Shown here in pieces: positions 1 to 64,000 of a DNA stretch of 64,000 bases. The notes beneath the pieces are model-generated. The model did no database searches. It had not been told where the DNA came from and saw only the letters and a list, made by a program, of their open reading frames with translations. The DNA lies in the NCBI GenBank assembly GCA_022376925.1, contig JAIOJX010000004.1:124025123-124089122 (forward strand), read 5' to 3'. The DNA comes from Tragulus kanchil. Taxonomy: Eukaryota; Chordata; Mammalia; Artiodactyla; Tragulidae. Within the stretch, counting starts at the first letter, position 1. Every line of letters starts with the position of its first letter. Made by a program: the position numbers and the translations under genes.

Positions 1-265
1 GGGACACAGGTCTGATACCTGGTCCTGGGAAAATCCCACATACCATGGAGCAACTAAGCCCATGTGCCACATCTACTGAGCCCGCATGATGAACTACTAA
101 AGCCAGCACACCTAAGCCCATGCTCCACAAGAGAAGACACCACAGGGAGAAGTCCACACACTGTGACTAGAGTAGCCCTTGCTCGCCACATCCAAAGACC
201 TCACATAGCAAGGAAGACCCAGTGCAGCCAAAAATAAATAAGTAAATCTTAAAAAAATAAAAAAA
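1..265 (+). mobile_element. CHR-2-type tRNA-derived SINE, cut by window start
   Basis: The stretch reads as the body and tail of a CHR-type SINE: repeated phrases of the form 'caactaagccc', 'gccacat', 'ctactgagcccgc', 'agagtagccc', then 'cagccaaaaataaataa' and an A-rich tail. The tRNA-related head is missing because the window begins inside it. CHR SINEs derive from tRNA-Glu and are shared by cetaceans, hippos and ruminants. The part from base 88 is repeated by the first tandem pair. Confidence 0.85.
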
Positions 266-1118
266 TGAAAGAACAGAAAATGGAAATAATAAACAATTTG
301 TCTTTGGCACTGAATTAATCAAACAATTTTCCCCTGTTTGACTGTTAACCTAGTTAATCACAGAGAGAGTTTTAGTGATATCTTATTTTATTTCTTTGTC
401 ATTTGTTAATGGGCTCATGAGTTTAATTTGTTAATATTTTACCAGTATTTTTGTACTTATTTATATTTTTGTTTTCTTGTGTCACCCATGCCTGATTTCT
501 AGCATCTGACTCCTGTCCTGACACCACTCCCAGACTTTTAAGAATTGCATGGCCTGAGGCCCGCTGTCAGAAGGAAGTAGGATGACAAACTGGGTTCTAG
601 GATGATAATTGGTTCCACTTCCCTCAGGCATATATGGCACTGCTATTTTCACTCTTTAGTGAACATAAATTAGAATAAACTGGTTCTTTTTTTTTCTTTT
701 GGTGAATGGGAAGATTCTAAATTGCTTTCTTTATCTCTCCCAGTATGAACTAGAGATAAAAGGCTCATTTCCTATTGCTTGGAGTGTAGAGGAGAAGAAT
801 AATACCATTTGAAACGCTGTCTAAGTGTTGCTGCTTATAAAACTTCCTGCTTTGACTTCTTATCAGTCTTGTTAGCAGATAGAATACTTTTGGCTGCAGG
901 TAACAGATTTCTGACTAACATTCCTGAAATGTAAAGACCTTTATTTCAGCGAAAAAAAGTTGAATAAAAAAAAAGTTTGCATCATTTGTATATAGGATTA
1001 AAAAATGAGTGTCACTGTTTACTACCAGAGTCAACTGTACAGTTCTTCCATTGTTTCCTTTTCAAATAAAACAGTCATTACAACAAAATACCAAAATAAT
1101 ATGGCTTTTATAACCAGC
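266..1118. other. AT-rich single-copy sequence, no feature recognised
   Basis: No repeat family, exon or long frame could be recognised. It is repeated at 1359-2213 as part of pair 1. The minus-strand frame at 1062-1250 crosses the pair junction and is not a gene. Confidence 0.6.
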
Positions 1119-1180
1119 TAAATTTATACATAAATTTAAAAAATTCAAGCTCCAGTAGCCCTGGCTCCGCCACATCCAAT

Positions 1181-1358
1181 GATGAACTACTAAAGCCAGC
1201 ACACCTAAGCCCATGCTCCACAAGAGAAGACACCACAGGGAGAAGTCCACACACTGTGACTAGAGTAGCCCTTGCTCGCCACATCCAAAGACCTCACATA
1301 GCAAGGAAGACCCAGTGCAGCCAAAAATAAATAAGTAAATCTTAAAAAAATAAAAAAA
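1181..1358 (+). mobile_element. Second copy of the CHR-2 SINE 3' part
   Basis: This is the same SINE segment as 88-265, present again only because of tandem pair 1. It has no head of its own and no target-site duplication. Confidence 0.85.
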
Positions 1359-2213
1359 TGAAAGAACAGAAAATGGAAATAATAAACAATTTGTCTTTGG
1401 CACTGAATTAATCAAACAATTTTCCCCTGTTTGACTGTTAACCTAGTTAATCACAGAGAGAGTTTTAGTGATATCTTATTTTATTTCTTTGTCATTTGTT
1501 AATGGGCTCATGAGTTTAATTTGTTAATATTTTACCAGTATTTTTGTACTTATTTATATTTTTGTTTTCTTGTGTCACCCATGCCTGATTTCTAGCATCT
1601 GACTCCTGTCCTGACACCACTCCCAGACTTTTAAGAATTGCATGGCCTGAGGCCCGCTGTCAGAAGGAAGTAGGATGACAAACTGGGTTCTAGGATGATA
1701 ATTGGTTCCACTTCCCTCAGGCATATATGGCACTGCTATTTTCACTCTTTAGTGAACATAAATTAGAATAAACTGGTTCTTTTTTTTTCTTTTGGTGAAT
1801 GGGAAGATTCTAAATTGCTTTCTTTATCTCTCCCAGTATGAACTAGAGATAAAAGGCTCATTTCCTATTGCTTGGAGTGTAGAGGAGAAGAATAATACCA
1901 TTTGAAACGCTGTCTAAGTGTTGCTGCTTATAAAACTTCCTGCTTTGACTTCTTATCAGTCTTGTTAGCAGATAGAATACTTTTGGCTGCAGGTAACAGA
2001 TTTCTGACTAACATTCCTGAAATGTAAAGACCTTTATTTCAGCGAAAAAAAGTTGAATAAAAAAAAAGTTTGCATCATTTGTATATAGGATTAAAAAATG
2101 AGTGTCACTGTTTACTACCAGAGTCAACTGTACAGTTCTTCCATTGTTTCCCTTTTCAAATAAAACAGTCATTACAACAAAATACCAAAATAATATGGCT
2201 TTTATAACCAGAT

Positions 2214-2663
2214 CATTAAATTTTTATATCATAAAATGTTTTAAAAAGAATTTCAAAAAAGTTATATGCTCAATTTTTATTCCTTAAAATATTTTATATT
2301 AATAACATTTTAACATATTATGAGAATATACTGTTTCTATAGCACTAATAAACAAAAAAATATTATGTATCTAAAAATATACAAAGAAGTTCCTAGGTTG
2401 TTAATTACAAGGTTGGTTTGTGGTTCAGTTATTCCAGGCAGGATCCAAGGCTTTTTGGTTGTCTATCCTGGATATCAAGAGCTATGCTTCAACTACGTCT
2501 CTTCTCATGGATGCAAGATGGCTCTTGATGGCCTAAGCATCATGCAAACCTGTAACATCATGCCAGTGAGACAAGATAAAGATGGGGGGAAATAGAACTT
2601 TCCTCCTAGATCTCTCTCCTTTCAGAGGAGAGGATTATCTTTTGAAGAACCCTCAACATATTT
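2214..2663. other. Unassigned sequence; 91-codon chance frame
   Basis: The first half is A/T rich. The second half (about 2400-2640) is more balanced and may be an old interspersed repeat I cannot name. A plus-strand frame of 91 codons (2320-2595) shows no domain, signal peptide or splice context and lies in simple AT-rich DNA at its start, so I do not call it a gene. Confidence 0.5.
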
Positions 2664-2666
2664 CTA

Positions 2667-2885
2667 AGGATTCCTAGGTGGCTCTTTGGTAAAGAATCTA
2701 CCTGCCAATGCAACAGACTCAGGAGATGTGAGTTCCATCCTTGGGTCAGGATGATCCCTGGAGGAGGAAATGGCAACCCACTTCACTAGTCTTGCCCAGA
2801 AAATCTCATGGGCAGAGGGGCCTGGTGAACTACAATCCATGGGATTGTAAAGAGTTGCACACAACTGAGTGACCAAGCACACAGA
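2667..2885 (+). mobile_element. Bov-tA SINE
   Basis: The order is a tRNA-Glu-like head ('ggtggctctttggtaaagaa', 'ctgccaatgca'), then the Bov-A body ('ggaggaggaaatggcaaccca', 'gtcttgcc', 'cctggtgaactacaatccatgg', 'gagttgcacacaactgagtg'). Bov-tA is a ruminant-specific SINE fusing a tRNA head to Bov-A, which itself derives from BovB. The copy is strongly diverged from the consensus I remember. Confidence 0.9.
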
Positions 2886-2964
2886 ACACACAACATATTT
2901 CTATTTCTATACCATTACTCAGAACTGGGTTATATGCTGCCTCTAGCTACAAGAAAAGAAAGCA

Positions 2965-2989
2965 TCTCTCTCTCTCTTTTTTTTTTTTT
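2965..2989. repeat. (CT)n followed by poly(T)
   Basis: A short run of CT dinucleotides runs directly into about fourteen T residues. Confidence 0.9.
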
Positions 2990-3720
2990 GGCCTCCATTT
3001 CTGGAGGTGGGCAATGGAAAGAGAAATAGGGAATGGCCAATAGACTGGAAACTAACACTTCTTTAGCTCACTGCTCTAAATTTATTTTAATTGGTTAATG
3101 TATTTGCTTTTTTCCATCTTTCCTTTGTGTTCCCCAAGATAATATCAGTTCTTCCTTAACAGGACTGAATATTTCTATCCAAACACACTTTTAATGTTTT
3201 TCCTCACTCACTGAGCATCCTAGCCATTCCCTTTTAGCTTACTTGGCTTTGTTTTGTGCCATCACTTGGAGGACAAGTCTCAGTCTCTGTTTCTAATATA
3301 AATACTTAGGTGGTCACCACATTCCAAATGATTTATCATACTTGAGATGTTTTTAGTTGCTTGCTTGAAAACAAAATCTCATGAGATCAGACTCTCCATT
3401 CTCCTATGATTTCCAAAAACACACTTTAGTCCTGTGTTTCCATGGCACACTTTTCCCTCTGGCAGTACCAGTTCAGTCATATACCTTCTGCCCATTAGCC
3501 TACCAGAGCAGACAGATTTAAGAACTGAATGTTCTTCCCAACCTATGAATGTAGGAGAACTGACATTCAGAAAGTATTATATTAGCACATTTATGCTTAG
3601 ATAAGAGACTGAGATAAATATGGCTATGTCTAGTAAATCAGAAGCATCATCAGCCTGAATGTGTGAGTTGATTTGAGCATGAAGAAGGCAGGGGCTACTT
3701 CATTACAAAATCACTCTCAA
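2990..3720. other. Single-copy sequence, nothing recognised
   Basis: I see no named repeat, exon-like stretch or RNA gene here. It ends where tandem pair 2 begins. Confidence 0.5.
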
Positions 3721-4117
3721 AATGAACAAGTTTAACATCATCTGTATATGTCAAAGGGACCAACTCTCCTCTGAATTAACTTTCAATTTAGAATACAACT
3801 TTCTAAGGAAAAGAAATAAAACATGCCACATACACATGCTATTAATCTCAACAGTAGTCTCAATAATTGTTTAGAACTCAGGTAAACCAAAGATTTTCCT
3901 CAAAGAGGAATATTTATTCATGACTATATCAACATTGTTTAGTGTTGCTATGTATAGTGATGATAATAGGACCCATTTTAGTTTATTTTATTCCCATTTC
4001 TAAAGCCTGTACTGATAATACTCCCCTGCCCACTCCTGATTGTCTGTACCTGGAGCACCTCATGCCTAGTGCCCTATTCTTGGTATGCTGTTGGGGAAAA
4101 CTAACACTTGGTATGTT

Positions 4118-4337
4118 TGCATTGTGCCAATAATTGTTTAATGCTTTTTATATAACATAATAGGGTAGATATGAGATACTCTAGCCCTTATTTACTGATG
4201 AAAGAAAATTTGATGTATTCGCTGATAATGTATGTACATTTATTGAGAAAAGTTAAAGTTAGTTAGGTGATCAGAAAAATTCAGAATTAAACTCAGATCC
4301 TTCAGGTTTCAAACTCATGCTCCTGAATACCAACTAA
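4118..4337 (+). mobile_element. MIR SINE (second copy 5266-5485)
   Basis: The sequence follows the MIR plan: 'tgtgccaataattgtttaatgc', then 'ttatttactgatgaaagaaa', then a 3' half with 'aaactcagatcc' and 'actcatgctcctgaatacc'. MIRs are ancient mammal-wide tRNA-derived SINEs. Parts are deleted. Confidence 0.6.
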
Positions 4338-4461
4338 CTTCTGGGAGACACAAGATAAATTCTAGTCTCAAATCTCAGTTTCCTCATCTTAAGAAGGACA
4401 GGCTTAGGTGAACTGATAACTAAAATCCATTTTAGCTAAAACACTGAACTTTCTTTTTTTG

Positions 4462-4632
4462 GGTGCTCTTTATGTGCCAAGTACTGAGCTAAAAGCATTT
4501 TACATATGCTATTTGTTGAATAACAAAAACAGAAAAACCTAGTGAAATAACATATGCAGAGAGGTTAAATCACAAGTTTAAGGAGCTTTAGTTGGCAAAT
4601 CATGGAGCTGGGATTTTAATTCAGACTTATTG
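4462..4632 (+). mobile_element. MIR SINE (second copy 5610-5780)
   Basis: Clear MIR core: 'tatgtgccaagtactgagct', 'ttttacatatgct', 'gcagagaggttaaatcac' and 'atggagctgggattttaatt' in the consensus order. It is doubled only through pair 2. Confidence 0.8.
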
Positions 4633-4702
4633 AACTTAAATGCCTACATACTTTAAAGAGATTGTTCTCAGTTAAATATAAATGTCAGAATATGCAGAGT
4701 GA

Positions 4703-4834
4703 GGGCTTCCCCTGGTGGTCCAGTGGGTAAGGACACCGCCTTGCAGTGCAAGGGGCGCCAGTTCGATCCCTGGCCTGGGAAGATCACGTGCCGTGGAGCG
4801 GCTGAAACTGATGTGTCCAATTACCGAGCCGGAG
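4703..4834 (+). mobile_element. Head fragment of the young CHR-like SINE, duplicate of 5851-5984
   Basis: The head and part of the body match the complete SINE at 5851-6176 and then stop where copy 1 of pair 2 degrades. It is not an independent insertion: the same 15-base left target-site sequence precedes it at 4688-4702. Confidence 0.9.
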
Positions 4835-5850
4835 TTTGGCCATGTGCCCCGCAAAGTACTCATTAAAAAATGAACAAGTTTAACATCATCTGTATATGTC
4901 AAAGGGACCAACTCTCCTCTGAATTAACTTTCAATTTAGAATACAACTTTCTAAGGAAAAGAAATAAAACATGCCACATACACATGCTATTAATCTCAAC
5001 AGTAGTCTCAATAATTGTTTAGAACTCAGGTAAACCAAAGATTTTCCTCAAAGAGGAATATTTATTCATGACTATATCAACATTGTTTAGTGTTGCTATG
5101 TATAGTGATGATAATAGGACCCATTTTAGTTTATTTTATTCCCATTTCTAAAGCCTGTACTGATAATACTCCCCTGCCCACTCCTGATTGTCTGTACCTG
5201 GAGCACCTCATGCCTAGTGCCCTATTCTTGGTATGCTGTTGGGGAAAACTAACACTTGGTATGTTTGCATTGTGCCAATAATTGTTTAATGCTTTTTATA
5301 TAACATAATAGGGTAGATATGAGATACTCTAGCCCTTATTTACTGATGAAAGAAAATTTGATGTATTCGCTGATAATGTATGTACATTTATTGAGAAAAG
5401 TTAAAGTTAGTTAGGTGATCAGAAAAATTCAGAATTAAACTCAGATCCTTCAGGTTTCAAACTCATGTTCCTGAATACCAACTAGCTTCTGGGAGTCACA
5501 AGATAAATTCTAGTCTCAAATCTCAGTTTCCTCATCTTAAGAAGGACAGGCTTAGGTGAACTGATAACTAAAATCCATTTTAGCTAAAACACTGAACTTT
5601 CTTTTTTTGGGTGCTCTTTATGTGCCAAGTACTGAGCTAAAAGCATTTTACATATGCTATTTGTTGAATAACAAAAACAGAAAAACCTAGTGAAATAACA
5701 TATGCAGAGAGGTTAAATCACAAGTTTAAGGAGCTTTAGTTGGCAAATCATGGAGCTGGGATTTTAATTCAGACTTATTGAACTTAAATGCCTACATACT
5801 TTAAAGAGATTGTTCTCAGTTAAATATAAATGTCAGAATATGCAGAGTGA

Positions 5851-6176
5851 GGGCTTCCCCTGGTGGTCCAGTGGGTAAGGACACCGCCTTGCAGTGCAAG
5901 GGGCGCCAGTTCGATCCCTGGCCTGGGAAGATCCCACGTGCCGTGGAGCGGCTGAAACTGATGTGTCCAATTACCGAGCCGGAGCTCTGGAGCGCATGTG
6001 CCCAGAGCCTGTGCTCTGCGACAACAGAGGCCACTGCGATGGGAGGCCCACACGGGCCAAAGAACAAAGATGGATGAAAATAGATAAATGAAAGACCAAT
6101 AGAAGTGGCCCGCCCGCTCCCCTCCCTCCCCAACCCGATCCCGCCCAAAATAAATAAATAAATTTAAAAAAAAAAA
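5851..6176 (+). mobile_element. Full-length young CHR-like SINE, long-tail form
   Basis: The tRNA-Glu-like head ('ggtggtccagtgggtaagga', 'gttcgatccctgg') is followed by a body with 'gagctctggagcgcatgtgc', 'gctctgcgacaacagag' and 'gatggatgaaaat'. A CT-rich 3' extension ('gtggcccgcccgctcccctc') leads to an (AAAT)n/A tail. A perfect 15-base target-site duplication, gaatatgcagagtga, lies at 5836-5850 and 6177-6191, which fixes both ends. The intact duplication and CpG-rich body suggest a recent insertion. Confidence 0.93.
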
Positions 6177-6191
6177 GAATATGCAGAGTGA

Positions 6192-7457
6192 AAGGATGGA
6201 ATTTTTTAAAAGCTTATTCAACAATAAAATTATTTTATATTCACATTCCACAAATATGCTTGTTTTAAAAATTGTATTTGATTTTATTTTTTACATAGTT
6301 TTATTGTTTACTGCCACACATCCCAAGATCAAGTGTAATAATATGCTTGTTTTTATAGGATAAATTACTAAAAATGATCCTCAAATGTTATATTCACAGA
6401 TAAGGAGAATATCAGTATATGTAGAGTCAGAAGCTGTAGGAAGTAACAAGTGTAGTTCTCTCCAGAATGTTAAAAATCACAATGAACAAATTAAAAGCCC
6501 TAGACTCAAGTATGGAGAAATGAGGGTACAAAAGTAGGGCAAGGGTGATGTGAGGAAGTCTCATTAACAAAGAAACCACACTTGGCTCAGCTAAGTAAGC
6601 CAAATCTCTGTCTTTCTAAAGACACTGGCACTCTTGATATTTTTGTCTTTTATACATGGTTTAAAAAAAATAAACAGCTACAAAGTCTGTCTTCAGGGAG
6701 CATATGATCTTGGAGGGAAGCTTGTAGACAAATCTCAGATTCTTGCCTTTTCTCTGCAACTGAGTGTGAAGTCATTAGCTAGTACTGAATTCATGGAGAA
6801 TTTCCTTGTGGAATTCCTGGCCAGAAGCTATGACAGCTTTCGTCGCCTCTGGGGAAAGGCTGGCAAAGAATGAGGTGACAAAACCAAACTTTACCTACTT
6901 CACATTTTGCCAGGGTACAGCCCTGTTTGCTCCCCAATTCAACATAAGCTCATAAAATCTATTTCTGTCCTGTGGCACTTGAGCAAATACAGCTTACTGG
7001 GAATTTGTCTGGACTGGTTGGACAAATAAAGGTGAGAATGGAGAGGGAAGGATAGATACAAGAGTCATTACGAAGGCAAAATTGAGACTCTATGGGGACT
7101 GGCTGGACAGACTCCAAAGAACAAAAAGGGCTTAAAGCAAGATGCAGGGTTTTTTAGCCTGATTGGTTTGGGGATGATTATTACTGTTTGAAAGAAATAT
7201 CAGCCAACAAAACAATTAGAGGAGAATAATTTAGAAAACCTGATAAGTAAACCTATGTGGAAACATGAAAATATATGTATAATTTCACCAAATTAGAATA
7301 TAAGCTGGTATACTACAAAGTCGTCTCTCCTGTCACAACACGGAATCCACAATAAACCATTCAGTCTCCGATGTGACTCTACATACTTACGGAGAAAAGG
7401 TGGAAAATGTAGTCAATTTCCTATAGGGTTTATGTTCTTTGTTTTTCCTACCTAACA
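6192..7457. other. Single-copy sequence, no gene recognised
   Basis: A 79-codon plus-strand frame (6634-6873) has no recognisable domain. Nothing else stands out over 1.2 kb. Confidence 0.5.
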
Positions 7458-7605
7458 TTACTGAGCACTGCCTTATTACAGGCATCATTATGAGTGTTTC
7501 ATGTACATTAGTGTATACAATCTTCACAACAAACCTGTAAGAAGGAGCTATAATCATACCCATTTTGCCTATGAAGACACCAAAGTCCAAATTCAGAAAC
7601 TACAC
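7458..7605 (+). mobile_element. MIR SINE
   Basis: Core features appear in order: 'actgagcactgcc', 'catgtacattagtgtatac', 'aatcttcacaacaaacctgt', 'aatcatacccattttgccta', 'gaagacaccaaagtccaaat'. This is a typical diverged MIR in plus orientation. Confidence 0.8.
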
Positions 7606-9399
7606 ACAACTCACCTTTATTTAGAGGCCTTTCCTTCTTTTTCTCTTGCACCCCGATGCCTCTGTCTCTAGGGACAGGTCTGACATGTGATGCTGCTGGA
7701 ACCAGCAGTGCAGCGAACCAGTGCAACCCTTGATCCCTACGGGAAGTCCAGTGGTGATGGAAGGTGTGCCTGACCCCCAACACAACATTATGGAAACCCA
7801 ACACAGTCTTGGTTTGCTGTCCAAACTCATAACGACTGGGGCATTCATTGCCTCCAAAATCTAGGGGCTCAGACCCTGTATGAGCCCCAGTCCATGGAAC
7901 ACAGTGCCTAATAAAAGATTCCCCTCTCCACTCTCTGGAAAATACAAGTTTCTCAGAATATGTCTCTTCATCAAGCCTGGGCATCCAATGTTACAGCTCT
8001 TTAGTTACATAGATCTTTCAGACACACAGACATGCATACACACAACAAAACACACACTCTCTCAGGTATTTTATTCAAGAGGCATCTGTAGAGCCAGGGT
8101 TTCCAGATTTCTCCCAGGACAAATGAGTCCCTGGAATTATGCCCAGACCACCTGTTAAAGACACAGCCATAAATTCCTTCTGGGGACCCTGGTGTCTAAT
8201 TCTTGACAGTTTCTCTTAGTTAGAGTTCCTGAATCTATCAAAGACGCTATGTTGAACTTCAAGGAAAAAGTAATCCATCGTCGCTATACCTTTCCTTCTG
8301 TGGCATATTTGACTCCTATATAAATTCACAAATATTCCTCTACTCCTCCTCAACTTATTTTAAGCTTAGCATATTAAGTCATTTGAGAAAAATATTTGTT
8401 ACTTCCTAAACAAAACTGCTTAATTGTTTCACAGCCACATATGCAAAAGAAAGAATTTACATAATTCCTCCCAAAACAAAGAATGTCTACCCATAGGTGA
8501 AAGAAGTCATTGGCAAATTTGACGTGGTTATATCTTTAACTAACAAATCTTAAAATTTTCCCTTTTTGTACACATCCTACCTAGGAATGGAACTTAGGTA
8601 AAAGGTGAGAATATGCCAGCAAGTTTATTAGGGCATGCTTGCTTAGAGTTAACCCAGGACATCCTGGAAAGGGGTCCAGCCCTGACCACACTGTATTATC
8701 GAAACAAATCCATTGAAAAGATTTTTCATCACTCTGCCCAAATTCACTCCTAGCAAAGCTAGAGTAAGCTCTAGATATAGACTTGTCTATTCTGGGAATG
8801 AGGAGGGAAAGCAAAAAGAAAATCAAGCTGGTATGTCTAGTCCCCAAAACTCGAAAGTGTCCAGCATGCATCCTAGATTAGGCCTAAGTCAATACTTAGC
8901 TCATCATTAAGATGTCAGTTGAATGTAAGATAATGGAACACCCATAACCTATCAACTTTGCTGCATCATTAACTGAAATTATCCCTGAGCAAATACATGA
9001 CCAATTTCATTCTTATTATTCACACATTACCCAGTAAACTCCAGCTTCTTGGAACTCTAAATCTCTTAGCATTAATTTAATAGTAATATCACAATGTCTC
9101 ATTGCTCTCTAGTTAGAGTCACCTTCAAGTGATTCTTCCCAAGTATATTATTGATTCTTTTCCTTTCCTTCTGGCTGTTCTTCCCCTTTTCAATGGCTAG
9201 TCTAAATTGTTGTTTCTTATGGTATCAAATATAGACAAATGAGTAGAAACAGGAAACTGCCTTCAGTGGATCTCGTTTCATGTGTGACCACTAACCAGAA
9301 AGCAGTCCTTATCACCTCCCATTTCTTTAACTATTTGACACTGGTACTATGTTTTACATTTAATTTTTTTAAATCTATAAAAATTTTATACAATTTTAA
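7606..9399. other. Unassigned sequence with a 158-codon minus-strand frame
   Basis: A minus-strand frame (7508-7984, 158 codons) overlaps the MIR at its 3' end, has no splice context or family resemblance I can see, and a second frame overlaps it. The part from 7640 to 8160 is relatively GC-rich and may be an old LTR or a processed-gene relic, but I cannot name it. The rest (8160-9399) is AT-rich, single-copy in appearance and holds nothing I recognise. Confidence 0.4.
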
Positions 9400-10768
9400 A
9401 AGATTACACTCTAGTATTACAAAACATTGGCTATATTTCCACGTTGTACAATATATCCTTGAGCCTATCTTACACCCAATAGTTAGTGTCTCTTACTCCT
9501 CCGCCCTTATATTGTCCCTGCCCATCTCCATTGGTAACTAATAGTTTGTTCTCTATATTTGAGAGTTTGCTTCTTTTTTGTTTTAGTCACTAGTTTATTG
9601 TAAGTTTTAGATTCCACATACGTGATAACATGCAGTATTTGTCTTTGCCTGACTTACTTCAGTTGGCATAATGACCTCGAAGTCCATCCATGTTATTACA
9701 AATGGCATATTTTCATATTTATGGTTGAAAAGTATTCCATTGTGTGTGCCACATCTTTTTCGTCCAGTCATTTGCTGATGGACACTTAGGATGTTTCCAA
9801 ATCTTGGGAACTATAAGTAACACTGCTGTGAACATCAAGATGAATTTATCTTTTCAAATTAGTGGGTTTCTATTGTTTGGTTGTTTTTTTTTTTTTTTTT
9901 TTTTGATATATACCCACAAATAGAATCACTGGGACACTGGGACATATGGTAGTTTTATGTCTAGATATTTGAGAAACTTCCATAATATTTTTTGCAATGG
10001 ATGCATTTATTCACAATCCTATCAACTGTGGATGATGGCTCTTTTCTCCACATCTTTGCCAACATTTCTCATTTGTATTCTTTTGATAATAGCCATTCTG
10101 ACAGGTGTGAGGTGATATATCATTGTGGTTTTTATTTGCGTTTCCTGGTGGCACTAGTGGTAAAGAACTTGCCTGCCAATGCAGGAGACATAAGAGACAT
10201 GGGTTCAATCCCTAGGTTGGGAAGATCCCCTGGAGAAGGAAATGGCAATCTACTCCATGGGCAGAGGAACCTGACAGGCTACAGTCCATAGGGTTGCACA
10301 GTGAGACACAACTTAAATGACTTAGCATGCATGCATGCATGATGATTAGTGATACTGAGCATCTTTTCTTGTGCCTGTTGGCCATCTGGATTTCCTTTTT
10401 GAAAAAATGTCTACTCAGTTCTTCTGCCCATTTTTAATTGGGTTATTTGTGTTTTTGATGTCAAGCTGTATGAGCTGTTTATAATTGTTAATATTAATCT
10501 CTTACTGGTTATAATATTTGTAAATATTTTCTCCATGTTATCTTTTCATTTTGTCAACTGGTTTCCTTTTCTGTGCAAAAGCTTTTAGGTTTAATTAGGT
10601 CCCATTTGTTTATTTTTCCTTTTATTTTCTTTACATTAAAAAATGGATCAAAAAATATTGATATGATTTGTGTTAAAGGTGTTCTATGTTTTTCTTTAGG
10701 AGTTTTATTTAGATCTTCAATTTACTTTGAGTTGATTTTTGTATGTAGTATTAGAGAGTATTCTAATA
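9400..10768 (-). mobile_element. L1 3' part: ORF2 end plus 3' UTR, antisense
   Basis: Read on the minus strand this is the C-terminal end of L1 ORF2 and its 3' UTR. On the plus strand typical antisense phrases occur in order: 'acaaaacattggctatattt', 'ttgtacaatatatccttg', 'gttctctatatttgagag', 'agtattccattgtgtgtgcc', 'gccattctgacaggtgtgag'. A Bov-tA at 10141-10326 interrupts it. At about 10768 it abuts L1 sequence in the opposite orientation. Confidence 0.85.
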
Positions 10769-12229
10769 TCAACAAATCCAAAACAATTGACAAAATGACA
10801 ATAAGAACATTCATATCAATAATTACTTTAAATGTAAGTAGATTAAATGTTCCAATCAAAATAAACTGAGTGGCTGAATGGATACTGAAGCAAGACCTGC
10901 ATATATGCTGCTACAAAGGACTCACTTCAAACCAGGAGATATATACAGACTGAATGTGAGAGGATGGAAAAAGATATTCTATGCAGGTAGAAATCAAAAG
11001 AAACCTGGAGGAGCAATACATAGACAAGTATACTTTAAAATAAAGGCTGTTATAAAAGGCAAAAAAAGAATACTAAAAAATGATCAATTCAAGAATATAC
11101 AACAATTGTTAATATATCTGCACCCAACTAGATATATAAGGAGATACTGCAATTTCATTTTTTGATAATAGCCATTCTGACAGGTGTGAGGTGATATATC
11201 ATTGTGGTTTTTATTTGCGTTTCCTGGTGGCACTAGTGGTAAAGAACTTGCCTGCCAATGCAGGAGACATAAGAGACATGGGTTCAATCCCTAGGTTGGG
11301 AAGATCCCCTGGAGAAGGAAATGGCAATCTACTCCATGGGCAGAGGAACCTGACAGGCTACAGTCCATAGGGTTGCACAGTGAGACACAACTTAAATGAC
11401 TTAGCATGCATGCATGCATGATGATTAGTGATACTGAGCATCTTTTCTTGTGCCTGTTGGCCATCTGGATTTCCTTTTTGAAAAAATGTCTACTCAGTTC
11501 TTCTGCCCATTTTTAATTGGGTTATTTGTGTTTTTGATGTCAAGCTGTATGAGCTGTTTATAATTGTTAATATTAATCTCTTACTGGTTATAATATTTGT
11601 AAATATTTTCTCCATGTTATCTTTTCATTTTGTCAACTGGTTTCCTTTTCTGTGCAAAAGCTTTTAGGTTTAATTAGGTCCCATTTGTTTATTTTTCCTT
11701 TTATTTTCTTTACATTAAAAAATGGATCAAAAAATATTGATATGATTTGTGTTAAAGGTGTTCTATGTTTTTCTTTAGGAGTTTTATTTAGATCTTCAAT
11801 TTACTTTGAGTTGATTTTTGTATGTAGTATTAGAGAGTATTCTAATATCAACAAATCCAAAACAATTGACAAAATGACAATAAGAACATTCATATCAATA
11901 ATTACTTTAAATGTAAGTAGATTAAATGTTCCAATCAAAATAAACTGAGTGGCTGAATGGATACTGAAGCAAGACCTGCATATATGCTGCTACAAAGGAC
12001 TCACTTCAAACCAGGAGATATATACAGACTGAATGTGAGAGGATGGAAAAAGATATTCTATGCAGGTAGAAATCAAAAGAAACCTGGAGGAGCAATACAT
12101 AGACAAGTATACTTTAAAATAAAGGCTGTTATAAAAGGCAAAAAAAGAATACTAAAAAATGATCAATTCAAGAATATACAACAATTGTTAATATATCTGC
12201 ACCCAACTAGATATATAAGGGAGATACTA
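10081..12229. repeat. Tandem near-identical pair 3 (10081-11148 / 11160-12229), offset 1079
   Basis: The copies include the L1 tail, the nested Bov-tA and the inversion point. Copy 1 ends with a one-base loss in a G run close to the junction ('aaggagatact' against 'aagggagatact'). Copy 2 overlaps the next pair, so bases around 11913-12229 exist three times. Confidence 0.93.
10141..10326 (+). mobile_element. Bov-tA SINE nested in L1 (second copy 11220-11405)
   Basis: Head 'ttcctggtggcactagtgg', 'ttgcctgccaatgcagg', then body 'ctggagaaggaaatggcaat', 'cagaggaacctgacaggcta', 'acacaacttaaatgactta'. It splits antisense L1 sequence that continues on both sides. A short (GCAT)n run follows at 10327-10341. 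Confidence 0.9.
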
Positions 12230-14179
12230 ACAGTCATAAAAAAAGAAATCAACAGTTAAACAATAATAGCATAGGACTTCAACACTTCTCATATCAATGG
12301 ACAGATCATCCAGAAAAAAAATCAATAAAGAAGTACAGGCCTTAAGAGACACATTAGATCAAATAGGCTTACTTGATATATAGAGAGCACTGCATCCAAA
12401 AGAAGCAGAATAAACATTCTTTTTAAGCACACTTGGAACCTTCTCCAGGATGGATCACATGCTAGGCTATATAGCAAGCTTCAGTGAATTCAAGAAAATT
12501 GGAATCATATCAAGCATCTTTGCCAACCACAACACTATGAGACTAGAAATCAGCTACAAAAAAGAAAGCAATCTGCAAAAAACAAGTTTTACTAAACAAT
12601 GAAAGGACCACTGAAGAAATTAAAGATGAAATTTAAAAAATACATAGAGACTAGTGAAAACAAAAATGCAATAATCCAATACCCACTTGATGTAGCAAGA
12701 GCAATTCAAAGAGGGAAGTTTACAACAATACAAGGTTATCTCAGAAAAAAAAAAACAACAAAACAAACAACCAAACTTTGTACCTACAGCAAATGGAGAA
12801 AAAAGAGCAAACAAGACCAAAAGTAGAAAGAGAGGAATCATAAATATCAGAACAGAAATAAATGAAATAGAAACTAAAAAAACATTTTTAAAAGATTAAT
12901 CAAACTAAAATCTACATCTTTAAAAATATAAACAAAATTGATAAACCTTTAGCCAGACTCATCAAGAAAGAAAGAAAACAGAGGGCTTAAATCAGTAAGT
13001 AGATTAAATGTTCAATCAAATAAACTGAGTGGCTGAATGGATACTGAAGCAAGACCTGCATATATGCTACAAAGGACTCACTTCAAACCAGGAGATATAT
13101 ACAGACTGAATGTGAGAGGATGGAAAAAGATATTCTATGCAGGTAGAAATCAAAAGAAACCTGGAGGAGCAATACATAGACAAGTATACTTTAAAATAAA
13201 GGCTGTTATAAAAGGCAAAAAAAGAATACTAAAAAATGATCAATTCAAGAATATACAACAATTGTTAATATATCTGCACCCAACTAGATATATAAGGGAG
13301 ATACTAACAGTCATAAAAAAAGAAATCAACAGTTAAACAATAATAGCATAGGACTTCAACACTTCTCATATCAATGGACAGATCATCCAGAAAAAATCAA
13401 TAAAGAAGTACAGGCCTTAAGAGACACATTAGATCAAATAGGCTTACTTGATATATAGAGAGCACTGCATCCAAAAGAAGCAGAATAAACATTCTTTTTA
13501 AGCACACTTGGAACCTTCTCCAGGATGGATCACATGCTAGGCTATATAGCAAGCTTCAGTGAATTCAAGAAAATTGGAATCATATCAAGCATCTTTGCCA
13601 ACCACAACACTATGAGACTAGAAATCAGCTACAAAAAAGAAAGCAATCTGCAAAAAACAAGTTTTACTAAACAATGAAAGGACCACTGAAGAAATTAAAG
13701 ATGAAATTTAAAAAATACATAGAGACTAGTGAAAACAAAAATGCAATAATCCAATACCCACTTGATGTAGCAAGAGCAATTCAAAGAGGGAAGTTTACAA
13801 CAATACAAGGTTATCTCAGAAAAAAAAAAACAACAAAACAAACAACCAAACTTTGTACCTACAGCAAATGGAGAAAAAAGAGCAAACAAGACCAAAAGTA
13901 GAAAGAGAGGAATCATAAATATCAGAACAGAAATAAATGAAATAGAAACTAAAAAAACATTTTTAAAAGATTAATCAAACTAAAATCTACATCTTTAAAA
14001 ATATAAACAAAATTGATAAACCTTTAGCCAGACTCATCAAGAAAAAAAAAGAAAACAGAGGGCTTAAATCAGTAAAATTAGAAATAAAAAAGAAGTTACA
14101 ACCAATGCCACAGAAATACAAAGAATCATAAGACAGTACCACAAACAAGTATATGCCAATAAAATGTACAAAGAAATAG
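10769..14179 (+). mobile_element. L1 ORF2 endonuclease-to-early-RT segment, inverted part of the same L1
   Basis: The plus strand encodes the L1 endonuclease region. Frames at 10878-11165, 11957-12259 and 13037-13336 are three copies of one segment with the 'LLQRTHFKPGD' motif, and it continues to early reverse-transcriptase sequence ending near 14179. Orientation is opposite to the L1 tail at 9400-10768. Real length is about 1.25 kb because pairs 3 and 4 insert about 2.16 kb. Stops and frameshifts are common. Confidence 0.8.
11913..14076. repeat. Tandem near-identical pair 4 (11913-12994 / 12995-14076), offset 1082 falling to 1075
   Basis: Copies join directly at about 12995 and share 'gtaa' at the seam. 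Copy 2 carries single and triple base losses in its first 80 bases (for example 'atgttcaatcaaataaac' against 'atgttccaatcaaaataaac') and otherwise matches, which is why the offset drifts from 1082 to 1075. Confidence 0.93.
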
Positions 14180-14364
14180 TCTACTATGTATTGATTCTAT
14201 TCAAATGGTGGAATAGATTTGCTACTTAAGTATGAAAAGATATAACTTCACAAGAATGCTTAAGTATATCATATTATAAGCAAGACAATGTCTAATGAGT
14301 TAGACGACTTAAGAATCATGTTCATGAGATGTAGGTGAAAATGTTACATTAAAACTGTTTTATT

Positions 14365-14731
14365 GGGGCTCCTGGTAGTTCAGTGGTAAAGAGCTCACCT
14401 GCCAATTCAGGAGACGTAGTTTCCATCCCTGATCTGGGAGGATCCCACATGCTGCAGATCTGCTAAGCCCGTGAGCCACAACTATTGTGCTCTAGAGCCT
14501 CAGAGCTGCAACTATTGAGCCCAGGTGCTGCAACTACTCAAGCCCGTGTGCCCTAGAGCTCAAATTCTACAACTAGATAAGTCACCGCAACAAGAATCCC
14601 CCTCACTAGCTAGAGAGTAGCCCTCACTGCCTGCAGCTAGAGAAGAGCCTGCAGCAGCAGTGAAAACCCTGCATAGCCATAAATAAATAAATAAACAAAT
14701 AAAATGCATTTCTTTAAAAAAAAAAAAAAAG
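14365..14731 (+). mobile_element. CHR-2-type SINE, full length
   Basis: Complete CHR-2 plan: head 'ctggtagttcagtggtaaag', body with repeated 'gccacaactattg', 'gagctgcaactattgagccc' and 'agagtagccctcactgcc' phrases, then a 'cataaataaataaataaac' tail with a long A run. An imperfect 14-15 base target-site duplication flanks it ('aaaactgttttatt' at 14351-14364, 'aaaactatttgtatt' at 14732-14746), consistent with an old insertion. Confidence 0.9.
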
Positions 14732-14746
14732 AAAACTATTTGTATT

Positions 14747-15113
14747 GCCCACCTATGAAAGACAAATAGATACAGAAAGTGACTGGGGACTCAGCCTAGG
14801 CATATTTACAATATAAAAATTTCCTCTCAGATGTAACACATATCCATAAATTGGAACTAGTTAATAAATAGTTATTGAATGCTTCATTTGAGGAGCAGAA
14901 AGAACAGATTTTCACCCCTGAGGAGTTTGCAGATTTATAATTTTAGAAGTGGATATTAGTTTTAAAATAATTTTAACATAAGTCAGTTGCAGCTCTCTAT
15001 AGTTAAAATGATGCTTAGAATTTAAAATCAATTTCTAGACTTTGAAAAAAAATGCAGTCAACATATACCTTGAAAACCTCTTAAATTATCCAAAAAGTAC
15101 AGCATACACAATT
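14747..15113. other. AT-rich single-copy sequence
   Basis: Nothing recognisable lies between the two SINEs. Confidence 0.6.
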
Positions 15114-15138
15114 TAATTGTAGTGGTATTTTTAAAAGC

Positions 15139-15406
15139 TTTTTTGGGGGGACCACTTCTATTAGTGTTTCATTTATCTATTTTCATCCATCTTTGTTCTT
15201 TGGTCCATGTGGGTCTCCCATCACAGTGGCCTCTCTCGTTGCTGAGCACCGGTTCTGGGCGCATGTGCTCCAGAGCTCTGGTTTGGTAATTGGACACATA
15301 GGTTCAGTCACTCCGCGGCACGTGGATCTTCCCAGGCCAGGGATTGAACCTGCACCCCCTGCACTGCAAGGCAGTGTCCTTACCCACTGGACCACCAGGA
15401 AAGCCC
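15139..15406 (-). mobile_element. CHR-like SINE, short-tail form
   Basis: On the minus strand: head 'ggtggtccagtgggtaagga', 'ttcaatccctgg', body with 'tctggagcacatgcgcccag' and 'gatggatgaaaatagataa', then 'ctaatagaagtggtcccccc' and poly(A). It lacks the CT-rich extension of the copy at 5851. An imperfect target-site duplication of about 20 bases begins at 15114 on the left and at 15407 on the right ('taattgtagtgg' against 'taattatagtg'). Confidence 0.88.
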
Positions 15407-15568
15407 TAATTATAGTGTTTTTAAATGTACAATATATGAAATATAATAAAGAACAAACAAACAAAAGGTCCTTTTACAGTGATTAACTGTTTAATCTTTT
15501 ACTGTGAAACTGTTGCTAAACTATGCCTATTAATTTGTATAAACTACATGATGTAACACTGCTTTAGG

Positions 15569-15995
15569 AAATTAGTGTCATAAAGTAGGTACAAGCTATA
15601 AAAATGTAGAAGAAGAACTTACCCCTTAGATCACCTCTCTAGTAAACATTTCCTGGTAGGAATACATGTTTTTGTGTTTTTTTGTTTACTGACTAATTGC
15701 AATGGTCAGGCTTCTCCAGAAAAACAAAAACTATAGGATATATGTGTATATCACACATAGCCAAGTATATAAACATGTATATATATATACAAACCTGATA
15801 CACATGGCTATACATTTATATACACATGCACATCCTATTGGTTTTGTTTCTCTGGAGAAGTCTGACTATTGTAATTAGTCAGTAAACAAACAAAAAAGCT
15901 GGTATTCCTACACGGAAAATGTTTACTACGGAAATGATCTGAAGGGTAAGTCTTCTAAAATTTTATAGCTTGTACCCACTTTATGACTCTAATTT
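15569..15995. repeat. Imperfect 427-bp palindrome with AT-rich centre (second copy 16678-17104)
   Basis: The reverse complement of 15783-15995 aligns with 15569-15782 along its whole length with about 80-85% agreement by eye. Matching blocks include 'ataaagt(a/g)ggtacaagctata', 'agtaaacatt', 'ttgtttactgactaatt' and 'cttctccag'. The symmetry point lies at about 15782 inside 'atgtatatatatatac', so there is almost no spacer. BovB sequence begins directly to the right. The arms include the start of an ancient repeat whose remainder is found beyond the BovB. Confidence 0.85.
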
Positions 15996-15996
15996 T

Positions 15997-16445
15997 CTGA
16001 AATTAAAAGACGCTTGCTCTTTGCAAGGAAAGATATAACAAACCTAGACAGCATATTAAAAAGCAGAGACATCACCTTGCTGACAAAGGGCCATTTAGTC
16101 AAAGCTATGGTCTTTCCACTAGTGATGAATGGATGTGAGAGCAGGACCATAAAGAAGGCTGAACACTGAAGAATTGATGCTTTCAAATTACGGTTCTGGG
16201 GAAGACTCTTGAGAGTCTCCTGGACAGTAAGGAGATCAAACTAGTCAATCTTAAAGGAAATCAACACTGAATATACATTGGAAGGACTGATGCTGATGCT
16301 GAAGCCCTAATACTTCGACCACCTGATGCAAACAGCCAACTCATTGGAAAACACCATGATGCTGGGAAGGACTGAAGGCAAAATGAGAAGTGTGCAACAG
16401 AGGATGAGATGGTTAGAGAGCATCATCACTGACAATGGGCATGAA
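15997..16445 (+). mobile_element. BovB (RTE-type LINE) 3' part, copy 1 of the doubling
   Basis: Follows the BovB ORF 3' region: 'attaaaagacgcttgctctt', 'aacctagacagcatattaaa', 'gaattgatgctttcaaatta', 'gaagactcttgagagtctcc'. It is broken off by the pair 5 junction. BovB is an RTE-clade LINE that entered ruminants by horizontal transfer; this copy is 5' truncated. Confidence 0.9.
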
Positions 16446-17105
16446 TAGTCGAAGGACCTGCACCCCCTGCACTGCAAGGCAGTGTCCTTACCCACTGGAC
16501 CACCAGGAAAGCCCTAATTATAGTGTTTTTAAATGTACAATATATGAAATATAATAAAGAACAAACAAACAAAAGGTCCTTTTACAGTGATTAACTGTTT
16601 AATCTTTTACTGTGAAACTGTTGCTAAACTATGCCTATTAATTTGTATAAACTACATGATGTAACACTGCTTTAGGAAATTAGTGTCATAAAGTAGGTAC
16701 AAGCTATAAAAATGTAGAAGAAGAACTTACCCCTTAGATCACCTCTCTAGTAAACATTTCCTGGTAGGAATACATGTTTTTGTGTTTTTTTGTTTACTGA
16801 CTAATTGCAATGGTCAGGCTTCTCCAGAAAAACAAAAACTATAGGATATATGTGTATATACACACATAGCCAAGTATATAAACATGTATATATATATACA
16901 AAACTGATACACATGGCTATACATTTATATACACATGCACATCCTATTGGTTTTGTTTCTCTGGAGAAGTCTGACTATTGTAATTAGTCAGTAAACAAAC
17001 AAAAAAGCTGGTATTCCTACACGGAAAATGTTTACTACGGAAATGATCTGAAGGGTAAGTCTTCTAAAATTTTATAGCTTGTACCCACTTTATGACTCTA
17101 ATTTT

Positions 17106-17655
17106 CTGAAATTAAAAGACGCTTGCTCTTTGCAAGGAAAGATATAACAAACCTAGACAGCATATTAAAAAGCAGAGACATCACCTTGCTGACAAAGGGC
17201 CATTTAGTCAAAGCTATGGTCTTTCCACTAGTGATGAATGGATGTGAGAGCAGGACCATAAAGAAGGCTGAACACTGAAGAATTGATGCTTTCAAATTAC
17301 GGTTCTGGGGAAGACTCTTGAGAGTCTCCTGGACAGTAAGGAGATCAAACTAGTCAATCTTAAAGGAAATCAACACTGAATATACATTGGAAGGACTGAT
17401 GCTGATGCTGAAGCCCTAATACTTCGACCACCTGATGCAAACAGCCAACTCATTGGAAAACACCATGATGCTGGGAAGGACTGAAGGCAAAATGAGAAGT
17501 GTGCAACAGAGGATGAGATGGTTAGAGAGCATCATCACTGACTCAATGGGCATGAATTCAAGCAAACTCCAGGAGACAGTGGAGTGTATAGGAATCTGGC
17601 ATGGTGTAATCCATAGGATAACAAAGAGTTGGATGCAACTTTGTGACTGACCAAC
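17106..17655 (+). mobile_element. BovB 3' part complete to its end
   Basis: Same element as 15997-16445, here continuing through 'gagatggttagagagcatc', 'gactcaatgggcatgaattc' and 'aacaaagagttggatgcaac' to its 3' end near 17655. Frames are broken by stops. It is followed at once by the rest of the ancient repeat that it interrupts. Confidence 0.9.
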
Positions 17656-18035
17656 AAAATATACACAAATCAAGAGAAAGAAAGATTTCTGTTAAGGAAC
17701 TGCCTTACACGACTGTGTAAGTTGGCAAGTTCGAACTCTGCAGGGTAGTCTAACAGGTCAGAGACCCAAGGGAGAGTTACAGTGCAAGTCTAAAGGCAGA
17801 CTTGACAGAATTTCTGTTCTTGGGGAGAGGTAGGTGAGGCTCAGGTTTTATTCCTTTTCAGGCCTTCAACTCACACCCAATCACATTGTGGAGAACAATC
17901 TGCTTCACTCAAATTTAAATGATTTAAATGCTAATCTCATCTAAAAGATATCTTAATAGAAACAACTAGAATAATGTTTGACCAAATATCAGAGGCCTAG
18001 CCAAACTGAAACATAAAATTAACCACCAAACTTCA
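17656..18035 (+). mobile_element. Ancient interspersed repeat (family R1), 3' part (second copy 18848-19226)
   Basis: It shares with 55815-56296 the phrases 'gcaagtctaaaggcag', 'atgctaatctcat' (there 'atcttaatctcatcc'), 'atgtttgaccaaatatc' and a closing 'cataaaattaacca'. Its 5' start lies left of the BovB at about 15704-15750. I know this type as a widespread placental repeat but do not assert the family name. Confidence 0.6.
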
Positions 18036-18070
18036 CAAATAATTTGTATAGGAAAGGTAGTCAAACTATT

Positions 18071-18369
18071 GGAGAAGTTTGAATACTGGAGTGGCAACCC
18101 ACTCCAGTATTCTTGCCTGGAAACTTCCATGGATGGAGAAGCCTGGTGAGGTACAGTCCATGGAGTCTCAAATATATATTTGGGGCTTCCCTGATGGCTC
18201 AGGGGAAGGAATCTGCCTGCAGTGCAGGAGACCTAAGCTCCATCCCGGGTTGGGAAGATCCCCCAGAGGAGGACATGGCACCCCACTCCAGTGCTCTTGC
18301 CTACAGACGTCCGTGGCCAGGGGAACCTGATGGGCTGCAGCCCATGGGGTCACACAGAAGCGGACATGT
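18071..18369 (+). mobile_element. Bov-A unit joined to Bov-tA, first (truncated) copy
   Basis: Same element as 19261-19578, ended early by the pair 6 junction. The left target-site sequence lies at 18060-18070. Confidence 0.85.
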
Positions 18370-18385
18370 CCAAATTGAAATTGCG

Positions 18386-18840
18386 AAAGGGCCATTTAGT
18401 CAAAGCTATGGTCTTTCCACTAGTGATGAATGGATTTGAGAGCAGGACCATAAAGAAGGCTGAACACTGAAGAATTGATGCTTTCAAATTACGGTTCTGG
18501 GGAAGACTCTTGAGAGTCTCCTGGACAGTAAGGAGATCAAACTAGTCAATCTTAAAGGAAATCAACACTGAATATCATTGGAAGGACTGATGCTGATGCT
18601 GAAGCCCTAATACTTCGACCACCTGATGCAAACAGCCAACTCATTGGAAAACACCATGATGCTGGGAAGGACTGAAGGCAAAATGAGAAGTGTGCAACAG
18701 AGGATGAGATGGTTAGAGAGCATCATCACTGACTCAATGGGCATGAATTCAAGCAAACTCCAGGAGACAGTGGAGTGTATAGGAATCTGGCATGGTGTAA
18801 TCCATAGGATAACAAAGAGTTGGATGCAACTTTGTGACTG
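18386..18840 (+). mobile_element. BovB 3' part, third appearance
   Basis: Repeats 17194-17648 through pair 6. It carries one substitution ('ggatttgagag' for 'ggatgtgagag') and one base loss near its start. Confidence 0.88.
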
Positions 18841-19260
18841 ACCAACAAAATATACACAAATCAAGAGAAAGAAAGATTTCTGTTAAGGAACTGCCTTACA
18901 CGACTGTGTAAGTTGGCAAGTTCGAACTCTGCAGGGTAGTCTAACAGGTCAGAGACCCAAGGGAGAGTTACAGTGCAAGTCTAAAGGCAGACTTGACAGA
19001 ATTTCTGTTCTTGGGGAGAGGTAGGTGAGGCTCAGGTTTTATTCCTTTTCAGGCCTTCAACTCACACCCAATCACATTGTGGAGAACAATCTGCTTCACT
19101 CAAATTTAAATGATTTAAATGCTAATCTCATCTAAAAGATATCTTAATAGAAACAACTAGAATAATGTTTGACCAAATATCAGAGGCCTAGCCAAACTGA
19201 AACATAAAATTAACCACCAAACTTCACAAATAATTTGTATAGGAAAGGTAGTCAAACTAT

Positions 19261-19578
19261 TGGAGAAGTTTGAATACTGGAGTGGCAACCCACTCCAGTA
19301 TTCTTGCCTGGAAACTTCCATGGATGGAGAAGCCTGGTGAGGTACAGTCCATGGAGTCTCAAATATATATTTGGGGCTTCCCTGATGGCTCAGGGGAAGG
19401 AATCTGCCTGCAGTGCAGGAGACCTAAGCTCCATCCCGGGTTGGGAAGATCCCCCAGAGGAGGACATGGCACCCCACTCCAGTGCTCTTGCCTACAGAAT
19501 TCCGTGGACAGGGGAACCTGATGGGCTGCAGCCCATGGGGTCACACAGAAGCGGACATGACTGAAATGACTAAGCAGC
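19261..19578 (+). mobile_element. Composite SINE: Bov-A monomer + Bov-tA between one target-site duplication
   Basis: A Bov-A body (19262-19356: 'gcaacccactccagtattct', 'gaagcctggtgaggtacag') is followed by a short linker and a full Bov-tA (from 19373: 'ggcttccctgatggctcagg', 'cctgcagtgcaggagac', 'gaacctgatgggctgcagcc'). One perfect 11-base duplication, agtcaaactat, bounds the pair at 19250-19260 and 19579-19589. Both units therefore probably arrived in a single insertion. Confidence 0.8.
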
Positions 19579-19589
19579 AGTCAAACTAT

Positions 19590-19930
19590 ATAGCCCATAG
19601 GCAAAATTTAGCATGCCATCTGTTTCTGTAAAACTTAACAAGTTAAAAAAAACAATGATTTTCACATTTTTAAATAAATAAGGGAAATCGTAATAAGAAT
19701 ACATGAAAACTATATGAAATTCATATTTTAGAATCCATAAATAAAGTTTTGCTGGATCACAGCCAGGCTTATTGATTTATGTATGAATCATGGCTACCTT
19801 CATGCTACAGTAGTAGAAATGAGTAGTTGCAATGGAGACCATAATGCCACAGAACCCAAAATAGTAGTATTTGACCCTTTCAGGGAAAAGCTTACCAATC
19901 TCTATTCTAAAAAATATCTGTATTTTCTAT
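19590..19930 (+). mobile_element. Ancient DNA-transposon-like repeat
   Basis: Phrases such as 'aataaagttttgctggatca', 'cacagccaggcttattgatt', 'atggctaccttcatgctaca', 'agtagttgcaatggagacc' and 'gacccttt' match a well-known mammal-wide medium-reiteration repeat that I associate with hAT-type elements. The family is not asserted. Confidence 0.55.
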
Positions 19931-20098
19931 TCATTCATATTCACATCCTCAAAACTCCAAAAATTTTAAACTAAAGGATTTAACAGAAAAAAATGCAAAT
20001 TACATTCAAATAAAATAGGGTATCAAAATTACATGTATATAGGATGCCTGAAAGACACCACAGTGTCATATTTGATATGGCAAGATCAGAAGCTTTTG

Positions 20099-20424
20099 GC
20101 GGCTTCCCTGGTGGTCCAGTGGGTAAGGACACCACCTTGCAGTGCAAGGGGCGCTGTTTGATCCCTGGCCTGGGAAGATCCCACGTGCTGCGGAACGACT
20201 GGACCAATGTGTCCAACTACCAAGCCACGTGCTGCGGAACTGCTGGACCAATGTGTCCAACTACCAAGCCAGAGGTCTGGAGCACGTGCACCCGGAGCCA
20301 GTGCTCTGCGACAAGAGACGTCGCTGCGATGGGAGGCCCACGCGGGCCAAGGAACAAAGATGGATGAAACTAAAATAAAAATGAAAGACCAAAAAGTGGC
20401 CAAAAAAAAATTAAAAAACAAAAA
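20099..20424 (+). mobile_element. CHR-like SINE, short-tail form, with internal 44-bp tandem duplication
   Basis: Standard head and body, but a 44-base body segment occurs twice (20182-20225 and 20226-20269) with only a few mismatches. The tail reads 'gaaagaccaaaaagtggcc' then poly(A), without the CT-rich extension. Target-site duplication: 'agaagcttttg' at 20088-20098 and 'agaagctttttg' at 20425-20436. Confidence 0.9.
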
Positions 20425-20471
20425 AGAAGCTTTTTGCTTTAAACTAGCCTTCCATCTCTTAGAATAATATA

Positions 20472-20890
20472 TTGCTTTGCTAGGACTGCGGTAACAGTGT
20501 ACCACAAACTGGGAGGCTTAAACAATAGAAATTTACTCTCTTAACATTATGGAAGTTAGAAATCCAAAATTAAGATTATAAAGCAGGGATTTTTCCTTCT
20601 AAGGACTGTGAGGGAGGGGCCCCTCTCCTTGACTTGAGGCTGGTCATCTTTATCCTGTGTTTCTTGATATCACTTTGACTTTTATGCACACCTCTTTATG
20701 CATGTCCAAATTCCTCCTTTTAAAAGGAAACCAGTCTTATTAGATTAGGACCACTCTAATGTCCTCACTTTAACTTGATTGCCTCTGAAAAAACTTTATC
20801 TCCAAATAAGGTCACATTCTGAGGTTACTGACTGTTTAGATCTCAATATATGAATTGGAAGGGAAACAATTCACTCCATACATAACAAGC
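20472..20890 (+). mobile_element. Ancient interspersed repeat (family R2)
   Basis: Recognisable placental-wide repeat: 'taccacaaactgggaggctt', 'aacaatagaaatttactctc', 'gattaggaccactctaatgt', 'tatctccaaataaggtcaca', 'ttctgaggttactgactg'. Its second half returns at 21661-21965 through pair 7. Name not asserted. Confidence 0.65.
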
Positions 20891-21021
20891 AACATACCAA
20901 AAAAAAAGAATTTCAACATGAACTTTAGGAACGGAAGCATAGCTCCATTTTGCAAATTTATAACCTTAAAGCCTAGTTCAACCTCTTCAGAAGATTTACT
21001 AAAACACTTATTTGTATTTCC

Positions 21022-21170
21022 TCAGTAAAACCGATATAAGTCAGATTCAATTAATTTCTCTGACATCAATGGCTTGTCTGAAATTTCTCCGTCACTACCC
21101 AATTTGTTAGCACTATCACTTTCTACAACCAGTGCTGAACAAGTGCTGTTACAATCCTTCTTCTTTCTTT
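21022..21170 (-). other. Possible terminal coding exon (second copy 22096-22244)
   Basis: On the minus strand a pyrimidine-rich tract ending 'ctattctacctacctaacag' looks like a splice acceptor. It is followed by about 48 open codons (ending SEKLIESDLYRFY) and a TGA. The peptide is polar and acidic, with a basic start (RKKKD), as in a cytoplasmic tail after a membrane segment. I do not recognise the protein, and no partner exon is visible. Upstream of the acceptor the frame stays open by chance through T-rich DNA. A random open stretch of this length is quite possible. Confidence 0.25.
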
Positions 21171-21339
21171 CTGTTAGGTAGGTAGAATAGAAAAAGAAGC
21201 CTGAAATGGTGGCAGCCAAAAGGCAAAAAAAGAAAGGGAGAAAGCCCAAGGAAAGGAAACAGGAAAAATAGGAAGACTGGAGTGGGAACCTTGGGTCAAA
21301 TGATGATGAATGTCAGCCTTAATTTGCATAGGGCAGGCT

Positions 21340-21605
21340 GGGTGGGGGGTAGGGGTGAGAGGAGACAAAAAAAGATAAAAAGGAGCCAAACAACAAAACT
21401 CTATAAAAAAATAAAATGAAAAAAGTAGCCAAGCCTGCTTGGGGCCTCTCACTCAGGAGTCAGCCTTCTCCCATGCCTCTGGGGTGTACTATCCTTTGTT
21501 TACCAAGTAAAACTCTGAGCTATAACTGAGCTATAACACTGGTCCACTGTTTCAAATATTTGTTGTGGCTAGACTGAACAGAGGAAATTACTCTCCCAAC
21601 AATTC
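21340..21605 (+). mobile_element. Possible solo LTR fragment (second copy 22414-22680)
   Basis: The order suggests LTR architecture: a TATA-like 'ctctataaaaaaataaaa' near 21400, then a GC-richer stretch with 'ctcactcaggagtcag' and 'gcctctggggtgtact', a weak polyadenylation-like 'agtaaaac', and a closing '...tctcccaaca'. No internal retroviral genes or second LTR are visible, so only a solitary LTR is possible. Boundaries are approximate. Confidence 0.35.
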
Positions 21606-22730
21606 CTTCTCAACTATCTTCAAACACTGTGTACATACATCACTTGGTAAATATCAATCACAGGGATTTTTCCTTCTAAGGACTGTGAGGAGGGCCCTTT
21701 CCTTGACTTGAGGCTGGTCATCTTTATCCTGTGTTTCTTGATATCACTTTGACTTTTATGCACACCTCTTTATGCATGTCCAAATTCCTCCTTTTAAAAG
21801 GAAACCAGTCTTATTAGATTAGGACCACTCTAATGTCCTCACTTTAACTTGATTGCCTCTGAAAAAACTTTATCTCCAAATAAGGTCACATTCTGAGGTT
21901 ACTGACTGTTTAGATCTCAATATATGAATTGGAAGGGAAACAATTCACTCCATACATAACAAGCAACATACCAAAAAAAAAGAATTTCAACATGAACTTT
22001 AGGAACGGAAGCATAGCTCCATTTTGCAAATTTATAACCTTAAAGCCTAGTTCAACCTCTTCAGAAGATTTACTAAAACACTTATTTGTATTTCCTCAGT
22101 AAAACCGATATAAGTCAGATTCAATTAATTTCTCTGACATCAATGGCTTGTCTGAAATTTCTCCGTCACTACCCAATTTGTTAGCACTATCACTTTCTAC
22201 AACCAGTGCTGAACAAGTGCTGTTACAATCCTTCTTCTTTCTTTCTGTTAGGTAGGTAGAATAGAAAAAGAAGCCCGAAATGGTGGCAGCCAAAAGGCAA
22301 AAAAAGAAAGGGAGAAAGCCCAAGGAAAGGAAACAGGAAAAATAGGAAGACTGGAGTGGGAACCTTGGGTCAAATGATGATGAATGTCAGCCTTAATTTG
22401 CATAGGGCAGGCTGGGTGGGGGGTAGGGGTGAGAGGAGACAAAAAAAGATAAAAAGGAGCCAAACAACAAAACTCTATAAAAAAATAAAATGAAAAAAGT
22501 AGCCAAGCCTGCTTGGGGCCTCTCACTCAGGAGTCAGCCTTCTCCCATGCCTCTGGGGTGTACTATCCTTTGTTTACCAAGTAAAACTCTGAGCTATAAC
22601 TGAGCTATAACACTGGTCCACTGTTTCAAATATTTGTTGTGGCTAGACTGAACAGAGGAAATTACTCTCCCAACAATTCCTTCTCAACTATCTTCAAACA
22701 CTGTGTACATACATCACTTGGTAAATATCA

Positions 22731-23711
22731 ACTCACACAGGAAATTGACTGATTTTTTGTATAATTTTTGTCTATGCTTACATAACAGATTTATTTACTG
22801 CTGTGTTATTTGCCCCTGTATATTATAAAGGTGCTTGGATCATATTATGTTGCACATGTTATTTCATATAAAGTAACTACTATTGGGTTAAGTGGTTTAA
22901 ACCCTATTATAGCTTCTTAAGCATAGGCATGTATATTATAGCAACATTTTAGAAGATTGGGAGATTTGGGTGTGATATAAAACACATTAAGTTTTTCTTT
23001 TTAACATAATGGGAAATAAACTCTTGATCAGCATTTGTATGTAGAATTTCTGATTTAGAAACTGTTTACTGACATTAAGTATACCCACCAGTATTTTGTA
23101 GTGGAAAGATGATAGAAAAGGACCATTTGAACTGTGATTTCATGAATTCAACTTTATGAAAACTCAGGGCATTGCTTCAGACCAAGATGAAAGACATGGA
23201 AGTACAGAAATACAAAAACTGCCAAGCATTTGTAAAGGGCAGAGAGGCATTAGTTACAGGACAAGCACGAAAAGAGAGAAGCAGGGCTTCACCAGGAAAT
23301 GTCAGATCACAAAGGGTGCTGAATTCCAAGCTAAGGGACTGAGAACTTAACTGACAGGCAACAGAGGGTATATATATAGACTATTGTTACTATTATTTGA
23401 ATGAGGAATCCAAAGGGGTTAAAACTGGATACAACTTGACCAATATGACTTTCTGGACTATAAATGGATTAAAAGATTTGGTTCAATCCTCAGCTGCCCC
23501 CTACTGGTGAGAAAGAGATGACAACATGGAAAAATTTGATCAGTTTCTCTGCAGCTGGAATGACCCTGGAGCAAATACTCCTCCTTAAGATACAATAATA
23601 AAAATATTCTAAAGCAAAGATCTCCAACAGAGGAGAGAATGATTCTCTGAAAAGTAATCAGTACTTTAAAAAAAAAGTTCAGATGAGGGGCTAAGAACAA
23701 GAGGAAAGAGA
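22731..23711. other. Single-copy AT-rich sequence
   Basis: No repeat or exon recognised. Frames of 64 codons (23156-23350, plus) and 94 codons (23458-23742, minus) carry no recognisable motif. Confidence 0.5.
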
Positions 23712-24333
23712 TGGGAATACCAGACCACTTTACCTGCCTCATGCCAATCCTGTAGGCAAGTCAAGAAGCAACAGTTAGAACATAGAACAACAGATTGGTT
23801 CCAAGTTGAGCAAGGAGTATGTCCAGGTCATATATCGTCAGCTTCCTTACTTAACATATATGCAGAGTACATCAGGCAAAATGCCAGTTTGGATGAAGCA
23901 CATGATAGAACCAAGACTGCCGGGAGAAATACCAATAACCTCAGATAAACAGATGACCACCCTTATGTCAGATAGCAAAGAGGAACTAAAGAGTCTCTTG
24001 ATGAAGGTGAAAGAGGAGAGTGAAAAAACTGACTTAAAACTCAATATTCAAAAAATTAAGATCATGATATCTGGTCCCATAACTTCATGGCAAGTAGATG
24101 GGCAAATAATGGAAACAGAGACAGACTTTGTTTTCTTGGGCTCCAAAATCACTGTTGACAGTGACCACAGCCATAAAATCACAATACGCTTGCTTCTTGG
24201 AAGAAAAACTGTGACAAACTTAGGCAACGTATTAGGAAGCAAAGACATAACTTTGCCATATAGTCAAAGCTATGGTTTTTCCAGTGGTCATGCATGGATT
24301 TGAGAATTGGACCCTAAAGAAGGCTGAGTGCCA
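23712..24333 (+). mobile_element. BovB reverse-transcriptase region, 5' half of an interrupted element
   Basis: A 165-codon frame (23806-24303) aligns in order with BovB ORF2: 'SKEELKSLLMKVKEESEK', 'LKLNIQKIKIMISGPITSW', 'VFLGSKIT'. The residues where the catalytic YADD box belongs read as 'SDKQMTTL', so the active-site aspartates are lost. BovB resumes at 27245, beyond a nested insertion. Confidence 0.92.
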
Positions 24334-26174
24334 CTCAGTGATGTAAATCAAAGCAAAATCTTCTATGACTCGCCCTCTAGGATAACAGAAATAAAAATGA
24401 AAATAAACGTGTGGGACCTAATGAAACTTAAAAGCTTCTGCATAGCAAAACAAACTACAAACAAGGTGAACAGACAACCCACAGAATGGGAGAAAATAAT
24501 AGCAAATGAAACAACTGACAAAGAACTAATTTCCAAAATAGAGAAACAGCTCAGACAACTCAATACTGAAAAAACAAACAACCCAATCAAAAAATGGGAA
24601 AAAGACCGAAAGAGACATCTATCCAAGGAAGACATACAGATGGCCAAAAAGCACATGAAAAGATTTTCAACATTGCTTATTATTAGAGAAATGCAAATCA
24701 AAACTACAATGAGATATCACCTCACACCAGTCAGAATGGCCATCATCAAAAAATCCACAGACAATAAATGCTGGAGAGGGTGAGGAGAAAGGGGAACACT
24801 CTTGTATTGCTGGTGGGAATGTAACTTGATACAGCTTCTGTGGAAGACAGTATGGAGATTCCTTCAAAATGAAAAATAGAAGCACCACATGACCCAGCAA
24901 TCCCACTCTTAGGCTTATACCCTGATGAAATCAAAACTGAAAGGAGCATCTGTACCCCAATGTTCATTGCAGCTCTCTATACAATAGCCAGAACATGGAA
25001 GCAACCTAGATGTCCATCGACAAATGAATGGATAAAGAAGCTCTGGTACATATATATAGGAACTGATGACCACCCTTATGTCAGATAGCAAAGAGGAACT
25101 AAAGAGTCTCTTGATGAAGGTGAAAGAGGAGAGTGAAAAAACTGACTTAAAACTCAATATTCAAAAAATTAAGATCATGATATCTGGTCCCATAACTTCA
25201 TGGCAAGTAGATGGGCAAATAATGGAAACAGAGACAGACTTTGTTTTCTTGGGCTCCAAAATCACTGTTGACAGTGACCACAGCCATAAAATCACAATAC
25301 GCTTGCTTCTTGGAAGAAAAACTGTGACAAACTTAGGCAACGTATTAGGAAGCAAAGACATAACTTTGCCATATAGTCAAAGCTATGGTTTTTCCAGTGG
25401 TCATGCATGGATTTGAGAATTGGACCCTAAAGAAGGCTGAGTGCCACTCAGTGATGTAAATCAAAGCAAAATCTTCTATGACTCGCCCTCTAGGATAACA
25501 GAAATAAAAATGAAAATAAACGTGTGGGACCTAATGAAACTTAAAAGCTTCTGCATAGCAAAACAAACTACAAACAAGGTGAACAGACAACCCACAGAAT
25601 GGGAGAAAATAATAGCAAATGAAACAACTGACAAAGAACTAATTTCCAAAATAGAGAAACAGCTCAGACAACTCAATACTGAAAAAACAAACAACCCAAT
25701 CAAAAAATGGGAAAAAGACCGAAAGAGACATCTATCCAAGGAAGACATACAGATGGCCAAAAAGCACATGAAAAGATTTTCAACATTGCTTATTATTAGA
25801 GAAATGCAAATCAAAACTACAATGAGATATCACCTCACACCAGTCAGAATGGCCATCATCAAAAAATCCACAGACAATAAATGCTGGAGAGGGTGAGGAG
25901 AAAGGGGAACACTCTTGTATTGCTGGTGGGAATGTAACTTGATACAGCTTCTGTGGAAGACAGTATGGAGATTCCTTCAAAAATGAAAAATAGAAGCACC
26001 ACATGACCCAGCAATCCCACTCTTAGGCTTATACCCTGATGAAATCAAAACTGAAAGGAGCATCTGTACCCCAATGTTCATTGCAGCTCTCTATACAATA
26101 GCCAGAACATGGAAGCAACCTAGATGTCCATCGACAAATGAATGGATAAAGAAGCTCTGGTACATATATATAGT
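23952..26174. repeat. Tandem near-identical pair 8 (23952-25059 / 25065-26174), offset 1113-1114
   Basis: The copies span the BovB-L1 boundary, so the boundary and both LINE pieces appear twice. Copy 1 lacks one A in a run ('ccttcaaaatgaaa' against 'ccttcaaaaatgaaa'). The junction has a 5-base filler. Confidence 0.93.
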
Positions 26175-26625
26175 GGAATACTACACAGCTGTAAAAAGAA
26201 ATGCAGAAGAATCAGTCCTAATGAGGTGGCTGGATCTAGAACCTATGATAAAAAGTAAAGTAAGTCAAAAAGAGAAAGACAAGTACAATATACTAACACA
26301 CACATAGGGAATCTAGTAGGATGGTAATGATAACACACACAGTGAGGCGATGGAAAAACAGACATGAAGAATAGACATATGGACACAACTGTGGAAAGAA
26401 CAGTGGGTGGGAGACGTAAAGGAAGTAGCATGAAAACCTATACTGTCATATGTGAAAAAATATAGCTATTGTCATTGCGCTATGAGAAAAGGGGATCCTG
26501 CAGGGGCACTGTGCAACGACCTGGAGGGGTGGGATGCGGGGGATATACATATGACTAATCTGGATCATATATATTGGCAAACAACAAAACTCTGTAAAAG
26601 TAAAAAGCAAAATAAAAGTTAAAAA
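24334..26625 (+). mobile_element. L1 ORF2 C-terminal part and 3' UTR, 5' truncated
   Basis: Frames at 24328-24783 and 25441-25896 are the same ORF2 C-terminal segment ('[16 protein letters not shown]', 'NKCWRG'); 26074-26307 gives the ORF2 end ('[19 protein letters not shown]'). The 3' UTR carries 'gaatctagtaggatggtaa' and 'acatatgactaatctgg'. True length is about 1.18 kb after removing the pair 8 doubling. It starts directly after a target-site duplication, 'aagaaggctgagtgcca', at 24317-24333. Stops and frameshifts follow 'NKCWRG'. Confidence 0.9.
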
Positions 26626-26633
26626 ATAACCCT

Positions 26634-26969
26634 GGGCTTCCCTGGTGGTCCAGTGGGTAAGGACACCACCTTGCAGTGCAAGGGGCGCCGGTTCGATCCC
26701 TGGCCTGGGAAGATCCCACGTGCCGCGGAGCGACTGAACAGTTGTGTCCAATCACCGAGCCGGAGCTCTGGAGCGCATGCGCCCGGAGCCGGTGCTCTGC
26801 GACAACAGACGCCACTGCGATGGGAGGCCCGCAGGAGCCAAAAAGAACAAAAGATGGATGAAAAAAACAGAAATGAAAGACCAATGGAAGTGGCCCGCCC
26901 CTTCCCCTCCCTCCCCAACCCGACCCCCACCCAAAAATAAGTAAATAAATAAATCTTAAAAAAAAAAAA
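26634..26969 (+). mobile_element. Young CHR-like SINE, long-tail form, between two L1 pieces
   Basis: Complete head and body ('ggtggtccagtgggtaagga', 'gctctggagcgcatgcgccc', 'gatggatgaaaaaaacag') with CT-rich extension 'cgccccttcccctccctccc' and an (AAAT)n/A tail. It directly follows the L1 tail and precedes a different L1 tail. No separate target-site duplication is obvious. Confidence 0.92.
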
Positions 26970-27244
26970 GAAAAACAATTATAGAGAACAGACCAATGGA
27001 CATTGAGGAGAGGGAAGAGCGGGTGAGAGATACAGAAAGAGCAACACAGAACCCTATACTTTCTTATGTAAAAGAGATAACTATTGTCAATGTATTGTGG
27101 GACTAAGAAATTGTGCATGGGGGCCATGTGATGGCCTGGAGGGGTGGAATGTGGGGGAATGGGGTATACATATGATTAATCTGGAACTATGCATATCTGT
27201 AAAATCAAAAGCACAATATAAAAAACTTGTGCTAGTGAAAAAAT
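26970..27244 (+). mobile_element. Second, more diverged L1 3' UTR fragment
   Basis: Matches the L1 3' UTR plan ('ggagaggtgg'-like stretch 'cctggaggggtggaatg', 'gtatacatatgattaatctg', 'gcatatctgtaaaatc') but differs strongly from the L1 at 24334-26625, so it belongs to another subfamily or an older source. It ends in an A-rich tail and is followed by the second copy of 'aagaaggctgagtgcca' at 27245-27261. Confidence 0.8.
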
Positions 27245-27575
27245 AAGAAGGCTGAGTGCCAAAGAATTGTTGCCTTTGAACTGTGGTATTAGAGAAGATT
27301 CTTGAGAGACCCTTGGACAGAAAGCAGATCAAATGAGTCAATCCTAAAGGAAATCAACCCTGAATATTCATTGGAAGGACTGATGCTGAAGCTGAAGTTC
27401 CAATACTTTGGCCGCCTAAAGGGAAGGAAGAGCTGACCCATTGGAAAAAAACCCTGACGCTTGGAAAAGTAAAAGGCAGAAGCAGAGGATGATAGAGGAT
27501 GAAATGGTTGGATGGCATCACTGACTCAACGGATGAGTTTGACCAAGCTCTGGGAAATGGTGGACAGGGAAGCCT
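27245..27575 (+). mobile_element. BovB continuation after the nested insertion
   Basis: Continues BovB exactly where 24333 stopped: 'agaattgttgcctttgaact', 'gaagattcttgagagaccct', 'gaaggactgatgctgaag', 'ggatggcatcactgactcaa'. Its 3' end is lost in a GC-rich stretch. The last part is repeated at 28541-28680. Confidence 0.9.
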
Positions 27576-27985
27576 GTCGAGGTGGTGGCTGGGGCGCATG
27601 AGGCTGCCCAGGTGGGAGCCTGCCCAGCCAGCCAGTCCTAGTAATTTTTAAACATATGTGTGATTTTTATGATCTTATGTATTCAAGTATTTCTGCCACT
27701 TCTGTTATTCAGTCAAACCAGTATGACACACACTATTTTAGAATTTTTAGCACTCTTAAACAGACTTGGAGATCTCTTTACCTCCCTAAGATCCTAATCA
27801 TTGTACTTCTACTCTATTTACCATTAAAAAAAAAAAAAATCTACCTATCTGCTCTCATACATGCTATTTTGTTTCTTAATTGAAAAACAATATATTTACT
27901 GGTTGCAAAATTTAAATATGCTAAAGATACTAAAATAAATCTTTTTAAGTTAAAAAGACTTCAAATTTTAGTGTCCACATGTAAC
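27576..27985. other. Single-copy sequence (repeated at 28681-29093)
   Basis: A GC-rich end of the BovB copy gives way to AT-rich DNA with an A run near 27830. The 75-codon frame at 27656-27883 has no recognisable motif. Confidence 0.5.
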
Positions 27986-27989
27986 AAAT

Positions 27990-28125
27990 CATATGACATT
28001 TGTTTTTTACTCTGGCTTACTTCACTTAGTATGATAATCTCTATTTCCATCAACATCTAAATTACTGCAAATTGTATTATTTCATTCATAAAACAGTGTA
28101 AATCAACTATACCTCAATTACAAAA
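27990..28125 (-). mobile_element. Short L1 3' UTR fragment (repeated near 29095-29230)
   Basis: Antisense L1 3' UTR phrases: 'tggcttacttcacttagtat', 'gataatctctatttccatca', 'attgtattatttcattcat'. It is followed by 'gtaaatcaactatacctcaa', which is a plus-strand L1 end motif, so two short pieces may abut. Confidence 0.55.
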
Positions 28126-28540
28126 AAGGTTTCAGCAAGCACTTAAAATCTATAAGAATGCTTTATATGGTCTGGATATGGTCTGTCAGGGATATTAGCA
28201 GAAAGGAAGTTTTAAAACAACTTGGAACTGACCATTTCACTAATGATTGTTTATAAAAATATAGAAAGCCAAGTCAACTGTGGCCAGAAAAAAAAATTTG
28301 TCACAACATTCAGTTATTGTTTTTGCCAACCCAGCTTCCAATACTTCTTTTCAAACAGAATCATATTTTCATTTGAAGAATTCCTCCTTCTCTATTAGTC
28401 TATGTTGTTCAAAATTCCCACAGAGAACCAAAGTGCCAAACCTAAATAATTAAGACATTGCTTCTTTCAGGCCGTGGAGGTTGGTACCAAAATGGGCATG
28501 TAACCAAAGTCAAGAAGCCTTAACTCTCCGTTCTTGTCTT
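28126..28540. other. Single-copy sequence (three appearances with 29231-29640 and 30420-30740)
   Basis: No family recognised. Because pairs 9 and 10 overlap here, 28208-28540 reappears twice. Confidence 0.55.
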
Positions 28541-28680
28541 ACCCATTGGAAAAAAACCCTGACGCTTGGAAAAGTAAAAGGCAGAAGCAGAGGATGATAG
28601 AGGATGAAATGGTTGGATGGCATCACTGACTCAACGGATGAGTTTGACCAAGCTCTGGGAAATGGTGGACAGGGAAGCCT
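28541..28680 (+). mobile_element. Duplicate fragment of the BovB 3' region
   Basis: Identical to 27436-27575 through pair 9; not an independent insertion. Confidence 0.85.
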
Positions 28681-29724
28681 GTCGAGGTGGTGGCTGGGGC
28701 GCATGAGGCTGCCCAGGTGGGAGCCTGCCCAGCCAGCCAGTCCTAGTAATTTTTAAACATATGTGTGATTTTTATGATCTTATGTATTCAAGTATTTCTG
28801 CCACTTCTGTTATTCAGTCAAACCAGTATGACACACACTATTTTAGAATTTTTAGCACTCTTAAACAGACTTGGAGATCTCTTTACCTCCCTAAGATCCT
28901 AATCATTGTACTTCTACTCTATTTACCATTAAAAAAAAAAAAAATCTACCTATCTGCTCTCATACATGCTATTTTGTTTCTTAATTGAAAAACAATATAT
29001 TTACTGGTTGCAAAATTTAAATATGCTAAAGATACTAAAATAAATCTTTTTAAGTTAAAAAAAGACTTCAAATTTTAGTGTTCACATGTAACAAATCATA
29101 TGACATTTGTTTTTCACTCTGGCTTACTTCACTTAGTATGATAATCTCTATTTCCATCAACATCTAAATTACTGCAAATTGTATTATTTCATTCATAAAA
29201 CAGTGTAAATCAACTATACCTCAATTACAAAAAAGGTTTCAGCAAGCACTTAAAATCTATAAGAATGCTTTATATGGTCTGGATATGGTCTGTCAGGGAT
29301 ATTAGCAGAAAGGAAGTTTTAAAACAACTTGGAACTGACCATTTCACTAATGATTGTTTATAAAAATATAGAAAGCCAAGTCAACTGTGGCCAGAAAAAA
29401 AAATTTGTCACAACATTCAGTTATTGTTTTTGCCAACCCAGCTTCCAATACTTCTTTTCAAACAGAATCATATTTTCATTTGAAGAATTCCTCCTTCTCT
29501 ATTAGTCTATGTTGTTCAAAATTCCCACAGAGAACCAAAGTGCCAAACCTAAATAATTAAGACATTGCTTCTTTCAGGCCGTGGAGGTTGGTACCAAAAT
29601 GGGCATGTAACCAAAGTCAAAGTGAAGCCTTAACTCTCCGTTCTTGTCTTAGCTTCACAATTTATCTAGTTATATTATTAAATTCCTTAAAGTTGTATAG
29701 TATTTTCTTTCTCCTTTGAAAATT

Positions 29725-29830
29725 GACTGTGTTATCTGTCCAATCTACCTCATAAAGTTGCTCTGAGGATGAAATGAGCTAATACACAACTTATGGAAAT
29801 GTTTCTAAGCAAGATGCATTACAAAAGCAT
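29725..29830 (-). mobile_element. MIR SINE fragment (repeated at 30824-30929)
   Basis: Antisense MIR plan: 'atctacctcataaagttgct', 'ctgaggatgaaatgagctaa', 'gaaatgtttctaagca'. Confidence 0.6.
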
Positions 29831-30344
29831 ATGCAATTATAATATGTATCATTGGAATCACAAAATACTTATCTTACACATATTATCATATTGTCAAAAT
29901 TAGATAGAAATGTGCTTTGGAAAGCAAAATGCAATCTATAAACACATGGTGATGGTAATAATAATATCACAACCAATTTGCTGCTAAGCACCAGGGCATG
30001 ACCTCAGTGAAACTGGAGATAATTTCATATTGTCTGAGTGCATTCATCCATTTAGATTTTCAAGGATTTATTGAACACTACTGTGTCCCAGGCACATTCA
30101 TTTGAGTATACACAAAGTCTACACTGGAGATTTTATACATATAATATATATTGTTATCAAAAAGGAAAATATAGTTATTTAACATATGCAAACATTCTTC
30201 CATCACACATACACAGAAGTAAACAGCTAAAGAATTATAACTGTTTCTTCCTTCTACAGGAAACTGATCATATCAGAAAAAGACATCCTTAAATAAAAAT
30301 CTGAGTAAACATAAAAGGAAATCTGAGCAAACATATAGTCAATG
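29831..30344. other. Single-copy AT-rich sequence (repeated at 30930-31443)
   Basis: A 73-codon frame (30071-30292) is preserved in both copies only because they are the same sequence. No motif, and no repeat family recognised. Confidence 0.5.
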
Positions 30345-31443
30345 CTTCTGAATTGTAGTGCTAGAAGACTCTTAAGAATTTCTTGCACAGCAAGGAGATA
30401 AAATCAGTCGATCTTTAAAAAAACAACTTGGAACTGACCATTTCACTAATGATTGTTTATAAAAATATAGAAAGCCAAGTCAACTGTGGCCAGAAAAAAA
30501 AATTTGTCACAACATTCAGTTATTGTTTTTGCCAACCCAGCTTCCAATACTTCTTTTCAAACAGAATCATATTTTCATTTGAAGAATTCCTCCTTCTCTA
30601 TTAGTCTATGTTGTTCAAAATTCCCACAGAGAACCAAAGTGCCAAACCTAAATAATTAAGACATTGCTTCTTTCAGGCCGTGGAGGTTGGTACCAAAATG
30701 GGCATGTAACCAAAGTCAAAGTGAAGCCTTAACTCTCCGTTCTTGTCTTAGCTTCACAATTTATCTAGTTATATTATTAAATTCCTTAAAGTTGTATAGT
30801 ATTTTCTTTCTCCTTTGAAAATTGACTGTGTTATCTGTCCAATCTACCTCATAAAGTTGCTCTGAGGATGAAATGAGCTAATACACAACTTATGGAAATG
30901 TTTCTAAGCAAGATGCATTACAAAAGCATATGCAATTATAATATGTATCATTGGAATCACAAAATACTTATCTTACACATATTATCATATTGTCAAAATT
31001 AGATAGAAATGTGCTTTGGAAAGCAAAATGCAATCTATAAACACATGGTGATGGTAATAATAATATCACAACCAATTTGCTGCTAAGCACCAGGGCATGA
31101 CCTCAGTGAAACTGGAGATAATTTCATATTGTCTGAGTGCATTCATCCATTTAGATTTTCAAGGATTTATTGAACACTACTGTGTCCCAGGCACATTCAT
31201 TTGAGTATACACAAAGTCTACACTGGAGATTTTATACATATAATATATATTGTTATCAAAAAGGAAAATATAGTTATTTAACATATGCAAACATTCTTCC
31301 ATCACACATACACAGAAGTAAACAGCTAAAGAATTATAACTGTTTCTTCCTTCTACAGGAAACTGATCATATCAGAAAAAGACATCCTTAAATAAAAATC
31401 TGAGTAAACATAAAAGGAAATCTGAGCAAACATATAGTCAATG

Positions 31444-31795
31444 CTTCTGAATTGTAGTGCTAGAGAAGACTCTTAAGAATTTCTTGCACAGCAAGGAGAT
31501 AAAATCAGTCGATCCTAAAGGAAATCAACACTGAATATTCATTGGAAGGACTTCTGTTGAAGCTCCAATAGTCCACCTGATTCAAATAGCTGACTCACTG
31601 GAGAAGGCCCTGATGCTGGGAAAGATTGAAGGCAGGAGGAGAAACGAGCAACACAAAACAAAATGGTTGGATGGCAACAGACTCAATGGACATGAGTTTG
31701 CTCTGAGAGACACTGAAGGACAGGAAAGTCTGGCATGCTGCAGTGTATGGGGTCACAGAGAGTCAGACACAACTTACTGACTGAAAAGCAACTTA
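31444..31795 (+). mobile_element. BovB 3' end (first 70 bases also at 30345-30414)
   Basis: BovB 3' phrases in order: 'gaattgtagtgctagagaag', 'gaaatcaacactgaatattc', 'tgactcactggagaaggccc', 'ggttggatggcaacagactc', 'gtcacagagagtcagacaca'. It is 5' truncated and diverged. Confidence 0.88.
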
Positions 31796-31814
31796 TTTGG
31801 CAGCCTCTGCTCTT

Positions 31815-31975
31815 AGGCCTGTACTGTATTAACTCATTTAATGCACATCATGTCCCTATGGAAGAGTTACCGCTATCATCCTCACTACAGAGAGAGTGAC
31901 TTAGCAGCAGCAGCATCATACAGCTTTACAGGGACAAAGCTGAGGGCTTGAACCTAGAACACTGGATTAACCAGA
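31815..31975 (+). mobile_element. MIR SINE
   Basis: Phrases 'gtattaactcatttaatgca', 'ctatggaagagttaccgcta', 'atcctcactacagagagagt' and 'agctgagggcttgaacctag' follow the MIR order. Confidence 0.6.
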
Positions 31976-32179
31976 ACACTGGATTGTCTTTTTAGGGGTT
32001 AAAGAAAGCAGAAACCTTTTGTTTATCAATCCAGAGAGTCTGGTTTTTTGAGAGACACCAAACAGAAAGGATAAGAATGGAAACCCAGTATTGTGACCAG
32101 ATAGTTGAGTTCCACATGAAAAGCTGTCCAGCTAATATTCTTTAGTGGCAGAGTGACCAAACAACAATAATTGATAGGC

Positions 32180-32340
32180 TTTTAAAAAAATAATCTTTAT
32201 TGAGAATTAATTCATATACTGTTCAGTTCATCCATTTAAAGGGTACAGTTCAGTGGTTTTTATTATGCCTACAGAATTGTACAATGGTCAACACAATCAA
32301 TTTTAAAACATTTATTAAAAACTCCATTACAAGGTAGAGT
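32180..32340 (-). mobile_element. Old L1M-type 3' fragment
   Basis: Reads 'ttattgagaattaattcata', 'catccatttaaagggtacag', 'ttcagtggtttttattatgc', 'attgtacaatggtcaacaca', a familiar antisense end of old mammalian L1s. Confidence 0.6.
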
Positions 32341-32384
32341 AATATATATGTGCAAAACCAAGGATCCACTCTCCATCATGGTTG

Positions 32385-32607
32385 TGTGTTTTGTGTTAGT
32401 TGCTCAGCTGTGTCTGACGCTTTACGACCCCATAGACTGTAGCTCACCGGGCTACTCTGTCTATTGCATTCTCCAGGCAAGAATACTGGAGTGGGTTGCT
32501 ATTTCCTCCTCCAGAGGATCTTCCCAACACATGGCCTGAACCCACATCTCTCATGTCTCCTATACTGGCAGGCAGATTCTTTGCCACTAGCACCATTTGG
32601 GAAGCCC
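32385..32607 (-). mobile_element. Bov-tA SINE
   Basis: Antisense Bov-tA: 'ttagttgctcagctgtgtct', 'cgaccccatagactgtagct', 'gaatactggagtgggttgct', 'agaggatcttcccaacacat', 'gggaagccc'. All parts are in order with moderate divergence. Confidence 0.92.
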
Positions 32608-32689
32608 TCACACTTAAGTCATATAAAATTATAGTAAATCAGCTTCTATAAATCAGCTTCAGTAACATAATTCACATCTACTTTACAGC

Positions 32690-32860
32690 ATGCATTTACA
32701 TATATGAGTTCATTAGGTACTCCCAATATAACCCTATGCTGTAATAAGAAGAAAACTTTACATATTTTATGAGAAAACTATAACTCAGAAACATTAAATG
32801 ATGGTATGAATTCATTGCAGAGAAGAACTTTAGGTCTCATGATTTTAAGCTGTATAAATC
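32690..32860 (+). mobile_element. MIR SINE
   Basis: Diverged MIR: 'tgagttcattaggtactccc', 'ataaccctatgctgtaataa', 'tatgagaaaactataactca', 'ctttaggtctcatga'. The part from 32749 is repeated by pair 11. Confidence 0.5.
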
Positions 32861-34976
32861 ATTTGACATTTTTATTGTACAATGTTTTATCAATTGTAGC
32901 TAAGTCAAATATACCTGCAATCCAGTGACTTCAAAGTTCTCCTGTGGCTCAAAACGTATAAAAATTGCATATTTTTATCTGAATATCTACATTTTTTCCT
33001 TTATGTAATTTCCAACTTTCAAGATGTCACAACACAAATGAAAATGTTTTGCAGCCCTTTTGCTAGTTATTAAAGTGTCATTTAAAAAGACCAATGTTTG
33101 TGAGATTATGATTGTTACCATGGTAATGAACTGTAATATTAACCTCTATTCATAAATCATTCCTAAATAAACAAAAGAATGAGACTAAACATTGAGAATT
33201 TCTTTTATTTAAGCAGAACTCATATTTAATAAAGAAGAATACATTAAAAAAATTAGGTTCAGCACTTAGTGCGTGTCTACTATTCACCAGGCTTTGTGTC
33301 AGTTTCTAGTGATACAGAAACAACTACTATCAGTTTAAAGCCACTGACACAAATTCCTTTTTTACCAGTTTGTCCTTTCAGTGAAGATTATGACTGGGTT
33401 TGCTACTATCTTGTTCAGACATGTAACTAAAAATACAGGATATGTATAGAATCTATAGGATATAAACAGTGCTTCATCTGATAGGAAGCCAAGAAAAAAG
33501 GGGTGTCTGCTTTAATTAAAAAAGAAACAGAAAACTAATTTTAAGAGTGGTAGGAGTTTGGAAAGACCTAGCTTTTCTAGAAAGAAACTGGCAATTAATA
33601 CTTGCCACCAATTAATAATTTCATTTCTAGAACTTATTAGCTTCATGAAACACCATGCATAAAGCTATCAAGCTAAACATGATCTATAATTTGGAATAAC
33701 ACAAAGAAGAACCTAATAGGCCAAAAAAGAGATGATTAAGACCATTATAATACATCTGCATAAAAATACCATGCAAGCTTCATGATGAGACGTCTTACTT
33801 ATTTTGTTTACTACATTACCCTCATCACTTGACACACAGGGGATGCTCAAAGTGTTTTGAAGAAAACTTTACATATTTTATGAGAAAACTATAACTCAGA
33901 AACATTAAATGATGGTATGAATTCATTGCAGAGAAGAACTTTAGGTCTCATGATTTTAAGCTGTATAAATCATTTGACATTTTTATTGTACAATGTTTTA
34001 TCAATTGTAGCTAAGTCAAATATACCTGCAATCCAGTGACTTCAAAGTTCTCCTGTGGCTCAAAACGTATAAAAATTGCATATTTTTATCTGAATATCTA
34101 CATTTTTTCCTTTATGTAATTTCCAACTTTCAAGATGTCACAACACAAATGAAAATGTTTTGCAGCCCTTTTGCTAGTTATTAAAGTGTCATTTAAAAAG
34201 ACCAATGTTTGTGAGATTATGATTGTTACCATGGTAATGAACTGTAATATTAACCTCTATTCATAAATCATTCCTAAATAAACAAAAGAATGAGACTAAA
34301 CATTGAGAATTTCTTTTATTTAAGCAGAACTCATATTTAATAAAGAAGAATACATTAAAAAAATTAGGTTCAGCACTTAGTGCGTGTCTACTATTCACCA
34401 GGCTTTGTGTCAGTTTCTAGTGATACAGAAACAACTACTATCAGTTTAAAGCCACTGACACAAATTCCTTTTTTACCAGTTTGTCCTTTCAGTGAAGATT
34501 ATGACTGGGTTTGCTACTATCTTGTTCAGACATGTAACTAAAAATACAGGATATGTATAGAATCTATAGGATATAAACAGTGCTTCATCTGATAGGAAGC
34601 CAAGAAAAAAGGGGTGTCTGCTTTAATTAAAAAAGAAACAGAAAACTAATTTTAAGAGTGGTAGGAGTTTGGAAAGACCTAGCTTTTCTAGAAAGAAACT
34701 GGCAATTAATACTTGCCACCAATTAATAATTTCATTTCTAGAACTTATTAGCTTCATGAAACACCATGCATAAAGCTATCAAGCTAAACATGATCTATAA
34801 TTTGGAATAACACAAAGAAGAACCTAATAGGCCAAAAAAGAGATGATTAAGACCATTATAATACATCTGCATAAAAAAATACCATGCAAGCTTCATGATG
34901 AGACGTCTTACTTATTTTGTTTACTACATTACCCTCATCACTTGACACACAGGGGATGCTCAAAAAGTGTTTTTGA
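32749..34976. repeat. Tandem near-identical pair 11 (32749-33858 / 33859-34976), offset 1111
   Basis: Content is mostly single-copy. Copy 1 shows three homopolymer losses in its last 90 bases ('cataaaaatacc' against 'cataaaaaaatacc', 'caaagtgttttg' against 'caaaaagtgtttttg') and none in the preceding kilobase. Confidence 0.93.
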
Positions 34977-36362
34977 ATAAATTCATGAAAAAGGGAAAGT
35001 ATTAATGTGGGCATTAAAATAAATACTTAAATCCATTAAAATTTTTTCACAATGTGTTTTTACATTTAAAAAAGTAAGTTACAGAGTGAGGATTATAGAG
35101 TGACACCATTTTCATCTCTTTTCTTTTGTTCTTCACATAAAAGAACACAATTCGCAGTTGAAGAATGCATTAAAAAAAAAAAAAAACATAGTAAAAAGTG
35201 GTAGCTGGTAGAATTATTTAACTGAAGTCTTCAAATGTGGCAGTAGAAACAGTAGAGCATACCACTTGTTGAAAAGATTTCACCTGGAGCAGCTCTCCAT
35301 TCTAGAGATCATTTAATTTTAGGAACACTCTTCAAAAGGCCCAGTTAATTAAAAACAAATTAAAAAAAAAAGAAGAAGAAACAATTCCAAAACACTTTTA
35401 GTTCAAATCTGAAAACATTCCCCCCTTGAATCAACCTGCCACTGTAATGGCAAGGCTGATTCCAAACAGCTCCACCAGTGCCTCCCACTCATAACAACAG
35501 AGCTGAGGAATGTTTCTTTCAGGATCACAGTACTGAGTAGAAGATCCCACTCTGCCTTTTCTGCTCTCCTCAAGTTTCCTTTTCAACAGTGGAAGGTAAG
35601 GGCAAAAAGGATAGGTGCATTAAGAGTCTAAAAGAGCCATGGCATAAACTTGACTTCCACTTCTAACTTCTCAGACTCACTAGTAGATTGTAAATCATCA
35701 TTACTTATGTGCCTCAAATAATAAAAAAAAAAGCACTATACTTTCATGTCACAGGTAGGGACTGAACTGACTGCTAAACCGAATACTAGTTTAAATAAAA
35801 CAACTATGCCCTAAATTTCATCAACACATAAAGAGCTTGAGAAAAATCTAAATAGAACAATGTCTATATCTATTATATAAGAAGATGGATATCTCTTTTT
35901 TAAAGGTAATGGAAAATAAAGGTATGCAGAATTTTTTTAATTGAGAAAGATAAATAGTGTATGTTCTTAAATACTCTATGTATAAGGAGATACCTCCTAA
36001 GAGTGAAAAGGTAGGGCTGAAGTTGAGGTTAAGGATTTCAGGAGAGAGCAAAGAAGTTGAGAATAACTAAAAATATACCAGAATCCAAAGGGAATAACAT
36101 AGGAACTGTCAAGTAGAGATGAAGACCCATTTGAGTTTGAATAGCAGAAATCTGAAGAGACCAATCAGTATGGTGTACTGCTTTCTTAACCAATGTTCAG
36201 GGGCCCAAAAAAGCAAACAAAGATGGTATTTAGGGTAAATTAATAAGGTCTAAGCTTTTGCAAGGAGCTCTCAGAAGACTATCAAGCAGGGAAAAGACTA
36301 GGAAGTTCTAGGGGGATAGCATCAATCAGATCCTAGACTAAAGGCAAAGTAAAGTTTTTTGG
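34977..36362. other. Single-copy sequence, nothing recognised
   Basis: A pair of A runs lies near 35170 and 35360. A moderately GC-rich island around 35400-35610 has a donor-like 'cagtggaag/gtaagg' at about 35596, but no reading frame or acceptor accompanies it. Confidence 0.5.
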
Positions 36363-36637
36363 TTTTTTTTTTTTTTTTTGGCCACTTCTATTAGTCTTTC
36401 ATTTATCTTTCTCCATCCATCTTTGTTCTTTGGCCTGTGTGGGCCTCCCATCGCAGTAGCCTCCCTCGTTGCAGAGCACCAGCTCTGGGAACATGTGCTC
36501 CAGAGCTCCTGCTCCGTAGTTGGACACATCGGTCCAGCAGTTCCGCAGCACGTGGGATCTTCCCAGGCCAGAGATCAAACAGGGCCCGTTTGCACTGCAA
36601 GGCGGTATCCTGACCCACTGGACCACCAGGGAAGCCC
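36363..36637 (-). mobile_element. CHR-like SINE, short-tail form
   Basis: Antisense, with poly(T) first, then the complement of 'ctaatagaagtggcc', body and head. No CT-rich extension. The head abuts an antisense L1 3' end at 36640. The combined unit may be flanked by 'taaagttttt' at about 36350 and 36726. Confidence 0.88.
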
Positions 36638-36639
36638 AG

Positions 36640-36716
36640 ATTTATTTTTTAATAATTATTTTTATTTTACTTTTACAGAGTTTTGTTGTTTACAGATATG
36701 TATAATCCCAGATAAT
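36640..36716 (-). mobile_element. Very short L1 3' end (about 75 bases)
   Basis: The complement of the young L1 3' terminus: 'ttacagagttttgttgttta', 'cagatatgtata', 'atcccagat'. Only the last bases of the L1 are present, joined to a SINE head through an A-rich linker very like that at 26600-26634. Confidence 0.8.
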
Positions 36717-36754
36717 AAAAGCAGACTAAAGTTTTTACAAAGGGGGTAATAGGA

Positions 36755-36962
36755 GAACATCCCTGGTGGCTCAGATTGTAGAGAATCTGCCCACAATGTG
36801 GGAGACCATGGTTTGATCACTGGATTAGGAAGATCCCCTGAAGAAAGGAATGGCAACCCACTCCAGCATTCTTGCCTGGAGAATCCCATAAAAAGAGGAA
36901 CCTGGTGGGCTACAGTTCATAGTGTCTCAAAGAGTCGATGTGACTGAAGGGACTGAGCACAC
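36755..36962 (+). mobile_element. Bov-tA SINE
   Basis: Head 'acatccctggtggctcagat', 'ctgcccacaatgtggga'; body 'aatggcaacccactccagca', 'gaggaacctggtgggctaca', 'cgatgtgactgaagggactg'. Confidence 0.92.
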
Positions 36963-37350
36963 ACGTACCCACTGTAAACCTAGTGGGTCCCTCTGGAGCC
37001 AGAGTGCACCTGCGAGGCAAATATATTCTGTCCCTGCCATATCTCCTTTCCCCTAGTCTTATTTAAAAATTTATATGAAAGCCTGGATTACCAAGACAGA
37101 TGAGTCACATAGCTAATAAAAAGCTTACTGGGTATGTACATTTTTATAGTAATATCTAGTCTGAATCAAAGGCAGCAATGTTTGAGCCAGGATGAAAGAA
37201 GAGTAGGTGCTGAAAAGGAGGTAACAGAGATATTTTGGAGAGACACTTACTGGACAGGTAAATCATCACGGAGTAAATATCTCTGACTTAAGCAATTCAA
37301 AAAATTGAGCAATTCAAAATTCAGAAATTCAGGGTACACAAAGCACCTGA
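36963..37350. other. Single-copy sequence
   Basis: No repeat or coding signal recognised. Confidence 0.55.
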
Positions 37351-37366
37351 CTCCTGCTATTGTTTT

Positions 37367-37677
37367 TATTTTTTTTAAATTTATTTTGGGGGGGTGGGGT
37401 GGGGAGGGAGGGGAGCAGGCGGGCCACTTCTATTGGTCTTTCATTTCTCTATTTTCATCCATCTTTGTTCTCTGGCCTGTGTGGGCCTGCCATCACGGTG
37501 GCCTCTGTTGTCGCAGAGCACCGGCTCTCGGCGCATGCGCTCCAGAGCTCCGGCTCCGTAACTGGACACATCGGTCCAGCCGCTCCGCGGCACATGGGAT
37601 CTTCCCAGGCCAGGGATCGAACCGGTGCCCCTTGCACTACAAGCGGTGTCCTTACCCACTGGACCACCAGGGAAGCC
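37367..37677 (-). mobile_element. Young CHR-like SINE, long-tail form
   Basis: Antisense copy with the full G/A-rich complement of the CT-rich extension ('ggggtggggagggagg', 'gcaggcgggccacttctatt') and CpG-rich body. A perfect 16-base target-site duplication, ctcctgctattgtttt, lies at 37351-37366 and 37678-37693. Confidence 0.94.
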
Positions 37678-37693
37678 CTCCTGCTATTGTTTT

Positions 37694-38149
37694 AATTGAT
37701 TGTGATCTCCAAATTGTTTAACTGGGACAGGTTGCAATAAGCCCCAAGGTAAATGTATTTTTATGTATGTGAAGAGAGCTTTAAAGAAAATTTCTAAATT
37801 ACAGTAATCACTTACCAACTTAATATCTTCCTATTTGTCTCTGTAACAATTTACTAAGGTCTTAAAAGAATTTATAATGCTGAGTTCTGAGTTAAATTTT
37901 GAATTAATAATTCTTTGACTTTAAAATATCACTCAAAATTTAATTAATCACATCTCTTTATTTATACAGAAATTAATCAGCCCCCTATGCTATTTCTTCT
38001 CTGCTAACATTTGAATCTACTTTTTCATAAGTACTTTAAGAATAGCCAGTGATAATATTTAATTAAGTTACAAGCTTTGATAATACAAACTGAAATTTCT
38101 TTAGTCTAAATGAGATTTATCAGGTGCCCTGGTATTATGTTCAATGTTG
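37694..38149. other. AT-rich single-copy sequence
   Basis: Nothing recognised. Confidence 0.55.
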
Positions 38150-38410
38150 TCATTGTAATGACTTCATTGTTTTCTTTTTTAAATTGTTTAACTTAATTTC
38201 ACTGTGGTCAGGGAATACAATGAAAGATTTAGAGGATTTGAAATTTGTTCAGCTTATGACATAGCGTATGGTCTATTTTACTAAACACTCATGTGCATTA
38301 GATGGAAGATAACTTCTGTCATTGGTGATTTACTGTTCTACGTAGCTCTGTTAAGTGGTTAATGTTGTTTAGATAATCTATTTCTTCTTTGTTTTTTTCT
38401 TTTTTTGACC
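38150..38410 (-). mobile_element. Old L1 ORF2 fragment, antisense
   Basis: Phrases 'ttcactgtggtcagggaata', 'tatggtctattttactaaac', 'actcatgtgcattagatgga', 'tgttgtttagataatctatt' follow antisense L1 ORF2 in order, heavily diverged. Confidence 0.65.
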
Positions 38411-38463
38411 CCTAGATAAATAGGTTTTAAACTTACAACAAATTGATTTCTAAGAAATCAGGG

Positions 38464-38656
38464 CCCATGCATGCTAAGTCATTTCAGTAATGTCAACTCT
38501 TTGTGACCCTATGAACTATAGCCTGCCAGGTTCCTCTGTCCATGGGATTCTCCAGGGAAAATACTGGAATGCCCTCTTCCAGGGACTGAACCCAAGTTTC
38601 TTATGTCTCCTGCATTGACAGATTGGGTCTTTACCACTAGCGCCACGTGGGAAGTG
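38464..38656 (-). mobile_element. Bov-tA SINE
   Basis: Antisense Bov-tA: 'gctaagtcatttcagtaatg', 'ctttgtgaccctatgaacta', 'tccatgggattctccaggga', 'gactgaacccaagtttctta', 'cactagcgccacgtgggaag'. Confidence 0.9.
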
Positions 38657-38702
38657 AGTATTCAAGGTTTTTCTAAGATTTTTGGCCTGAGAAATAGGGG
38701 AA

Positions 38703-39229
38703 GGGTATGTTCCAACTTCATTTTTTTGCATGTAGCTGTCCAATTTTCCCAGCACCACTTATTGAAAAGGCTGTCTTTGTCCCATTTTAGATGTTTGCCT
38801 CCTTTGTCAAAAATAAGGTACTCATAGGTGCGTGGGTTTATCTCTGGGTTGTCTATCTTGTTCCATTGATCTATAGTTCTGTTTTTGTGCCAGTACCATA
38901 CTGTCTTGAGGACTGTTGCTTTGTAGTAGAGTCTGATGTTGGGGAGGCTGATCCTTCCAGCTCCATTCTTCTTCCTCAGGATTGCTTTGGCTATTTGAGG
39001 TCTTTTGTGTTTCCATATGAACTGTGTTATTCGTTGGTCTAGTTCTGTGAAGAATGTTACTGGAAGTTTGATAGGGATCACATTGAATCTATAGATGACA
39101 TTTGGTAGTATGGTCATTTTCACAATATTGATTCTTCCGACCGAGGAACATGGAGTATCTCTCCATCTGCCTAAGTCTTCCTTAATGTCTCTCACGAGTG
39201 TCTTGTAATTTTCTGTGTTTGGAACATAT
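38703..39229 (-). mobile_element. Inverted 5' segment of a young L1
   Basis: The minus strand encodes an L1 ORF2 stretch ('[19 protein letters not shown]', '[19 protein letters not shown]', '[19 protein letters not shown]', '[11 protein letters not shown]') as one open frame (38662-39246). Its left edge follows the target-site duplication 'agaaataggggaa' (38690-38702). The L1 position at that edge is just upstream of the position where the plus-strand part at 39230 begins, as twin priming predicts. Confidence 0.92.
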
Positions 39230-40509
39230 CCTGACACCATGCACAAAGATCAACTCAAAATGGATTAAAGACTTAAATGTAAGGCCAGAAACCATCAAAC
39301 TCTTAGAGCAGAATATAGGCAAAACACTCAAGGACATAAATCAAAGCAAGATCTTCTCTGACCCACCTACTAGAATAGCAGAAGTAAAAACAAAAATAAA
39401 CATGTGAGACCTAATGAAACTTAAAAGCTTTTGTACAGCAAAAGAAATTACAAAAAAGCTGTACAGACAACCCACAGAGTGGGAGAAAATCATAGCAAAG
39501 GAAACAACAGACAAAGAATCAATCTCCAAAACCTACAAACAACTCAGACAACTCAGCACTGGAAAAACGAACGACCCAATCAAAAATTGGGAAAAGGACC
39601 TAAACAGACACCTCTCCAACGATGACATACAGATGGTCCAAAAGCACATAAAATGATGCTCAACTTCACTAATAATTAGAGAAGTGCAAATCAAAACTAC
39701 AATGTGATACTACCTCACACCCATCAGAATGGCCATCATCCACAAATCGACAGACAATAAATGCTGGAGAGGGTGCAGAGAGAAGGGAACACTCCTGCAT
39801 TGCTGGTGGGAGTGTAAACTGATACAGCCTCTATGGAAGACAGTATGGAGATTTCTTAAAAAACTAAAAATAGAAGCACCATATGACCCAGCAATCCCAC
39901 TCTTAGGCTTATACCCTGATGAAATCAAATCTGAAAGAAGCACTTGTACCCCAATGTTCATTGCAGTTCTCTATACAATAGCCAGAACATGGAAGGAACC
40001 TAGACGCCCATCGACGAACGAATGGATCCAAAAGCTCTGGTACATATATACAATGGAATACGATACAGCTGTCAAAAGAAATGCAGAAGAATCAGCCCTA
40101 ATGAGGTGGCTGGATCTAGAACCTATCATCAAAAGTGAAGTCAGTCAGAAAGAGAAGGACAAATACAGTATATTAACACGTATATATGGAATCTAGTAGG
40201 ATGGTGATGATGGCACATGCAGTGAAGTGATGGAGAAACAGACATGGACAGTGGACATATGGACATTGTGGGGAAGGAACAGAAGGTGGGAGGCATAAAG
40301 GAAGTAGCATGAAGGCCTGTACTATCATAAGTGAAGAAAATAGCTCTAGTCATTGCTCTGTGAGAAAAGGGGATCCTTCAGGGGTGCTGTGTGATGGTTG
40401 GGAGGGGTGGGAAGGGGGGATATACATATGACTAATCTGGGATCATACATATCTGTAAACAACAAAACTCTGTAAAAGTTAAAATCAAAATAAAGGTTTA
40501 AAAAAAAAA
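39230..40509 (+). mobile_element. Sense 3' part of the same young L1: ORF2 end, 3' UTR, poly(A)
   Basis: Starts at 'acaccatgcacaaagatcaa', runs through ORF2 frames 39198-39407, 39414-39656 and 39729-40196 to '[17 protein letters not shown]', then the 3' UTR ('gaatctagtaggatggtgat', 'acatatgactaatctggga') and poly(A). The second target-site copy lies at 40510-40522. An in-frame TGA at 39405-39407 replaces a tryptophan codon. The element belongs to the same subfamily as 44106-47262. Confidence 0.93.
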
Positions 40510-42053
40510 AGAAATAGGGGAAATGGCAATTAAATAAGAAGGAAAAAGAAAGGAGAAGCAGTATTTGTACATGACTTACATCCTCCTGCACATCAGTCAT
40601 CTCTGTCTCTTCCCCAGTCCCCATCTGTCCTCCCCACACTCTCAAGGACTTGATGCCAGATGAACATAAAGAGACAGTATTTACCTATGTTACATGATCA
40701 GCTAACACACAAGAAGTTCCCTAATTTCCCTTTTGCCCTTCTCACAGTTTTTTCCCCTGATGTGTCCTATTAAAGAAGCTAGACTTCTATCAGAACTAGG
40801 AGAAATAAGAGGAAGCTGCACTGTGATAAACTGTGAAGATCTGCTGACAGAAACATGATTCATTTTTATATGGAGATGATAAAATCTTATATAACCAAAC
40901 ATTTCATTAGCTTATCTGAATGCTGTGTAAACCATTATCCTATGAACTAAAGCTAGAAAATATGGAGATTTCTTAAAAACTAAAAATAGCACCATATGAC
41001 CCAGCAATCCCACTCTTAGGCTTATACCCTGATGAAATCAAATCTGAAAGAAGCACTTGTACCCCAATGTTCATTGCAGTTCTCTATACAATAGCCAGAA
41101 CATGGAAGGAACCTAGACGCCCATCGACGAACGAATGGATCCAAAAGCTCTGGTACATATATACAATGGAATACGATACAGCTGTCAAAAGAAATGCAGA
41201 AGAATCAGCCCTAATGAGGTGGCTGGATCTAGAACCTATCATCAAAAGTGAAGTCAGTCAGAAAGAGAAGGACAAATACAGTATATTAACACGTATATAT
41301 GGAATCTAGTAGGATGGTGATGATGGCACATGCAGTGAAGTGATGGAGAAACAGACATGGACAGTGGACATATGGACATTGTGGGGAAGGAACAGAAGGT
41401 GGGAGGCATAAAGGAAGTAGCATGAAGGCCTGTACTATCATAAGTGAAGAAAATAGCTCTAGTCATTGCTCTGTGAGAAAAGGGGATCCTTCAGGGGTGC
41501 TGTGTGATGGTTGGGAGGGGTGGGAAGGGGGGATATACATATGACTAATCTGGGATCATACATATCTGTAAACAACAAAACTCTGTAAAAGTTAAAATCA
41601 AAATAAAGGTTTAAAAAAAAAAAGAAATAGGGGAAATGGCAATTAAATAAGAAGGAAAAAGAAAGGAGAAGCAGTATTTGTACATGACTTACATCCTCCT
41701 GCACATCAGTCATCTCTGTCTCTTCCCCAGTCCCCATCTGTCCTCCCCACACTCTCAAGGACTTGATGCCAGATGAACATAAAGAGACAGTATTTACCTA
41801 TGTTACATGATCAGCTAACACACAAGAAGTTCCCTAATTTCCCTTTTGCCCTTCTCACAGTTTTTTCCCCTGATGTGTCCTATTAAAGAAGCTAGACTTC
41901 TATCAGAACTAGGAGAAATAAGAGGAAGCTGCACTGTGATAAACTGTGAAGATCTGCTGACAGAAACATGATTCATTTTTATATGGAGATGATAAAATCT
42001 TATATAACCAAACATTTCATTAGCTTATCTGAATGCTGTGTAAACCATTATCT
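39844..42053. repeat. Tandem near-identical pair 12 (39844-40942 / 40961-42053), offset 1117 falling to 1113
   Basis: Copy 2 loses four bases in its first 40 ('aaaaaactaaaaatagaagc' against 'aaaaactaaaaatagc'). Copy 1 drifts out of register after 'aaccattatc'. The L1 3' end, its poly(A) and 430 bases of flank therefore occur twice. Confidence 0.94.
40523..40942. other. Single-copy flank of the L1 (also 41636-42053, in part 42829 onward)
   Basis: The minus-strand 66-codon frame seen at 40702, 41815 and 42912 is the same DNA three times. No coding signature. Confidence 0.6.
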
Positions 42054-43913
42054 TTCAGTCCATGGATGCAACAAAATACACTATATTGGTATGTCACTCA
42101 GGCTTGTATGAATGTCAAAAAGGTTTGAGGTTATTTCTCTACAGTAGCTAGCCCTCACAAGGAACTTATTCACACACAGCTATAGTTTTTTATTTCTATA
42201 GTATTTCAGTGCTTAAATTGGACTCATAAATAGGAGGTCTTTCTAACCAAATGTGTGTGTGTGTATGTGAGTATGCATAGACAGATATGTGATAAATTCT
42301 TTGAAAAAGCTATTTGACTCCCCAGGTAAGGAGGGGCCAGAATACCATTGGTAAGTCAAGGAATCTGTGATGTGCTGCAAACAAACAGGTTGAGAGAAAT
42401 AATGGTTGTTTTGTTTTCAGACAGAGCTGATATTTATGATTTCCATTTTATTTAAAAAAATCTTTCTCAACTAATATGAGGTACTAATCTCTAATAAAAA
42501 CCAGCCTAATTGCTTCCATTTAGATTGCAATCATAAATGTCTAGTTTTTCTAAAAAAAAAAAAGAACAAAAAAAAAAACACTGCCCATTCTTAGGTCACA
42601 GTGCATTCATAAACAAACTCCTCTGTGTTGTTTCATTTATTTTCAGTTAGAGAAAATATAGCATTTACTTGCATGAAACTGAAATCAGGCATTAAAGCTA
42701 AATGGATTTAAACTGGGAGAGGTTTTTTTCTCTATAAACAGCAGAAAGAGTTTAGCATCTCTATATTAAAGCAAAGAGCAATGAAGTTAAAAAATCACAA
42801 TTTACATGAATATTCAGTCATCTTTTTACCCCATCTGTCCTCCCCACACTCTCAAGGACTTGATGCCAGATGAACATAAAGAGACAGTATTTACCTATGT
42901 TACATGATCAGCTAACACACAAGAAGTTCCCTAATTTCCCTTTTGCCCTTCTCACAGTTTTTTCCCCTGATGTGTCCTATTAAAGAAGCTAGACTTCTAT
43001 CAGAACTAGGAGAAATAAGAGGAAGCTGCACTGTGATAAACTGTGAAGATCTGCTGACAGAAACATGATTCATTTTTATATGGAGATGATAAAATCTTAT
43101 ATAACCAAACATTTCATTAGCTTATCTGAATGCTGTGTAAACCATTATCTTTCAGTCCATGGATGCAACAAAATACACTATATTGGTATGTCACTCAGGC
43201 TTGTATGAATGTCAAAAAGGTTTGAGGTTATTTCTCTACAGTAGCTAGCCCTCACAAGGAACTTATTCACACACAGCTATAGTTTTTTATTTCTATAGTA
43301 TTTCAGTGCTTAAATTGGACTCATAAATAGGAGGTCTTTCTAACCAAATGTGTGTGTGTGTATGTGAGTATGCATAGACAGATATGTGATAAATTCTTTG
43401 AAAAAGCTATTTGACTCCCCAGGTAAGGAGGGGCCAGAATACCATTGGTAAGTCAAGGAATCTGTGATGTGCTGCAAACAAACAGGTTGAGAGAAATAAT
43501 GGTTGTTTTGTTTTCAGACAGAGCTGATATTTATGATTTCCATTTTATTTAAAAAAAAATCTTTCTCAACTAATATGAGGTACTAATCTCTAATAAAAAC
43601 CAGCCTAATTGCTTCCATTTAGATTGCAATCATAAATGTCTAGTTTTTCTAAAAAAAAAAAAGAACAAAAAAAAAAACACTGCCCATTCTTAGGTCACAG
43701 TGCATTCATAAACAAACTCCTCTGTGTTGTTTCATTTATTTTCAGTTAGAGAAAATATAGCATTTACTTGCATGAAACTGAAATCAGGCATTAAAGCTAA
43801 ATGGATTTAAACTGGGAGAGGTTTTTTTCTCTATAAACAGCAGAAAGAGTTTAGCATCTCTATATTAAAGCAAAGAGCAATGAAGTTAAAAAATCACAAT
43901 TTACATGAATATT
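41732..43913. repeat. Tandem near-identical pair 13 (41732-42814 / 42829-43913), offset 1097-1099
   Basis: Overlaps pair 12. Copies differ by two A residues in one run. The 14-base filler at 42815-42828 matches neither side cleanly. Confidence 0.93.
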
Positions 43914-44105
43914 AGAATTTTATTATTTTGTCTTTTCTTGCTTGAGAAAATCAATACCAAAAGCATTTAAGAACTCAAAACACTCCACCTTGTTTAGAAC
44001 AAATGCATTTTTGTGTGTTACATCTTCTGAGAGTTTATAACAACATCATAATTTGGGGTCTGTGGGCTACATTGCCTAGGGTTAATACTCGAGTGAAAAA
44101 ATAAA
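42054..44105. other. Single-copy AT-rich sequence with a short (GT)n and A runs
   Basis: (GT)n at 42251-42264 (again near 43350) and A runs near 42552 are the only structured elements. No gene or transposon is recognised, including 43914-44105. Confidence 0.55.
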
Positions 44106-47100
44106 GTTCAATAAGAGAAGAGAAAGAAATAAAAGGAATCCAGATTGGAAAGGAAGAAGTCAAATTCTATTTGCAGATGACATGATATTATACATAGAAA
44201 ATCCCAAACACACTATTACAAAGCTACTAGAGCTAATAAACAAATTCAGCAAAGTCGCAGGATACAAAATCAATACACAGAAATCACTGGCATTCCTATA
44301 CACAAACAATGAAAAATCAGAAAATGAAATCAAACAGGTAATCCCCTTCACCACTGCAACCAAAAGAATCAAATATCTAGGAATAAACCTACCCAAAGAA
44401 ACAAAAGAAATGTACACAGAAAATTACAAAACACTCATGAGAGACATTAAAGACTTAAACAGATGGAGAGATACTCCATGTTCCTCGGTCGGAAGAATCA
44501 ATATTGTGAAAATGACCATACTACCAAATGTCATCTATAGATTCAATGTGATCCCTATCAAACTTCCAATAACATTCTTCACAGAACTAGACCAACGAAT
44601 AACACAGTTCATATGGAAACACAAAAGACCTCGAATAGCCAAAGCAATCCTGAGGAAGAAGAATGGAGCTGGAAGGATCAGCCTCCCCAACTTCAGACTC
44701 TATTACAAAGCAACAGTCCTCAAGACAGTATGGTACTGGCACAAAAACAGAACTATAGATCAATGGAACAAGATAGACAACCCAGAGATAAACCCACGCA
44801 CCTATGAGTACCTTATTTTTGACAAAGGAGGCAAACATCTAAAATGGGACAAAGACAGCCTCTTCAATAAGTGGTGCTGGGAACATTGGACAGCTACATG
44901 CAAAAAAACGAAGTTGGAACATTCCCTCACACCATACACAAAGATCAACTCAAAATGGATTAATGACTTAAATGTAAGGCCAGAAACCATCAAACACTTA
45001 GAGCAGAATATAGGCAAAACACTCAAGGACATAAATCAAAGCAAGATCTTCTCTGACCCACCTACTAGAATAGCAGAAGTAAAAACAAAAATAAACATGT
45101 GAGACCTAATGAAACTTAAGCTTTTGTACAGCAAAAGAAATTACAAAAAAGCTGTACAGACAACCCACAGAGTGGGAGAAAATCATAGCAAAGGAAACAA
45201 CAGACAAAGAATCAATCTCCAAAACCTACAAACAACTCAGACAACTCAGCACTGGAAAAATGAACAACCCAATCGAAAAATGGGAAAAGGACCTAAACAG
45301 ACACCTCTCCAACGATGACATACAGATGGCCCAAAAGCACATAAAACGATGCTCAACTTCACTTATAATTACAGAAATGCAAATCAAAACTACAATGAGA
45401 TATCACCTCACACCCATCAGAATGGCCATCATCCACAAATCGACAGATAATAAATGCTGGAGAAGGTGCGGAGAAAAGGGAACACTCCTGCATTGCTGGT
45501 GGGAATGTAGATTGATAAAGCCTCTATGGAAGACAGTATGGAGATTTCTTAAAAAACTAAAAATAGAAGCACCGTATGACCCAGCAATCCCACTCTTAGG
45601 CTTATACCCTGATGAAATTAAATCCAAAAGAAGCACCTGTACCCCAATGTTCATTGCAGTTCTCTATACAATAGCCAGAACATGGAAGGAACCTAGACGC
45701 CCATCGACGAACGAATGGATCCAAAAGCTCTGGTACATATATACAATGGAATACTATACAGCTGTCAAAAGAAATGCAGAAGAATCAGCCCTAATGAGGT
45801 GGCTGGATCTAGAACCTATCATCAAAAGTGAAGTCAGTCAGAAAGAGAAGGACAAGTACAATATACTAACACACATATATGGAATCTAGTAGGATGGTGA
45901 TGATGGCACATTCAGTGAAGCAATGGAAAGACAGACATGGGCAGTGGACATATGGACATTGTGGGAAGGAACAGTGGGTGAGAACTAAAAAACGAAGTTG
46001 GAACATTCCCTCACACCATACACAAAGATCAACTCAAAATGGATTAATGACTTAAATGTAAGGCCAGAAACCATCAAACACTTAGAGCAGAATATAGGCA
46101 AAACACTCAAGGACATAAATCAAAGCAAGATCTTCTCTGACCCACCTACTAGAATAGCAGAAGTAAAAACAAAAATAAACATGTGAGACCTAATGAAACT
46201 TAAGCTTTTGTACAGCAAAAGAAATTACAAAAAAGCTGTACAGACAACCCACAGAGTGGGAGAAAATCATAGCAAAGGAAACAACAGACAAAGAATCAAT
46301 CTCCAAAACCTACAAACAACTCAGACAACTCAGCACTGGAAAAATGAACAACCCAATCGAAAAATGGGAAAAGGACCTAAACAGACACCTCTCCAACGAT
46401 GACATACAGATGGCCCAAAAGCACATAAAACGATGCTCAACTTCACTTATAATTACAGAAATGCAAATCAAAACTACAATGAGATATCACCTCACACCCA
46501 TCAGAATGGCCATCATCCACAAATCGACAGATAATAAATGCTGGAGAAGGTGCGGAGAAAAGGGAACACTCCTGCATTGCTGGTGGGAATGTAGATTGAT
46601 AAAGCCTCTATGGAAGACAGTATGGAGATTTCTTAAAAAACTAAAAATAGAAGCACCGTATGACCCAGCAATCCCACTCTTAGGCTTATACCCTGATGAA
46701 ATTAAATCCAAAAGAAGCACCTGTACCCCAATGTTCATTGCAGTTCTCTATACAATAGCCAGAACATGGAAGGAACCTAGACGCCCATCGACGAACGAAT
46801 GGATCCAAAAGCTCTGGTACATATATACAATGGAATACTATACAGCTGTCAAAAGAAATGCAGAAGAATCAGCCCTAATGAGGTGGCTGGATCTAGAACC
46901 TATCATCAAAAGTGAAGTCAGTCAGAAAGAGAAGGACAAGTACAATATACTAACACACATATATGGAATCTAGTAGGATGGTGATGATGGCACATTCAGT
47001 GAAGCAATGGAAAGACAGACATGGGCAGTGGACATATGGACATTGTGGGGAAGGAACAGTGGGTGAGAGGCATAAAGAAAGTAGCATGAAGGCCTGTACT

Positions 47101-47262
47101 ATCATAAGTGAAGAAAATAGCCCTAGTCATTGCTCTGTGAGAAAAGGGGATCCTTCAGGGGTGCTGTATGACGGTCTGGAGGGGTGGGATTGGGGGATAT
47201 ACATATGACTAATCTGAAAATATACATATCTGTAAACAACAAAACTCTATAAAAGTTAAAAA
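44106..47262 (+). mobile_element. Young L1: ORF2 from the reverse-transcriptase core, 3' UTR, poly(A)
   Basis: The 5'-truncated element begins just before the FADD catalytic box of the reverse transcriptase (codons at 44170-44181). The frame runs from there to a TGA at 45100-45102 (open segment 44182-45102, 306 codons) through '[19 protein letters not shown]' and '[16 protein letters not shown]'. A five-base loss then shifts the frame. The C-terminus is open at 45260-45889 and again at 46344-46973 because pair 14 doubles it. Real length is about 2.07 kb. It is non-functional as it stands, but closely similar to 39230-40509, implying recent activity of the subfamily. Confidence 0.93.
44903..47067. 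repeat. Tandem near-identical pair 14 (44903-45981 / 45987-47067), offset 1084
   Basis: Lies wholly inside one L1. Copy 1 misses one G close to its end ('tgtgggaaggaac' against 'tgtggggaaggaac'). Two 209-codon frames (45260-45889, 46344-46973) are identical in sequence. Confidence 0.94.
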
Positions 47263-47376
47263 AAAAAATCAGTCAAATACTCTATAGAACAGAAAAGTAC
47301 TCTTATATATTCTTGATGGAAATGTTAGAATTTGAAACTTTATTTACAGTATAATTTCAGCTTTAAAAAATATGTG

Positions 47377-47681
47377 GGGCTTCCCTGGTGGTCCAGTGGG
47401 TAAGGACACCGCCTTGCGGTGCAAGGGGCGCTGGTCCGTTCCCTGGCCTGGGAAGATCCCACGTACCGCGGAGCGGCTGGACCGATCTGTCCAATTGCCG
47501 AGCCGGAGCTCTGGAGCGCATGCGCCGAGAGCCGGTGCTCTGCGACAACAGAGGCCACCGTGAATGGAGGCCCACACGAGCCAAAGAACAAAGATGGATG
47601 AAAATAGAGAAATGAAAGACCAATAGAAGTGGCCTGCCCGCTCCCCTCCCTCCCCATCCCACCCCCATAAAAAAAAAAAAT
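47377..47681 (+). mobile_element. Young CHR-like SINE, long-tail form
   Basis: Full element with CpG-rich body and CT-rich extension ('gcctgcccgctcccctccct'), ending in poly(A). A short target-site match ('a/tatgtgg') is visible on both sides. It lies 110 bases downstream of the L1 poly(A). Confidence 0.92.
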
Positions 47682-47689
47682 GTGGTTAA

Positions 47690-48884
47690 AAGCATATGTA
47701 TGAAAATTCTCTGAATATTAATAGGCTTTCTCTGAGTATTGGGGTTATGGTTAACTTTTATGTTTTATTTATAAGTATTATCTATATTTTCCAATCTTAA
47801 TGAGCATCTATTCCTTTTATCTTAGAAAAAAACACATAGCTTTAAGAGAAAAAATGTGGAAATAAGCATAGTGTAACAAAATTGTTCTCATTTATTTAAA
47901 GTCTTATTATTAGGCTAAATTTATGTAAATATTCTTTAATTCAGAGAATAAGAATATAATACATTTGGAGAAAAATCTGAATTTCTTCACTATAAAGGTG
48001 ATTAATACCAATAGTAGTTCACTAAGTAATGTTTGGAACCACTATACCAAGGGAAATTTAAATGATTTACAACTTCTGCCTATATGCTTTTATCATAAAA
48101 TATGTTTTATGTTCCAACTTCCTCCTTTAGAAAAATGTTGATATATTAGTGATGTGTTATGTAGAAAGTAAAGAAAAAGGAATAAAATAAGAAATTAGAT
48201 TTAAGATTTAAGATTCTTTCAACCCTTTTTTATTATTTTCATCCTGGAATGTGAAGAAACAACAATAAGAAGTATTAACTTAAGTGTTTATGTAGTAAAC
48301 TTCACAATTATTCAAAATGTTTTCCTGAATATACACTGTAGTCTCTCTATGACCCTTTATAGTCTTTTAGCATTTGAGTTCTAAGTCAAACATTTTGAGC
48401 TTCTGTAATTTTTCTCTTCAGCACATAGCCATTCCCTCCATCAAAAATCTTTATTTTAACATTACCATGAGTGGCTCAGGTTCTACCTTGTAGAAAGACA
48501 TCAGAATTGAAAGACTCTTAAGACTATTTTGCAGCAGACTCTCGCAGGAGGTTCCAACTGTTTAACATTTGTTCTATTTCTCCAATTCTGTTGTAAATAA
48601 GATCTCATCTTGTTAGGCCAGAGTCACCATTTGATTCACACTGGGAGAGTTAGGAGCTGATAATGAGTGAGCAAAAGACAGTTATTTTTAGGTCTTCAAA
48701 ACACAGACCTTTAGCCTAACATATATTAATCCAATGAATCACATTTTCTTGGGGAAAAAACATGTAAACCTCCTCTCTAACCCTTCCAGATCCTTTCTAA
48801 ATTAAGGTTTCTGTAAACTCCAATGCTAGAGCAGCCAACTCCTGGGTAATTTTTAGAAATAACTTTCAACTGCAGAATGGCCTG
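47690..48884. other. AT-rich single-copy sequence (48007 onward repeated)
   Basis: No repeat or gene recognised. Short A/T-rich frames only. Confidence 0.55.
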
Positions 48885-50150
48885 GGGCTTTCCTTGTGGT
48901 TCAGACAGTAAAGAAATCTGTCTGAAATCAGGGAGACCTGGGTTCCATCCTTGGATTGGGAAGATACTCTGGAGAAGGAAATGATACTTCAGAATATCTT
49001 CCCATTCCAGTATTCTTGTCTGGAGAATTCCACGGACAGAGGAGTCCTTTGGCTACATTGCACAGTGTCCACGGACAAGCAAAATGACCAATAGTAGTTC
49101 ACTAAGTAATGTTTGGAACCACTATACCAAGGGAAATTTAAATGATTTACAACTTCTGCCTATATGCTTTTATCATAAAATATGTTTTATGTTCCAACTT
49201 CCTCCTTTAGAAAATGTTGATATATTAGTGATGTGTTATGTAGAAAGTAAAGAAAAAGGAATAAAATAAGAAATTAGATTTAAGATTTAAGATTCTTTCA
49301 ACCCTTTTTTATTATTTTCATCCTGGAATGTGAAGAAACAACAATAAGAAGTATTAACTTAAGTGTTTATGTAGTAAACTTCACAATTATTCAAAATGTT
49401 TTCCTGAATATACACTGTAGTCTCTCTATGACCCTTTATAGTCTTTTAGCATTTGAGTTCTAAGTCAAACATTTTGAGCTTCTGAAATTTTTTCTCTTCA
49501 GCACATAGCCATTCCCTCCATCAAAAATCTTTATTTTAACATTACCATGAGTGGCTCAGGTTCTACCTTGTAGAAAGACATCAGAATTGAAAGACTCTTA
49601 AGACTATTTTGCAGCAGACTCTGCAGGAGGTTCCAACTGTTTAACATTTGTTCTATTTCTCCAATTCTGTTGTAAATAAGATCTCATCTTGTTAGGCCAG
49701 AGTCACCATTTGATTCACACTGGGAGAGTTAGGAGCTGATAATGAGTGAGCAAAAGACAGTTATTTTTAGGTCTTCAAAACACAGACCTTTAGCCTAACA
49801 TATATTAATCCAATGAATCACATTTTCTTGGGGAAAAAACATGTAAACCTCCTCTCTAACCCTTCCAGATCCTTTCTAAATTAAGGTTTCTGTAAACTCC
49901 AATGCTAGAGCAGCCAACTCCTGGGTAATTTTTAGAAATAACTTTCAACTGCAGAATGGCCTGGGGCTTTCCTTGTGGTTCAGACAGTAAAGAAATCTGT
50001 CTGAAATCAGGGAGACCTGGGTTCCATCCTTGGATTGGGAAGATACTCTGGAGAAGGAAATGATACTTCAGAATATCTTCCCATTCCAGTATTCTTGTCT
50101 GGAGAATTCCACGGACAGAGGAGCCTGAAGCCTGGTCGGCTACATTGCAC
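48007..50150. repeat. Tandem near-identical pair 15 (48007-49068 / 49087-50150), offset 1080
   Basis: Differences include a lost A near copy 2's start, 'ctctcgcagg' against 'ctctgcagg', and a block loss at the end of copy 1 within the Bov-tA ('gaggagtcctttggctac' for the longer form in copy 2). Confidence 0.93.
48885..49070 (+). mobile_element. Bov-tA SINE, truncated first copy
   Basis: Same Bov-tA as 49966-50190, damaged in its last 50 bases by the pair 15 junction. Confidence 0.85.
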
Positions 50151-50190
50151 AGTGTCACAAAGAGTTGGACATGACTGGGCGACTGAACTG
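49966..50190 (+). mobile_element. Bov-tA SINE
   Basis: Head 'gctttccttgtggttcagac', 'agggagacctgggttccatc'; body 'tctggagaaggaaatgatac', 'gaattccacggacagaggag', 'gagttggacatgactgggcg'. It includes an extra segment near 'cttcagaatatcttcc' compared with the usual form. Confidence 0.88.
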
Positions 50191-50255
50191 AAATGAACTA
50201 ATATCAACAGTGACAAAATGTGAATGATCTAAATGAGTCAATTAAAACAGAGATT

Positions 50256-50525
50256 GAGGCTTCGCTGGTGGTCCAATGGGTGAAGAGTCCACCTTGCAGT
50301 GCAAGGAGCACCTGTTCGATCCGTGGCCTGGGAAGATCCCAAGTGCAGCAGAGCGGCTTGGCTGGTGTGTCCAGTAGCCAGCACTCTGGAGTGCATGAGC
50401 TAGAGCCAGTGCTCTGCAACGAGAGAGGCCAGTGCAATGGGAGGCCCACACAGGCGAAAGAATAAAGATGGATGATAGTACATAAATAAATAAAGATGAC
50501 ATTTCTTTAAAAGAAAAAAACAACA
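50256..50525 (+). mobile_element. CHR-like SINE, tailless (oldest) form
   Basis: Head 'ggtggtccaatgggtgaaga', body 'actctggagtgcatgagcta', 'gctctgcaacgagagaggcc', then 'aagatggatgatagtacata' straight into (AAAT)n. It lacks both the 'gaccaatagaagtggcc' segment and the CT-rich extension. Confidence 0.85.
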
Positions 50526-50756
50526 GATATTTTCAGATTGGAGTTTTAAAATTATATGCTATTTATGAGAAACCTCCTTAATACAAGAAGGATAGATTAA
50601 GAGTAAAATGATGGGAAAAGATATACCATGAAATACCAATAAAAGAAAGCTTGGGTAGCTATAATAATATCATACAGAGTTACTTCAGAACAAGGAATAC
50701 TATCAATGTTTAAGGGAAAAATTAGATAATAATAAATGGATCAATTCTAAAGAATA
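50526..50756 (+). mobile_element. Older L1 endonuclease-region fragment, left of a nested L1
   Basis: Phrases 'aatgatgggaaaagatatac', 'ccaataaaagaaagcttggg', 'acttcagaacaaggaatact' and 'aatggatcaattctaaagaa' follow L1 ORF2 endonuclease DNA. The same region resumes to the right of the next element. Confidence 0.7.
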
Positions 50757-51960
50757 TCCAGAAATTTGGTCCACCTCCCAGACTAATGGAAATAAAAACA
50801 AAAATAAACAAATGAGACCTAATTAAACTTAAAAGCTTTTGTACAATGAAGGAAATTATAAGCAAGGTGCAAAAACAGTCCTCAGAATGCAAGAAAATAA
50901 TACCAAATGAAACAGCTGACAAAGAATTAACCTCCAAAATATGTAATCTGCTCATGGAGCTCAATACCAGAAAAATGAACAATCCAACTAAAAAGTGGGC
51001 AGAAGACCTAAATAAACATTTCTCCAAAGAAGAAATACAGATGACTAATAAACACATGAAAAGATGCTCAACTTTGCTCGTCATTAGAGAAACACAAATC
51101 AAAATCACAATGAGAGATCATCTCACACTGGTCAGAATGACCATCATCAAAAAGTCTACAAACAATAAATGCTGGAGAGGGTGTGGAGAAAAGGGAACCC
51201 TCCCCTCCCATGATGGTAGAAATGCAAACTGTTACAGCCACTATGGACAACAGTGTGGAGATACTTAAGAAACTGAGAATAGAACTGCCATATCACCCAG
51301 CAATCCCACTGCTGGGCATACACCCCAAGGAAACCAGAACTTAAAGAGACACATGTACCCCAATGTTCACTGCAGCACTATTTACAATGGCTAGGATATG
51401 GAAGCAACCCATGTGTCCACTGGCAGATGAATGGATAAGGAAGATGTGGTACATATACACAATGGAATATTACTCAGCTATAAAAATAAATGCATTTGAG
51501 TCAATTCTAATGAGGTGGATGAACCTGGAGCCTATTATACAGAGTGAAATAAGTGAAAAAGACAAATACTGTATATTAATGGATATATATGGAATTTAGA
51601 AAGATGGTGCTGACAATCTTACATGCAAGGCAGCAAAAGACACACAGACGTAAAGAACAGACTTTTGAACTCAGTGGGAGAAGGCGAAGGTGGGAAGATT
51701 TGAGAGTATAGCATTGAAACATGTACATTACCATACGTAAAATAGCTGAGCAGTGCCAGTTCAGTGGATGAAGCAGGGCACCCAAAGCTGGTGCTCTGGG
51801 ACACCCCAGAGAAACAGGGTGGGGAGTAATGTAGTGGGAGGGGGGCAGGGTGAGCTGGGACACATGTATGCCTGATGAAGTATGACAAAAGCCATCACAA
51901 TACTGCAAAGAAATTATGCTCCAATCAAAATAAGTTAATTAATTGAAAACAATAAAACAC
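50757..51960 (+). mobile_element. L1 with cattle-like 3' UTR, nested in an older L1
   Basis: ORF2 C-terminal part: frame 50846-51268 ('[20 protein letters not shown]', '[14 protein letters not shown]') and 51363-51599 ('YYSAIKINAFESILMRWMNL'). The 3' UTR ('gaatttagaaagatggtgct', 'tttgagagtatagcattgaa', 'gaagtatgacaaaagccatc') resembles the bovine L1 end and differs from the young L1s in this window. An in-frame TGA at 50813-50815 replaces the same tryptophan codon as in the two young copies. Confidence 0.9.
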
Positions 51961-53569
51961 ACACACACAAAAAGAACCAAAACAAAATGTGTATATCCTT
52001 AATAACAAAATCTCAAAATACACAAAACAAAAGCTGATAGTGTTAAAAAGAAAAATAGATAAATTTACAGTTACACTTAGACACTTCAACATTCCTCTGT
52101 CAGTAGTTGCTAGAACAAAGACAAGAAATCAGTAAAGATGTAAGAGAAAAGTGACACCATCAACTATCACTATAGTGTCACACTTTTTACATTTACAGAA
52201 TGCTCCACCTAACATCTGAATAAGCATTTCATTCAGGTGCATGTGGAACATTCAGCAAGATAAACAGTATTCTTGGCCATAAAACAAACCTTGATAAATT
52301 TAAAAGGATAGAAACCAACATCTTTAGCCCACAATAGAATTAAGCTAGAAATCAATACAATAAATATGTCTGGAAAATTCCCAAATATTTGGACATTAAA
52401 CATGAAATGAATATTCTCATATACTCATTACAACTGAGTTCTATTATTTCCTTAAGTATGTAATCTCTAAAATATTGTGACCCCCACACAAGTGTCCACT
52501 GGCAGATGAATGGATAAGGAAGATGTGGTACATATACACAATGGAATATTACTCAGCTATAAAAATAAATGCATTTGAGTCAATTCTAATGAGGTGGATG
52601 AACCTGGAGCCTATTATACAGAGTGAAATAAGTGAAAAAGACAAATACTGTATATTAATGGATATATATGGAATTTAGAAAGATGGTGCTGACAATCTTA
52701 CATGCAAGGCAGCAAAAGACACACAGACGTAAAGAACAGACTTTTGAACTCAGTGGGAGAAGGCGAAGGTGGGAAGATTTGAGAGTATAGCATTGAAACA
52801 TGTACATTACCATACGTAAAATAGCTGAGCAGTGCCAGTTCAGTGGATGAAGCAGGGCACCCAAAGCTGGTGCTCTGGGACACCCCAGAGAAACAGGGTG
52901 GGGAGTAATGTAGTGGGAGGGGGGCAGGGTGAGCTGGGACACATGTATGCCTGATGAAGTATGACAAAAGCCATCACAATACTGCAAAGAAATTATGCTC
53001 CAATCAAAATAAGTTAATTAATTGAAAACAATAAAACACACACACACAAAAAGAACCAAAACAAAATGTGTATATCCTTAATAACAAAATCTCAAAATAC
53101 ACAAAACAAAAGCTGATAGTGTTAAAAAGAAAAATAGATAAATTTACAGTTACACTTAGACACTTCAACATTCCTCTGTCAGTAGTTGCTAGAACAAAGA
53201 CAAGAAATCAGTAAAGATGTAAGAGAAAAGTGACACCATCAACTATCACTATAGTGTCACACTTTTTACATTTACAGAATGCTCCACCTAACATCTGAAT
53301 AAGCATTTCATTCAGGTGCATGTGGAACATTCAGCAAGATAAACAGTATTCTTGGCCATAAAACAAACCTTGATAAATTTAAAAGGATAGAAACCAACAT
53401 CTTTAGCCCACAATAGAATTAAGCTAGAAATCAATACAATAAATATGTCTGGAAAATTCCCAAATATTTGGACATTAAACATGAAATGAATATTCTCATA
53501 TACTCATTACAACTGAGTTCTATTATTTCCTTAAGTATGTAATCTCTAAAATATTGTGACCCCCACACA
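51413..53569. repeat. Tandem near-identical pair 16 (51413-52490 / 52492-53569), offset 1079
   Basis: Essentially identical copies with at most one unmatched base at the seam. The copies start inside the nested L1 and end beyond the older L1. Confidence 0.94.
51965..53480 (+). mobile_element. Older L1 endonuclease region resumes (51965-52400, again 53048-53480)
   Basis: 'aaatgtgtatatccttaata', 'ttcctctgtcagtagttgct', 'attcagcaagataaacagta', 'ccataaaacaaaccttgata', 'gaattaagctagaaatcaat' continue L1 endonuclease DNA from the point left at 50756. The interval 52492-53044 is the pair 16 repeat of the nested L1's 3' end. Confidence 0.7.
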
Positions 53570-54036
53570 CAATATAGATAAATTGTTATTGGCATACACA
53601 ATCTCTTCTCTGTTGCTATTTTACAGGACTAAATGCACGACTTCTCAAAATGACCCCTGCCAGAATTATAAACTTCAGTCTGAAGCTGAAATCTGAGAAT
53701 TTTTCCAACACCATCCCCCATACACCTATATCCTCATGACAATCTTCTAGTCATCTTTTGAAACATAACCCAAACACCCCCAAGAAGGCTTCTTTGGCAG
53801 TTGTCTGTGCATGCCCACTCCTCATCATCCTAAATTAGATTTTCCATCCTGTGTGTTCCCAGAGCACTCTTAACATACCTTGCTGACACATCCAGTTTTC
53901 TCTGCCTGGAGGCCTCCACTTGTCCTTCAAACTTCAGCTCCAGGGTCCACCAAAACATTCCATCCTTCTCCTCTACTTACCTTTACCTTATTATACACTT
54001 CTCTTATATAAACCAAAATCTCTCAATGATTAGTGT
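53570..54036. other. Single-copy sequence, moderately GC-rich
   Basis: No repeat or exon recognised, although the base composition is less AT-rich than its surroundings. Confidence 0.5.
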
Positions 54037-54250
54037 AAGGTTTCTCAAGAGTATCACTATTGACACTGTTGACCTAAAACCTCTGTTGTGGAAGGTTGTC
54101 CTGTGCATCATAGGATGTTTAGTACTATCTTTAGCCTCTATCTACCAGATGCCAGAAACACACATGCCCCAGACATGACAATCAAAGATGTTTCCAGACA
54201 CTGCCAACTGTCCTCTGGAGGACAACATACTCCCTGCTTGAGAAACACTG
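54037..54250 (-). mobile_element. MER20-like hAT DNA transposon (non-autonomous)
   Basis: Inverted termini ('aggtttctcaag' at the left, 'cttgagaaacactg' at the right) bound a body with 'gttgtcctgtgcatcatagg', 'tagcctctatctaccagatg' and 'atgtttccagacactgccaa', which I recognise as the MER20 plan in antisense. Flanking 'attagtgt' / 'attaggtg' could be the worn 8-base target duplication. Confidence 0.75.
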
Positions 54251-54340
54251 ATTAGGTGCTACTAATCCTACTGATCGTGGCTAGACTGTTTATCTCTTTA
54301 CTGGTCTATCGGAGACTATTGACAACTCAAGGGGAGAAAC

Positions 54341-54365
54341 TATATATATATATTTTTTTTTTTTT
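54341..54365. repeat. (TA)n then poly(T)
   Basis: Six TA units lead into about thirteen T residues. Confidence 0.9.
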
Positions 54366-54366
54366 C

Positions 54367-54545
54367 TGAAGTCGTTTCTAGCACAGAACCTGGAGTCTAA
54401 TAAATACTTATAAATATTTGCTGAAGAATACTGTGTTCACAGGTCTACATAGCACATTTCCCTCTCCTCTCCCTTCTGAATTGGGATCTCCTTGAGGACA
54501 AAGAACCTTATTTATTCACCTTTGTATTCTCTGACAAATGCACCA
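54367..54545 (+). mobile_element. L2-like 3' end pieces
   Basis: 'agcacagaacctggagtcta', 'ataaatatttgctgaagaat' and 'gatctccttgaggacaaaga' each match parts of the L2 3' end. Two pieces seem to lie in tandem. Confidence 0.45.
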
Positions 54546-55191
54546 AATCACCTGATCATTATTTTATGATTATATCAATTAACAAAAGAATTTCTCATGT
54601 AGATAAAAATGTACTAAAACTGACAGTCTATAATTCAGGTTTTCAAGAATCACTGGGTGAAAGAAGAGGTGAGTTTTAAAAAGTGCATAAATGTTAAATG
54701 AAGTAAATGGGAGAAAAATACTCTTCATAATTATAGACAACTATCAGCAAATTCTTCATAATTTATTTTAATCAAATTGTTTCTTCTTTAATAAGCTAAA
54801 TATGACAGGGATGAAAATGATGGAGCCTCAACTATAAAATGCTAGAAGAATAGAGGAAGACATATTCTACCTATTTCAAGATCCATATTAAAATGCACAT
54901 AATCAAGAGGGAAAACACTAGGTGATGTATGAATCTATGGAGTGTTTTTAACAAATTATTGAGGTAACTATTATTTCCAGGAAGATTATCTAGCATATAA
55001 GATGTTAGTCATATATAGAATCAGTACCATTATTATGCAGAAAATACTTAGTTATCTTTTATATCTTAATTTTTTACTAGGAATTATACTCCTATTAAAA
55101 TTAATTAGTTTAAAAACACTAATCTATTATGAGTGACTTTTAATATCTAATTTATTACCTAATTTTTCTAAAATTATCATGTGTAATGATA
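54546..55191. other. AT-rich single-copy sequence
   Basis: Nothing recognised. Confidence 0.55.
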
Positions 55192-55310
55192 GATGGCAAT
55201 TGGACTTATTATGGTGATTATTTCATAACATACAAAAATATTGAATCACTACATTATATACCTGAAACCAATATAACATTGTTTGTTAAGTAAAATTTGA
55301 TTAAAAATTA
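55192..55310 (+). mobile_element. Old L1M 3' end
   Basis: 'gatggcaattggacttatta', 'tggtgattatttcataacat', 'atacctgaaaccaatataac' follow the 3' terminus of ancient L1 subfamilies. Confidence 0.65.
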
Positions 55311-55814
55311 TAACAAAAGCAGCACATGGGCATTGTAGAAAATTAGAAAAGTGTAATTAAATCTATCCTTCACCACTAGAGACCATCATTACTAATTATC
55401 TTAATATCTATATTTCTAGGTCTTTACACATACACACTATATATACACCTTTGTAGCTTTATATCACTATAAAATCGTATTGTACATACATTTGTCAACT
55501 TACTTTTGTCAGTAAATAATCTCAGTTTTCTGTTTCAGTACCTTTCGTCTCCTCTAATAATTGTGCTATATTAAAAAATTCCTCCATTTAATTAAAAATA
55601 AACTAATTGAATCTATTTCTCAATATTTTAAATAAGGAAAATTATATATCAGTCTAAAGCCTCAACTAATTTTCTAAAATATAACTAATTCAGAGTTTCA
55701 AAGTAAAATGCCTATTATATATATAGCAAACTGTCATGTTAAGATATAAAATGAATAAAGTTTTCATTAAATAACTAATATGGTTAGTTCAGTTTCTTTG
55801 TATGCAGCAACATG
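55311..55814. other. AT-rich sequence, possibly old LINE remnants
   Basis: Around 55370-55520 the text vaguely resembles old LINE 3' sequence, but I cannot place it. The rest is featureless. Confidence 0.35.
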
Positions 55815-56296
55815 TGGTATTAGTCTGGGTTCTCCAGAGAAGCAGAATCAGTTGCAGATATAGATATAGCTATATAGATATATGATATCAAACTGATGTA
55901 ATAGACCACATGTAAGTTATTATAAGGGATTGGCTCACGTGATTATGGAGACTGAGAAGTTCCAAGACCTGTGGTTGAACCCCTGAAGACAGAAAGCCAA
56001 TGGTGTAGTTCCTCTCCAAGTTCAAGTCTAAAGGCAGGAGAAGATCAATGTTCCAGCTAGAAGATAGGCAGAGAGAGCAAATTCTCCTTCATTCAGCCTT
56101 TAGTTCTGTTCAGTCCTTCGATGAAACTCATGAGGCTCACCCACATTAGAAAGGGCCCTCTATTTAACTTAGTCTATCCATTCAAATCTTAATCTCATCC
56201 AGAAACTCCCTAACAGAAAATCCAGAAAAATGTTTAACCAAATATCTGAGCAACCCCTCCAGTCAAACTGACACGTAAAATTAACTATCACACGTG
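55815..56296 (+). mobile_element. Ancient interspersed repeat (family R1), near full length
   Basis: Begins 'gtattagtctgggttctcca', 'gagaagcagaatcagttgca', continues 'ttataagggattggctcacg', 'caagtctaaaggcaggagaa', and ends 'gacacgtaaaattaactatc'. Same family as the repeat split by BovB at 15704/17656. The last 129 bases recur at 57251-57378. Confidence 0.7.
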
Positions 56297-58327
56297 CCCT
56301 TTGGTAACTGTATCTTTATCTTTTAAAACATTAATACTTAACAATTCTATTTGGCTATAACCCAGACTTCTGTCCCACAGACATACTGATTTGTTTAAAA
56401 TGTAGCATTGAGTATATAAGACACAAGTACAAATTTTTAAATATAAATAAGCTAATAAGTATATTGCAAAGACATCCATATTCTAAAGTTTGGATATCAG
56501 ATATCAAAGTCCAAGAGGTATTTCACCAGGGAAATATTAAAGTATGCCAACACTACGCTAAAAACATGTAAATATATGACTTAGCATACATCTGCAAGAA
56601 TATTTATAGCAATGTTATTTATGACAATCCAAAACTGCAAAGACCTGAATGTCCACTTATAATAGTACAAATGAGTTGTGAAATATGCATACAATGGAAC
56701 ACTATTTCACTAAGAAAATAAAACCAAATGCTATAGTATGGATGACCTTGCAAACACAATACTGAACAAAGAAGAAGAAATGAAGATAGTTCCAAAAGTA
56801 TGAGTCCACTCAACTTAAGTTCAAAGCAGGCTAAACCAGACCATTGTTGAGAGATGCACATATAGGTTATAGAAGCATAAAGGAAAAGAAAGGTATGAGT
56901 ATCACAAAGCCAGACCAGTGGATACTTCCAGAGTAGAGGGATAGAATTATAATTAGGAAGGAAGCCATGAACACAGGGGGTATTCTTGGATGCTGCCAAA
57001 GTCCTATTTTTTGACTTGGGTTACACCAGTGTCTATTTTATAAGTGTTCACTGGACAGTACAGAATATTCTATGAACTTTCCCACAAGTACATATACTTT
57101 TTGATTAAAAAAAGAGCAAGAGATGAATGAAAAAAGTTAGATTAGGATTTATATAGGAGGCATAACTGTAGGATCCTGCTGGCAAGCACCAACCTCTACC
57201 CGCTGTATCTGATCATATGTCAATATATGTGCAATTGTACTGCAAGGTCCCTTAGTCTATCCATTCAAATCTTAATCTCATCCAGAAACTCCTAACAGAA
57301 AATCCAGAAAAATGTTTAACCAAATATCTGAGCAACCCCTCCAGTCAAACTGACACGTAAAATTAACTATCACACGTGCCCTTTGGTAACTGTATCTTTA
57401 TCTTTTAAAACATTAATACTTAACAATTCTATTTGGCTATAACCCAGACTTCTGTCCCACAGACATACTGATTTGTTTAAAATGTAGCATTGAGTATATA
57501 AGACACAAGTACAAATTTTTAAATATAAATAAGCTAATAAGTATATTGCAAAGACATCCATATTCTAAAGTTTGGATATCAGATATCAAAGTCCAAGAGG
57601 TATTTCACCAGGGAAATATTAAAGTATGCCAACACTACGCTAAAAACATGTAAATATATGACTTAGCATACATCTGCAAGAATATTTATAGCAATGTTAT
57701 TTATGACAATCCAAAACTGCAAAGACCTGAATGTCCACTTATAATAGTACAAATGAGTTGTGAAATATGCATACAATGGAACACTATTTCACTAAGAAAA
57801 TAAAACCAAATGCTATAGTATGGATGACCTTGCAAACACAATACTGAACAAAGAAGAAGAAATGAAGATAGTTCCAAAAGTATGAGTCCACTCAACTTAA
57901 GTTCAAAGCAGGCTAAACCAGACCATTGTTGAGAGATGCACATATAGGTTATAGAAGCATAAAGGAAAAGAAAGGTATGAGTATCACAAAGCCAGACCAG
58001 TGGATACTTCCAGAGTAGAGGGATAGAATTATAATTAGGAAGGAAGCCATGAACACAGGGGGTATTCTTGGATGCTGCCAAAGTCCTATTTTTTGACTTG
58101 GGTTACACCAGTGTCTATTTTATAAGTGTTCACTGGACAGTACAGAATATTCTATGAACTTTCCCACAAGTACATATACTTTTTGATTAAAAAAAGAGCA
58201 AGAGATGAATGAAAAAAGTTAGATTAGGATTTATATAGGAGGCATAACTGTAGGATCCTGCTGGCAAGCACCAACCTCTACCCGCTGTATCTGATCATAT
58301 GTCAATATATGTGCAATTGTACTGCAA
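56168..58327. repeat. Tandem near-identical pair 17 (56168-57245 / 57251-58327), offset 1083-1082
   Basis: Copy 2 loses one C within its first 50 bases ('aaactcctaac' against 'aaactccctaac'); the filler is five bases. Overlaps pair 18. Confidence 0.94.
56500..57110 (+). mobile_element. Ancient L1 3' part (second copy 57582-58192)
   Basis: 'gaatatttatagcaatgtta', 'ctgaatgtccacttataata', 'gcatacaatggaacactatt', 'ggatgaccttgcaaacacaa', 'ggatgctgccaaagtcctat' and 'ttgggttacaccagtgtcta' follow the 3' part of old mammalian L1s. The 126-codon minus-strand frames here are antisense shadows. Confidence 0.65.
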
Positions 58328-60481
58328 AAGGTTGATCCTCATCCCAGTTCCCAAGAAGGGCAGTACTAAAGAATGCTCAGACCACTGGATAATTGCACTC
58401 ATCTCCATGCTATAAGGTTATGCTCAAAATCCTTAAAGCTAGGCTTCAGTGTTACATGAACTGAGAACTTCCAGATGTTTAAGCTGGATTTAGAACCAGC
58501 AGAGGAACCAGAAATCAAACTGCCAACATTTCCTGGATCATACAGAAAGCAAGGGAATTCCAGAAAAACAGTGACTGTATAGATCATAACGAACTGTGGA
58601 AAACTCTTAAAGAGATGGGAATACCAAACCATCTTACCTGTTTCCTTACAAATCAGTATGTAGGTCAATAAGCAACAGTTAAAACCAGACATGGAACAAT
58701 GGACTGTTTAAAAACTGGGAAAGGAGCATGACAAGGCCGTTTATTGATGTCATGCTTATTTAACTTATACGCAGAACACATCATGCAAAATGTCAATCTG
58801 GATGAGTTACAAGCAGGTATCAAGACTGCTGAGAGAAATATCAACAACCTCAGAGATGCCAATGATACCACTCTAACGGCACAAAGCCAAGAGGAACTAA
58901 AAGAGCCTCTTGAGAAGGGTGAAGGAGGAAAGTGAAAACGCTGGTTTAAAACTCAGTATTTAAAAACTTAAGATCATGGTATCTGGTCCCATCACATCAT
59001 GGCAAATAGAAGGGAAAAAGGTGGAAGTAGTTACAGATTTCCTCTTCTTGGGCTCTAAAATCAGTGTAGATGCTGACTGTAGCCATGAAATTAAAAGACA
59101 ATTGCTTATTGGCAGAAAAGTCATGACAAACCTAGACAGTGTGCTAAAAGCAAAGACATCACTTTGCTGACCAAGATCTGTATAGTTAAGGCTACGGTCT
59201 TTCTAGTAGTTACGTAAGAATGTGAGATCTGGACAATAAAGAAGGAAGAATAATTGATGCTTTCAAACTGTGGTGCTGGCAAAGACCCTTGAGAGTTCCT
59301 TGAAAATCAAGGAGATCAAACCAGTCAATCTTTATAGAAAAGAGCAAGAGATGAATGAAAAAAGTTAGATTAGGATTTATATAGGAGGCATAACTGTAGG
59401 ATCCTGCTGGCAAGCACCAACCTCTACCCGCTGTATCTGATCATATGTCAATATATGTGCAAGTGTACTGCTGAGGGTGGATCTGCATCCCAGTTCCCAA
59501 GAAGGGCAGTACTAAAGAATGCTCAGACCACTGGATAATTGCACTCATCTCCATGCTATAAGGTTATGCTCAAAATCCTTAAAGCTAGGCTTCAGTGTTA
59601 CATGAACTGAGAACTTCCAGATGTTTAAGCTGGATTTAGAACCAGCAGAGGAACCAGAAATCAAACTGCCAACATTTCCTGGATCATACAGAAAGCAAGG
59701 GAATTCCAGAAAAACAGTGACTGTATAGATCATAACGAACTGTGGAAAACTCTTAAAGAGATGGGAATACCAAACCATCTTACCTGTTTCCTTACAAATC
59801 AGTATGTAGGTCAATAAGCAACAGTTAAAACCAGACATGGAACAATGGACTGTTTAAAAACTGGGAAAGGAGCATGACAAGGCCGTTTATTGATGTCATG
59901 CTTATTTAACTTATACGCAGAACACATCATGCAAAATGTCAATCTGGATGAGTTACAAGCAGGTATCAAGACTGCTGAGAGAAATATCAACAACCTCAGA
60001 GATGCCAATGATACCACTCTAACGGCACAAAGCCAAGAGGAACTGAAAAGAGCCTCTTGAGAAGGGTGAAGGAGGAAAGTGAAAACGCTGGTTTAAAACT
60101 CAGTATTTAAAAAACTTAAGATCATGGTATCTGGTCCCATCACATCATGGCAAATAGAAGGGGAAAAGGTGGAAGCAGTGATATATTTCCTCTTCTTGGG
60201 CTCTAAAATCATTGCAGATGGTGACTGTAGCCATGAAATTAAAAGACAATTGCTTATTGGCAGAAAAGTCATGACAAACCTAGACAGTGTGCTAAAAAGC
60301 AAAGACATCACTTTGCTGACCAAGATCTGTATAGTTAAGGCTACGGTCTTTCTAGTAGTTACGTAAGAATGTGAGATCTGGACAATAAAGAAGGAAGAAT
60401 AATTGATGCTTTCAAACTGTGGTGCTGGCAAAGACCCTTGAGAGTTCCTTGAAAATCAAGGAGATCAAACCAGTCAATCTT
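58195..60481. repeat. Tandem near-identical pair 18 (58195-59333 / 59341-60481), offset 1146
   Basis: Besides edge losses, this pair has clusters of substitutions: near 58320/59467 ('aaaggttgatcctc' against 'gagggtggatctgc') and near 59025-59080/60171-60226. The second copy is closer to the BovB consensus in the latter cluster. This pair is less identical than the others. Confidence 0.92.
58328..59333 (+). mobile_element. BovB reverse-transcriptase region, first copy
   Basis: BovB order: 'cccagttcccaagaagggca', 'gatgggaataccaaaccatc', 'aatctggatgagttacaagc', then frames 58744-58935 and 58976-59170 ('MVSGPITSWQIEGKKVE', 'FLFLGSKISV'). The YADD catalytic box reads 'DANDTTL', so the essential aspartate pair is broken. 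Interrupted at the pair 18 seam. Confidence 0.9.
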
Positions 60482-60768
60482 TAAGGAAATCAACCCTAAG
60501 TACTCTTTGGTAGGTCTGATGGTGATGATGAAGCTCCAATACTTTGGCCACCTGATGCGAACAGCTGACTCATTGGAAAAGCCCTTGAGCTGGGAAAAAC
60601 TGAAGGCAGAAAAAGAGGGCAACAGAGGATGAGGTGGTTGGATGACATCACTGATTCAATGGACATGAACTTGGGCAAACTCTGGAAGATGGTAAGGAAC
60701 AGAGAAGCCTGCATGTTACAGTCCATGAGGTTGCAAAGAGTCAGACATGACTTGGCAAGTGAACAATA
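59470..60768 (+). mobile_element. BovB reverse-transcriptase region to 3' end, second copy
   Basis: Same element as 58328-59333, here complete to the 3' terminus: 'ggccacctgatgcgaacagc', 'gatgaggtggttggatgaca', 'gagtcagacatgacttggca'. The same inactivated catalytic box appears. Confidence 0.9.
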
Positions 60769-61568
60769 ACAAAAACTGTACTACAAAAAAGTTAAAATGA
60801 GGACAACTAAAATAAGTTGAAACATAAGCATTTTCAAAGGAGCCTGCATTCAGAATTGCCAAAAACAACACATTTGTTGGTTTGGAGCTTGATAAATGGG
60901 AAAAAACTTCTGTATAAGTAAAAGGCTTAATAAACAGTCTAGAAGATAAAAAAATTAACATCTCATGGAGACATATTAGGCATTCATAAAACCATAAAAT
61001 GTAAGAATACTGCATTTCTTGCTCTGTCCAATTGTCAAGACATGAGGATGCCAATGAAATTCAAAAGAAGTTATTTTCAATAAAGAAATCTTTCCTTACA
61101 CAGAAAGCAGTAAATATACAATAACTCATAATTATTATATGTGCTTAAATTTTGGTATTAATAGAAAAAATATAACATAAATAAGTACCTAGACAAAATA
61201 TTCAGCCTCGAAAGTGTCCAATTGTTTTATAACTGTTTAAAACTCACTTAAAATAAATGCTTCTCAATGCTTTGACCAGGCTCTGGTATTTGAGGCAGTT
61301 CAGCAGCATTCACCCACGACAGTTGATTTCTCACAGAGAGCTGCCCTCTGCCGGGAGAGCGGTGTCACATCTGATCCCACTCTTTCATTCTACTCAATTT
61401 TTGTAAAAACTTCCACTTTGGTTTTCATGAATGAAATATATCTATCTTCTTCCTAAAACACTTCATTTTCAATTAAAGTCAGTTGCAAACAAGGTAAAGA
61501 TGTCTATTACATGTTTTAAATAAAACTAAGAAAAAAAATCTAATTTTGTATTTATAAAGAAAACCACA
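60769..61568. other. AT-rich single-copy sequence
   Basis: A short GC-rich patch near 61290-61380 ('gctgccctctgccgggagag') stands out from AT-rich DNA, but I cannot assign it. Confidence 0.5.
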
Positions 61569-61800
61569 GGGCTGCCCTGGTAGTCCAGTGGGTAAAGAGT
61601 CTGCCTTGCAGTGCAAGACCCCACCTGCAGCCAAGTGGCCAGACCGGTGTGTCCAATTACAAGCTGGCGCTCTGGAGCACATGCACCCAGAGCTGGTGCT
61701 CTGCAGTGAGAGGCCACTACAATGGGAGGCCCACACAGGCCAAAGAATAAGGATGGATGAAAATAAATAAATTTTAAAAAATTTTAAAAAGAGGCCAAAA
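61569..61800 (+). mobile_element. CHR-like SINE, tailless form, internally shortened
   Basis: Head 'ggtagtccagtgggtaaaga', body 'ctctggagcacatgcaccca', 'gaggccactacaatgggagg', 'ggatggatgaaaataaata'. Part of the tRNA-related B-box region is deleted after 'gcagtgcaagacccc'. Confidence 0.85.
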
Positions 61801-61945
61801 TTAGAAAAAAAGAGAAAACTATAAAATGGAAAAATATATATTATCAATTGCATTGCATTATTCAGTCTAAGAAAAATTAAAATATTAAATATTTTAAAGT
61901 AATTTTAAGAACAGATATTCAAGGCTAGATATATGAGCAATGAAA

Positions 61946-62750
61946 TTTTTTAATTTTTATTTTATATTGGAGTATATTTAACAATGTTGTGTTAGTACCC
62001 GGTGTACAGCAGGGTGATTCAGTTATATATATACATGTATCCTTTTCCAAATTCTTTTCCCATTTAAGTTATTACAGAATACTGAGCAGAGTTCCCTACA
62101 CTAAAATAGATAACTTGTTGGTTATCTATTTTAGATACATCAGTGTGTACATGTCAATACTAAATTTCCAATCTATCCCTCCTGTCTCACTCTTCCCCCT
62201 GGTAACCATAAATTCATTCTCTAAGTCAATGAGTCTGTTTCTATTTTGTAAATAAGTTCATTTGTATCAATTTTTAGATTCTGCATATAAGTGATATCAT
62301 ATGATACTTGTCTTTGAGTTCCTTCACTTAGTATGATAATCTCCAGATCCATCCATGGCACTGCAAAGGGCATTATTTCATTATTTTTAACGACTAATAG
62401 TACACCATATATTTGAACCAAATCTTTATCCATTCATCTTTCAATGGACATTTCGATTGCTTCCATGCCTTGGCTATTGTAAACAGTGCTGCAATGAACA
62501 CTGGGGTGCAAGCATCCTTGTAAACCATATTTTTTCCAGGTATATGCCCCAGAGTGGGATTGCAGGATCATATGATAGCTCTATTTTTAGTTTCTTAAGG
62601 AACCTCTGTATTGTTCTCCAAAGTGGCTATACCAGTTTATATTCCCAACAACAGTGTAGAAAGGTTCTTTCTTTTCTACACCCTCTCCACTATTTATCAA
62701 TTGCAGACTTTTCGATGATGGGCATTCTGATAGGTGTGAAGTAATATCTC
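61946..62750 (-). mobile_element. 5'-truncated L1, antisense, bounded by target-site duplication
   Basis: Antisense 3' UTR and ORF2 end: 'gtgttagtacccggtgtaca', 'atccatccatggcactgcaa', 'tggctattgtaaacagtgct', 'agagtgggattgcaggatca', 'gcattctgataggtgtgaag'. The 13-base target-site duplication atgagcaatgaaa lies at 61933-61945 and 62751-62763, fixing an 805-base insertion. Confidence 0.92.
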
Positions 62751-62885
62751 ATGAGCAATGAAAATGGATTTTTAAATTGCATCTTCCTAAATATTTATTT
62801 GAATTGCTCTTCTATAATTAAACAGCCATCATTAAGAAAGGGTTTTCTTATTTCAATGATGCTGCCATCATTCAAAATATTTTGA

Positions 62886-63230
62886 GGGCTTCCCTAGTAG
62901 CTCAGTGGTGGAGAGTTCAACTGCTGCTGCATGAAACGAGTTCATTGCCTGATCCAGGAAGATCCCACATGCTGTGGAACATCTAAGCCTGTGAGCCACA
63001 ACTATTGAGCCTGTGCTCTAGAGTCTTGGAGTCACAACTATTGAGCCCACGTGCCACAACTACTGAAGCCCGTGTACCCTAGAGCACAAGTTCTACAAGA
63101 AAAGTCACCACAACAAGAAGCCTGCTCACATCAAGCAGAGAGTAGCCCCCCACTCTCTGCAACTAGAGAAGAGCCTACAGCAGCAGTGATAACCCAGAAT
63201 AGCCAAAAATAAATAAATTAATTTTAAAAA
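62886..63230 (+). mobile_element. CHR-2-type SINE, full length
   Basis: Head 'ggcttccctagtagctcagt', body 'gtgagccacaactattgagc', 'cgtgccacaactactgaagc', 'gcagagagtagccccccact', tail 'cagaatagccaaaaataaat'. Clear target-site duplication not seen. Confidence 0.9.
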
Positions 63231-63621
63231 CCCAGTTCTGAACCATTTATATAAAATTACCTTCAAAAGATGTCTAAAATAAATATGATTATCAGCCTGA
63301 TTATTTTATAATTACATTTTTTACTAATAACATTTGCTACATGAGTACTATGTAGAAATTTAATTTTCATTGCCATTCTTATTTTAGAGCAGATATGGTT
63401 TTTAGAACTAAAGATTTTCCACAACTCAGGGTTTCTGAAAAATATGATGCATGGTTCTAAGAAACTGTGAAAAAAGAATTCCAAGACATAGTATGTTAAC
63501 AGGGAAAATAATCATTTATATGTAAACTGTCAGGTATCAGCTTCTGCCTAGAATGTAGAAAGTTGCAAGAGAATGCCATTTCTACCATTACAATAATACA
63601 AACCAGATAATTCCATTACAT
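63231..63621. other. AT-rich single-copy sequence
   Basis: No repeat or coding signal recognised; it ends at the seam of pair 19. Confidence 0.55.
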
Positions 63622-64000
63622 ATTGCTTCCATGCCTTGGCTATTGTAAACAGTGCTGCAATGAACACTGGGGTGCAAGCATCCTTGTAAACCATATTTTT
63701 TCCAGGTATATGCCCCAGAGTGGGATTGCAGGATCATATGATAGCTCTATTTTTAGTTTCTTAAGGAACCTCTGTATTGTTCTCCAAAGTGGCTATACCA
63801 GTTTATATTCCCAACAACAGTGTAGAAAGGTTCTTTCTTTTCTACACCCTCTCCACTATTTATCAATTGCAGACTTTTCGATGATGGGCATTCTGATAGG
63901 TGTGAAGTAATATCTCATGAGCAATGAAAATGGATTTTTAAATTGCATCTTCCTAAATATTTATTTGAATTGCTCTTCTATAATTAAACAGCCATCATTA

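Follow-up and report, generated by a model that had tools for sequence, protein, structure and literature searches.

Tandem pairs and sequence content of the window

The window, by which we mean the whole 64,000-base stretch of Tragulus kanchil DNA analysed, contains 19 tandem pairs, 18 of them complete and one truncated by the window end (Table 1). Its successive stretches, here called units, each begin by repeating the final 1077-1192 bp of their predecessor and join without Ns, and the differences between the two copies gather near the junctions beyond chance; no N occurs anywhere in the 64,000 bases. A sequence-only reading had claimed these 19 pairs, this range of lags and summed offsets of about 21.1 kb. 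We located all of the pairs, with starts at most 4 bp from those it had given, confirmed the lag range (mean 1108, SD 33) and measured a sum of 21,059 of the 64,000 bases. The aligned copies of the 18 complete pairs span 1030-1175 bp with an identity of 98.7-100% outside indels, and 10 of these pairs show no substitutions. The copies are near-identical and not exact: the 18 complete pairs carry 64 differences in total, and a single pair has none. A census of repeated 31-mers yielded 18,385 pairs at lags of 1060-1200, 1,137 at 2150-2310, corresponding to two adjacent lags summed, and 1,518 over all remaining lags.

Table 1 Coordinates of the tandem pairs in the window.
Pair	Span	Strand	Copy 1	Copy 2	Remarks
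1	86..2211	.	86-1117	1179-2211	filler 61 bp
2	3719..5984	.	3719-4834	4867-5984	filler 32 bp
3	10081..12228	.	10081-11148	11160-12228	11913-12228 tripled, common to pair 4
4	11913..14066	.	11913-12989	12995-14066	
5	15348..17557	.	15348-16446	16456-17557	17194-17557 tripled with pair 6
6	17194..19559	.	17194-18368	18386-19559	
7	20584..22731	.	20584-21657	21661-22731	
8	23948..26173	.	23948-25059	25061-26173	relative of pair 14 LINE-1 inside
9	27436..29650	.	27436-28540	28541-29650	29321-29650 tripled with pair 10
10	29321..31514	.	29321-30413	30420-31514	
11	32748..34973	.	32748-33858	33859-34973	
12	39844..42052	.	39844-40939	40961-42052	copy 2 start possibly ~40955; 41732-42052 tripled with pair 13
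13	41732..43913	.	41732-42814	42829-43913	
14	44903..47068	.	44903-45983	45987-47068	within LINE-1 ORF2; ORF2p residues 1018-1272 in each copy
15	48007..50156	.	48007-49069	49087-50156	
16	51413..53569	.	51413-52490	52492-53569	identical
17	56168..58327	.	56168-57245	57251-58327	58192-58327 tripled with pair 18
18	58192..60483	.	58192-59334	59338-60483	lowest identity, 98.7%; 15 substitutions
19	62456..64000	.	62456-62834	63622-64000	window-end truncated; segments given identical; 379 bp of copy 2 present

The lags stay at 1077-1192 bp regardless of content, whether a pair lies in LINE-1-related, SINE-like or BovB-like sequence or, as with pair 11, in sequence that has no relative of at least 180 bp elsewhere in the window among the matches listed. 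The sequence-only reading gave each pair different content and missed five tripled stretches, through which neighbouring pairs have content in common.

Pair 14 provides a ruler for the order of the sequence. The frames 44086-45102, 45113-45889 and 46197-46973 match residues 698-1008, 1018-1272 and again 1018-1272 of LINE-1 ORF2p, respectively. Two LINE-1 relatives in the window, 25445-26612 and 39219-40490, align without a break beyond copy 2 as far as 47267, and three matches of these relatives to copy 1 end at its last base, 45983. This collinearity shows the undoubled order; by itself it leaves room for a later real duplication. The window has 12 stop-to-stop frames that reach 150 aa or more, and a Pfam search with every one of them gave E≤0.001 in one only (reverse transcriptase, 44086-45102). 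Rfam returned 11 matches up to E 3, of which one, a tRNA-like stretch at 15329-15401, reached the gathering score and the other 10 fell below it. This stretch is probably a tRNA-derived SINE, and copy 1 of pair 5 begins within it. One 601-base BovB-like stretch had no match in phage and plasmid records.

Tripled stretches, junctions and the position of differences

The tripled stretches (136-364 bp) are places where copy 2 of one pair overlaps copy 1 of the next, and they fall where short units sit between two overlaps. Within them, the middle copy is the deviant one in 0 of 25 differing columns, and in 0 of 18 once the columns at the stretch edges are removed; three of the odd columns sit 128-195 bp inside a unit. 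Among the 64 differences between copies, 21 lie at most 50 bp from a unit end, compared with about 5.8 expected (binomial 1e-7), and 43 lie farther away. When neighbouring differences were merged, 13 of 40 fell near unit ends (3e-5), contributed by 12 of the 18 pairs. Given this excess at unit ends and a middle copy that is never deviant, the differences follow consensus quality and not alleles. The decay of agreement towards unit ends further suggests that the junctions are borders of assembly pieces. As a separate observation, the substitutions of pair 18 are clustered, and this pair may be an exception to the dependence on consensus quality.

A filler of 1-61 bp separates the copies at 16 of the 18 junctions, and the fillers are unlike each other. 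The idea that they continue the raw reads found no support: the 11 of 18 that could be tested (at least 5 bp) had no clear match to the true continuation (chance fractions 0.016-0.85).

Probable unmerged overlaps of assembly pieces

The 19 doublings are, with high confidence, unmerged overlaps of consecutive long-read consensus units and absent from the animal. This interpretation, already advanced in the sequence-only reading, is supported by the differences at unit ends, the never-deviant middle copy, the tripled stretches and the near-constant overlap length (SD 33). In the proposed mechanism, the layout would list contig pieces having one node in common, measured on noisy reads, and every piece would receive a separate consensus. 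Adjacent consensuses ought to be aligned and the common node written once; at each joint seen, the joining would have failed or been skipped, leaving common nodes written twice and, where units are shorter than two overlaps, a node written three times in part. The fault presumably extends through at least this contig, which would belong to a ruminant nuclear genome. The model gives no reason for failure at every joint in 64 kb.

Most likely, the present doublings are a form of a known error. The available text of PMC8081667 and PMC9516828 describes homotype false duplication, reported from the Vertebrate Genomes Project, as overlaps at contig boundaries, and that of PMC8081667 traces one overlap duplication to a FALCON bug. 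There, as would be the case in the present window, one locus appears twice in tandem since overlapping piece ends were left unmerged, and the copies differ by consensus quality and not as alleles. The likeness has limits. In the homotype cases described in that part of PMC8081667, the length often equals that of a corrected read and scaffolded cases have a gap (N) between the copies, whereas the window shows a near-constant length of about 1.1 kb and no N. Such a gap marks the scaffolded sub-type and not overlaps joined within a contig. Unlike the described cases, the window also has 19 recurring joints in 64 kb.

If the artefact is true, about one third of the window sequence is surplus. Should the whole record resemble the window, its length would be inflated about 1.5-fold (64,000 versus ~42,900 bases), and exons, transposons and segmental duplications counted in it would be false. 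The doublings would be a warning about data quality rather than biology. Their signature is readable from sequence alone and could serve to screen public assemblies: a tandem lag that hardly varies, agreement that decays towards unit ends, tripled stretches in which the middle copy is clean, and a step period near 256.

The assembler and competing explanations

The assembler is likely to have been wtdbg2 or a close relative. We take wtdbg2 to use 256-base bins and nodes of 1,024 raw bases, or four bins. One common node of ~1,024 bases together with a 256-base bin would yield both the observed overlap length and the step period, and overlaps of 1077-1192 bp may reflect such a node lengthened by indels in the reads and by its ends. 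For the 18 unit steps, the strongest period within 150-420 bp was 262.5 (R 0.65), with p 0.02 scan-wide and 0.0015 within 250-265; the step pattern had been noticed by eye before the period test, which leaves this evidence modest. Four of the 18 steps were off this period (2540, 2198, 2020 and 941). At a period of exactly 256, R was only 0.37, and 5 of 18 steps were at least 0.3 bin off (5214, 2198, 5985, 3676 and 941). The link to wtdbg2 drawn in the sequence-only reading gains modest support from a period of ~262 bp near 256, and is weakened by the low R at 256 itself. In addition, overlaps exceed 4 × 262.5 by a mean of ~58 bp, an excess that a simple node model does not yield. Edge-consensus joining in wtdbg2/wtpoa-cns, the work of Ruan and Li from 2020, reportedly writes a common node once as a rule, whereas here it would have been doubled at every joint. 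A literature search for wtdbg2 failing at every joint found no description, and the available text of PMC11002874, PMC10347838, PMC9729791 and PMC11659978 does not describe an artefact of the present kind. Wtdbg-type programs have served ruminant genomes, since an earlier wtdbg (v1.2.8) was applied to the sika deer genome with PacBio reads, as stated in the available part of PMC10372904.

Another assembler, a gap filler or a scaffolder that concatenated overlapping contigs, unitigs or corrected reads untrimmed is an unlikely source, although it is the chief competitor: tandem overlap and decay at unit ends are equally expected of it, and contig-boundary duplications including the FALCON case are documented in the available text of PMC8081667. 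Against it stands an overlap that is narrow yet not fixed (1077-1192 bp). De Bruijn unitigs give one exact overlap length, and read overlaps give a wide spread. A fixed k-mer overlap, as in de Bruijn unitigs, is ruled out because the overlap length varies (SD 33 bp). Scaffolding usually leaves Ns, and with none in the window scaffold gaps are likewise ruled out. Steps near multiples of ~262 bp also speak, modestly, for wtdbg2 over other programs.

Haplotype (heterotype) false duplication, in which two alleles are placed in succession, is very improbable. False tandem duplications from allelic loci are discussed in the available text of PMC11659978, and the 15 clustered substitutions of pair 18 would suit alleles. 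However, 10 of the 18 complete pairs lack any substitution, and neither a near-constant length nor tripled stretches are expected of allele pairs.

Real tandem duplications in the animal, for which the presence of both copies in the given sequence speaks, are scarcely credible: we know of no process that measures ~1.1 kb and ignores sequence when duplicating, as would be needed every few kilobases; all 19 events would have to be recent because the copies are 98.7-100% alike; the differences should be independent of position, which they are not; where three copies exist, the odd one out is never the middle one; and 16 of 18 junctions carry mutually different fillers.

Census of the doublings and LINE-1 order

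All 19 near-identical tandem pairs claimed by the sequence-only reading are present in the window, and its figures for lag (the offset from copy 1 to copy 2, 1077–1192) and summed lag (about 21.1 kb) were likewise borne out, with a mean of 1108 (SD 33) and a sum of 21,059 of 64,000 bases. The 18 complete pairs have aligned copies of 1030–1175 bp that are 98.7–100% identical outside indels, 10 of them being free of substitutions; pair 19 is truncated by the window end, and its visible 379 bp are identical between copies. Repeated 31-mer pairs numbered 18,385 at pair lags, 1,137 at two-lag sums and 1,518 elsewhere, the commonest of these other lags being spacings between two LINE-1 relatives. 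To our knowledge, exact repeats this long are never expected by chance in 64 kb.

The frames of pair 14 correspond to ORF2p residues 698–1008, 1018–1272 and 1018–1272 a second time (chain 8uw3_A numbering). Two LINE-1-related stretches align unbroken past the end of copy 2 (47068), and three matches between these stretches and copy 1 end at its final base, 45983. The left flank therefore joins copy 1 and the right flank copy 2, so that the LINE-1 order is the undoubled order. Taken alone, this ruler fits an artefact and a post-insertion duplication alike and does not tell them apart.

Coordinates of repeats, open frames and selected pairs in the window
Feature	Position	Observation
tRNA-like stretch (Rfam)	15329–15401	Also a dispersed repeat in the window; by eye, presumably a Bov-tA-like SINE
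Self-complementary stretch	15563–16001; again 16671–17110	439 bp, 79% identical to its own reverse complement
BovB-like sequence	within 16020–17700	Presumed, judged by eye
Short tandem repeat	20181–20271	44-bp unit × 2.1, 95%, within a SINE-looking dispersed repeat
LINE-1-related stretch	25445–26612	Aligns unbroken to 46104–47267
LINE-1-related copy	38702–40490	95–97% identical to 44414–47267; 5′ part (38702–39218) inverted relative to the rest
LINE-1-related stretch	39219–40490	Aligns unbroken to 45998–47267
Upstream open frame	44086–45102	Protein Data Bank LINE-1 ORF2 chains, E ~1e-125
Downstream open frame	45113–45889	Protein Data Bank LINE-1 ORF2 chains, E ~1e-104
Pair 14	44903–45983; 45987–47068	Copies 1 and 2
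Pair 18	58192–60483	Least alike pair

Tests that discriminate artefact from duplication

Three tests do tell duplication from artefact: differences at unit ends, the odd copy in tripled stretches and the spread of overlap length. The supposed consensus units would share each doubled overlap, one unit finishing with copy 1 and the next opening with copy 2, so that both of these points are unit ends. The copies show 64 differences in all. The last 50 bp of copy 1 hold 12 of them and the first 50 bp of copy 2 hold 9 (about 2.9 expected for each; binomial p ~1e-7 for both zones together), and 43 lie outside both zones. When neighbouring differences were merged, 13 of 40 were near unit ends (p ~3e-5), contributed by 12 of the 18 pairs. 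Pair 18 supplies 18 of the 64 differences; its 15 substitutions are clustered and could reflect either an allele difference or a repeat that was mis-polished.

Five stretches of 136–364 bp, overlooked by the earlier reading, are present three times. At each of them two overlaps together exceed the length of the unit (1835–2087 bp), so that the left one runs into the right one. Such stretches are a prediction of overlapping tiles and are not expected from independent duplications. The middle copy sits inside its unit, away from the ends. Compared by column, after 4 columns were trimmed from either end of every alignment, the five differ in 25 columns, the odd copy being the unit-end copy in 9, the unit-start copy in 16 and the middle copy in none; one stretch shows no difference and is hence uninformative. 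For seven of the 25 columns, which are edge columns of the compared stretch, 3-base padding may be the cause. With these removed, the middle copy is odd in 0 of 18 columns (about 9 separate events by our own count), a result from which chance is not far off, (2/3)^9 being ~0.03. Three of the 18 are 128–195 bp inside the unit, the others at most 80 bp from a unit end.

Overlap length has a spread of ~3% (SD), the behaviour expected if noisy reads were used to measure one fixed length. The steps from unit start to next overlap start (n = 18, 738–5985 bp) have their strongest period within 150–420 bp at 262.5 (R 0.65). An equally strong period anywhere in that range had p ~0.02 with jittered steps, and one within 250–265 had p 0.0015 (0.005–0.007 using only the 14 steps below 2600), values that are lenient because the pattern was spotted by eye ahead of testing. 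Four steps measure 738–780 (three bins) and five 2287–2375 (nine bins). wtdbg2 uses 256-base bins and 1,024-base nodes; a period of exactly 256 gave R 0.37 with 5 of 18 steps off by at least 0.3 bin, as were 4 of 18 at 262.5.

Proposed mechanism and related artefacts

The doublings are most likely shared nodes left unmerged between consensus pieces. The assembler would have laid out the contig as pieces with one node common to neighbours, made a separate consensus for each, and written the contig with the shared node neither aligned nor trimmed. This mechanism accounts for the overlap length, the indifference to content, the tripled stretches, the absence of Ns and the decay at ends. It leaves unexplained the fillers between copies, the amount (~58 bp on average) by which overlaps exceed four bins of 262.5 bp, and the failure at every joint seen. 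Filler of 1–61 bp separates the copies at 16 of 18 junctions, and the fillers of 17–61 bp at pairs 1, 2, 6, 12 and 15 show no clear match to the continuation or the upstream flank.

The Vertebrate Genomes Project has described false homotype duplications, including contig-boundary overlaps ending in tandem (excerpts of PMC8081667; also PMC9516828), with one case traced to a FALCON bug (PMC8081667). The window doublings most likely belong to this kind, in a form that is denser, gapless and nearly constant in length. An excerpt on one deer genome reports its building with wtdbg v1.2.8 (PMC10372904); programs of the wtdbg family have therefore been used on ruminants, and nothing in that excerpt links its record to the window. 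No description of a wtdbg2 failure of this type was found in the literature searched, most subscription journals lying outside its scope.

Retrotransposon content

The window looks like retrotransposon-rich mammalian nuclear DNA. Relatives of the downstream open frame number at least 7,999, and the 120 matches listed, most without a name, include pig, cattle hybrid, whale, camel, hyena, bat and rabbit. Among these listed matches, the top-scoring named relative is pig (rank 41) and the named relative of highest identity is the cattle hybrid (75%, with 78% of the query covered), the remaining named ones having 59–68% identity. Ruminants are among the few placental groups having both LINE-1 and RTE/BovB, and Bov-tA and Bov-A2 are ruminant SINE families (excerpt of PMC8620236). 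The window is therefore likely to come from a ruminant. From its sequence, the 439-bp self-complementary stretch may be an old hairpin-like palindrome adjoining the BovB-like sequence. The inverted 5′ part of the LINE-1-related copy is presumably a 5′ inversion typical of LINE-1 insertion.
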